From Fragum whitleyi (taxonomy: Eukaryota > Mollusca > Bivalvia > Cardiida > Cardiidae), in the NCBI GenBank assembly GCA_948146395.1, contig OX411549.1, positions 32,138,693 to 32,202,692 on the forward strand: DNA of 64,000 nt. Direction: 5' to 3'. The position numbers were made by a program, and so were the translations under genes. Below the pieces are notes generated by a model. It had not been told where the DNA came from and did no database searches. It was given only the letters and a program-made list of their open reading frames with translations. Positions 1 through 64,000 of the stretch are shown here, one piece after another. The stretch's first letter is position 1. Each line of letters starts with the position of its first letter.

Positions 1-338
1 AGGCTATTTTTCAAACAATCGTAATTTTGTCAACCTACAGGCAGTATTGTCCTGAATTCAAAATAAAAACGTTCGCAAAACATTTCAGAAACATAAGACT
101 GCTAAGAAAGGTTCACTTTCTAAATGTTTGCAAATGTTTTTGCATCCCGAACTGCAGGGTTTGGCAATTATTACGAGGGACAAAATGAAATCTGGACATG
201 CGTTCAGAATAACGAATCACAAACGATCATCCGAAAAATGGTAGTCTGCATTACCGTGTAAAGTATATCTTATGAGTGTTTCACACGTGTGCTTTGTTAT
301 TCCAACAAAGTACGGGCGACGTTGATAGACCTATCACA

Positions 339-453
339 AGCCCTGCATTCAGGATGACAAAACGGACCAAACATTTTGCTATTTATACCCTGCATTGCTC
401 GCATGTCCATGAGCTAAACGTTTGCTTCGCTTTGTTGTCCTGAACGCAGGGCT
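339..453. mobile_element. short MITE with TIR AGCCCTGC...GCAGGGCT
   Basis: The ends are inverted copies, AGCCCTGCATTCAGGATGAC on the left and a matching right end GTCCTGAACGCAGGGCT. The centre contains TACCCTGCATTGC. A second copy lies at 53631-53750 and a diverged one at about 43011-43131, each with the same TCAGGATGACAAAA arm. Too short to code; a non-autonomous DNA transposon of unknown superfamily. Confidence 0.65.
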
Positions 454-2529
454 GTCACGTTCTCTTCATCACCGAAAGGGAATGTTTGAATTCGGGTTAT
501 ATCGTAAGTATAAAACTATCATATAATGGATGCTTATAAAAGGTAGTCATCTTTCAGTCATTTGAACATTGCTTGAAAAGGAGAAAAAATATGCTTTTTT
601 TATTTACGACTTCGGTAAAAGCTGACATGGGGTGACAAATCATATCCCAAAATAATAAGATTTTGCCACTTGGATGCGATTTCTCTCCTTTTCTGCATTG
701 TTAACTGTCTGTTCGTTTTTCAGTATTCTTTTTAGAAATATTCTAAATGCTATGTTACTTTTGCCTGTAAAGATTCCATTCATTACGTATGTTACACGTT
801 GTGAAAAACGGAAAAGGAGACAACGTAGAAAAGGGGCAATTTCAATTTATGAAAAATTCATTTCTTCTCTCTAAATTTCTTTCTTTATATCATTCCCTTT
901 GTGAGAGAGTGAAAACGATAATTTGATAACATTTATCAATATTCCATCAAAAGCTTTGCCAACATTGAATATTTCAATAAGCAATGATTTCAAAAAGCTT
1001 TCGTATTATTCGAAGAGTGTATGTATTCGAGAGTTACTTCGTCTGCTCCTTGACCAAGAAGTCCCGAGATCGGGTATAGATACAGGCGATTGTACTTTTT
1101 TCCGTTATTTAGCCCTGAGACTGTTGAACTCTTCTGTAATCCACAGAATTGAGAGGGATCAATTAAAAATTTATGAAATTGTTTCCAAACCATTGTAAAA
1201 TATATCAGGGTTAAAATTATCAACATAACAACAGAATTCTAAAATCTTTGAAATCAATTGAAAGTCATGTTTTCTTTTTTTTTTTTTTTTTTTCAATCGA
1301 GTAATAAACCATCTCATCTTCCATTGCAACTGAAATGACATATCATATCTATGTGTAATTGCCTCATATAGAAAATGAGTTTGAGGAAAAACTCATGTTT
1401 TGATCAGGATAATGGCTGTGCATGTGGCGGATCTAGAGGGAATGGGGTGTTCAGTCTTTCACTGGGTAATTCGGCACAACTTTGGTAATTATGTGAAATG
1501 ACTACCCCTCCCCCTTGATTGTAGTTTAAACCCCGTTACAGAAATCCTACAACTGCCATAGGCGTTACCAAGTGTATCAAAATTACAAATGATTTTTATT
1601 GTTGATTGGGAAATCAGGGGACGTAACAATGTCTTGACAAAACCAAATTAGAGTAGTAAATTTTGGGGGTACTGTATTTCAAACTTATGAAATTGACGAA
1701 AAGTGCCTGGATACATATACTTTTCTTTATTAATTTCAGTTGTACGATAGTTGGGCTAATTTTCTATTGACATATTTCGATTTTATTTAATATAAGAGTT
1801 TGCTTTTTTTGCCTTCAAAAAAATATTCACTTTTTAACTTTGAGGAGCATTTAAAGCAAAATGTCCACTTGTCGCTTATTTATGCCATTACTAGAAAGTT
1901 TATTATATTTTTATGTTTTCCAAATCTGTGGCTTTAAATATATGTTGATTTAGCACACCAGTATTGTGATTGGTCGGTGTAATAAACAGTTTTCTTTGAT
2001 ATTTTCGAAAACATGGCCACCTTAGGAAAAATGTAAATATTTTCAAAATATGCGTGGAAAACTATGTTGATATTTTCAATATATCTGTGCATATGAATGC
2101 TCTAAATTATACATCTGTTTCGCAAATATTTGGATACCCCCCGAAACTGTAACGGCCCTCCTTAATTATTACAATTTATCTTTTGTGGACGTTTCTATTT
2201 GAGTTAAGTATATATAAATTTCAGACTTCACATTAACTTCAGTATTGCTACAGATAAAAGTATTAATTTAAGTTTTATTTAATACAAAAGGACACAAAAT
2301 TGCTTTTAGTTATCCCCTTGATAGCCCTCATGGTGCAATTCTCATGAAGTTATATCTTCTATTTAATTATATGACCAACACCTACACAAACATCATCCAG
2401 GTGATGACAATACCCGCATTTTCTCCAAAATCAGCTGTTCTAAATATGGGCAAAGTTTTTCTAAAACTGGATCTAAGCGCAATGAAGATTTCAACAAATT
2501 GCAAATTTTCCTTTGATAATCATCAGAAA

Positions 2530-3705
2530 CCAAGAGTTTATGAATCATGATGCCCCCGTAACAGCATTTTTTTTTAAAGTTTTGACCTTGACAGGTGATC
2601 TTGACCTTGTCACATGACCATAACCTTATCTGTAGATGCGCATTATCGAGATCTATTTTGCCAAATATGAGTATTGTATCTTCAGAGTTCTGCCCAGGCC
2701 ACACCATTGCGCCGCAAAAAATTTGCAGACAGCGTGGAAAAAATCAAACAAATGGGCCAAACAGCGCTCTGAAATTTTTACATACGGCGTCTGCAGAAAG
2801 ACAACTTCCGGTGCATCCCGTAGCGATTTAGCCTATTCCAAAATAAAATCAATATGGTACCCTGCGCCATACTGTTGAATGGACACTGTTATCGGAAATT
2901 AAAAATAAGTCGGGGACCATTCCTTGTTTACATGTTTTTGAGCAATGGATCAGACTAAAAGGTGTCATAGGACAATTTTTGTCTTTTTAGCATGGACATT
3001 GACCAAAACAGAAAGTTTGATGAAGTTGATTCGTCTGAACACGGACTGAGTCCTCAGCGCGCCGTGGTTAGGCTTCATTACCATCCAATGTTGCAGATTC
3101 GAGAAATCCGTCCCGGTAAAAAGTTCGCTTGGCAAACAGTCGAACGCCTCGGATTGAATATTTCGACCCATCAGAATAATAAAGAGGACCGGATTTTTCA
3201 TTACACAGTGATTTGATTTGTAACTGGTTAGACAACAGAGAAATATAAGTTGAACATAATTGTGACCTGTCAACACGCCATAAGCAACTCGACCAAATTA
3301 TAACCCAAGCCTAAATTAATGTTATTTTAGTCAATTCACATTATTATTCATAATTTTTGAAATATAATTATTATTCATATTTATTCAACTGCCAATGTGT
3401 CTTAAAAAAGAAATACTTTTACATCTGGTGAATGTAAACACAACAGATCAGTATGCTCATGTGTTAATCTGCAAGTAAAGTAAAAGGTTAACAAGATGTG
3501 TTTGTTGGTAGGGCCCCACAATTTCTGAAATGGCCCACTTTTTCTAAACCCAATGGGCCCCACTGATTTGATTCCTGGGCAGATCCCTGTATCTAGGAAA
3601 GCCTTGAATATGCAATACCATGTTTTTGGGTTAAGTTTTGCAGACAGATGGACAACGGTACAAACAATATGCCCCGATCTTTCGATGCAGGGGCATAAAA
3701 AGTAG
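2530..3705. repeat. SINE-like repeat split by a ~0.9 kb insertion
   Basis: The left part (about 2545-2680) carries ATGCCCCCGTAACAGCATTT and the GACCTTGACAGGTGA-type block. The right part (about 3590-3705) carries GGGTTAAGTTTTGCAGACAG and the terminal GGGGCATAAAA. Together they form one diverged copy of the repeat that is whole at 49895-50195 and 53863-54175. The intervening piece begins TCTGCCCAGG and ends CCTGGGCAGA, so it looks like a separate transposon with short inverted ends inserted into the repeat. Confidence 0.55.
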
Positions 3706-5998
3706 ACATGGTAATGCTAAAAATATGTCTAATGTGTAGCAAGGGCTAAAGTGATAAACAAAGACAGTAATATTACATAAAACTTTATAAATAAATAAAA
3801 ACATCAGGACATCACATCTCTCATCTGATCAATATTAAGACATACAATTAATTTGAGTTAAAAGATAAAATTCTTAAAATATGGATTCATTGCTCGTTAT
3901 ACAGTATTCCAAATTCAATTTTAAAGTTGAAAAAAAAAAATCATGATTTTTCTTTTTTACTTGTTATTTTCTGCAAGTTGATGGCAAAATAGATGGTTGT
4001 GCAATATTTCTAAGGATAATTTAAGATTGAGAGCTTATAAAACACAGGACAATTTACTGGACTAAACACAACACATGTAAAAGCAGTACAAATAAGAGTA
4101 AGAAATGACATGCACAATTGATTCACACATTTTAAAGAGCTATTGTAGTCGATGACAAAATCTGATAATCATAGAATTCATGATTGACTTGAGTTTCTCC
4201 TACACTATGAGAAAATGCATATGTACACTATAATACATGTAAAAACTGAATCTTGTTACTTTTTTGTTTTCTTTTTCAAAGGTTAAATTTTCTAAAAAAC
4301 AACTTCTGTACAGTTAAAAGTTCATTCACGCATATTTTTCTTAAGGTGTCATTTACATGAAGAATGAAGCAGCCACGAAAGTTAATAAAATTTCAACAGT
4401 AGAATCAAAAGTAAAAAGCCCTACCATTCTCTAAATTTGTAAACACTCATGAATGGGACTTAATGACTTGAGAAGGAAAACCAAGAAAAGGAAATAACTT
4501 ATTAGAAGCAAATTCCTTTGACAATGCTTTCCATTGCGATTTCCACTCATTTTTACGCCTAGTTTATAAAGATGAGGGTAGGTAAGTAAACTGGCAGCTT
4601 AATTATATCAGCCTTTTAATTAATTTTGTCTGCATACAAACTCCATAATATAAATGACACCTTTGCTGCCTTTATATTGCACTACTACCTGTTTAGGCTA
4701 GAACCATGTATTTATTAGAATCATTTCAAGCATCTGGAATGTTGATGCTGTAATTTTCTTCCTGATTGGGTAAAATGTAAACTTAAACATCACTGTCCTT
4801 GCACTATCTGTGGCCGCCTACAGAATATCACCTACTTATTCTTCTTTTATCCAAGTTTATAAAAATCATTGAAAATGTGTTGGATTTTTTTAAAAAAAAA
4901 ATCAATTACTTTCCTTATTGAGAAGGAAATCTTAATGAATCTAGCGGTCAACTTGCCATACAAAATATGCATTAGGAAGTAAATCCAAAAGTATATTTTA
5001 AAGGTAAGTCAACAGGATAAAATGAATGCGGAAACATTGTATTTCAAATTTCTTTTGCAAAGATGGAGGTTTCAGATATATTCAAATTGTTTAAACTAAT
5101 AGATTGGTTTCTAGACTCATAAAATAGGTGATATTCTGCAGGCGGCCCTATACACTTTTCCAATAACTGTCTGTGAAAGACCTAGGTAAAGGTGAACACA
5201 ACATTGGTAGATTTGTTAGCTGTAGGTTACAAGTTCAACAATGTCAAGTTGTGTGGTTGTGGAAACTTGGTAAAATCTGACACATGACTGAACCTGCAAA
5301 ATAAGTCAATAACCCTTCCTATTCACTAAAAGACATACAATTCTTTAGCAGACAGTATAGACCAAGATCAGACTGATTTTGGCCTACACTTCCTACTTTG
5401 TAGTTAATTATTTTGGTAAAAACTTAATCCAACTGGTTGAAATGTCCAAAAGAATGTCGGCTTGTTTGAAATAAGGTAAAAATTCAGCTAGATGAGGGCT
5501 TGACATTGCCATTAACTCCTGCTTGATAGTTTGACTATGTTATAACCTATCACTAACAAGTATAGTATAAAATGAAAATCTTACTATTATATAATCTATA
5601 CTATTTGAATGTTGCAACTAGATTTCCATTGTTTACCTTTTTAACCTTAAAATCCCAAGTCATTTATGGTTCAACTAATCAACTAAAAAAGGTAAATGTT
5701 CGCTTTTAAATGAAAGCTAGGAATTGATAGAGCATTTTTTGTATTATTGGTGCTGGAAAACTTGACAGGCATATTGATAAGAATGTTGACCAATAGAGTG
5801 TAAAACAGATGATTTAAGATTCCAAGATATTTAAGATAAAATGTTAGGTAGAGCAAATATTAAGAATTTGAAATCTAAATGAGGAAATGAAGCTTGCATA
5901 GCTTTGGCTGAAACAAGTAGTCATGGCGAATATTTGACCAATTTATAGAAAATTCATTATATTTTAAATATCTTTTTAAAGGGATTTTTATGCCACTC

Positions 5999-8900
5999 TT
6001 AACGATTGCACCTATGGCCTGTTGATTCCAAGTTCACTACTGTTTCTACTGCTGTAGACACAGGAGGCTGTAAAACCTGTCGAGATTTGTCAAATATTCT
6101 AAAAATGACTAAGAGCCTATACTTGACAATTCTAACAGTAGTATGCGTGTGTAAATAAAAACACTTTGTGCAGGAGTGTGGAATTTCCATGCCCGACTTG
6201 TCCGACACTGGCTTATCTTGCAGACAAGTACATTTTTCTAGACCACTTATCCATGGAAGAGTAAATACCAGAGCAAATCTTGAAATTGTACTTAAAAGAT
6301 TTAGAAGAAGTCATCCTAATGCTGTATCAAAGGGTAGAAAACATCTCTTTAGTGAAGAACATGCTTGGATACAGCACTCCTTCATTAAAAACAGTTTTCT
6401 CAACTTTTAAATATTTTGCAGTTTTTGCAGAGAAGTTATTTAGTATCTAGACAAGTCAAAAATCATCATTTACATGTCAAAAGACAAGCAGATAAGTTCA
6501 GTATTTTCACACTCCTGCTTTTTGCAATTTAGACAACTGCACAATGCAATTAGGACACTTGCAGACGATAGATCAAGACATTTTGTACAAAGTGCATAAT
6601 GAAGAATCTGGTCAGACTGCAGCAGCACAGGCTGGCCAGATGTTTTGTTTAGTGCCCTTGTAAAATTGGAAATGGCACACACAGGTTTATAGTATATAGT
6701 ACAAAAGTTTCTTACTTTGCTATTTTGTATTTTTCAACTACAGCTTGTTGTGGATGACTTTCTACGGATGTGTAACTTTTATGAAGATCTTTCAAACAAT
6801 CTACGAAATGCCCTATCTCATACCCGGTTTTCTGGACTAGTGACTGTGGCTGAAAAACAAATTTAACATTTTTATACATGTATGAATACAAAAAGCTTAA
6901 ACAGAAGCCACAATATTGATCTTGCCTAAAAGACAAAACTAAGCAATAGGCCTGCTTTTTGCATACATAGATATTTATGAGCAGAGGTCAAATCATTTTC
7001 CAATAGGTTATTGCCATTTTCAAGTTTTTCTGTGATACAGTAAAACATATTAAGTGACCACTTGCAGGACCACCAAGAGGTCGTTAAAAATGGAATTATT
7101 AAACTTTTGTAGAAACATTCAACTAGAATATTTTTTAAGATCTATAAAAAATATACTTCAAGATATATTGATTTAAGAAGGGGTTTTTTAAATTATCGCT
7201 TTAAAAAATGGTCGTTTAAGAAAGGCTTATTGAAGGAGCTTGTCTTTGATCAAGTAAATTTGGTTCTCCAGATCTGGGGAGTAATTTCATTCCAATTTGG
7301 CACTAGTTGAATATTCTGATCTTTAATAGACTAAATTTCTTAAATGCTTTCCAGTAGATTATTGAGATTTTCTTTGTAAACTCACCTCAACCATTTTCAA
7401 AAATTTTTCGTTTATATTGCAGTGGCACTGAAACAATAATTCTATATGCACCAACAGTTACTGACTGCTGCTTAAAGTAAGAGTATCTCATCCACTGGCA
7501 AGGTTCTTCTCAAATTAAGATCCTTTTACTTAGGTAGTGGACTGTGAAAGGTACACATTAGTTGATTACTTCTGAAACATTGCCGGAACTATTATGGATC
7601 CAATTCATCAAGATTTTGAATTGATGTGCAGAGCGAATCAGTTGTAACTGCCAATATGTCTATAGGCAGTTACAACTGTTTTGCGCTGAGCCATCGAACT
7701 GCATTTTTTTTGTATTCAACACCTACCCATGGTTCCATTCCTAATGAGTATCTGGCTAGACACAAAGAGGCAGCTGCAGTTACACTTGGAATATACTGTA
7801 AATAGGTGTCCATGTCTATCAAGGTCAGCTCAGCCAGGAACTGAAAAGTATGCAAATACACATGGTCTGTCCTTTATAATGTATACAGTATTTGTGTACA
7901 AGGTAAAACTTGATTTTATTAACCAATGTCATGCTGAATAAAAACCTTTGCAAAATTATATAAATATCTAAGTGCTGAAAGCTCTGTATTCCCTAATTGT
8001 GACTAAGACTTTGTGAAACAATTTGGCAACTTTTCTGGTTAAAAAAGGTAAATCAGGAGGTATAGACTGATCAGACTGCACAGATGTGCAGGCTGATCTT
8101 TGTGTATATCTCCTGCCAAAGCAGGAATAATCCGGGATCAGCATGAAAAGGGTTAAGTTTAAACATGCAGAATTTGTTCTTGGCATGTGGAAAAAACAGT
8201 AATTACTGACCCAACATTATTGTAAAACTCTTTCCAATGAATTTTCTTTTTGCACTTCAACAAACCATATTAGCCCTGTTATCTTAGCCTTGGTGTTTGT
8301 TCCTTTTACAAACTTTGAGTGTATGAAGTATTTGATCATCTGTTAGGGCTTGTGGTCCTTAATTCTAGCTATAGTGAGAATTTTTATACAAGAAGCCAGA
8401 CTTGCTAGTAATTTAATGAATTTTAATCAGTTTTACCCAATAAGATAAATCATTTTTACATTGAAACCTTGATCTCTATCAAAAATTTATACATAGAACA
8501 ATTTGAGATTGCTCCAGCTTATATCTAGACTTCCTAAACTCAGTGACTCAAAAAAGTTTCAAAATCATTCTGTTTACCATAGTTAAAGCTTTAAGTTTAT
8601 CATCAGCATCACAGGACTTGAGGAAATCTTCACAAAACCAGTTTGTAGTTGGGACAGCAACATCGAAAGCCAGCACTTTCAGGATAAGGTGCTCCATTCG
8701 AAGTATCTGCTGTTTGGTGTAAGTATCATCAGTAATGTATGCAAACTCTGACACATCTGGTGGGTAGATTTCTTCGTATTTACTGAAATTGAGGTTGGCT
8801 AACTTCATTATCACGCTTTCAAATTTAGATTCTCTATATCCTAAACTAAATCTCTTATAACACAAGGCACAGAAAGTGATATGCACCTACTTTAACTCAA

Positions 8901-11900
8901 ATTTCTATCATATTTCATACAATTAACACAATCATATACAGAGTGGATTTTAAAAAAAATATATAAATGGTGGAAACTTTAATTATGCATTTTAAGATTG
9001 ACTGAAATGACCAGATTAACAGATCATTACAAATTTTTTTTAATTTTGAGGGGAAGTTTCTCAACATTACGTTAAGTGCTTGACTGTTCAAAATTAGTGT
9101 GGGTTTGAATTTAACGTAATTGCCTTGACTTTATTATCAAAACAAGACTTCACGAAACAATGCCAGTCCCACTGACATGTAAGGTAAAATAATGCCGGTC
9201 CGATAAGTTGAACAAGAATACAGGACTGACCGACTGGTAAGATCTATCTACATACACAATGAGTTCTCTTCTGTCTGGTAAGATTTCATTTGGTCTGGTA
9301 GAAGTTAAGTTACCAGCCTCAATGTCCTGCAAAAAGTGGGTATTTCGTGAAGTCAGTCAAAACACTTAACACAAATAAAGTACAATAATTTTGATTACTT
9401 ACGCTGCTAAAAATATACTTGCAGCACCTACAAGTTGTAACTTTCCTCTGAGAACTGAGATTTTGGACAGAAATCTATCAATGTAATTGACAGCAAGGAA
9501 GAGAGTTTCCCTGTGGAGTTTGTATTCCTCAGACACTTCCACTAACCAGTCAACCAGAATGGAACGCATTGATACTGTGATATCTTGTTGTCTTTTCATG
9601 TAACCAGGCTTGGGTCTGTGTTTCATCTGAAATTAATATTTAAAAGGATTATTTTTAACAAAAAAGAGGCTTTGTTCTATTTTACCAACAATGTCCATGC
9701 ATAAAAAGGACAGCAGTTTTCTTGTAAAGAGTATGTTCCATTTTTTAAATGGATTTCAAATTGAATTCTCAAATTTTTAACGATACAATATCAATATTTT
9801 TCAATTTGTACTGTGATAGATTAACAAATTTACCTCTGCTTGTCTCAGGTACTGGTAAATGTCTTCTTCATATTCAGGGACGGTAAGTATCACAGCTTCT
9901 CTATCAATAGGTTTCTTCTCTTCAACAGACACATCTAACACCATAGGAGACTCTGGAATATGGGAAAAAATCAGTGACGTATAAACCCATTTTTAAGGTT
10001 TTGATAATTTAAAGAAATTGATAAAGATGAAGTGTTGGAAAAACAAATGCAGGCCAAACTGTTTAACAGCAATTTAGAGCCTAACCTTGATGGATGACAT
10101 TGACAATGAATGATGTGTTGACAGGAACCTCAATGCCAAATATGTGCAGTGTGACTTAAAAAAATGTGTTGAAAGATGAAGCAAAACGTTTGGTTCAAAG
10201 GTTAATTTTCTGCTGACAGACAGATTGACACCAGTAAAACATACCCCAACCAATCACTGCATGGGCAAAGAAATGAACTTTTATGTTATGTATACGTGGA
10301 TCTGCAACTGCGGTAAAGTATAATTACTTAAATAAGAATTGTTTAAATCTTTCCTGGGTATTTGGAAATGTAGTAATCAGGGGTGTAAAATTTTTCCTTT
10401 GTCTACTCGTCCTGTAGGATGAGTTGATGGAAAAATATACTCGTCCTTACAACGATTTCACTCGTCCAAAATTTCAGACTTCGATGACAGACGAAAACTA
10501 GCGGTGACGAAATAAACAATGTAGACTGTTACGTGCTTATTTTTACAATCCCTTGACTGGGTTACCCAGTACCTTAATTTTAGAGCAAATCAGAGAACCC
10601 TTCGCACACTTACAAATATGCGCATGCGTGAAAGAAATAAACATCCGTCAAACACTCAGGAACTCCAGTTTTACTTTCGTTTTGGAAATAACCGACAATA
10701 CCTGTACTTTTGAGTTTTGGATAACAAATCTAATTCTTTCTTGTTTAAAAAAGCACTCGTCCAGTAGGACGAGCTTTTCATTTTTTTCACTTGCCCGAAG
10801 CCTAGTGTTAAATGTCAATACGAGCGGACGAGTGGAATTTTACACCCCTGGTAATTATAAAAGGATCATGTCTTGAAAATGACCTAGGATTGATTTCTAT
10901 TAACTAGTAAATAAAATTCATCTAATTAGAAGTTGGTACTTTCTTACAAATTCATCTTCACAGCATTTAGTTGGATTTAGTAAGAAAATGGAAATGCGCT
11001 GATACCTGCTGTGTCATCAAGTAGTATCACATCTGGACTTGATGGTAATGGTATAAGGGGAACTTTACTTTCACTAGGTACAGCAGCTACCCCTTCTGCA
11101 AGTTTTGAATTGGTGTCAAGAGCTTTCAGAGGCTGTCTAGCTGCAACAGGTTTGGCTTGCTTGGCTGGTTCATCAACAAACACAGAAAACTGGCCAGCTG
11201 GTGGTACAACATTTTTGGCAGGCTTCTTTGAATAAGCATTCTCATCTTGAAATACTTCTGATGTCTGAAATGGAAGAGGGACCATAAAAGAAATAAACAT
11301 TGGTTTGAAACCTTTTAGGCTATAATTACATTGCAAGAACAGCTACACTATTATTAGCAGAAAAATTAAGCTCATTTCATTATTTCAAACAGACTATCCC
11401 CATTAAATTTTAGTGTGGCATGGGCAAAGTTGATTCTGCTCTTTAAAATGATTTTTAGCCTACATTTTAAGAGGGAAAAATATTAAAAAACTTTGTATTG
11501 CCTTAAAGCTTTATAAACAATTTGCTGTCTTTAATTGTTGTCTTTGGCCTTAATTGTGGGGGAGGGGGGTGCTAATTGACTTGTCTACACCCACGTTACG
11601 TTTCGTCATTTTGCAAAACATGGAAAAGTTCACCTATCTTGAATTCATTTAATTCCGGTGTATGGAAATGCCGAAATAGACATGAATACCGAAATAGACC
11701 GAAATACACCGAAATATACCGAAATACACCGAAATACACTTAAAATATACCGAAATAGGAAAAATATTAAGGAAGGAAAGCGATAAATATCTTTTATCTT
11801 GGTGATGAAAGTTTTATATGATGGCAAAGCCGAGCGCGAAACTGGAATAACGGTAAAAAGTTCTTAACAAGTATCCGAAAAAAGTGTATTTCGGTATTTG

Positions 11901-13875
11901 TTAAGTATGCAGAACGCACCAAGATAGTACATCAAAAACTCAAAAATACCTTAATACAGCCTAAACAGGGGCTAAAAAATGTGTATTTCAGTATTTGATG
12001 AAATATGCATATCTCACCTGTGTAGTACATCAAGCAGTTGAAAATGCCGAAATACAGTCTAAACAGGTGTTAAAAATGTGTATTTCGGTATTTGATGAAA
12101 TATGCATTCCTCACCTATGTAGTACATCAAGAAGTCGAAAATACCGAAATAGTCTTAACCAGTTATAACAATGTGTATTTCGGTATTTGATGGAATATGC
12201 ATATCTAACATGTGAAGTACATCAAGAAGTGGAAAATGCCGAAATACAGCCTAAACAGGGGCTAAAAAATGTGTATTTCAGTATTTGATGAAATATGCAT
12301 ATCTCACCTGTGTAGTACATCAAGAAGTGGAAAATGCCGAAATACAGCCTAAACCAGTTATAACAATGTCTATTTCGGTATTTTATTAAATATGTATATC
12401 TCACCTGTTTAGTAAATCAAGAAGTCAAAAATGCCAAAATACAGTCTTAACCAGTTAAAACAATGACTTTTTCGGTATTTGATGAATTATGCATATCTCG
12501 TCTGTGTATTCCTTGGTTTATCTGACCTGAACTTAACCTCTGTGGAACGATTGCTTAAATGACAATAACCGACATATTTTATCAATTAGTAAAACATGTA
12601 TTACATTCAATACCAGTTGTTATTCATTCCTCTGAAAGCAACCGAAAAGCCGAGTAAAAATAATCAGATTTTTATTCATCTGAATTATAGGGGGGAGTTC
12701 GGGGCAATAAATCGCGCTATGGTACATCAAGAAGTCGAAAATACCGAAATACAGTCTTAACTAGTTATAACAATGTTTATTTCGGTATTTGATGATATAT
12801 GCATATCTCACCTGTGTAGTACATCAAGAAGTTGAAAATACCGAAATTACAGTCTTAACTAATTATAACAATGTCTATTTCGGTATTTGATGCAATATGC
12901 ATATCTCACCTGTTTAGTACATCAAGAAGTCGAAAATACAGAAATACAGTCCAAACCAGTAAAAACAATGTCTATTTCGGTATTTGATGAAATATTCATA
13001 TCTCACCTGGGTAGTACAGCAAAAAAATGAAAATACTATACTAATATGTAGGCCTACTACACATGTTAGATATGCATATTCCATCAAATACCGAAATACA
13101 CATTGTTATAACTGGTTAAGACTGTATTTCGGTATTTTCGACTTCTTGATGTACTACATAGGTGAGGAATGCATATTTCATCAAATACCGAAATCAACAT
13201 TTTTAACACCTGTTTAGGCTGTATTTCGGCATTTTCAACTGCTTGATGTACTACACAGGTGAGATATGCATATTTCATCAAATACTGAAATACACATTTT
13301 TTAGCCCCTGTTTAGGCTGTATTAAGGTATTTTCGAATTTTTGATGTACTATCCTGGTGCGTTCTGCATACTTAACAAATACCGAAATACACTTTTGTGG
13401 ATACTTGTTAAGAACTTTTTACCGTTATTCCAGTTTCGCGCTCGGCTTTGCCATCATATAAAAGTTTCATCACCAAGATAAAAGATATTTATCGCTTTTC
13501 TTCCTTAATATTTTTCCTATTTCGGTATATTTTAAGTGTATTTCGGTGTATTTCGGTGTATTTCGGTATTCATGTCTATTTCGGCATTTCCACGCACCCA
13601 TTTAATTCGAATTGTGTGCATAACAAGCAATTCTTCGTGTAAGAATAGTCTACAGCCGCATTTTCAAATTCAAAATTTTGAAGACTTCTTACCTTTGGTT
13701 TTGCCGCTCGAGAAGGCTGTACCCGAACATTTTGATTTACTTGGTTTGTGATGACTCCCAGCGCAGTCCGCTTTGGTCCCGCCTGTGTGTTGCTTCTAGT
13801 ATTCATGGCTTTTCCTCGCCGGCCAACTTGATTCTCGGCATCCTGTGAAGGTTGCAGTCCGAAAGCGTAAGACAT
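5999..13875 (-). CDS. CCNA: cyclin A, 8 coding exons
   Basis: Regulatory subunit of CDK1/CDK2 driving S phase and mitotic entry. Coding exons, 5' to 3' on the minus strand: 13875-13693, 11264-11006, 9952-9834, 9626-9403, 8782-8578, 7840-7727, 6849-6716, 6098-5999. All junctions are AG/GT, the phases join without a break, and the total is 1338 nt (445 aa), normal for the family. Exon 1 holds a destruction box, RTALGVITN (residues 36-44), for APC/C-dependent degradation. Exon 3 has the cyclin A signature [13 protein letters not shown]. Exon 4 carries the cyclin-box core [12 protein letters not shown] and exon 5 [10 protein letters not shown]. Exons 6-7 form the C-terminal cyclin fold ([18 protein letters not shown]). 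The last exon is the least certain: it fits the phase and ends in a stop, but its tail is not one I recognise. Introns 1 and 2 contain transposons. Confidence 0.93.
7528..7690. repeat. short dispersed repeats including a GTAACTGCC hairpin
   Basis: At 7639-7678 the arms CAGTTGTAACTGCC and GGCAGTTACAACTG are perfect inverted copies around a 12-nt loop, followed by TTTTGCGCTGAGCCATC. Related hairpins with a TTTTGCACTGA-like 3' flank occur near 42625-42670, 47760-47820, 50595-50650, 50780-50830 and 60795-60850, so this is a small MITE family. The preceding segment (about 7528-7600) resembles one end of the repeat at 15300-15446. Confidence 0.55.
10378..10850. mobile_element. hAT-like MITE in cyclin A intron 2
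   Basis: The ends are inverted copies, CAGGGGTGTAAAATTTTTCC and GGAATTTTACACCCCTG, and the interior contains repeated ACTCGTCC/GGACGAG motifs. The CAGGG start is typical of hAT elements. The flanking 8-mers (GTAGTAAT and GTAATTAT) resemble an 8-bp target duplication with two mismatches. There is no transposase frame, so it is non-autonomous. It lies between exons 2 and 3 of cyclin A. Confidence 0.7.
11655..13598. mobile_element. foldback element in cyclin A intron 1
   Basis: Two long inverted arms (about 11657-12100 and 13210-13598) are nearly identical in inverse orientation, including the GGTGTATGGAAATGCCG-like tip and a run of CCGAAATA repeats. Inside are about a dozen ~95-bp tandem units built on a CGGTATTTGATGAAATATGC block and a TACATCAAGAAG block; those after about 13050 are inverted. 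A non-repetitive spacer lies at about 12510-12720. CATTTAATT flanks both sides (11646-11654 and 13599-13607), a 9-bp target duplication as made by Mutator-like and Foldback elements. There is no transposase frame. Confidence 0.8.
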
Positions 13876-14260
13876 TTTCCCTTTTAAACTGAGCTGTTTT
13901 CGTCGATTTTTAAATAGGAAATATAACTAGAGATTCCTCTTTTCAGAGGATTCAAGTCAGTTTCGTTTTTAATCACATGTATTTCAGCAACTTCCAATTC
14001 TCAACTTCCTCTCTAAGACAGCGATAGCGTGCTTTCTCATAAAATTTTTTGAATGAACTGAACGTCAATGTCAGCTGTGGTAGATTCGTTGAAAATCCCC
14101 GCGACCCTCAAATCGGCCAATCAAAATCTTGTTTTGTTGGTCACGTGTTTTTTCAATAATCGCCTTTTTCCGTCAATTTCCGTCAACAGGAAGTAATAGG
14201 GGCGACGGTATTTTAAATAAAAAGGAACGCTCCGTTTATAAGTCGTTTTACACTTAGATT
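13876..14260 (-). promoter_or_regulatory. probable cyclin A promoter region
   Basis: This is the stretch directly upstream of the cyclin A start codon. It contains a CCAAT box at 14117-14121, inverted relative to the gene as in many NF-Y-dependent cell-cycle promoters, and a CACGTG E-box at 14142-14147. There is a TTTGAA element at 14048-14053 that could act as a CHR site. The sites are seen; their use is inferred and no transcription start can be fixed. Confidence 0.4.
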
Positions 14261-15299
14261 CTATTTTGATTTAGTGACATAGAAACTAAGATAATCAATT
14301 GAAGAATTGATATCGATTTCAAAACAAAAAATTCAAATGAAGAAAATGCGACATGCGTGACTTGCCATGCGAAAAGGGACCTTATGGGAAATCTGAAATT
14401 TAAAATATCCAAGGCAGAGCCGATCAAGACGCGTTTTCAAGTTTAACCATTGTTAGTAAGAATATTAAAGCGGCTAACTTTTCTTGGTGGCATTGAAGAG
14501 ATTTAGGCCTCATCAAGTTAAAGCGTGTGTTTTTGTTGAGCTCACTAAAATATCAATACCTAACCCGTGTTGTTTTGAATCAGTTTTGAATGCCAAAATT
14601 CTTTCTTATCGTATAGTTACTTGTCATGATAGGCGGAATTCATGTTACTCTTATCATAAGAGAATTTGAAAAATAAAATGACACCCATTGATTCATGTGC
14701 GGATATGAAGGGGGTAGGTTCGCGTTCCAGCGGTCCTGGAATGCCATGATGATCATCAGTGATGACTGAGGAATGAAAATGAGACAATATTTGGAAATCA
14801 TTGTACAATTAGGCATAATGTGTTGCACCAATGGACGTTGAACAACCATTATATATAGTTTTTTTTTTTTCAACCATTAGGCATTATAAACAGCAAATTA
14901 CGCTACGGCAAAGGCAAAGGCAAAATCTCTCGAAAATAGACCGGATAATTTTCCAAATGGAATTGGAACATCTTTAACTGAGATCATAGCACCGTGACGG
15001 CAAAGTACCGAATATTCAGTTGTCACCTGTCATTTATTGGACTGCGGAATACCGTCTCGTCAGTGAAATCTCAAATATTCGCCGATTTGCGGATTCCGGT
15101 ATCTAAATCTTCTAAATCTTTAACAGGCGACAAATTTTTGGCCTTAGGTATAAAAGATTAAAGCCGACAATTTGAAGATTTCTTTCCATTCTGGGAAAGA
15201 ATCCACCGAATCATTTGAAAAATGAAGAAATAGCTTGGAACAAGAAACTTCTTCACTTTCAATAATACCGTGTTTAAAGGTGGTGTACATGTTAAAGTT

Positions 15300-15446
15300 G
15301 CCGCGGCAACATTTCAGAACTCATGAGCTTTCACAATGTTAACCGAGGTTTCCTAATGAAATCATTAGGAAACCTTGGTTAGCACTCCTGAAGGTCATTA
15401 CTCCTGAAACGTTGCGCGGCACTATTACGGATCAAATACCTTAAAC
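15300..15446. repeat. MITE-like repeat with palindromic core
   Basis: The core reads GGTTTCCTAATGAAAT followed by CATTAGGAAACC, a near-perfect palindrome flanked by GCAACATTTCAGAACTCATG and a GCACTATTACGGAT-like right end. A second copy at 46118-46242 shares the whole arrangement, showing a dispersed family. Confidence 0.6.
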
Positions 15447-16109
15447 TGGCTCGCAGTTTCAGGGGCGTCAAGGTGTGGGATTTTGTGGGAAAGGATTAAT
15501 GTCATTTGGTCTCTACTGTATGCATTTTATGTGCCTGACCTTAGTCGGATGCCAACATTTTTACTCCGTAATATCTCTTTTACGGAGTTCACCGGCATGT
15601 CAATTGTTCAAGTGACCTACAATTGATGTCTGGCTTTCAGTATGTCTAACTCTCTTGCTGTCTCGGACACTCACACGATTGATCTATCACACAGAAGCTT
15701 ACGTTACTATACTTAAGCTAAACGCAGCTTTTGACACGGCTTACATTCTAAAACCTTGCGACTTTTACAAATTAAAAAATGTTATCGGAGAACCAATCAA
15801 CACCAACCTTGTCGGTCTATTTTATCACCAACACGGTTTATAGAGTGTTTAATCTTGCGGCCTTTGCCCAGCGGCGGACCCAGGATTTCTGTAAGGGGTA
15901 TTCGAACATGAAAAGGGGCCCGTTTTACTAGTATAACTCAGATTTAACCCTTATCCCGGTGGATTTAAATTTTGTTTAAACAAAGTTCATACCATATCAA
16001 CGAGTCTGACTCAGATGACTTTTCGGGCAGTCTTTTTTGCGGAAATTCGTTTGTAAATACCACGTTAGTCCAGAACACGATTAAGTTTAGTTCTAGTATC
16101 CGTCAAACA

Positions 16110-17372
16110 TAAGGGTAAGTGAGACCAGGGACTCTCAATATACTACACTTGACCAATGTTCTAACTACACCGTTTTTAGATCTGGACTATTCTCATATAC
16201 ATTGCCCGATTTCATTGAAACTTGTACTAAGGCCCTCCAATATAAATGACTTTTGGTTATCGCTAATTGTAGCGTGTCAACGTGTTTTCGTTGCTTGTTT
16301 ACACAGAGGAGCTTGAAAACAGCAATGGCTCACGTGCATGCTGAGTTGTTTTTTCAGTAGTAAAGTTAAATAACCAATGCTTAGCCTGTCGATTAAGAGT
16401 CCGAAAAAACAAACAAAAATTGTTTAGATATCAATAGAAGATAGAGGAAAGACTTTCGATCGGGTCTGATGTTGCTCCACTTGCATATGGGTCGCCAGTC
16501 GAAAAGGTTCTTTTAAGGTAATAAGGTTATATTTAGTAACGTACACAGAGTGGATATCGACGAAACTTCTGCTCACATTCACAGGCTGATAGTTTCCCTA
16601 AAGCCATCACATTTCCGAGATCTTGACTCTTTTGAAATCCACTACAGACAACTGACGTACAGCCATCGGTAGAGCGTTAGCTAGCGAATCACGGTGTCAT
16701 CATCTTGACTCGACTGAGAGTTTCTTACTTTAAGGCGATTTAAATGTTCATTTTCATCTCGCGAATAGGCAAACAGTGTTCTATGTTGATCAAGACGCTG
16801 AAGGATAGGATAGTGTTTTATACTTTTTGTACTAGGGTTATGAATGCTAGGAACTCATAATTAGGTGCTCTCCACGCCTGCATTATGGCTGTATACAGTA
16901 AACATACTGCTTAACATTTTAAAAGCAATAGATTGAAAAGCGCTCTGGTAAATGAGGGTGGGTGGGGTAACTGAAATAATCAAAGGGGATAGTCGTGAAA
17001 AACTTTTGGTTTTCAGGAAAAGGATCAAATTCGACCACTTAGTGGCTGCTTCATAACTTTACACCCTATCGGACACAATGTTGTCAAAATTTAAATTGAA
17101 TAAACGGAGTTCGAACATGACACTGTCGGTTTGTTATTTTTTCTTTCGACCCCTGGGTATTTAAAGTGCTTTTAACTGCGGCGAATCTTTGAGCTTTGGA
17201 AAATTCAGTAAACGTCAAACGAAAAAGTGGTTATTCTATATATTTCATACAGTTTTAACACTCTGGTCCTATTTCTAAAGAAGTAATATAGAAATATCCG
17301 ATCGGTGTAGTTAGAACATTGGGGTAGTGTATGTATATATCTAGGGTCCGTGGTGAGACCAAGGCACCTATC
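16110..17372. repeat. inverted repeat pair ~1.2 kb apart
   Basis: CCAATGTTCTAACTACACCG at about 16134-16153 is repeated in inverse orientation near 17301-17321, and similarity extends outward over about 50 bp on each side. This may mark the ends of an old transposon, but no target duplication or transposase is evident. Confidence 0.4.
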
Positions 17373-18202
17373 TATGTATATTGAGTCCCCGGTGACGAGA
17401 TTTACTATTTACTTACAAATTTACCCAAAAGCTGGAACCATCTGGGTAGGGCGTAAAGTGTCGACCATAGTCAGTCTGCACACATTGCAAAGGCTGACTA
17501 GGATCGAAACTGTAAGCTCTTATCTGCTTTCATGTAGGCTAGAAATATCGATTTTCCTTCCTGTGCAGTTATTTTTGAAAAGCGACCTCTGGAACCAATC
17601 TCTTTAAAAATGGTCATTTTTGCGTGAAAGTTCACCTTTCTCAATTTCCATGAGAACGTGTAGGTCTACTAAGCGACCAATCATGTAAGAGACCACCCTT
17701 TTCGTGGTCACTCAATACAAACTCTAATTACATCAGATAAAATATTTTATTATCAGGACATTAGCAACTGAATTCGATACGATGGTTCATATTTCGCCAT
17801 AAGCAATCAGTGTATTGGAGCCGGAAATATTTGTGTCGAATTAAAATGCAGCAATTTTTATATAAGTATAATATACTAATAACGTGGTAATTAAATTTGA
17901 ATTAAACTGTGACTGCCGAAAAACTAATTTCCTTGTTTTTCGTATATTGTTTAACTTTAGGGCCTGTGATATGAAAATTGAATCATCAGGCGACTCGTCA
18001 TCCTAGGAAATATGCGTGTACTGACCGGAGTCGAGATAAGCAGAAACCGAGCTTGGCATACTAATATTGTTTGGATAGTAATACAGAACGCTAGCTCTAC
18101 TGTCAGAAAAAGTTCCAAACTTCAAGATTAATATCCGAATAGGGTCCGTTTGCAAGCTATTATTCATTTCCGAAATTTTAAATGATTTGCATAACATTGG
18201 CC

Positions 18203-18208
18203 CTCGCA
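18203..18208. other. left 6-bp target site duplication (CTCGCA)
   Basis: Identical to 36809-36814. A 6-bp duplication is standard for Polinton integration. Confidence 0.9.
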
Positions 18209-18216
18209 AGTAGTAA

Positions 18217-18256
18217 TGGACGACACTTCACGTACCAGTACGTGAAGTGTCGTCCA
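18217..18256. repeat. perfect terminal palindrome (19-bp arms)
   Basis: TGGACGACACTTCACGTAC, a 2-nt centre (CA), then its exact reverse complement. It begins 8 bp from the element tip. Such a palindrome could bind the integrase or a terminal-protein complex, or fold as a hairpin when single-stranded; the function is inferred. Confidence 0.85.
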
Positions 18257-18281
18257 GATTTTGGGCAGGCTATTTGTGCAT

Positions 18282-18456
18282 TTGGACTTAGTCTTTTTCA
18301 CAGCAATGTGAACTTAGGCTTGTGGGAATATGAGTGTGGACTTAGTCTTTTGTACGAAACATGTGGACTTAGGTTTGTGTGGAATATGCGTGTGGACTTA
18401 GTCATTTTAGGAGAAATGCGGGTTGGTTTGTGAGTAATGTGTATGTGGACTTAGTT
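18282..18456. repeat. six subterminal GGACTTAG repeats, left TIR
   Basis: GTGGACTTAG-like units recur at irregular 25-55 bp spacing (first core at 18284, last at 18447-18454; one copy reads GAACTTAG). The array is mirrored in the right TIR at about 36560-36735. Clustered subterminal repeats in DNA transposons often bind the recombinase. Here that is an inference. Confidence 0.75.
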
Positions 18457-18587
18457 CTTATCTTACCGTCCAAAGACGGAAAGATAGGGACTTGTTATAG
18501 GGATTTTGTCTTTGAAATAAGTGGTTGAATGTATTGTGAAAGTGAGGAATGCAAAAGGACTTTGACAATTTGCGAAAGAAAATGAAT

Positions 18588-18621
18588 TCTTTCTTGGTGT
18601 TGGGTGGTCCTGAAAAGGACC
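18588..18621 (-). terminator. histone-like 3' end site of the leftmost gene
   Basis: On the minus strand, 32 nt after the stop codon at 18654, comes GGTCCTTTTCAGGACC (18621-18606): a 6-bp stem with UUUC loop, preceded by AAAAC and followed by ACCCA. Nine nt later is CAAGAAAGA (18596-18588). Stem length, loop, ACCCA tail and downstream purine block all match the metazoan histone stem-loop and histone downstream element. The site lies inside the left TIR. Confidence 0.85.
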
Positions 18622-18653
18622 GTTTTTGTTGGTTGATAGTTCTGCTATTCATC

Positions 18654-19298
18654 TCAGCACTTCTTTTTGGTCTTTGGTTTCTTGAAGTTTTCGATGTTTT
18701 TGCCGTACGCACCCATCCCTGTCATTGTAGGAATTTTGTATCCCCTCTCTTTTTCTGAACAATGTCTTTTACTTGGACGAACATTTTCCGTTGATGATGA
18801 TGATCTCTTGGTGGACGAAGTGTGTGACGATTGCTTCTTTTTCATCACAGTCATAATACTATCTACGAGTTTGTGAAAGTTCGTTTGTTCAAAGTCAAAT
18901 TCAACTGGAATCTTCAGCGGTGTTGGTTTGAATGTGACTGGAGATGATGATTGTTGACACAATTTTTGAACATTTTGGTTAAGAATCTGTATTCTCTCCG
19001 TCAGTGACTTGAAATCCAAAAAAGATTTGTTGAAGGTATTCAGCTCCGCAATAATTTTTATCATGATAGCTTCTTGTCGCGAATTCATGGTTTTCAATTC
19101 AGCGAGGATGTTTTGAAGAACAACATCATTGGTACTCACTGGTTGGTAATTCTGTTGAATTGTTGATGAATTCTCCTGAGGTCCAAGTATCTGACAACTC
19201 TGCGATCCAAATGTTGAATCCATGGCTGATGCTAGCAAATCATCGTGTGTGATATTTGCCTGAGACATGATTTCTTGTAAATTGAAATCTGAATTCAT
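18654..19298 (-). CDS. Polinton leftmost gene, unknown function
   Basis: A 214-aa protein I do not recognise. The N-terminal third is polar (Q, S, T, N). Residues about 55-115 look like coiled coil (ILAELKTMNSRQEA, FLDFKSLTERIQILNQ). The C-terminal third is basic with nuclear-localisation-like clusters (KRSSSS..PSKRH, KKPKTKKK), suggesting a nuclear oligomeric protein. It reads outward toward the left tip. Its stop lies 5 bp from the TIR, and its mRNA 3' end would be formed in the TIR by the histone-like site at 18588-18621. Its promoter at 19343-19446 is shared in sequence with the gene at the opposite end, so the two are probably co-expressed. Confidence 0.75.
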   Translation of the reverse strand: MNSDFNLQEIMSQANITHDDLLASAMDSTFGSQSCQILGPQENSSTIQQNYQPVSTNDVVLQNILAELKTMNSRQEAIMIKIIAELNTFNKSFLDFKSLTERIQILNQNVQKLCQQSSSPVTFKPTPLKIPVEFDFEQTNFHKLVDSIMTVMKKKQSSHTSSTKRSSSSTENVRPSKRHCSEKERGYKIPTMTGMGAYGKNIENFKKPKTKKKC

Positions 19299-19342
19299 TT
19301 TTGCATGTGTTCGCTTCGGAGGTTGACGAACGACTGATGAAG

Positions 19343-19446
19343 TTTTATACTGTTAGCCTACAGTGTAGGGACGCGCGGACCTTGGCGAAAGCACCTTTAC
19401 TTTGACAAGTAAAATGGACGTCGAGATGGGAATTTGTGTTTTCTCA
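19343..19446 (-). promoter_or_regulatory. promoter of leftmost Polinton gene, shared module
   Basis: On the minus strand it contains GAGAAAACACAAATT, ATCTCG, AAAGGTGCTTTC, CAAGGTCCGCG and then TATAAAA (19349-19343), 45 nt upstream of the ATG. The same blocks in the same order and spacing occur at 35891-35978 before the last gene, though the surrounding sequence differs. Confidence 0.75.
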
Positions 19447-20053
19447 GTGTTGATTTTTCTCAAATTTCTTCTTTATGATGAAGAAAATGTAAATATTTTC
19501 TATCTCAAACGTTTTGTCAACCTATTCTTTTATCATTTCCATTAAGTTCTTCGCACAATTATTGAACGTGAGGAATAAATTCGCAAAAACTTTTGAAATT
19601 GACGGTGAATTCCTGCTGTAGATCCAATGTTTTTTCCTTTGTTTTCTACCTGAAACTGATTTTATTTTTATTTTGATGACTGGTAATGTAAGCTGAGATG
19701 TATTACTTGTCATTTTTATCATTTTCGACTGATAAAGAGTTGAAATCTTATCATTATTCAATCTTAACGCGAGTATTTGAAACACGCTGATTTAAAACCG
19801 GTTGCCTATCGCTTTAAAATGTAAAACTCCGATATGAAACTGGTATCGGTGTACATGTCAGATAAAAATCGATATTTTATGTAGATGGGTGGATTAAACT
19901 CGCAAGTGAAGCATTGTTTTACTTGACTTAGCGTATTGTTGAATTTATTTGGAAATGCGATATTGGGTCTATGAAATCTTGTAACTACATTCTGAATACT
20001 TTATACGGGTTATGTTTGGTGTATTTTAAATGTGACAATTTGAAAAATGGATG
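19447..20053. other. no supported gene inside left Polinton arm
   Basis: The only frame is an 87-codon minus-strand ORF at 19522-19785 with no recognisable domain, no clear TATA box and no hairpin or AATAAA after it. It may be a small gene but is not supported. Confidence 0.4.
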
Positions 20054-20087
20054 CATTCTTGCAATATGGTTGGTCCTGAAAAGGACC
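20054..20087 (-). terminator. histone-like 3' end site of the 79-aa gene
   Basis: Minus strand: GGTCCTTTTCAGGACC (20087-20072), 23 nt after the stop codon, preceded by TAAAC and followed by AACCA. CAAGAATG (20061-20054) follows 10 nt later. The hairpin is identical to the TIR one although the surrounding sequence differs. Confidence 0.8.
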
Positions 20088-20110
20088 GTTTATTCTAGAG
20101 GAAAGAGATT

Positions 20111-20350
20111 CTAACCCCAGTATTCTTCCTCCCTGTAAATACCGGGAATGTTCGGGTGAACTCTTTCTCTCCTTGGCTGTCCGATGGGTTCCAAGAACTC
20201 GTTCACTACCCAGTCATCTGCCATCTTTGGTGTCCAAATCCCGGTCTCCCATCTTGCTTTGTACCGGATTTGCTCAAGAAGCAAAACCTGCGATGGTGGC
20301 GGGTGCCTAATGTAGATCACGGCAAATGATCGGATGTTTTCAGAGTCCAT
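20111..20350 (-). CDS. small Polinton protein, unknown function
   Basis: A 79-aa protein of no known family, rich in W, P and E (for example RWETGIWTPKMADDW). I accept it as a gene because it sits between a TATA-type promoter (TATAAAA at 20399-20393, 43 nt before the ATG) and a histone-like 3' site right after the stop. It is divergent from the 122-aa gene at 20565, with 214 bp between the starts. Its promoter shares GTGCTTCC and a GGT.CGCG block with those of the two terminal genes. Confidence 0.7.
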   Translation of the reverse strand: MDSENIRSFAVIYIRHPPPSQVLLLEQIRYKARWETGIWTPKMADDWVVNEFLEPIGQPRRERVHPNIPGIYREEEYWG

Positions 20351-20392
20351 GTTTCAGTTTCAGAGAATGAATTTCTTAAGGAACTGACGTCT

Positions 20393-20432
20393 TTTTATAC
20401 CCTAAAGAGAGCGCGTACCCGGGAGGAAGCAC
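20393..20432 (-). promoter_or_regulatory. promoter of the 79-aa gene
   Basis: Reading on the minus strand: AAGTGCTTCC (from about 20434), CCGGGTACGCGC, then GGGTATAAAAAG. The order GTGCTT, GGT(C)CGCG, TATAAA matches the core of the terminal-gene promoters at 19343-19446 and 35891-35978. Confidence 0.6.
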
Positions 20433-20484
20433 TTGAATTCTCTCAAAGTCATCTGAAGGTTATTATGTTCGTTTTATCTATATA

Positions 20485-20531
20485 GGTCAGTGGGTCAGTA
20501 GGTTAGTAGGTCATCTCAAACAGTATTTAAA
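20485..20531 (+). promoter_or_regulatory. GGTCAGTA octamer repeats and TATA-like box
   Basis: Four head-to-tail 8-bp units (GGTCAGTG, GGTCAGTA, GGTTAGTA, GGTCATC) occupy 20485-20515, followed by TATTTAAA at 20524-20531, 33 nt before the ATG of the 122-aa gene. Probably its promoter. The octamers look like an activator-binding cluster lying between two divergent genes. Confidence 0.55.
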
Positions 20532-20564
20532 TGCAGTTTTCCATACATTTTTTCATATTGAAAG

Positions 20565-20933
20565 ATGAATTCTGTATTTGATTTCTTTCGACGCATCTTT
20601 AAGAAAATGAAGAAAGAGAAAGTCGATGATGAACTGAAGCAAAGAAACCAGGCTTTGTATGAATTTATGTTGCGGCGTGGATATAATTTCTATACGAAGA
20701 AGAAGTTAGTGAAGACGGGAAATTTATATCCTGATCTTTCAACCTTCAAACCACCAACTGAACATTCCGGGTGGAAAGAGAAAATGTTACAGTTGTATCC
20801 AACCATGCCTTCCTTTCATGTGAAAGATAGGAATATGTACCCTGATCTTTCGGAGTTCATGCCACCTACTGAATGTAGTGAATGGAAAAGGGGGATGGTA
20901 CAATTATATCCAAGTTTAACTTCTTTTCATTGA
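20565..20933 (+). CDS. small protein with two 33-aa YPDL repeats
   Basis: A 122-aa protein of unknown family. The N-terminus is basic and amphipathic (residues 1-28, FFRRIFKKMKKEK). Two repeats follow at residues 53-85 and 90-122, each of the pattern YPDLS.F.PPTE.S.WK..M.QLYP...SFH. This gives YPDL twice (55-58, 92-95), YPSL once (115-118) and YPTM (78-81). YPx(n)L is the known late-domain motif by which enveloped viruses recruit ALIX of the ESCRT machinery. A similar role here is an attractive inference, not shown. It has a TATA-like box 33 nt upstream and a histone-like 3' site 28 nt after the stop. Confidence 0.8.
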   Translation: MNSVFDFFRRIFKKMKKEKVDDELKQRNQALYEFMLRRGYNFYTKKKLVKTGNLYPDLSTFKPPTEHSGWKEKMLQLYPTMPSFHVKDRNMYPDLSEFMPPTECSEWKRGMVQLYPSLTSFH

Positions 20934-20961
20934 AATGATGTTGAACTTGGAGAAATCAAAA

Positions 20962-20995
20962 GGTCCTTTTAAGGACCATCCAATTGTCTTGAAAG
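20962..20995 (+). terminator. histone-like 3' end site of the 122-aa gene
   Basis: GGTCCTTTTAAGGACC (20962-20977), 28 nt after the stop, preceded by TCAAAA and followed by ATCCA. CTTGAAAG (20988-20995) follows 10 nt later. It differs from the other three hairpins only in the last loop base. Confidence 0.8.
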
Positions 20996-21060
20996 TTTTT
21001 AACTTTTCTGCAAATTTGGGTGGATGGTGAAAAATAAAAAGGAGGCAATGTTTTTTTAAA

Positions 21061-21066
21061 TTTATT
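21061..21066 (-). terminator. AATAAA poly(A) signal of the zinc-knuckle gene
   Basis: TTTATT on the plus strand (AATAAA on the minus), about 139 nt after the stop of the 303-aa gene. No histone-like hairpin is present for this gene. Confidence 0.55.
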
Positions 21067-21204
21067 CAAATACAAAATAAATGAAACATGAAATGGTAAT
21101 ATGACAAACAATCATTATTTAATCATTACAAGAACAAAATGTCTATGTACATTTAAATGTCTCTTCTATAGAATGCCTTTTAAATGTCTATTTGTTTAAG
21201 TTCC

Positions 21205-22116
21205 TTAGTTTTGTTTCCTTTTCTTCTTTGGGATGTCAGATTCAGTCTTTGTCTTTCTCTTTCTTGACTTCTTTGTTTCGTCAATCACTAGTGTAGGGCA
21301 AATGTCTTTCTCCGGGTGATCGCTGGTCTTACAGAAGAAACAGTTTTGATTCTCCTCATTCATGATGATAGTGTCCGATTTGATATCATTTAGGTTTGAT
21401 ATCTCTTCACTACCCACTTTTTCCTGAGAACAGATTTTCTCAGTCTGACTCTCTGTTTCGTTTTTCACATTGTCAATTGTCTGACCGTCATTTTTCTGGG
21501 TGTCATTTACTTCATGGTTATTAATGTCCTGTTGAACATGAGCAGTTTGAGTTTCCACTGAACATTTGTTTTTTAGTGTATTTGTTGGTCCGAACTTTTG
21601 CACAGTGTTTTTTCTATCAACCCTTAAACAGTACCTGTTATGTTCATTACAGTGTGATAGGAATGCGCCAACGTATTCCATATTGTCCAGATCTGGTGTT
21701 CGATCGTTTCTCCTTGAGATCATGATGTCGTGGGTTATTGGATTCACATATACGAAAGCATAGTAAGACTCCTTCCTCGTCTTCTCAGGACAATCTTTCG
21801 CAAAGTGACCCTTTTCGTGACAGATGAAACAAAATTCAGGTCTTCTCATCCCCGGAGCATATATCTCATCTATGGTAAGTGTATCAAATACATTCTGTTT
21901 TGTAATCCGATATTCATCATTGCTGAACTGGTAAGACATGAACATACCAACGTATGGTCCAATATGCTGAATTTGGTAGTCCGCTGGTATGTTGGTTATT
22001 TCGTATTCATGGGTGTATGGGTTAACGTACACCTGCATACGTTTTCTGTTCTTTATCTTTTTCACAACTTCTGACACAATGTCATAACAATTCATGTTCT
22101 TAGCTAATTCAGACAT
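21205..22116 (-). CDS. Polinton zinc-knuckle protein with duplicated domain
   Basis: A 303-aa protein. Two related segments (about residues 28-72 and 122-166) share VYVNP.TH....I...YVG.F.S...N..YR/CL. Between them is a perfect CCHC zinc knuckle, CFICHEKGHFAKDC (C96, C99, H104, C109), as in retroviral Gag and cellular RNA-binding proteins. A second Cys/His cluster (C259, C262, H267, C273) has one extra residue before the last Cys. A Q/N/E-rich linker precedes it and a basic nuclear-localisation-like tail (KKSRKRKTK...KKKRKQN) ends the protein. A role in single-stranded nucleic acid binding is inferred. It is divergent from the polymerase gene, with 158 bp between the starts, and each gene has its own TATA box. 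Confidence 0.85.
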   Translation of the reverse strand: MSELAKNMNCYDIVSEVVKKIKNRKRMQVYVNPYTHEYEITNIPADYQIQHIGPYVGMFMSYQFSNDEYRITKQNVFDTLTIDEIYAPGMRRPEFCFICHEKGHFAKDCPEKTRKESYYAFVYVNPITHDIMISRRNDRTPDLDNMEYVGAFLSHCNEHNRYCLRVDRKNTVQKFGPTNTLKNKCSVETQTAHVQQDINNHEVNDTQKNDGQTIDNVKNETESQTEKICSQEKVGSEEISNLNDIKSDTIIMNEENQNCFFCKTSDHPEKDICPTLVIDETKKSRKRKTKTESDIPKKKRKQN

Positions 22117-22173
22117 GTCTTCTCTCTACAAAGATTTGTGAGTGAATGATGAAATACCATGAAAGCTACGTGG

Positions 22174-22219
22174 TATTTATACAGTTATGAACTGGTGAGT
22201 CATGAATACCCTATAAAAG
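22174..22219. promoter_or_regulatory. divergent promoters of zinc-knuckle and PolB genes
   Basis: TATAAATA on the minus strand (22181-22174) is 58 nt before the zinc-knuckle ATG. TATAAAAG on the plus strand (22212-22219) is 56 nt before the polymerase ATG. The two TATA boxes are only 30 bp apart, so the genes are probably co-regulated. Confidence 0.7.
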
Positions 22220-22274
22220 CTGTGATTTGTTTCATTTCGATATCAGTTCTTTGTGAACACCCGAAAGAGAAATC

Positions 22275-25200
22275 ATGTCAAAACGAAAAAGGGAAGATGA
22301 TAATGATGAATGGATTCCACTCCATAAACGTAAGTGGAAAAGAATTAAACTTTTGGACTACAGTGACTCAGAGTCTAATGAGTCAAACAAAGCAAGTGAG
22401 TCGGAAAAAGATGTTCCGATGCAAGATGATACTGATTCATCTGATGATGAATTTTGGATACCAAAAAAGAAAAGGCCAAAACCTATTGAATCGGATGATG
22501 AAGTAGAAGAAGAAAAATCGCCTGGATCTATGAGAGAAAAATACAAGCTGTCCAAAGTAATAAATAAGAAGTCCAGGTTATTTAGAACTGACTCACATGT
22601 TGTGTCAGTGACATTTAAAGAATTTGATGAAATTTCACCTCAACAACTTGGAACTTTGTTTGATGATATTACAACCCAACTGAGCGAGACACTTGATACT
22701 GAACCAGATGACAAAATCAGAGTTACCATCAACCACCCCGCTTTAGATATGGGGATACATATACCTTTCATGGATGTTCGTGATTTAAATGGTGAAATAT
22801 TCTTAAGTGAGATTGAAAAAGTCATGCAGTCAAATACTGAATTCAAGGTAGATGATGGTGAAATGAAATTAGATGTTACACACACACGATTACCAAGTGG
22901 CGGAGGAAAAAGAAAGGTAGTTGAACTTGATACGAAAGTTTTTGCAAAGAAGAAAAAATCAATTGTTGAAATTAAAAATGCAGAAGACAGTATGTGTTTT
23001 GCAAGGGCAGTTGTCGTTGGAAAACATTATGTTAACCGAGATGATAGTGATGAATGGAAAAGAAAATGGAATTTTATTCAACGTTCAAACAAGACGATGC
23101 AAAAGGAGGAAGCTGAACGTTTACTGATGGAAGTAGGAATTTCTCCTAACAAACCATGTGGAGTTGATGAGTACAAGCTGGTCCAGACCTATTTGTACGA
23201 GCAGAACTATGTGATCAAAGTCCATCAACAACATTCAAAAGTGGAAATGACATTTCAACATCCAGTAGTGCACCAGGATAGCAAAGTGATACATTTGTAT
23301 TACCATCAAGGACATTATGACTTTATCACAAGTATGACAGGGTTTCTATCCTGTGGCTATTATTGTGAATTTTGTGATGTTGGATATGATCATAGAGAGT
23401 CGCATTACTGTGAGTACATTTGTTCAGCTTGTTTCACATCCCCTCGTTGTGATATTTACAACATAGAATTTTACTGTCATGGTTGTAAAAGAAAGTTTTT
23501 TGGTCAAGAATGCTTTGATAATCATAGAAGAATTGAAGGTAAAAAGAAAAAATCCATATGTAATCTGGTAAAACTTTGCAGTAAATGCAAGCAACAATAC
23601 AATGTTAGAACAAATAATCATGTTTGCAAAGGCATGAAAAGGTGTCGTTACTGCAAAAAGGTTACTAATTCTGATCATCGTTGTCATATTCAGCCTTACG
23701 AAAGTAAGATACAGAAAGGCGACAATGGTGATAGAGAATTTAAAAAAGAAAAAAAGTCTTGCAAGGATGATCAAAGTGATGATGATGTGGATGATGATGA
23801 TGTAGGTGATATAAAGAATAAACCATTGTTTATTTTCTATGATTTCGAATGCAAGCAAGATACTGGTCTACATATTCCAAACTATTGCATAGCACAGAGA
23901 GCTTGTGATGAATGCATAGATAAGTCACTTGATTATCACTGTTCAACATGCAGTGAGTTTGCCGAAGGAAGGGAGGTTATATTTCAAGGTGATAGCACTC
24001 TGACTGATTTTTGTAAATGGCTTTTCTCTAAGCAGCACAAGGGTATGACTGCTATAGCTCACAATGCAAAAGGATACGATGCCCAATTTATCTTGAATGA
24101 AATAATAAGAATTGGGAATCAACCCCCATCTCTGATCATGAATGGTAACAGTATCATGAAATTGGAGTTGAATGGAGTTCGTTTGATCGACTCCTATAAC
24201 TTCATGAACTTTCGTCTTGGTAAATTCCCTGATACGTTTGGTCTGGAAGAAATGAAAAAGGGGTTCTTTCCTCATCTTGCCAACACTGATCAGTTTTGGG
24301 ACTATGATGGTCCATATCTTGATACCTCCTATTACATGTGTGACTCTATGTCCCCAGAATTAAGAAAAGAGTTCATGAAATGGTATAATGAAAAGGTTAC
24401 AAACAAAGAAACTTTCAATTTTCAAAAAGAAATGGAGTCATATTGTCGTTCAGATGTTGATATCCTCAGAAGGGGGTGTGGTCATTTCAGGAAAGTGTTT
24501 ATTGAGTACGGAGGTATTGATCCATTACTGGAAGCTATAACAATAGCTGATGCATGTAACAAGGTCTGGAGAAGTAGATATTTGCCCAAAGGTCAAATTG
24601 CAATTATTTCAAGTAAGGATTCCTCCAGACGTCGTTTCTCTATGAAAGCCATTCGTTGGCTCCAAAGTATTGCAAATGAAAAGGGCATCTTTATCCAGCA
24701 TGCCCGGAATTTGGGAGAATTTGAGATCAAGTCTTTATCTGTTGATGGATTTCATGCAGAAACCAACACAGTGTACGAATTTCTTGGTGATCTATGGCAC
24801 GGTTGTCCAGTCTGCTACCCAAACCGTTTACAAACCAACCCAATTAATGGTTTTACGATGCAAACTTTGTATAACGATACAATGGCCCGTCTACAATATC
24901 TAAAGAGGTTAGGCTATAAAGTAGAATACATTTGGGAACATGAGTTTGATGCAAGAGTAAAAAAAGACAAAGATTATCGTGAATTAATCAATGGTTTATT
25001 CCCATACTCTGACCCAATAGATCCAAGGGACGGACTGTATGGCGGGCGTTGTAATGCAGTCAAGATTGCTCATGAGATAGACGAATCAAGTGAAAAAGAA
25101 ATTAAGTACATTGACATTTGCTCTTTGTATCCTTATGTATGCAAGTATAAATCCTACCCTGTTGGTCACCCGAAAGTCCTGACAAGCGAAAGCATTGACA

Positions 25201-26384
25201 TTCAAAACATTAGGCAGTATGAAGGTCTTGTCAAATGTAAGGTGTTGCCACCTGATGATTTGCTTCACCCTATTTTACCCGTACATTGTAATAACAAAAT
25301 GATGTTTCCACTATGTAGAACATGTGCGGAAGAAAGTTCACAGACTTGCTCTCACAATGAAAACGAGAGAGCGTTGATAGGAACATGGGTCACAGTTGAA
25401 TTGTTCAAGGCTTTGGACTGTGGCTACAGATTACTTCATGTCTTTGAAGTTTGGCACTTTGAATCTCTCTCCAATAATTTCTTTAGGGGGTATGTTGACA
25501 ACTTTTTGAAAATTAAACAAGAAGCCAGTGGTTATCCTGAATGGTGTAAAACCCAAGATGACAAAGATACATTTATTCGGGAATATGAATCAGATGAAGG
25601 AATCAGTCTCGATCCTACAATGATTAAAAAGAACAAAGGAAGAAGGGCATTTGCAAAGATAATGTTAAATTGTCTATGGGGAAAACTTGCCCAAAGAGAG
25701 GTATTGACCCAATCAGAATATATATCAAAACCATCAAAATACTTTGAACTGGTCAACAACCCTAACTACATTATCAAACATGTAGAAATATTCAATGAAG
25801 AATGTCCATTCATTCTGGTAAACTATGAATCAAAGCTGGATCATGTTGAGACCCATGGAACAGCCAATGTCATTGTCGGATCATATGTTACGGCCTATGC
25901 TAGACTTGAATTATATAGCATCCTAGAAAAACTGAATGATAGAGTGTTGTACTTTGACACTGATAGTTGCATGTACATTCATGACCCACAGTTATGGAAT
26001 CCACCTATTATCAATAGTAGATTGGGGAAATGGACCGATGAAGAACCCAACTCAAAAATTGTTAAGTTCAGAGGGTTGGGTCCAAAAAACTATGCATATC
26101 AATTGGTTACCAAAGATGGTGATATTGAAAGTAAATGTAAAGTCAAGGGTATAACCTTAGACTACAAAACTTGCAAGTTGGTCAATTTTGATGCATTTAC
26201 AAAATGTATGCAGGATCGAAGTACTGAAATTAAGATAACCTATGACTGTAGAATCAGGAGACATAGAGATAGAAAAGTCACTAGTGAAGCACAAACAAAA
26301 ACATTTAGATCAGTATATACAAAGAGAGTAATGGTCAATGATATAGATACTGTCCCATTTGGACATGAAAGTATTAGGGTATAA
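22275..26384 (+). CDS. pPolB: protein-primed family B DNA polymerase
   Basis: A 1369-aa replicative polymerase of the Polinton/adenovirus/phi29 protein-primed group that copies the linear element. The N-terminus is acidic and basic with a KKSIVEIKNAEDSMCFARAV motif (about 228) common in Polinton polymerases, followed by a Cys/His-rich region (about 365-470). Exonuclease motifs: FYDFE (about 521), AIAHNAKGYD (about 595), YCRSDVD (about 722). Polymerase motifs: A, DICSLYP (about 945); B, KIMLNCLWG (about 1126, where many homologues have NSxYG); C, YFDTDS (about 1226). FLGDLWHGCPVCYP (about 835) is a conserved Polinton insertion. The frame is intact and intronless. A TATA box lies 56 nt upstream and AATAAA 4 nt after the stop. 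Confidence 0.97.
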   Translation: MSKRKREDDNDEWIPLHKRKWKRIKLLDYSDSESNESNKASESEKDVPMQDDTDSSDDEFWIPKKKRPKPIESDDEVEEEKSPGSMREKYKLSKVINKKSRLFRTDSHVVSVTFKEFDEISPQQLGTLFDDITTQLSETLDTEPDDKIRVTINHPALDMGIHIPFMDVRDLNGEIFLSEIEKVMQSNTEFKVDDGEMKLDVTHTRLPSGGGKRKVVELDTKVFAKKKKSIVEIKNAEDSMCFARAVVVGKHYVNRDDSDEWKRKWNFIQRSNKTMQKEEAERLLMEVGISPNKPCGVDEYKLVQTYLYEQNYVIKVHQQHSKVEMTFQHPVVHQDSKVIHLYYHQGHYDFITSMTGFLSCGYYCEFCDVGYDHRESHYCEYICSACFTSPRCDIYNIEFYCHGCKRKFFGQECFDNHRRIEGKKKKSICNLVKLCSKCKQQYNVRTNNHVCKGMKRCRYCKKVTNSDHRCHIQPYESKIQKGDNGDREFKKEKKSCKDDQSDDDVDDDDVGDIKNKPLFIFYDFECKQDTGLHIPNYCIAQRACDECIDKSLDYHCSTCSEFAEGREVIFQGDSTLTDFCKWLFSKQHKGMTAIAHNAKGYDAQFILNEIIRIGNQPPSLIMNGNSIMKLELNGVRLIDSYNFMNFRLGKFPDTFGLEEMKKGFFPHLANTDQFWDYDGPYLDTSYYMCDSMSPELRKEFMKWYNEKVTNKETFNFQKEMESYCRSDVDILRRGCGHFRKVFIEYGGIDPLLEAITIADACNKVWRSRYLPKGQIAIISSKDSSRRRFSMKAIRWLQSIANEKGIFIQHARNLGEFEIKSLSVDGFHAETNTVYEFLGDLWHGCPVCYPNRLQTNPINGFTMQTLYNDTMARLQYLKRLGYKVEYIWEHEFDARVKKDKDYRELINGLFPYSDPIDPRDGLYGGRCNAVKIAHEIDESSEKEIKYIDICSLYPYVCKYKSYPVGHPKVLTSESIDIQNIRQYEGLVKCKVLPPDDLLHPILPVHCNNKMMFPLCRTCAEESSQTCSHNENERALIGTWVTVELFKALDCGYRLLHVFEVWHFESLSNNFFRGYVDNFLKIKQEASGYPEWCKTQDDKDTFIREYESDEGISLDPTMIKKNKGRRAFAKIMLNCLWGKLAQREVLTQSEYISKPSKYFELVNNPNYIIKHVEIFNEECPFILVNYESKLDHVETHGTANVIVGSYVTAYARLELYSILEKLNDRVLYFDTDSCMYIHDPQLWNPPIINSRLGKWTDEEPNSKIVKFRGLGPKNYAYQLVTKDGDIESKCKVKGITLDYKTCKLVNFDAFTKCMQDRSTEIKITYDCRIRRHRDRKVTSEAQTKTFRSVYTKRVMVNDIDTVPFGHESIRV

Positions 26385-26388
26385 AAAC

Positions 26389-26394
26389 AATAAA
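26389..26394 (+). terminator. AATAAA after the polymerase gene
   Basis: Lies 4 nt beyond the PolB stop codon. It is the nearest poly(A) signal to this gene, and no histone-like hairpin follows. Confidence 0.45.
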
Positions 26395-26623
26395 AACTTT
26401 TAGAGGGATATCATTTCTTGTGAACAAGCTGAACACTGTACATTAAGATATTGATTTTGTCTCTTAGAAAACAATGTTTGTTTTAGTTCATTTGGTATTG
26501 TACTTAACACATGATTTTGTAAGACAAAAACTGATTAGGAATGAACTAGAAAAAGAGATTTCACGATTATTACATCTTATAGACAATTCTATCAATGAGA
26601 AAAAATGATTAAAGAACTGTAAG

Positions 26624-27388
26624 ATGATAACATTTCTGGCATCTATTATTTACTATTTATCTACGGTGAATTTCAAAATGTTGCCTTATCAACTTCCACT
26701 ACCAATTGAGTTACGTGAAAAGATCTACAAGATATTCATCGGATATCATACAATGGATAAAGATATACAAGAAAGAATGAAAGTTGTTTGTATATCAATG
26801 TGGATTCGAAAGATGAAAAATGGAATCACGAGAGGACAGCCTGCAATAGAATTGTTTAAAATGAGAGAATATATACAGGAGATGATAAACGATACACAGT
26901 TCGACGATAGTGAAATAAAAGTGTTGACAAGTGTCTTACTTAATAACTTCTACTTTTGGAGGGATAGAGATACATATCAGTGGACATTTAAAACACCAAT
27001 GCTGAATGGGAGAACATGTAGTGAATTCATTGAGAAACTTAAAAGAAAAGCTAAGCAATTTAACTTTTACATGATGTATAAAAAGACATGGATTGATCAT
27101 GTGAATTATCGAACTACTCCAACTACTGTTGAAGAAGTTGAAGCAATAGAGGGATTCATTATATTTGACAGAGATGTTAGCAAAGAAATAGTGTCCTCCA
27201 CAGTTTCATCCTGTATAGTGCTTCCTGTCAATGAAGTGGATTACAAACCGGATAGTAATACATTCTTCTTTCCATTTGAATTAGGAAATCGTGAAGTAGG
27301 AAAGACAAGTATTATAGTATCCGAATCAATATTGAATCATTATTGGACATGGATAAGTGGACTTAAAGGTGGATTTAATCATGACTAA
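26624..27388 (+). CDS. Polinton protein, possible F-box-like N-terminus
   Basis: A 254-aa protein not assigned to a family. The first ATG is used here, but the methionine 19 codons in may be the true start because the intervening stretch is hydrophobic and the fold seems to begin with LPYQLPLPIELREKIYKIF. That segment plus the following ~25 residues (ERMKVVCISMWIRKM) resembles the LPxE..I...L...V...W pattern of F-box motifs, which link substrates to SCF ubiquitin ligases. The resemblance is weak. The rest is mixed alpha/beta with no recognised motif. It sits between the polymerase gene and the AT-rich block, so it may be the last early gene. Confidence 0.75.
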   Translation: MITFLASIIYYLSTVNFKMLPYQLPLPIELREKIYKIFIGYHTMDKDIQERMKVVCISMWIRKMKNGITRGQPAIELFKMREYIQEMINDTQFDDSEIKVLTSVLLNNFYFWRDRDTYQWTFKTPMLNGRTCSEFIEKLKRKAKQFNFYMMYKKTWIDHVNYRTTPTTVEEVEAIEGFIIFDRDVSKEIVSSTVSSCIVLPVNEVDYKPDSNTFFFPFELGNREVGKTSIIVSESILNHYWTWISGLKGGFNHD

Positions 27389-27397
27389 CGAACTGTT

Positions 27398-27600
27398 TAA
27401 AAACTTGTTGATGATTTTGTTTTTAAAAAATGAAAGTTGTGATTTTCAAAAAACTTTTTTGAAAATATTTTTGAAAATATTTTTTGAAAATATTTTAAAA
27501 AATATTTTTAAAAAATATTTTTAAAAAATATTATTTGAAAAATATTTTCAAAAATATTTTTTTTAAAAAATGTTTTTTTAAAAATATAAAATGAAATTGT
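27398..27600. repeat. AT-rich palindromic block between early and late halves
   Basis: An almost pure A/T stretch made of repeated AAAATATTTT-type palindromes (GAAAATATTTT, AAAAAATATTTTT) with very few G/C bases. It is the longest non-coding gap of the core region and sits at the switch from the divergent left genes to the compact one-strand right block. It could be an easily melted region, a promoter or a boundary; the function is unknown. Confidence 0.65.
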
Positions 27601-27733
27601 AAATATGTTATTGTAAAAAAAAAATGTTGTAAAAGAATGTTTTATGTTTCAAAAATGTTAAAGAATAAAAGTTATAAAATGAATATATCTTTGTCATTTT
27701 ATTTCTACCCATTGAATGGTTAGGACGTAAGAA

Positions 27734-28399
27734 ATGGATGTAGATATTCTCTCCCTCTTGTTTAACCATCCTTGTAATATTTTCATTTCTGGTCCAAGTG
27801 GATGTGGTAAAACAGAATTCGTTCACAAATTGATAGATTATCGTGAAGATTTATTTGACATTGCACCAAAAAGAATTACTTGGTGTTATAAAGAATGGCA
27901 AAATGCATACAGTATCATGAAAGAAAAATTTGATTTCATTACTTTCATTGACGGAATACCTGAAGATGAAAATGAAATTGTAAGTGATACATCTATACCA
28001 CATTTGGTAATATTTGATGATATGTTAGGAGAAAAGGATGAAGAGAAAATCAAATTATGGTTTACTAGAAAAGGTCATCATCGTAATGCAAGTGTCATCT
28101 ATATAACACAAAACATGTTTTCACAGTCGAAATCAAGTAGAACCATTAGTTTGAATTCAAGATACATGATACTTTTTCGCAATGAACGTGATAATAACCA
28201 AATAAAGACTCTAGCAAATCAAATGCAAGCTCCACACTTGATTCCTGCGTACAATGATGCAACATCCTTGCCTCATGGTTATTTGGTCATTGATTTTCAT
28301 TCTCGAACGCAAAAAGTATTGAGATTAAGAACTGATATATTTCATAGATGGTATACAAAGAATGAAGATCAAGGTCCAATTATTTATTCACCTGTATAA
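27734..28399 (+). CDS. ATP: A32-like genome packaging ATPase
   Basis: A 221-aa P-loop ATPase of the FtsK/HerA superfamily, expected to pump the element's DNA into capsids. The Walker A motif GPSGCGKT is at residues 20-27, Walker B LVIFDDML around D95/D96, and the downstream VIYITQN sensor-like strand at 121-127. Length and motif spacing match Polinton, virophage and poxvirus A32 ATPases. It is the first gene of the compact block. Coding starts directly at the ATG after the AT-rich region, and the next gene begins 57 nt after its stop. Confidence 0.93.
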   Translation: MDVDILSLLFNHPCNIFISGPSGCGKTEFVHKLIDYREDLFDIAPKRITWCYKEWQNAYSIMKEKFDFITFIDGIPEDENEIVSDTSIPHLVIFDDMLGEKDEEKIKLWFTRKGHHRNASVIYITQNMFSQSKSSRTISLNSRYMILFRNERDNNQIKTLANQMQAPHLIPAYNDATSLPHGYLVIDFHSRTQKVLRLRTDIFHRWYTKNEDQGPIIYSPV

Positions 28400-28456
28400 A
28401 TGGGTGAACTTGTGATCATTCAAGTCCAGTCTTTTGATCTATGTCATTGAGTGAAC

Positions 28457-29386
28457 ATGGCCTTACCAAGAACATCTACATCAGTGATTCATGCTTTACA
28501 GAACTTAAGTCGACAGACAAACAAGTATGAAAGAGAAGCGTTATTGAATGCTGGTTTAAAGGAAATATTGAAATGGTTTTCTTTGGCAGCACAAAATATC
28601 ATTGAAAATAGAATCAAGCTACCAAAGCAAACTGTTACATATATGAATAAACATAGAGATGATGTAGCTAAGCTTGCAGATCCAAACATTAATGAACAAG
28701 TAAAACGTAAAATCATATTGAAACCAGGTGGTGGTGGTTTTCTTGGTGGTGTAATAATTAGAAGTCTCCTCAGATGGGATGGAGAAAGAACTGCAAGAAA
28801 ATTTGGTCATGATAAAAAATCTGTTAAAAGAAAATCTCCTAAGAAGAAAGTTGTAAAAAGGAAATCTCCAAAGAAAAATTCTGTTAAGAAAAAAGTTGTG
28901 AAAAGAAAATCTCCAAAGAAAAAAGTTGTGAAAAGAAATTTGAAAAGAAAATCACCAAAGAAAAATTTTCCAAAGAAATCAAAAAACAAATTCTTGATTG
29001 ATGAAAGGTTCATTACAATGAGAAGATCACATAGACCTTTTTCTAAAATGTCATCAACAAATGTTACACCAAATGTTTCCCCCATTTCATCAATTCATTC
29101 ACCACAAACACCGATGCATATATCTCCACCTTCATTCTTATCAAGTTCTATGTCTCCGAATTCATCTGCCCGTTTTTCAACCCCAATCTCAAGTTCAACC
29201 TCTGATTCAAGTTATGGCAGTGATTTCATTACACCACGACGTATGCCAAAATCAAGTCAGCAGAAACTTAGAAACAGAAAATATGGAATTGCACCCTTTT
29301 CACCCTTAACAACTTTGGATATGAGAACTGTATCTTCTCCAGCTAGAATAGCTCTTACAGCATTACGAGAAAAATTTTCTATCTAA
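28457..29386 (+). CDS. basic Polinton protein with SPKK-rich H1-like segment
   Basis: A 309-aa protein starting at the ATG at 28457. Residues 1-115 form a conserved-looking domain ending in RKIILKPGGGGFLGG. Then comes a histone-H1-like segment with about eight KSPKKK/RKSPKK units, followed by a Ser/Pro/Thr-rich tail. SPKK motifs bind the DNA minor groove, so a DNA-condensing core protein is a reasonable inference. The N-terminal domain resembles the C-terminal half of the next gene (R.IL.[KQ].GGFL), suggesting an internal gene duplication. AATAAA overlaps its stop codon. Confidence 0.85.
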   Translation: MALPRTSTSVIHALQNLSRQTNKYEREALLNAGLKEILKWFSLAAQNIIENRIKLPKQTVTYMNKHRDDVAKLADPNINEQVKRKIILKPGGGGFLGGVIIRSLLRWDGERTARKFGHDKKSVKRKSPKKKVVKRKSPKKNSVKKKVVKRKSPKKKVVKRNLKRKSPKKNFPKKSKNKFLIDERFITMRRSHRPFSKMSSTNVTPNVSPISSIHSPQTPMHISPPSFLSSSMSPNSSARFSTPISSSTSDSSYGSDFITPRRMPKSSQQKLRNRKYGIAPFSPLTTLDMRTVSSPARIALTALREKFSI

Positions 29387-29446
29387 TAAATACTTTTGAT
29401 ATTACACGCTCTTTATCATTTATGATTTATCTGAAGAAGTGGTAAC

Positions 29447-29818
29447 ATGGTAAAAAAAATAAGAAAAGTTCCTTTAATTAGGAAACATGGTCATATGGTT
29501 ATGGCATTAATGAAATCTTCACCGAAGCTAAGAAAAAAATTAGTAAAAGAATTATCATCTCCAGTGATAAGATGTATATCAGAATGTTGTCACAATGTTT
29601 TAAAAGGCAATGTACACCTAACAGATGCTCAGAAGAAGAAGTTGTATTCAAACCGTCAACATCTTCGAAATCTTGCTTCAAAATCAGTGTCTGTAAAAAA
29701 GAAGAAACGCATTTTGAATCAGAAGGGTGGATTTCTCCCATTGTTAGGGTCTGCATTAATACCATTATTAGGTAAAGCTGTCATAGGAGGGATTGGTGGT
29801 GCAATTAAAGCTTTATAA
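29447..29818 (+). CDS. small basic Polinton protein with GGFLPLL tail
   Basis: A 123-aa, strongly basic protein whose C-terminus runs RILNQKGGFLPLLGSALIPL and then a glycine-rich hydrophobic end. This Lys-rich plus GGFLP arrangement is common in Polinton genomes; the function is not established. A core or internal capsid protein is likely from its charge and its place in the late block. The region around residues 68-110 is similar to residues about 60-105 of the preceding protein. Confidence 0.85.
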   Translation: MVKKIRKVPLIRKHGHMVMALMKSSPKLRKKLVKELSSPVIRCISECCHNVLKGNVHLTDAQKKKLYSNRQHLRNLASKSVSVKKKKRILNQKGGFLPLLGSALIPLLGKAVIGGIGGAIKAL

Positions 29819-29831
29819 TCATAGGATAAAA

Positions 29832-30686
29832 ATGTCAGTAAGAAAAATGGTCATTGTTCCTTTCCAAGTACTTAATGATTTGAAGCAATGGAGAGATGAA
29901 CAAAGTCAAAAACCTATTTTACCACAAAATCCACAAGTAACCAATGTTTCCCACCTTTATAAGGATATGAAAAATACATTAGAAAGAACTGATATTTCTG
30001 AAACAGACAAAGCACAAACGTATGGAGAAACATTGTTCAAACTACAAAATTCATTTGAAAAAGTGAAAAATCCAACATTACCCCAATCTTCAAAAAATCA
30101 AGAAGCGGATCCAAGAACAGAATCAATAAATGTTTCATTACATGATCGTATCTTAGAAAGTGTACCTAAAACCATGCAGAGAAAAGCTAAGCTTCTGTTA
30201 AATATTCTTAGAGATAAAGATAACATATCATGGGATAATCAAGGTATGGTAACATATAAAGGAAAACCCATCCCAGGTTCAAATATCATTGATCTCATAA
30301 ATGATTCATTACGTAAGAGAAAAGGAATTGAACCTAAAGGTTGGGAAGTATTCTCTAAAGCTTTACATGAAAGCAATGTTCCACAAGAAGTAGTCGGAAA
30401 CATGTCAAGATGGCAATGGATGCAAAAATATCTGCCTGAAAGTGAATCTAGTGAATCAGAAATAAGTTTTAGTACGCCCTTTAAAACCCCCGCCAGAAGT
30501 TTAGTAAGATCTCCATCCAAAATGAAAACCATAAAGAAGAGAACCTTAAGCCACTTAAGAAAAATGTCACCATATGCCACGACTCATGAAAAAGAAAAAA
30601 GAAAAGATCTTTACACTCAACAACTTTTAAGTCCTATAAAAAAAGATTCAATTTCTAAAAGTCTTCAGTCATGGGAGGCATACTGA
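29832..30686 (+). CDS. conserved Polinton protein of unknown function
   Basis: A 284-aa protein, starting at the ATG at 29832, 13 nt after the previous stop. A central domain (about residues 110-205) includes KAKLLLNILRD, MVTYKGKPIPGSNIIDLIND and PKGWEVFSKALHESNVPQ, a pattern I associate with a hypothetical protein found beside the integrase in many Polintons. The C-terminal 80 residues are Ser/Lys/Pro-rich and basic. Its last 16 nt overlap the start of the integrase gene in another frame. Confidence 0.85.
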   Translation: MSVRKMVIVPFQVLNDLKQWRDEQSQKPILPQNPQVTNVSHLYKDMKNTLERTDISETDKAQTYGETLFKLQNSFEKVKNPTLPQSSKNQEADPRTESINVSLHDRILESVPKTMQRKAKLLLNILRDKDNISWDNQGMVTYKGKPIPGSNIIDLINDSLRKRKGIEPKGWEVFSKALHESNVPQEVVGNMSRWQWMQKYLPESESSESEISFSTPFKTPARSLVRSPSKMKTIKKRTLSHLRKMSPYATTHEKEKRKDLYTQQLLSPIKKDSISKSLQSWEAY

Positions 30687-31789
30687 AGCGTAAGTCCAAA
30701 GAAGCACTGTTAAGAAAATTATATTATGGATTAAATAAAAATAAAGTTGCATATTCAAGCATAAAAGAATTATACAAAGCAGCGAAGTCCATTTTGAAAA
30801 CCATATCATATCAAGATGTTAAAAAATGGTTGCAAGGCGAATCAACATACACCTTGCATAAACCTATTCGAAGAAAATTTCAAAGACGTAAAACAATTGT
30901 TGCAGGAATCGATCACCAATGGCAAGCTGATTTAGCAGACATGCAACAATTTTCAAATCAAAATAATGGGTTAAGATATTTACTTTGTGTTATTGATGTC
31001 TTTTCAAAATTTGCATGGGTAGTACCTATCAAGAATAAGATGGGAAAAACATTGATAAATGCATTTCAGTCCATCCTTAAATCAAGAAAACCTTTATCAT
31101 TACAAACAGATAAAGGAAGTGAGTTCAAAAACAAAGACTTTCAAACGTTTTTGAAAAAGAAAAAGATCCATTATTTCACTACAGATAATCCAGAGACTAA
31201 AGCAAGTATTGTGGAAAGATTTCAACGTACGTTGAAAACTAGAATGTGGAAATATTTCACTCATGAAAAAACACGAAGATACATTGATGTTCTTCAAAAC
31301 TTTGTGAATAATTATAACAATACTTTTCACCGGAGCATAAAAGCAAATCCATCAGATGTTAATCATTCTAATGAAGCAAAAATTTCAGAGAACTTATATG
31401 CAAAAAGTGAAACAAAAGTGATTAAGAAGATAAAAAAGAAACCAAAATTAAAGAAAGGTGATCGTGTTCGTATCAATAAAACAAAACATACATTTGAGAA
31501 AGGATATCTTCCAAATTGGACACAAGAAATATTTGAAATCACTCATGTAAATTCAAAAACTTCTCCAATCACATATAAAATTAAAGATTTAGCAAATGAA
31601 CCTATCCTTGGGTCATTTTATGAACAAGAATTGCAACTTATAAAAGATGATGAAGTTTATGAAATAGATTCAGTTCTTGATAAGCGAACAAGACGTGAAG
31701 GTAAAAAAATAGTCAAAGAAATTAAAGTCAGTTGGAAAGGTTATCCTAAAAAATTTCAGAGTTGGATACCAGAATCATATTTAACGTGA
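30671..31789 (+). CDS. INT: DDE integrase with C-terminal chromodomain
   Basis: A 372-aa retrovirus-like (rve) integrase that inserts the element with a 6-bp stagger. The catalytic triad is D87 (WQADLADMQ), D147 (LQTDKGSEF) and E182 (KASIVERFQRTLK). A basic SH3-like linker (KPKLKKGDRVRINK, about 258-271) follows. Residues about 327-371 form a chromodomain (VYEIDSVLDKR, IKVSWKGYPKKFQSWIPESY), which in related integrases reads histone methyl-lysine and directs insertion. It overlaps the preceding gene by 16 nt. Confidence 0.96.
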   Translation: MGGILKRKSKEALLRKLYYGLNKNKVAYSSIKELYKAAKSILKTISYQDVKKWLQGESTYTLHKPIRRKFQRRKTIVAGIDHQWQADLADMQQFSNQNNGLRYLLCVIDVFSKFAWVVPIKNKMGKTLINAFQSILKSRKPLSLQTDKGSEFKNKDFQTFLKKKKIHYFTTDNPETKASIVERFQRTLKTRMWKYFTHEKTRRYIDVLQNFVNNYNNTFHRSIKANPSDVNHSNEAKISENLYAKSETKVIKKIKKKPKLKKGDRVRINKTKHTFEKGYLPNWTQEIFEITHVNSKTSPITYKIKDLANEPILGSFYEQELQLIKDDEVYEIDSVLDKRTRREGKKIVKEIKVSWKGYPKKFQSWIPESYLT

Positions 31790-31823
31790 TTTGAAAAAAC
31801 TTATAAAAACTTAAGTAATTATC

Positions 31824-32111
31824 ATGCAATCTCAGTTGGAATCTGGAGGTGACAGTGTTAGTCAGTCAACTCCTTTCACATGTTTTGGAAATCGTGTCCC
31901 TAAAAATCAGTTCACTTATGTATCACAAATAATAGTCATTTATGCCATTATTGCTACATCTATAGTACATCTTAGTATTCAAAGTGATAATCGTGAATTG
32001 TGGTTAATTCTTCTCAGTAGTTCTTTAGGCTACATTCTACCATCACCCGGATTAAAATTCACAAAACAGAATAAACATTCAGCATTTGATTTCATTGATG
32101 GTAAAAAATGA
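31824..32111 (+). CDS. small two-helix membrane protein
   Basis: A 95-aa protein with two hydrophobic segments, about residues 33-51 (VSQIIVIYAIIATSIVHL) and about 60-73 (LWLILLSSSLGYIL), and short polar ends. Two-helix proteins of this size occur between the integrase and capsid genes of many Polintons. A role at a virion membrane is only a guess. Its TGA overlaps the next ATG (ATGA). Confidence 0.8.
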   Translation: MQSQLESGGDSVSQSTPFTCFGNRVPKNQFTYVSQIIVIYAIIATSIVHLSIQSDNRELWLILLSSSLGYILPSPGLKFTKQNKHSAFDFIDGKK

Positions 32112-33019
32112 ATTCCTTCTACATAACTTTGCCTAGTGATAGTTCTTTGAACTATTTTCCTTCAAACACACAATGTTGTTTTAAAGTGAAATTACCTAAA
32201 ACTGTTCATATTGATAAAGAAGATTGGGAAGTTGGACTTGCACAATTGATAACACCAAGTCAATTCCTAAATATCAGTGAAGAAGAAGCCAGGTTTGATA
32301 TCATCACGGCAGATACTGGTATTTACAAAAAAATATCTGAAGAAAATAAAAGAAAACCCAATCCATTAGAAATTACTGTCCTTAAAACTATTTCAACAGG
32401 ACATGCTGCAAAATGGGGAATCAAATTTCGTTTCACACCTGGGTCTTACATCTCGCCATCTCATGTGTTAGATGTAGTCAATGAATGCATTGATGATGAA
32501 ATTGGAAAAGTGCTTCATGATAGTAATGCAACTATTCACGTTGGATATTCTGAATCATCAAAACGTCCAAAGTTTGAATTCAGAAATATTAACAAAACAG
32601 GAATTAAATTCAATAAATCCTTATTTCAAAAACTTGGTGGTGATCCTTTGTTTGATGGAAAAACAATTTACAAAGGTCGAAGTGTTTTTGAAATGTTTAA
32701 ATATTCACCAAACATTGATGCAGGATATAATCATTTATTTGTATATTCAGACATTGTTGAATATTCCATTGTTGGTGATACATTAGTTCCAATACTTCGA
32801 GTTGTACCATTTAAAACATCTAATTCCATTGAAAATGATAATGGAAGTCAACATATTAATCATGAAATTATTGCTCCACATTATTTTCCAGTTTCAAAAT
32901 CAGATTTTGATTCCATTCACATTAATATAACAGGTGATTCTGGTCATCCTATTCAGTTTGTCATTGGCAAGACAATAGTAAAGTTGCATTTTCGTAAGCG
33001 CAAAGAAAATCAAAAATAA
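32108..33019 (+). CDS. mCP: minor capsid (penton) protein, single jelly-roll
   Basis: A 303-aa protein with the Polinton penton opening (MNSFYITLPSDSSLNYFPSN) and then KVKLPKTVHIDKEDWEVGLA, typical of this family. It is predicted to form the fivefold vertices together with the major capsid protein at 33441. Length is normal and the frame intact. It starts inside the stop of the membrane-protein gene by a 4-nt ATGA overlap, which hints at coupled translation. Assignment rests on the family pattern and position. Confidence 0.88.
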   Translation: MNSFYITLPSDSSLNYFPSNTQCCFKVKLPKTVHIDKEDWEVGLAQLITPSQFLNISEEEARFDIITADTGIYKKISEENKRKPNPLEITVLKTISTGHAAKWGIKFRFTPGSYISPSHVLDVVNECIDDEIGKVLHDSNATIHVGYSESSKRPKFEFRNINKTGIKFNKSLFQKLGGDPLFDGKTIYKGRSVFEMFKYSPNIDAGYNHLFVYSDIVEYSIVGDTLVPILRVVPFKTSNSIENDNGSQHINHEIIAPHYFPVSKSDFDSIHINITGDSGHPIQFVIGKTIVKLHFRKRKENQK

Positions 33020-33027
33020 AAAAAAAC

Positions 33028-33408
33028 ATGGTACCTGTTTATAGAGGTGTTCAACATCAATATGGTTTTGGCTTAGGGTCTTTGTTTAAATCTGCATTAA
33101 GATCAGTAACACCACTAATAAAACCTATGGTGAAATCAGGACTGCATGCAATAAAAGATGAAGGTATTAAACAAGGATTAGGAATAGCACAAGACATTTT
33201 AGTACATCGTAAAAAGCCCAAGAAAGTTCTCATGTCACGGGGAAAACAATCCTTGAAACATTTGACTAACAAGTTGTTATCGAGTATAAATGAAAAGAAA
33301 TCAAGCAATGCACATCATTCTCATTCTCGATCTCGTCGTGGTAAGATCACGTCAAAGAAACATCGAACTAACAAAAGGCCAGCCAGACCATTAGACATTT
33401 TTGATTAA
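33028..33408 (+). CDS. small basic capsid-associated protein
   Basis: A 126-aa protein with a glycine-rich amphipathic start (YGFGLGSLFKSALRSVTPLI) and an Arg/Lys/His/Ser-rich tail. Similar small proteins sit between the two capsid genes in other Polintons. The amphipathic N-terminus plus basic tail recalls membrane-active or DNA-binding core proteins of adenoviruses, but I see no sequence match. It starts 8 nt after the penton gene's stop. Confidence 0.82.
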   Translation: MVPVYRGVQHQYGFGLGSLFKSALRSVTPLIKPMVKSGLHAIKDEGIKQGLGIAQDILVHRKKPKKVLMSRGKQSLKHLTNKLLSSINEKKSSNAHHSHSRSRRGKITSKKHRTNKRPARPLDIFD

Positions 33409-33440
33409 CATTATTGTTTAAATCCAAAAAAGAAAAAAAG

Positions 33441-34751
33441 ATGATGCAAAGTGGATCATGTGAGTGTAGTAAAACTGAGTTAGATGTATTATCAGTACCT
33501 CCTACCATGACAAGCATGCAGGAATCTCAGTGGGTTGAACATTTTCCTGTTGCATCAATTGCAAATGATTCACCAATAGAATTTATGATACCACCTCAAA
33601 CAGAGTTTTGGACGGATTTATCACAGTCCTTTCTGTATGTAAAATTTAAAATCATCCAAGCAGCAGATGAATCGCCTTTAGCAGATGATGCTAACATTGC
33701 ACCAGTGAATAATTTCTTACATAGTATGTTCAGTAACATAGATCTATACCTGAATAACAAACTGATAACCAGTGGATCAAATAATTATCCATACAGAGCC
33801 TACATTGAAAACCTTTTGTCATATAGTCCAGAAAGTAAGAAAACTCATTTGAGAGCAGGAGAACTCTGGATTAAAGACACAGCAGGACATATGAACGATG
33901 CTCAAACCAACGGAAATAACGAAGGGGTTAAACAACGAATAGCGGCTATTGCGGAAAGTAAGACAGTGGAATTATTCGGACGTCTTCATCTAGATGTTTT
34001 TCTCCAGGAAAAATATCTTCCCAATGGAGTGGAAATCAGACTAAGATTAAATAAGTCACGTCCAGAATTTTGCATTATTCAACATACAGGTGAACCCAAA
34101 GTTAAAATTCAGTTTGAATCAGTAAGTTTCCATGTTAGAAATGTTGAATTGTCACCAGTAGTTGCAAATAATCTGAACCAACTCATCGCACAGAATAATA
34201 TGAAAATCCCTATTCGTAGAGTAGAAGTCAAAACATTTTCAATCACTAACGGTACTCTATCAAAAGTAGAAGATCATTTGTTCCAAGGCCAGTTACCAAA
34301 ACGTGTTTTTATTGGAATGGTAACAAATGGAGCCTTCAATGGATCTTATACATCAAACCCATTCAACTTTTCTCATTTCAACGTAAGAAAAATAGCCGTA
34401 TCATGCAATGGACACAGTATTCATGGTAAACCATTTGAACCTGACTTCACAAATGGACTAACACTGAGATCATATCTGTCTTTGTTCAATGCCACAAAAT
34501 CCATTGGTGCTGACAAATCATTTGGTATAACAAAAGAGGAATATGATGCTGGTTTCGCTCTTTGGGGTTTTGATCTCACACCAGATCAAGGCAGTGAAGA
34601 AGGACAGTTGCATCCTATAAAAACTGGAGGCTTGAGAATAGAACTTCAGTTTGGATCTAACCTTGCTAGAGTCATCAACGTTATTGTTTTCGCTGAATTC
34701 GATAATCAAATCGAAATCAACAGTCTTAGAGAAGTTATAACTGATTACTAA
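33441..34751 (+). CDS. MCP: major capsid protein, double jelly-roll
   Basis: A 436-aa major capsid protein, expected to form pseudo-hexameric trimers. I take the ATG at 33441 as the start. The family is widely annotated as C. elegans F54H12.2-like. Visible family patterns include FWTDLSQSFLYVKFKI, PVNNFLHSMFSNIDLYLN and NNYPYRAYIENLLSY in the first half, and GRLHLDVFLQEKYLPNGVEI and FVKTFS-like strands in the second. No break is seen. It is followed 5 nt later by the 150-aa gene. Confidence 0.93.
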   Translation: MMQSGSCECSKTELDVLSVPPTMTSMQESQWVEHFPVASIANDSPIEFMIPPQTEFWTDLSQSFLYVKFKIIQAADESPLADDANIAPVNNFLHSMFSNIDLYLNNKLITSGSNNYPYRAYIENLLSYSPESKKTHLRAGELWIKDTAGHMNDAQTNGNNEGVKQRIAAIAESKTVELFGRLHLDVFLQEKYLPNGVEIRLRLNKSRPEFCIIQHTGEPKVKIQFESVSFHVRNVELSPVVANNLNQLIAQNNMKIPIRRVEVKTFSITNGTLSKVEDHLFQGQLPKRVFIGMVTNGAFNGSYTSNPFNFSHFNVRKIAVSCNGHSIHGKPFEPDFTNGLTLRSYLSLFNATKSIGADKSFGITKEEYDAGFALWGFDLTPDQGSEEGQLHPIKTGGLRIELQFGSNLARVINVIVFAEFDNQIEINSLREVITDY

Positions 34752-34756
34752 AAATC

Positions 34757-35209
34757 ATGCTTGGATACCAGTACGCCATAAAACTTAGAGAAGAAGCAGA
34801 GAAAGTGAAATATTCATCAAACATTGAATCAGTTCGTAAAAATGACATTCACAACAGTTTTCAAAAGTGTATGGTGGATCAACTGCAAGAACTTATCAAT
34901 GAAGAAGTTCATAACAATTGTAACGGGTGTCAAATAGATCATCCGAGTCAGATAGAACACCCTGTTTGCTTATTCATGAGTAGAGAAGAACATACAGACT
35001 TGTTCATTGAGCAAGCAATGCTTAAAGTAAATCCATACAAAATAATGCAGGCATGGTATCCACAACTTGAAGAATTAAAACTAAACGAACAAGAATCAGT
35101 AGAAGCCTATCGCCTATGGCAAAGTATAAAAAAGAACATTTTGTGCGGATTCACAGATACATGGCTAGAACGTTGGAGTGAGAAAGTAAAGCAGTCTTGG
35201 GATCAATAA
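34757..35209 (+). CDS. conserved small Polinton protein with Cys/His motif
   Basis: A 150-aa protein with CNGCQIDHPSQIEHPVC (about residues 55-71), a possible zinc site of the C..C...H.....H..C type. The rest is helical and charged (LNEQESVEAYRLWQSIKKN). Proteins with this DHPSQ..H motif sit next to the major capsid gene in other Polintons; the function is unknown. Its stop TAA shares one base with the protease ATG (TAATG). Confidence 0.82.
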   Translation: MLGYQYAIKLREEAEKVKYSSNIESVRKNDIHNSFQKCMVDQLQELINEEVHNNCNGCQIDHPSQIEHPVCLFMSREEHTDLFIEQAMLKVNPYKIMQAWYPQLEELKLNEQESVEAYRLWQSIKKNILCGFTDTWLERWSEKVKQSWDQ

Positions 35210-35676
35210 TGTACACCAGTGAAATTCAACATATCTTGGATCGTGGAGTGTGGATTAAAAATCTCAATGGAAGAGTGTGTGCAAAGGATTTATTACCAAA
35301 GCGAAAACCTTCACATGTGAAGGCTTATATCATCAATACAGCAGATTCATATAACTCAGGAGAACATTGGGTAGCAGTTATATTCTATCCAAATGGTAAA
35401 GCAATGTACTTTGACTCATATGGACTTCCGCCACTTCATAGGGAAATATCTCATTTTATCCAAAATAATTCACGTTCATGGACTTATAATAACCAACCTA
35501 TTCAAAGCATCCTTGGAAAAGTTTGTGGACACTATTGTATTTTTGCCTTGGATGGGGTAGCAAGAGGATACAACTTAAAAAAACTTCTAAGAAAGACATT
35601 CAGCACAAGGAACTTACACAAAAATGACAGAGTAGTCACATCGTGGTTCATACAGACATTTAGCAGAATTGTATAG
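35209..35676 (+). CDS. PRO: adenain/Ulp1-like cysteine protease
   Basis: A 155-aa maturation protease that would process capsid or core proteins. The catalytic residues are visible: H53 (GEHWVAVIF), D69 (MYFDSYG), Q99 and C106 (Q-x6-C, KVCGHYC). The Q to C spacing is the same as in adenovirus protease. The start is the ATG at 35209, which overlaps the previous stop (TAATG). It is the last gene of the one-strand block, and an AATAAA lies 78 nt after its stop. Confidence 0.94.
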   Translation: MYTSEIQHILDRGVWIKNLNGRVCAKDLLPKRKPSHVKAYIINTADSYNSGEHWVAVIFYPNGKAMYFDSYGLPPLHREISHFIQNNSRSWTYNNQPIQSILGKVCGHYCIFALDGVARGYNLKKLLRKTFSTRNLHKNDRVVTSWFIQTFSRIV

Positions 35677-35753
35677 ACATTTTGTAATATAAAATTGATT
35701 GTAAATATGTTCATGATTGTTCATTTTTGTTCTTAGTTCACAGTTCATTGTTC

Positions 35754-35759
35754 AATAAA
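35754..35759 (+). terminator. AATAAA poly(A) signal ending the late block
   Basis: Lies 78 nt after the protease stop and is followed by a GT-rich stretch (TTTGTGTTTTGTTGAC). It is the best candidate 3' end for transcripts of the compact gene block. Confidence 0.6.
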
Positions 35760-35890
35760 ATATAGAAAATGTAAATATTTGTGTTTTGTTGACGTTTAAT
35801 ATTCCATCTTTCTCATGATTGTTCATGATAAAGGTAAAAGAATCGGATTCATGATAAAGAATAATGAGTAATATCGTATTTTCATGCTTG

Positions 35891-35978
35891 GAGAAAACAC
35901 AAATTTCAATCTCGGCATCCATTTCTTCAATTCAAAGTAGAGGTGCTTCCAGCAAGGTCCGCGTCGTCAATATAAATA
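35891..35978 (+). promoter_or_regulatory. promoter of rightmost gene, shared module
   Basis: Contains GAGAAAACACAAATT, ATCTCG, AGAGGTGCTTCC, CAAGGTCCGCG and TATAAATA (35971-35978), in the same order as the left-end promoter at 19343-19446. The ATG is 36 nt beyond the TATA box. The match spans about 75 bp in DNA outside the TIRs. Confidence 0.75.
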
Positions 35979-36013
35979 CATAGCAGATTTTCCACTGTTT
36001 AACATTCTAGATC

Positions 36014-36361
36014 ATGGAACCGATTCGTAGAGAACTCACCGATATAGCAAAGGAATTGCTGAACATTGCTGAGCGACTGTATCGCGTGCAGGGAATGATT
36101 AGAGATACTCAAATCATTTCTCCACAAGAAAATGCCATTGAGCAGACACCAACGAATAATCTGCAAGATGTCATTTACTTGGATAGACCCATCTTGGGTA
36201 GGACAACAGAACAACTAAACAGAGCACTACCTGATGTCATCTACATGGGTACTCAATTTAGGAGAAGAGTGGTATGGAATGGAGAATCATTGGTCATAAA
36301 GAAAAGAATGAGGAGGCATTGTCCAATTTGCAATGCACGATTTGGATGCAGCCACTACTAA
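36014..36361 (+). CDS. Polinton rightmost gene, zinc-site protein
   Basis: A 115-aa protein of unknown family. The N-terminal half is helical. Two related segments, DVIYLDRP (52-59) and DVIYMGTQ (74-81), resemble SUMO-interacting motifs (hydrophobic core next to an acid), which is speculative. The C-terminus RHCPICNARFGCSHY has C103, C106, C112 and H114 as likely zinc ligands. It reads outward. Its stop is 6 bp from the TIR, which supplies a histone-like 3' site. It shares its promoter module with the leftmost gene. Confidence 0.8.
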   Translation: MEPIRRELTDIAKELLNIAERLYRVQGMIRDTQIISPQENAIEQTPTNNLQDVIYLDRPILGRTTEQLNRALPDVIYMGTQFRRRVVWNGESLVIKKRMRRHCPICNARFGCSHY

Positions 36362-36394
36362 AATATGATAGCAGAACAATCAACCAACAAAAAC

Positions 36395-36428
36395 GGTCCT
36401 TTTCAGGACCACCCAACACCAAGAAAGA
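36395..36428 (+). terminator. histone-like 3' end site of the rightmost gene
   Basis: GGTCCTTTTCAGGACC (36395-36410) begins 34 nt after the stop, preceded by AAAAAC and followed by ACCCA. CAAGAAAGA (36420-36428) starts 9 nt after the stem. It is the TIR counterpart of 18588-18621. Confidence 0.85.
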
Positions 36429-36559
36429 ATTCATTTTCTTTCGCAAATTGTCAAAGTCCTTTTGCATTCCTCACTTTCACAATACATTCAACCACTTATT
36501 TCAAAGACAAAATCCCTATAACAAGTCCCTATCTTTCCGTCTTTGGACGGTAAGATAAG

Positions 36560-36735
36560 AACTAAGTCCACATACACATTACTCACAAACCAACCCGCAT
36601 TTCTCCTAAAATGACTAAGTCCACACGCATATTCCACACAAACCTAAGTCCACATGTTTCGTACAAAAGACTAAGTCCACACTCATATTCCCCACAAGCC
36701 TAAGTTCGCATTGCTGTGAAAAAGACTAAGTCCAA
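36560..36735. repeat. six subterminal CTAAGTCC repeats, right TIR
   Basis: Mirror image of the array at 18282-18456, seen here as CTAAGTCCAC units. Confidence 0.75.
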
Positions 36736-36760
36736 ATGCACAAATAGCCTGCCCAAAATC

Positions 36761-36800
36761 TGGACGACACTTCACGTACTGGTACGTGAAGTGTCGTCCA
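36761..36800. repeat. perfect terminal palindrome, right end
   Basis: Same 40-bp palindrome as at 18217-18256, with centre TG in this orientation. It ends 8 bp from the right tip. Confidence 0.85.
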
Positions 36801-36808
36801 TTACTACT

Positions 36809-36814
36809 CTCGCA
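36809..36814. other. right 6-bp target site duplication (CTCGCA)
   Basis: Identical to 18203-18208. It fixes the right end of the element at 36808. Confidence 0.9.
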
Positions 36815-37130
36815 GCGGCGGATCCAGGGTTTCTATAGAGGGGGTTCGATGTCGACCTACAAATTCGAGTAATTAGTCCCATATTACCCCTATCTATATA
36901 TAGATAGGAATACTATGGGACAAATTGCCCAAACTCTGTACATTAGATGTATTTTTTGTCTCATTTCAAATTCTCGTAATTCGAACACTACAAAAATCAG
37001 TTGTTGCTTTTTCTTATACATTTTATTGCAAAGTTTTGATTGAATTTGTTCACTACAATGAAGAAATTTTGGATACTGAAGGGGTCGTTGTAGCCCCATC
37101 TGGCCCCGCCACTGCCCTCGCCAAACAATT
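36811..37130. repeat. MITE-like repeat interrupted by the Polinton
   Basis: GCAGCGGCGGATCCAG at the left and CTGGCCCCGCCACTGCCCTCG near 37100-37120 are imperfect inverted copies, suggesting a ~320-bp element. The Polinton target CTCGCA lies at its left tip (CCCTCGCA before the element, CTCGCAGCGGCGG after it). A related GCGGCGGACCCAGGATTT sequence is at 15871. Confidence 0.5.
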
Positions 37131-37164
37131 TTTAGTAAAAACAGCGCCCTGAACAGGTTTAATC

Positions 37165-38250
37165 CTTTTTAAGCTCCACTGGCCGAAGGCCAGCGAGCTA
37201 TTGTCATGGCGGAGTGTCCGTCGTGCGTCCGCAAACTTTTTATTTAAACATCTTCTCCTCCCAAGCCAATGGGCTGATTTTAACGAAACTTGGTAGAAAT
37301 GATCCTCTGGTGGCCCCCTTCTTAAATTGTTCAAAGAATTTTGATTGGCCCCCAAATATGGGCGTGGCAGGGCTTAGCATTTTTTCACTTTGAAATCTTA
37401 AAAAATCTTCTCCTCCCAAACCATTGGGCTGATTTCAATGAAACTTGGCATGGATGTTCCTTGGGTGACCCTTTACTTAAATTGTTCAAGAAATTTTGAT
37501 TAGCGAATAAATATAGGCGTGGCAAGGCGGGGCTTATTTTGAGCCTGAAATCTTTGAACGACATCTCCTCCTGAACCACTGGGCCTATTTCAATGAAATT
37601 TTAACAGAAAGTTCCTTGGGCGACCCTTTACTTAAATTGTTCAAGAAATTTTGATTGGTCCATAAATATGGGCGTGGCAGGGCGGGGCCTATTTTGAGCC
37701 CGAAATTTTCAAATGACATTTTCTCCTGAACCACTTGGCTGATTTCAATGAAACTTTACCAGAATGTTCCTTGAGTGTCTCTTTTCAAAAAGTATTTGCT
37801 AAATTTTGATAGGCCTATAAATTTGGGCGTGGCAGGGCGGGGCTTATATTGAGGCCAAAATCTTTGAACGATATCTCCTCTGGAACCACTCAGCCAATTT
37901 CAATGAAACTTTACCAGAATGTTTCTTGGGTGACTATTTACTTAAATTGTTCAAGAAATTTTGATTGGTCCATAAATATGGGCATGTCAGGTGGGGCCTA
38001 TTTTGAGCCCGAAATCTTTAAACGACATCTTCTTAACCTTATGTTTTAATAAGATTGGTCAAGGGTTGCAGGTTCATTGTGATTGAGTATTTTGGTGCAA
38101 TATGGACCAGAACCATTTAATCATTACTCAATAGGTCTTAGGAGATTTTGGGGTATTAATGTATTCATTTAAAGTAAGCTTTATTTAATGAAAGTCTAAT
38201 GATTTTAAAGCCAGTGGAGCGATACAGGCCCTCTTGGGCCTCTTTTTTCA
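37165..38250. repeat. dispersed repeat with internal ~140-bp tandem units
   Basis: About six imperfect units share AAATTTTGATTGGTCCATAA, ATATGGGCGTGGCAGGGCGG and CTGATTTCAATGAAACTT-like blocks. The outer edges carry GCTCCACTGGCC (about 37172) and GCCAGTGGAGC (about 38210), and a hairpin GGCCC-TCTT-GGGCC ends the element. Probably a non-autonomous transposon with internal duplications. Confidence 0.65.
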
Positions 38251-38523
38251 AAAAGATTTTGTAGATTATTTTCATAAGGAAAACTAAATTGAAATCTCGA
38301 CTGAATCACCATGGCTGAATCTGAGCCCTTTTATGAAATGAAATGAATGTAGTTAAGTTAGTCGGTTCAATAAAGCTGTAGTTGAGATATTTTTTTTAAC
38401 ACACATACCCTAGATTTCAAGATGACTCCGATCATCTTTTTTCGTCAAATAAAGAGGGTTGGGATCAATATCTTGATAAATAGTTATGTAATGTTGTTGT
38501 AATAAGACACCAAATCCGCTGGT

Positions 38524-39111
38524 CATTATATTTTGTTTATACTTTTCCCTTAGCTTACCCTTTTTAAACATTGCCAATGGCATGACCGCCATCACGCATA
38601 TTACGCAAGTGCGTAATACAAATTAATCCTTTTTCAAAAATATCATTGATGAATGACTAAAACATCGTAACATTACATTTTGTTTATACTTTTCCCTTAG
38701 CTTACCCTTTTTAAACATTGCCAATGGCATGACCGCCATCACGCATATTACGCAAGTGCGTAATACAAATTAATCCTTTTTCAAAAATATCATTGATGAA
38801 TGACTAAAACATCGTAACATTACATTTTGTTTATACTTTTCCCTTAGCTTACCTTTTTTAAACATTGCCAATGGCATGACCGCCATCACGCATATTACAC
38901 AAGTGCGTAATACAAATTAATCCTTTTTCAAAAATATCATTGATGAATGACTAAAACATCGTAACATTACATTTTGTTTGTACTTTTCCCTTAGCTTACC
39001 TTTTTAAACATTGCCAATGGCATGACCGCCATCACGCATATTACGCAAGTGCGTAATACAAATTAATCCCTTTTCAACAATATCATTGACGAATGATTAA
39101 AACATCATAAC
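38524..39111. repeat. satellite, four 147-bp units
   Basis: Four head-to-tail near-identical units begin at about 38524, 38671, 38818 and 38965. Each contains TTTGTTTATACTTTTCCC, ATTGCCAATGGCATGACCGC and the palindrome ATTACGCAAGTGCGTAAT (one unit has a C to T change). No coding or CRISPR character. Confidence 0.9.
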
Positions 39112-39339
39112 TATAGCTTATTCAAGCTGTAGTAACGATGTTTTGATAATTCACTAACGCCTAAATCATCAAATAGGAGAGCGGGTGGAGGGTATTCATC
39201 GTTTGTCACTGTCGACGACATACCGCCATTATCCTATATATTCTTTGGTGGTCGCCTTCTTTGTGCGTATAAATTCTAAAATCCTAGTAACGCCTATCAA
39301 TGCAGCCAACTAACAATATGGAGTTCTGTCCATAGTAGA
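39112..39339. other. unassigned spacer
   Basis: No gene or clear repeat seen between the satellite and the SINE. Confidence 0.4.
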
Positions 39340-39605
39340 ATTTGTTAGAATGGGGTTAAACGCAGCTTGTAACAGTTCAAGTTTTCAGTCATATCTCGGC
39401 AATCGGAGCTCCTAACAATTGACTCCCGATACATTGTATTTCTCACAACCGTTATTCCACCATTACATCTTTCCCTAGCCTCCAGCTGCTATTCCACTGA
39501 CTTAAGTTAACGATTATCCACCAATTGTTGGAAGACAAATGTCGAAAAGGCTATGTGCCGCCGCGGGTCGAACCCACGTCCACGGTAAGAACGCCATGGC
39601 GTACA
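39340..39605 (-). mobile_element. tRNA-derived SINE, copy 1
   Basis: Shares CCTAGCCTCCAGCTGCTAT, CACCTAACAAT-like and ATTGTTGGAAGACAAATG-type blocks with five other copies. At its high end GGGTCGAACCC is an antisense B box, so the SINE is in minus orientation. Confidence 0.7.
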
Positions 39606-42600
39606 TCTTGAAAGAATGAGGCAATCAAGCTAGAACACTTGTTTTGGAAGACCATCTACGCAAGTGATGGGATGTCGTGATCAGTTTCTTCTAGTATTTG
39701 CTAGATGAGCATAAGACGGGAGCTTGCATCGTAACTATAGCTTTAGTGTTTTTTAGTAATGAATTTCTGCTAGAATATATATCGCAATGGTCGTTTAGTG
39801 GGTGTCAAATGGTCGTGTAAAATGGTCAAAATATATTATTTCCTTTAACAAAATTTTAGAATGGTAAAGAGATTGCAGACGGCACTCAAAAGTGCATGGA
39901 ATTTTACACGAAACCATTCTATATGTTAGCAAAATTGTGTGAAAAAGAAATTAACAAAAACTACTTCTTTTGCAATATGTCATCTCCAGTACCAAATTTA
40001 AGGGATATAAAATTCCTGGATTTTACAGGAAAGGGATTAGACAAACATCGTGGGGAAAATGTCAAACTCATTCATCATATCTCGGATCACCTTTTGTCAA
40101 TTGTAGACCAGTCCAAATTGAAACTACAGCTTCAGCCGACTGTTTAAAGTATAACGGAGACTCAAATGTATGTTCCAAATAGGAATAGGATAGAAATTAT
40201 TGTGAGAAACGGGAAAATTGCTTGTAAAAAGCAATTTCCCATTTCTCACAATATTTTCCATTAAATTCTTTTATGCATCAAAAGCAGGAATTGATTAACA
40301 ATGGGTAAAAACACACCTTTAAAAGAATGCCCAGACATAAGGGAAATTAGTGAAGAAATGAACCCAGAAGCCCTATTGATTCTTTATCATTTAATATCTT
40401 AATCAGAAATCAATACAAGTAACAGGTTTAACAATACAGGTTAACAAAAACCCTACCAAAAAATCTCATGTAGTATTATAGCACCTAGTTGTGAAATACA
40501 ACATATTAAACAACAAATCTTTATTCATTTCCTTTTTACTCAACCCTTTTCTATGCATTGTCAAATTTTTTAGACTTGCCCCTATAAACACATCTATATC
40601 AACACATTTTCAGAAAAGAATATAATGCTTGAATTAAGGATTTTATTCTTCTTTTAACAACATTTTCTTTCATGACCCTTTCCTGTTTCAAAATTTAAGA
40701 TCGTTCCAAATTCAAGGAGGTTCTAGATCAAAAGAAAAATGTAGGTACAATTTGAAGTAAAACCATCATGTGGTAGAAATTATTGTAGGAAAAGGAGAAA
40801 TTACAATTTCATTTGTTTCTACAGTTTTTTCTCCAGTTAAAATTACAAAGATGAAAAATTCAGGGACTATAAAGGAAAGAGTTAAGGAATTATATTACAC
40901 CCTGGTTTCCTTCATTTCACAATATTTGATGTAATGAAAGTGCAATAATTGTGCGTCATGACCATGCAAAGCAATTGCAAAATGACTCACTTTAAGTAAA
41001 TCTGCAAAAAAAAACCAAATTTGTCCGATATTTGTATGTAAAGGAATAGAATAATCATTTTTTTTTTTGGAAGATGAATAAATATTTCATTTCATAGACA
41101 ACAAAAGCTTTATTTTCACTTGTAGCTTTGCCACTAATCAGTCAAGAAAATATAACTTTTGTTGTTCACCAAATTAAAATATAAATCCATCTTACACTGA
41201 AACAAACGATTATCCTCTATTTCATATCATCACACTTCTGAGGAGGTAAACTCTTCTTTGCCATATAACTTAAAAGTATTTTTTTTTATCATATTTAACC
41301 CCCCTTTTTTGAAAATTTTATAATGATCCAAATAAAAAGGAAATACAGATGACAAATCAAGTTGATGAAATTTTGTATTTCTTTTCTCATTCTAGGTAGC
41401 AAAACATTGTTAATTGCAGATATTGCTTGCAACCAACAATTTCTTCATTTTCCAGGATGCTTCGTAAACATTTCTTCTTCAGGTTCACAAAAAAGTGGAG
41501 TTGAGTTGCATTAACTTGACCTCTTTATTCATTGACACATAGGAGAATCTTTACAACACAAAGATCAATATCAAAATTCTTAACCAAATATCAGATGAAA
41601 GACAACATATAAATTGAGCCTGTTTGTGACATTTCCAATAATTTGACATGTGGGCACAGCAAAGCCTCTCCCTAGCCTGTGCATCTGCACAGTCTGACCA
41701 GTCTAAGCTTTACGCTCTCTAGACAAATAAGGTCTCAACCAAATCTCCAAGTGCTCAGGAAATATTCTTATTGCATTATGTGATTGTCTAGGTTGCACAT
41801 GTTTTCCTATCGGCGCTCTTAAAATTGTTGGAAAAGTCAAAACAAATACTTGTTTTAAAGTATCACAAAAATGCAACTGAACTATTTATTTTACAAAGGC
41901 CAATACTAGGTGTGGCAAAACTTATCCTTTTTCTGTGGTCTAAGGCCTGGGCCTGAGAGGAGGTTTTTGTGACATCATCATTGAATAAAATTGAATGAAA
42001 ACTGTGGGCTCTCTTCCTATCATGATGATATTGTAATATAATTTGCATATGACCTACTTTCCCTTGATGCATTATGGACCTGAAAGAATCTTGTGATGGC
42101 AAAACCATAATATGCAAGTCACCGATGAAAAATGTACAGTCTATTTTGATAACGATATCGTGAAATATTTTTCATGAATCCTGCCTTCCCATACTGATCA
42201 GATACAATTTCAAAAGGAATGATCCTTATGATGGTGCAATCATTTTCTGAAAGTTTGCAACAAATTTGGTGAAGTCTGTAGGCTCTATCAAATTATTGAG
42301 GATATTTCAACATTTTTTACGGCCCTAATCTTGTGATATTTGACAGACCCTATATATTTCCAGAAGAAAGAATCCTTATGAATTTATAATAATTCTGTGT
42401 AGGTTTAAATATAATTCAGTGAAAACTGGACTCTATGATAACAAGGCTAATGTGAAAACAAATTCATAAATCCCTTTTTTCTGTGATGTCCTGACCCATT
42501 TTCCAAATGTACAAATCTCACGATGGTATAATCAATCTGTGCAAGTTTTAAGAAGATTCATTGCAAGTATATACTACAGCAAGGATATCCTATCATTAAC

Positions 42601-43997
42601 AGATCTTGCATGCACAAAACACTAGTAACTGCCAATTTCTTTATGGGCAGTTACAACTGTTTTGCACTGAGTCATTGATATGGTCTTTAAATGAGAACAA
42701 TCATTTTAAACAGGTAGTCTTAAAGATTGATTATTATGTAATACTGTACATGTAGTATTATGTACTTATATGATGGTAAACTTGCAGAAGACTGTTATTT
42801 GGGAAAACCCTTGTGTTTTCGTACAGCAATTCCATGTTAACAAACAAGTCTGCACCATGATTTGCCGAAAACTTGAATCATTCTCCCTCAAGTATGAAGA
42901 GCTTGAACTTTACTGGCTGTAATCTGTGAGTTTCCACTGAAAATAAATATATTCGGAACATGACATGTATATTTCTTTTACCAATATCCTATTTAATACA
43001 ATACAAGTGCTCTGCGATCAAGTTAACAAAACTGTGCAAACTGTTTGCAAATTATACCCTGCTTTGCACACAAATACAGTTGCAAGGTAGAATATAATTC
43101 GCAAACTGTTTTGTCATCCTGAACACAGGGATGGTAAAGAAAAAGATAAGACTAAGATTGAACATTTATTTTGCTTACACCATTTCAAGTGAATCGGAGG
43201 CAAGGTAAAAGTTCATTGTGTTATTTCATTACTCGTCCCTTATAATTGCAATCATCTAGATCGAAGAAACTATTAAAATACTCAGCCAAACATTAAAGCT
43301 TCAAGTCTACTTTCTGGGCGTATAAATTATACGATCTATTTTTAGATCGTGTATTGTTTATCTCGCTATCGAAGTGAAATGTCATAAAGTAAAACAAATG
43401 ATACACAAACAAAAGACAACATTAAAATTCGTAGAGGTACTTATGACAAATAAGCTTGTTTCTGCCAAGTTAGTCTGTATTTTTGAACGAAAACGGCGTG
43501 GTCAGTCTTTGTTGAGAGGGTTGCTTGAAGGTCTGCGTCGACTCGCTGTTTTCTAAGTTTAGGTCGGCTTAGAATCAGTACTGCATGCTTGTTATCGTAA
43601 ATTCTTTCGAAAATATATTAATTCATAATAGATTGAATAGCAATGTTGCGTTGATGATCAGGAACTAGGTTAATTCGAGTTCCTACAAACACAGGACTTG
43701 CAGATCAAATTTCGGGGGTCGTTGCCCGAAAGACCTATTGCATCTTATACAGAAATAAAGTGCAATGGATTTCCCACGTGATGCGATTTAAACCAATCAG
43801 AGATCTTTATTTTATTGGATTGCAATTATTCTTTAATGTTTCCAATGATTTGCTGTCTTAAAATATCTGAAAAGAAATGTACTGGGAAAAAAACAAAATG
43901 ACAAAGTTTCTGAACAAAAATGTAACCCAAACAACTAATAGAACATTGTTAAAGATATAAATAAATATCTTCCTTACACCTACAGACATTGGAAACG
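39606..43997. other. intergenic stretch, no gene seen
   Basis: AT-rich DNA between the SINE and the RAD50 3' end. Short frames (for example 39896-40147) have no recognised domain. It contains an AGAAACGGGAAAATTGCTT-type hairpin near 40205-40250, a GTAACTGCC hairpin near 42625-42670 and a degraded MITE at 43011-43131. Confidence 0.5.
43011..43131. repeat. degraded copy of the CCCTG MITE
   Basis: The right end TTTGTCATCCTGAACACAGGG and an internal TATACCCTGCTTTGCA match the copies at 339-453 and 53631-53750. The left end is diverged. Confidence 0.5.
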
Positions 43998-44003
43998 TTT
44001 ATT
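43998..44003 (-). terminator. RAD50 AATAAA poly(A) signal
   Basis: TTTATT on the plus strand, 36 nt beyond the RAD50 stop codon on the minus strand. Confidence 0.6.
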
Positions 44004-44039
44004 CTCTCCATTTTACAGTTATAAAAAAAGATCTGATTA

Positions 44040-62347
<18,308 letters not shown>

Positions 62348-62365
62348 CTATTCACAAAGAAACAA

Positions 62366-62615
62366 GAAGTGTTGGTGAAACACAAATGCCCGTGAAACAG
62401 CAATTTTTCCAAAGTTTGCGCTTGATAGATGACCTTGACCTTGTCACATGACATTGCGGCCACAGATGCTTATCACTGAGATCTATCATCATGCCAAATT
62501 ATATGAACAATTTGTTTTGAATAGGCTTGAAGTAATTAACAATCTTGAGTTTTTGGGTTAATTTTTGCAGACAGACAGACAGAAGGACAGACAGCAGGTC
62601 AATGTGGCTGCAATC
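62366..62615 (+). repeat. diverged copy of the GGAC/CAGA SINE-like repeat
   Basis: AAACACAAATGCCCGTGAAA, GATGACCTTGACCTTGTC and a short CAGACAGACAGA array match the family. It sits directly upstream of the RAD50 exon that starts at 62347. Confidence 0.6.
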
Positions 62616-63967
62616 TTATCAATGCAAGTTGCGTGACATTTCCATCAACATACTGTAAATGTAAAGTTACCTGATGGTTTACAGATACTTTGAGACCTTA
62701 TCTATCTACTAAACACATAGTGAAGATTCTGGTCAGACTGTGCGGATGCACAGGCTGGTCAGAGTCCTTGCTTTGCGCATATTTGAAATTGTTGGAAATC
62801 TCGCACACAGGCTCATATCTAATTCAAATTTTATATTGTGGAATCAGCTTCGCAAGATGAGTTCCCACAATGATTTGCTAAAACCTGATCAGAATGGTTA
62901 GTGAATTCGTCTTTTCTTATCTGGTTGACGACAACCTAAGAGTCTGTAGTTGCAAAGAAACCACAAAGAATTACTTCTTTCATCTGTATTATGATGTTAC
63001 ACACAATCAAAGCCCTGAAGGGCCTGAAAGTCGCTTCAACAGATGTATTAGTTAAACAAGACTTGCTTTTTATGACCCTATCAGAGAAGGTTTTAAAAAG
63101 TATTGAAGGAAATGAAATTAATATTGAATTGTATATAACAAGAGATGTTTGTCTCTTAAAAATTAGATCTATTGAACCTCTCCACAATAAATTCTATGCA
63201 CCTTTGAATTTTCAAAATTGTGACCTGTCACGCTAAATGGGACCTTATCCGAACTCCAAAAATCCAAATTTTGACAAACTTGTCAGACCCAGCGCAGGTT
63301 AACCAGATCCCGTATGCGAAAAGTGAATATAGAGTAAGATAGGGTAAATACCCCAGATTTAGAAAATTACATAAAAGAGAAAAGCGTCGGCCCTAGTATG
63401 GCTGCGTGGACAGTACAGACTGACTAGGGTCAATATTTTTCACACGTGTCATAAGGTCCCTTTTAGTGTGATGGGTCACAATTATTCATGTACCTTTATC
63501 CATATTTGAGCTATGTGCAAGACAAGATTTGTACATGGACGGACAGACAGGCTGATGCCAGTATAACCCCTAAAACGATCAGGGTTCTCCTAAGAATAAT
63601 TGGAAGCTGTAGTGGCAGCATCGTTGGAAGCTCACAATACCGTGTTTATGCAAGTAATTGTGATTATGTAAATAAAAACATTTGGGAAAAGAATAAATTG
63701 CTCATGTTGAGCAATTTCTTCTTTTCCAATAATGTTTTTATGCATATTTATTGTACAAAATGCCTTAATTCATCAGTTTTGCCTTATTTCATCAGTTTTT
63801 GACATAAGATAACTAAAATTTCTCTATTTGATGACCATTTTGAAGAAATTAAGCGGTGGGGTAGTTTTAACGCTGTAGGGGCATAACACTGTTTTAGATG
63901 AAGCTGTAGTGGGGCTGATACAGCTTATTGGGCTGGGGAGAACACTGACGATCGTTTTGCGGGGGTA
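62616..63967. other. RAD50 intron or upstream stretch, no exon seen
   Basis: Apart from the degenerate exon copy at 62863-62965 I see no exon. Short frames such as 62991-63236 have no recognisable RAD50 similarity. Earlier RAD50 exons probably lie beyond 64000. Confidence 0.5.
62863..62965 (-). pseudogene. second degenerate copy of the same RAD50 exon
   Basis: CCTGATCAGAATGGTTAGTG, GTCTTTTCTTATCTGGTTGA and TGCAAAGAAACC align with 62290-62362 of the real exon (GGTCAGAATGATCTGTC, GTCTTTTCTTGTCTAGTTGG, CACAAAGAAAC) with substitutions and indels that break the frame. Confidence 0.6.
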
Positions 63968-64000
63968 TGGTTTATTGGGGTTTTACGCCGTTTTCAACTG
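63968..64000 (-). mobile_element. tRNA-derived SINE, copy 6, cut by window edge
   Basis: GGGGTTTTACGCCGTTTTCA matches the GAGTTTAACGCCGCTTTCAA start of the other copies. Confidence 0.5.

Follow-up and report, generated by a model that had tools for sequence, protein, structure and literature searches.

Four small genes of a Polinton carry histone-type promoter boxes and histone-type 3′ hairpins

Introduction

Metazoan replication-dependent histone genes have short, uninterrupted reading frames and a TATA box a little way upstream of them, and their 3′ ends combine an A-rich 5′ flank, a 6-bp stem, a 4-nt U-rich loop, an ACCCA-like tail and a purine element at +13/+14. According to a passage of a 2007 paper (PMC1924863), they are the sole animal genes known for hairpin-ended mRNAs without poly(A). 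Here we describe four small Polinton genes (g1-g4) that share this sequence layout. Two things set them apart from histone genes: their predicted products are orphan proteins of a mobile element, not histones, and the promoter region of g2 and g3 combines H1-type and H4-type boxes.

The element that carries them resembles mollusc Polintons/Mavericks of the adintovirus type in its PolB, chromodomain integrase, A32-like ATPase, adenovirus-type protease, terminal repeats (TIRs) and 6-bp duplication, and differs from them in that its peripheral genes have histone-type promoters and 3′ ends. Our literature searches found no description of either feature in Polintons. Mimivirus-type viruses and virophages have hairpin palindromes near their mRNA 3′ ends. 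The hairpins of g1-g4 likewise lie at gene ends of a virus-like element, but they follow the histone consensus, occur on a subset of genes and are accompanied by histone promoter boxes. What is new here is that the genes with these hairpins also begin with histone promoter boxes.

A Polinton with four small orphan genes

We analysed a window of 64,000 nucleotides, the whole stretch of DNA to which the coordinates below refer. It holds an element that Pfam matches to a PolB-type polymerase, an rve+chromo integrase, an A32-like ATPase and an adenovirus-type protease, together with TIRs and a 6-bp duplication, identify as a Polinton.

18209-36808: Polinton, bounded by the 6-bp target duplication CTCGCA at 18203-18208 and 36809-36814
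18654-19298, minus strand: g1, 214 aa, orphan protein with a basic C-terminus
20111-20350, minus strand: g2, 79 aa, orphan
20565-20933, plus strand: g3, 122 aa, orphan, with the segment YPDLS..PPTE..WK..QLYP present twice
36014-36361, plus strand: g4, 115 aa, with the C-terminal end RHCPICNARFGCSHY

In the host (likely bivalve) genome the family has a copy number of about a hundred or higher, and many copies are near-identical and have open frames. The reading frame at 33441-34751, which we take from gene order to be a capsid candidate, matched no Pfam family; relatives were found in Mercenaria, Saccostrea, Ostrea and Crassostrea, and none in IMG/VR scans.

The frames of g1-g4 are short and uninterrupted, with a TATA box close upstream, and none of the four matched a histone or any other Pfam family over the cut-off. 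Homologue searches returned nothing for g1 at E <= 0.001 and, for g4, a single relative besides itself (P0122). Predicted structures were poor (mean pLDDT 59.5 for g4 and 42.7 for g3). We scored 150 copies of g4 across the host genome; judging from host-genome copies (pN/pS 0.32), the gene evolves under purifying selection.

Hairpins and purine elements at the 3′ ends

The preliminary description had reported hairpins after the stop codons of these genes, and we recovered exact 16-mers at all four places, each followed by a purine element.

18606-18621, minus strand: stem-loop of g1, left TIR, tail ACCCA, Rfam Histone3 37.5 bits
18588-18596, minus strand: purine element CAAGAAAGA of g1, 3′ of the stem-loop, GAAAR at +13
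20072-20087, minus strand: stem-loop of g2, tail AACCA, Rfam Histone3 30.1 bits (E 5e-5)
20054-20061, minus strand: purine element CAAGAATG of g2, reading GAATG, not GAAAR
20962-20977, plus strand: stem-loop of g3, loop TTTA, tail ATCCA, Rfam Histone3 34.6 bits
20988-20995, plus strand: purine element CTTGAAAG of g3, 3′ of the stem-loop
36395-36410, plus strand: stem-loop of g4, right TIR, tail ACCCA, Rfam Histone3 37.5 bits
36420-36428, plus strand: purine element CAAGAAAGA of g4, 3′ of the stem-loop

The hairpins lie 32, 23, 28 and 33 nt after the stops of g1, g2, g3 and g4. Because the target duplications fix the element ends, those of g1 and g4 lie within the terminal repeats; the other two are internal and on opposite strands, and the coordinates agree with the earlier account on this as on the tails, which are ACCCA at both TIR sites and close variants elsewhere. 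The covariance-model search proposed there was favourable in part: against the curated cut-off of 34 bits (RF00032), g1, g3 and g4 scored above and g2 below. A scan of the window that allowed up to 3 mismatches to the 16-mer gave 9 matches vs a shuffle mean of 0.73, made up of the four sites, opposite-strand readings and one stray.

We observed a close match to the histone genes of the host itself. Its linker-histone H1 gene ends in a 16-mer identical to the Polinton hairpin, and the remaining four genes of the histone repeat end in GGCCCTTYTMAGGGCC. GAAAR starts at +13 or +14 after the stem in 4/5 host histone genes and at g1, g3 and g4; when g1/g4 and L034a/b are each treated as a single site, 5 of 6 independent sites in Polintons or small genes have it there, with a chance of 0.013 per site. 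The histone-gene arrangement claimed at the outset is borne out by these likenesses and by the three sites over the Rfam cut-off. The form GGCTCTTTTMAGAGCC, the textbook vertebrate histone hairpin, has no exact match in the host genome.

SLBP is encoded by the host, with both halves of the RNA-binding domain (58.2 and 34.8 bits) in neighbouring stretches of C13. For U7 snRNA, Rfam RF00066 gave no match over the cut-off in the host genome. A pattern of HDE complement plus Sm site had 65 host matches vs 40 for the reversed pattern, and none of five fetched candidates, four being one repeat, reads as U7. At g1/g4, g2 and g3 the purine element is followed by U-rich sequence with which it can pair, and this pairing might compete with U7.

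We consider it likely that g1-g4 are transcribed and processed like replication-dependent histone genes. A variant of this reading, in which the genes have histone-type ends in S phase and polyadenylated ends at different times or in different tissues, seems to us rather unlikely. AATAAA lies at +17 of g2, before the hairpin, and at +100 and +143 of g3, past it, so polyadenylated forms of these two genes are possible; there is also a precedent in Drosophila, where, according to a passage in PMC1924863, signals of this kind come into use in the absence of SLBP. However, g1 and g4 have neither AATAAA nor ATTAAA inside 250 nt.

Histone promoter boxes

Upstream of the same genes we found sequence boxes that match host histone promoters.

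19374-19394, minus strand: H1-type box GTGCTTTCGCCAAGGTCCGCG of g1, with AAACACA at 19435-19441 and TATAAA at 19344-19349
20412-20432, minus strand: H1-type box GTGCTTCCTCCCGGGTACGCG of g2, with TATAAA at 20394-20399
20483-20517: 35-nt H4-type box common to the divergent g2 (minus) and g3 (plus)
20524-20531: TATTTAAA, upstream of g3
35943-35963, plus strand: H1-type box GTGCTTCCAGCAAGGTCCGCG of g4, with AAACACA at 35895-35901 and TATAAA at 35971-35976

H1-type boxes are thus present at g1, g2 and g4 and an H4-type box at g2/g3, the latter identical to the host H4 promoter at 32/35 positions. The comparison also took in the upstream regions of eight further genes of the element, and neither type occurs there. 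In promoter comparisons, g4 scored 46-48 and g1 31 against orphan H1 genes, g2 scored 35 against cluster H1 and 55 against H4, and g3 scored 37 against H4; these values were reached by 0 or 1 of 300 shuffles. One of 64 control pairs (gene 28457 vs H3) likewise stood at 0/300, and the score of g4 against cluster H1 was reached by 8 of 300.

Genome-wide, the H1 box had 349 matches and the H4 box 127, including the host's own H4 repeats, with none for either reversed control. Of 7 fetched places outside the Polinton family, 3 have the H1 box in front of a host H1 gene and the other 4 show no recognised gene.

Conservation among copies and occurrence at other loci

We counted 447 exact matches to the hairpin sequence GGTCCTTTTMAGGACC across the host genome (reversed control 0); among the first 100 in the list, 88 have markers of the main Polinton family no more than 20 kb away. 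Sites of histone type, with hairpin plus purine element, number some 194. In 33 fetched copies of g4, of which 15 were picked for absence of the exact motif, all six stem pairs are kept in 31, CAAGAAAG in 30 and the exact g4 promoter box GTGCTTCCAGCAAGGTCCGCG in 28; loops other than TTTC/TTTA are TTTT (11/33) and TTAT (1/33). Absence of the hairpin and purine block from related elements, which the preliminary description had named as evidence against its reading, was checked within the host genome, and the outcome did not contradict that reading. Its claim of conserved function is supported by the pairs kept in 31/33 copies, with added support from the promoter boxes.

Substitutions per site in these copies were 0.013 in the stem, 0.160 in the spacer between stop and stem and 0.039 in the coding region. 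The purine element (0.017) is followed by 40 nt that vary about as little (0.021), so its conservation is partly that of the terminal repeat. One stem pair has changed on both sides, GGTCCT..AGGACC vs GGCCCT..AGGGCC, in a g2 copy (L033) and again inside a second Polinton family (L035 and L096 vs L093-L095). This change accounts for 2/16 Polinton or small-gene rows, a count that includes the mismatched L050/L051 row and leaves out host rows, L030, L037 and L082, and 8/500 shuffles did as well; the alignment suggests modest covariation. Two unassigned hairpins, L030 and L037, are without GAAAR at the +13/+14 spacing.

The second family is 33% (PolB), 28% (capsid candidate) and 38% (ATPase) identical to the main one, and its gene with a histone-type hairpin end has no match to g1-g4. 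At L034, L035 and L036 the 3′ signal is present with no histone-like promoter. We do not assign the L034 and L036 hairpins to Polintons, as the flanks showed no Polinton protein over about 7 kb in each direction. Two Polinton fragments from a contig scan, L041 and L042, gave no Rfam Histone3 match, and we therefore do not extend the trait to Polintons generally; both are distant and, by their short reading frames, apparently decayed, which makes them weak negative evidence. Hairpin patterns in IMG/VR matched 9 and 1 contigs, once each, which we take as probable chance.

Capture from the host is plausible as the origin of these signals, because hairpin and box are identical or nearly so to those of host H1 and H4. 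That they were copied from that locus by chance recombination and then passively amplified without function is very unlikely. The low variation past the purine element would fit such a history, but four different genes each have signals at their two ends, the stem varies less than spacer and coding region, and a gene of the second family unrelated to g1-g4 has the same end.

We also consider it highly improbable that the hairpins are generic 3′-end or terminator palindromes of viral machinery with no link to histones, as their position shortly after stop codons in a virus-like element might suggest. Among 18 genes of the element whose ends were compared, a stem of at least 6 bp with at least 4 G-C pairs, at most 150 nt after the stop, was found at g1-g4 and at 0 of 14 others; moreover, stem, loop, tail and GAAAR spacing equal host histone ends, and the same genes bear the histone promoter boxes. 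That the 16-mer is a DNA-level palindrome (a protein-binding or replication site) is extremely improbable: two of the four sites do lie in terminal repeats, but two are internal on opposite strands, all four are in the sense direction and follow a stop codon by 23-33 nt, the asymmetric loop keeps the same sense in 33 copies, and pairing is maintained despite base changes.

Discussion

The best reading of g1-g4, we infer, is a regulon timed to S phase, processed through SLBP and U7 and non-polyadenylated. At both ends the genes look like replication-dependent histone genes, and their predicted products are orphan non-histone proteins. Because they combine host histone promoter boxes with the 3′ hairpin, g1-g4 are predicted to be on with DNA replication and to give messages without poly(A). 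The boxes would serve as binding sites for the host factors behind S-phase transcription of H1 and H4. No such hairpin is present at the other genes, among them those for polymerase, integrase, ATPase, capsid candidate and protease; their transcripts would be polyadenylated in the ordinary way or regulated by other means. Production of the Polinton's accessory or regulatory proteins would thereby coincide with the availability of the replication machinery that the element needs.

On the sequence evidence, Polintons of this host probably run a regulon that mimics histone genes, with accessory proteins made in S phase only from tail-less, SLBP-bound mRNAs; the 3′ signal is carried by different genes in at least two distant families. 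If so, such genes would be the first outside the histones known to follow the full replication-dependent histone programme. A direct expression test in host tissue is feasible because many copies are near-identical with open frames.

If this reading is true, a mobile element family with about 194 sites of hairpin plus purine element in one genome would break the histone-only rule as worded in a passage of PMC1924863, and would supply natural reporters of SLBP/U7 processing. It would also point to a way in which Polinton expression is tied to DNA replication in the host.

Four genes of the Polinton end in histone-type hairpins

The window's element (18209..36808) codes for a PolB-type polymerase, an rve integrase with a chromodomain, an A32-like ATPase and an adenovirus-type protease and is flanked by 6-bp duplications (CTCGCA), which together identify it as a Polinton. 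Four of its small orphan genes, g1-g4, had been described as carrying 16-nt hairpins 22-33 nt past their stops, and we found all four, each in the sense direction:

18654-19298, minus strand: g1, hairpin 32 nt past the stop
20111-20350, minus strand: g2, hairpin 23 nt past the stop
20565-20933, plus strand: g3, hairpin 28 nt past the stop
36014-36361, plus strand: g4 (115 aa), hairpin 33 nt past the stop

Among the 18 genes that we list for the element, a stem of at least 6 bp that includes 4 or more G-C pairs and lies no further than 150 nt past the stop is present at g1-g4 only (0 of the remaining 14). Three of the hairpins score above the curated cut-off of the Rfam Histone3 model; the fourth falls below it (30.1 bits, E 5e-5; cut-off 34).

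We observed tandem histone repeats in the host genome (1.22 Gb searched), one of which comprises H2B, H2A, H1, H3 and H4 with a hairpin after each gene. The H1 hairpin, GGTCCTTTTCAGGACC, is identical to three of the window hairpins, that of g3 differing in its loop (TTTA), and the remaining four histone genes end in GGCCCTTYTMAGGGCC. GAAAR starts +13 or +14 past the stem in four of these five host genes (H4 is without it) and likewise in g1, g3 and g4. The likeness to the host's own stem-loops was upheld; the purine block of g2 carries GAATG instead. Across six independent Polinton or small-gene sites (g1/g4 counted once, g2, g3, the two genes of locus L034 counted once, L035 and L036), GAAAR has this spacing at five (chance 0.013 per site), and it is absent at +13/+14 from L030 and L037, two hairpins that could be assigned to nothing. 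The host genome encodes SLBP; a search of it for U7 snRNA found none. The below-cut-off U7 matches (L009-L016) are, except for L012, a common repeat with a U7-like stretch, e.g. CTCTTTGAAATTTGTCTAG, behind which no 3' hairpin was seen.

The four genes carry histone-type promoter boxes

Histone-type promoter boxes on g1-g4 add to the preliminary description. Upstream of g1 and g4 stand, in order, AAACACA, GTGCTTYCnnCAAGGTCCGCG and a TATA box, an order also present in the H1 gene of the host cluster and in host locus L021; L023 has AAACACA upstream and L022 is without it. We take the box upstream of g1/g4 to be the one named H1 or AC box, and GGTCCGC presumably resembles an HINFP site. The g2 promoter contains a near variant of the H1-type box, GTGCTTCCTCCCGGGTACGCG, and a 35-nt box between the divergent g2 and g3 is 32/35 identical to a box in the host H4 promoter.

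Promoters were compared by Smith-Waterman with 300 shuffles per pair, the L023 stretch being placed by its offset from the box, as its start codon was not located. No shuffle reached the scores of g4 against three orphan H1 promoters (46-48), of g2 against cluster H1 (35) and host H4 (55), or of g3 against host H4 (37). Against the orphan H1 promoters g1 scored 31 (reached by 0, 0 and 1 of 300 shuffles); against cluster H1, g1 scored 26 (1/300) and g4 24 (8/300). As a control, eight other element genes were compared with eight host promoters, and one pair in 64 was reached by none of the 300 shuffles (gene 28457 vs H3), every other pair being reached by 8 or more.

The H1 box has 349 genome matches and the H4 box 127, with none for either reversed sequence. 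Among the H1-box matches listed (100 of 349), 90 are variants of the main family, the window's Polinton and its close copies, and 10 are other variants at 8 places. Seven of these places were fetched: three lie upstream of host H1 genes and four have no recognised gene (L024, L025, L026 and L027, with an inverted pair in L026). The H4-box matches listed (100 of 127) comprise 15 in host H4 repeats and 85 of the Polinton variant.

Hairpin and boxes are conserved among copies

The capsid candidate (33441-34751) is present in the host genome in at least 96 scored copies (97-100% identity, 89 without internal stop) and g4 in at least 150 (85-100% identical, 143 without internal stop), both counts being lower bounds. 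The capsid-candidate copies point to a large, young Polinton expansion; relatives of this gene were found in clams and oysters, so that the host is probably a bivalve. Polinton genes also occur within two bacterial MAG records (L041 and L042; Bathymodiolus symbiont and Breoghania), probably as animal contamination.

We fetched 33 of 150 g4 copies: 15 for lack of the exact hairpin, 13 as divergent and 5 met earlier, four of these being top Histone3 matches. Absence of the hairpin from related copies had been named as evidence against a histone-type end; the six-pair stem is intact in 31/33 g4 copies and CAAGAAAG is retained in 30/33, the near-duplicates L050 and L051 having one stem mismatch. 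Loops are TTTC in 21, TTTT in 11 and TTAT in 1. Substitutions per site are fewest in the stem (0.013), followed by the purine element (0.017), the 40 nt beyond it (0.021), the coding region (0.039) and the loop (0.0985), and are most frequent in the stop-to-stem spacer (0.160). The coding regions have a pN/pS of 0.32 (25 distinct intact sequences). Upstream, the exact H1 box is present in 28 of the 33, AAACACAAA in 32 and TATAAATA in 33.

The third base pair alternates between U-A and C-G, both sides altered, in a g2 copy (L033) and within a second Polinton family (L035 and L096 vs L093-L095). In a set of 20 distinct rows that takes in the host rows but omits that of L050/L051, 100% of cells are paired and 6 are altered on both sides, 4 of them in host rows. 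Sixteen Polinton or small-gene rows, including L050/L051, are 99.0% paired with 2 such cells, a result reached by 8/500 shuffles. The covariation is modest and confined to one pair.

The hairpin occurs beyond the main family

The hairpin pattern GGTCCTTTTMAGGACC has 447 matches in the host genome and the stricter hairpin + AAGAAAG 194, each with a reversed control of 0. Among the matches listed (100 of 447), 88 have main-family markers no more than 20 kb away. Of the remaining 12, seven stand at ~7.34-7.38 Mb of host contig C2, two are in L034 and one each is in L035, L036 and L082. At C2:7336172-7377343, five hairpins are spaced ~10.3 kb apart, and the one opened (L028) sits behind a 70%-identical g1 copy; spacing and copy together indicate that this is probably a tandem array. 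The L034 (968-1306, 8146-8484) and L036 (1117-1497) hairpins, with purine element, sit at small, similar-looking orphan genes assigned to no element, near which no Polinton genes were found. In L030 and L082, a 70-71-aa reading frame recurs by two Histone3 matches ~60 nt apart, and no histone or Polinton identity was recognised there.

The L035 hairpin belongs to the second family, whose element is 33% (PolB), 28% (capsid candidate) and 38% (ATPase) identical to the window's. By tblastn, its hairpin gene (123-132 aa) matched none of g1-g4, and no histone-like promoter was found on it. The hairpin lies 41 nt past the stop in 5/5 opened copies (L035 and L093-L096, the latter fetched as 1 kb each). 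Within this one genome, then, the histone-type 3' end is not confined to one recent Polinton family.

A possible histone-type processing route

No account of a histone stem-loop on Polinton or transposable-element genes was found in open PMC full text, subscription literature lying outside this search. The accessible parts of PMC11071296, PMC8905726 and PMC10294476 do not mention histone-type ends on Polinton genes. None are described among the open PMC papers listed for Polinton with histone, molluscan Polintons or adintovirus, nor among those listed for 'histone downstream element' with virus, SLBP with viruses, or histone 3' ends.

AATAAA or ATTAAA within 250 nt is absent for g1 and g4 and present for g2, g3 and some other element genes. 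At 36422-36442 and in the matching left TIR, the purine element can pair with U-rich sequence behind it as a second A/U hairpin (GAAAGAATTCATTTTCTTTC, g1/g4), and those of g2 and g3 can likewise pair with downstream U-rich sequence; such pairing might gate U7 access.

According to the accessible parts of PMC7026596 and PMC1924863, SLBP binds the histone hairpin, the purine element pairs with U7 snRNP, and CPSF73 cuts the pre-mRNA between the two. In conclusion, g1-g4 would, as judged from sequence, be processed by this SLBP/U7/CPSF73 route, and their H1/H4-type boxes would time them to S phase.
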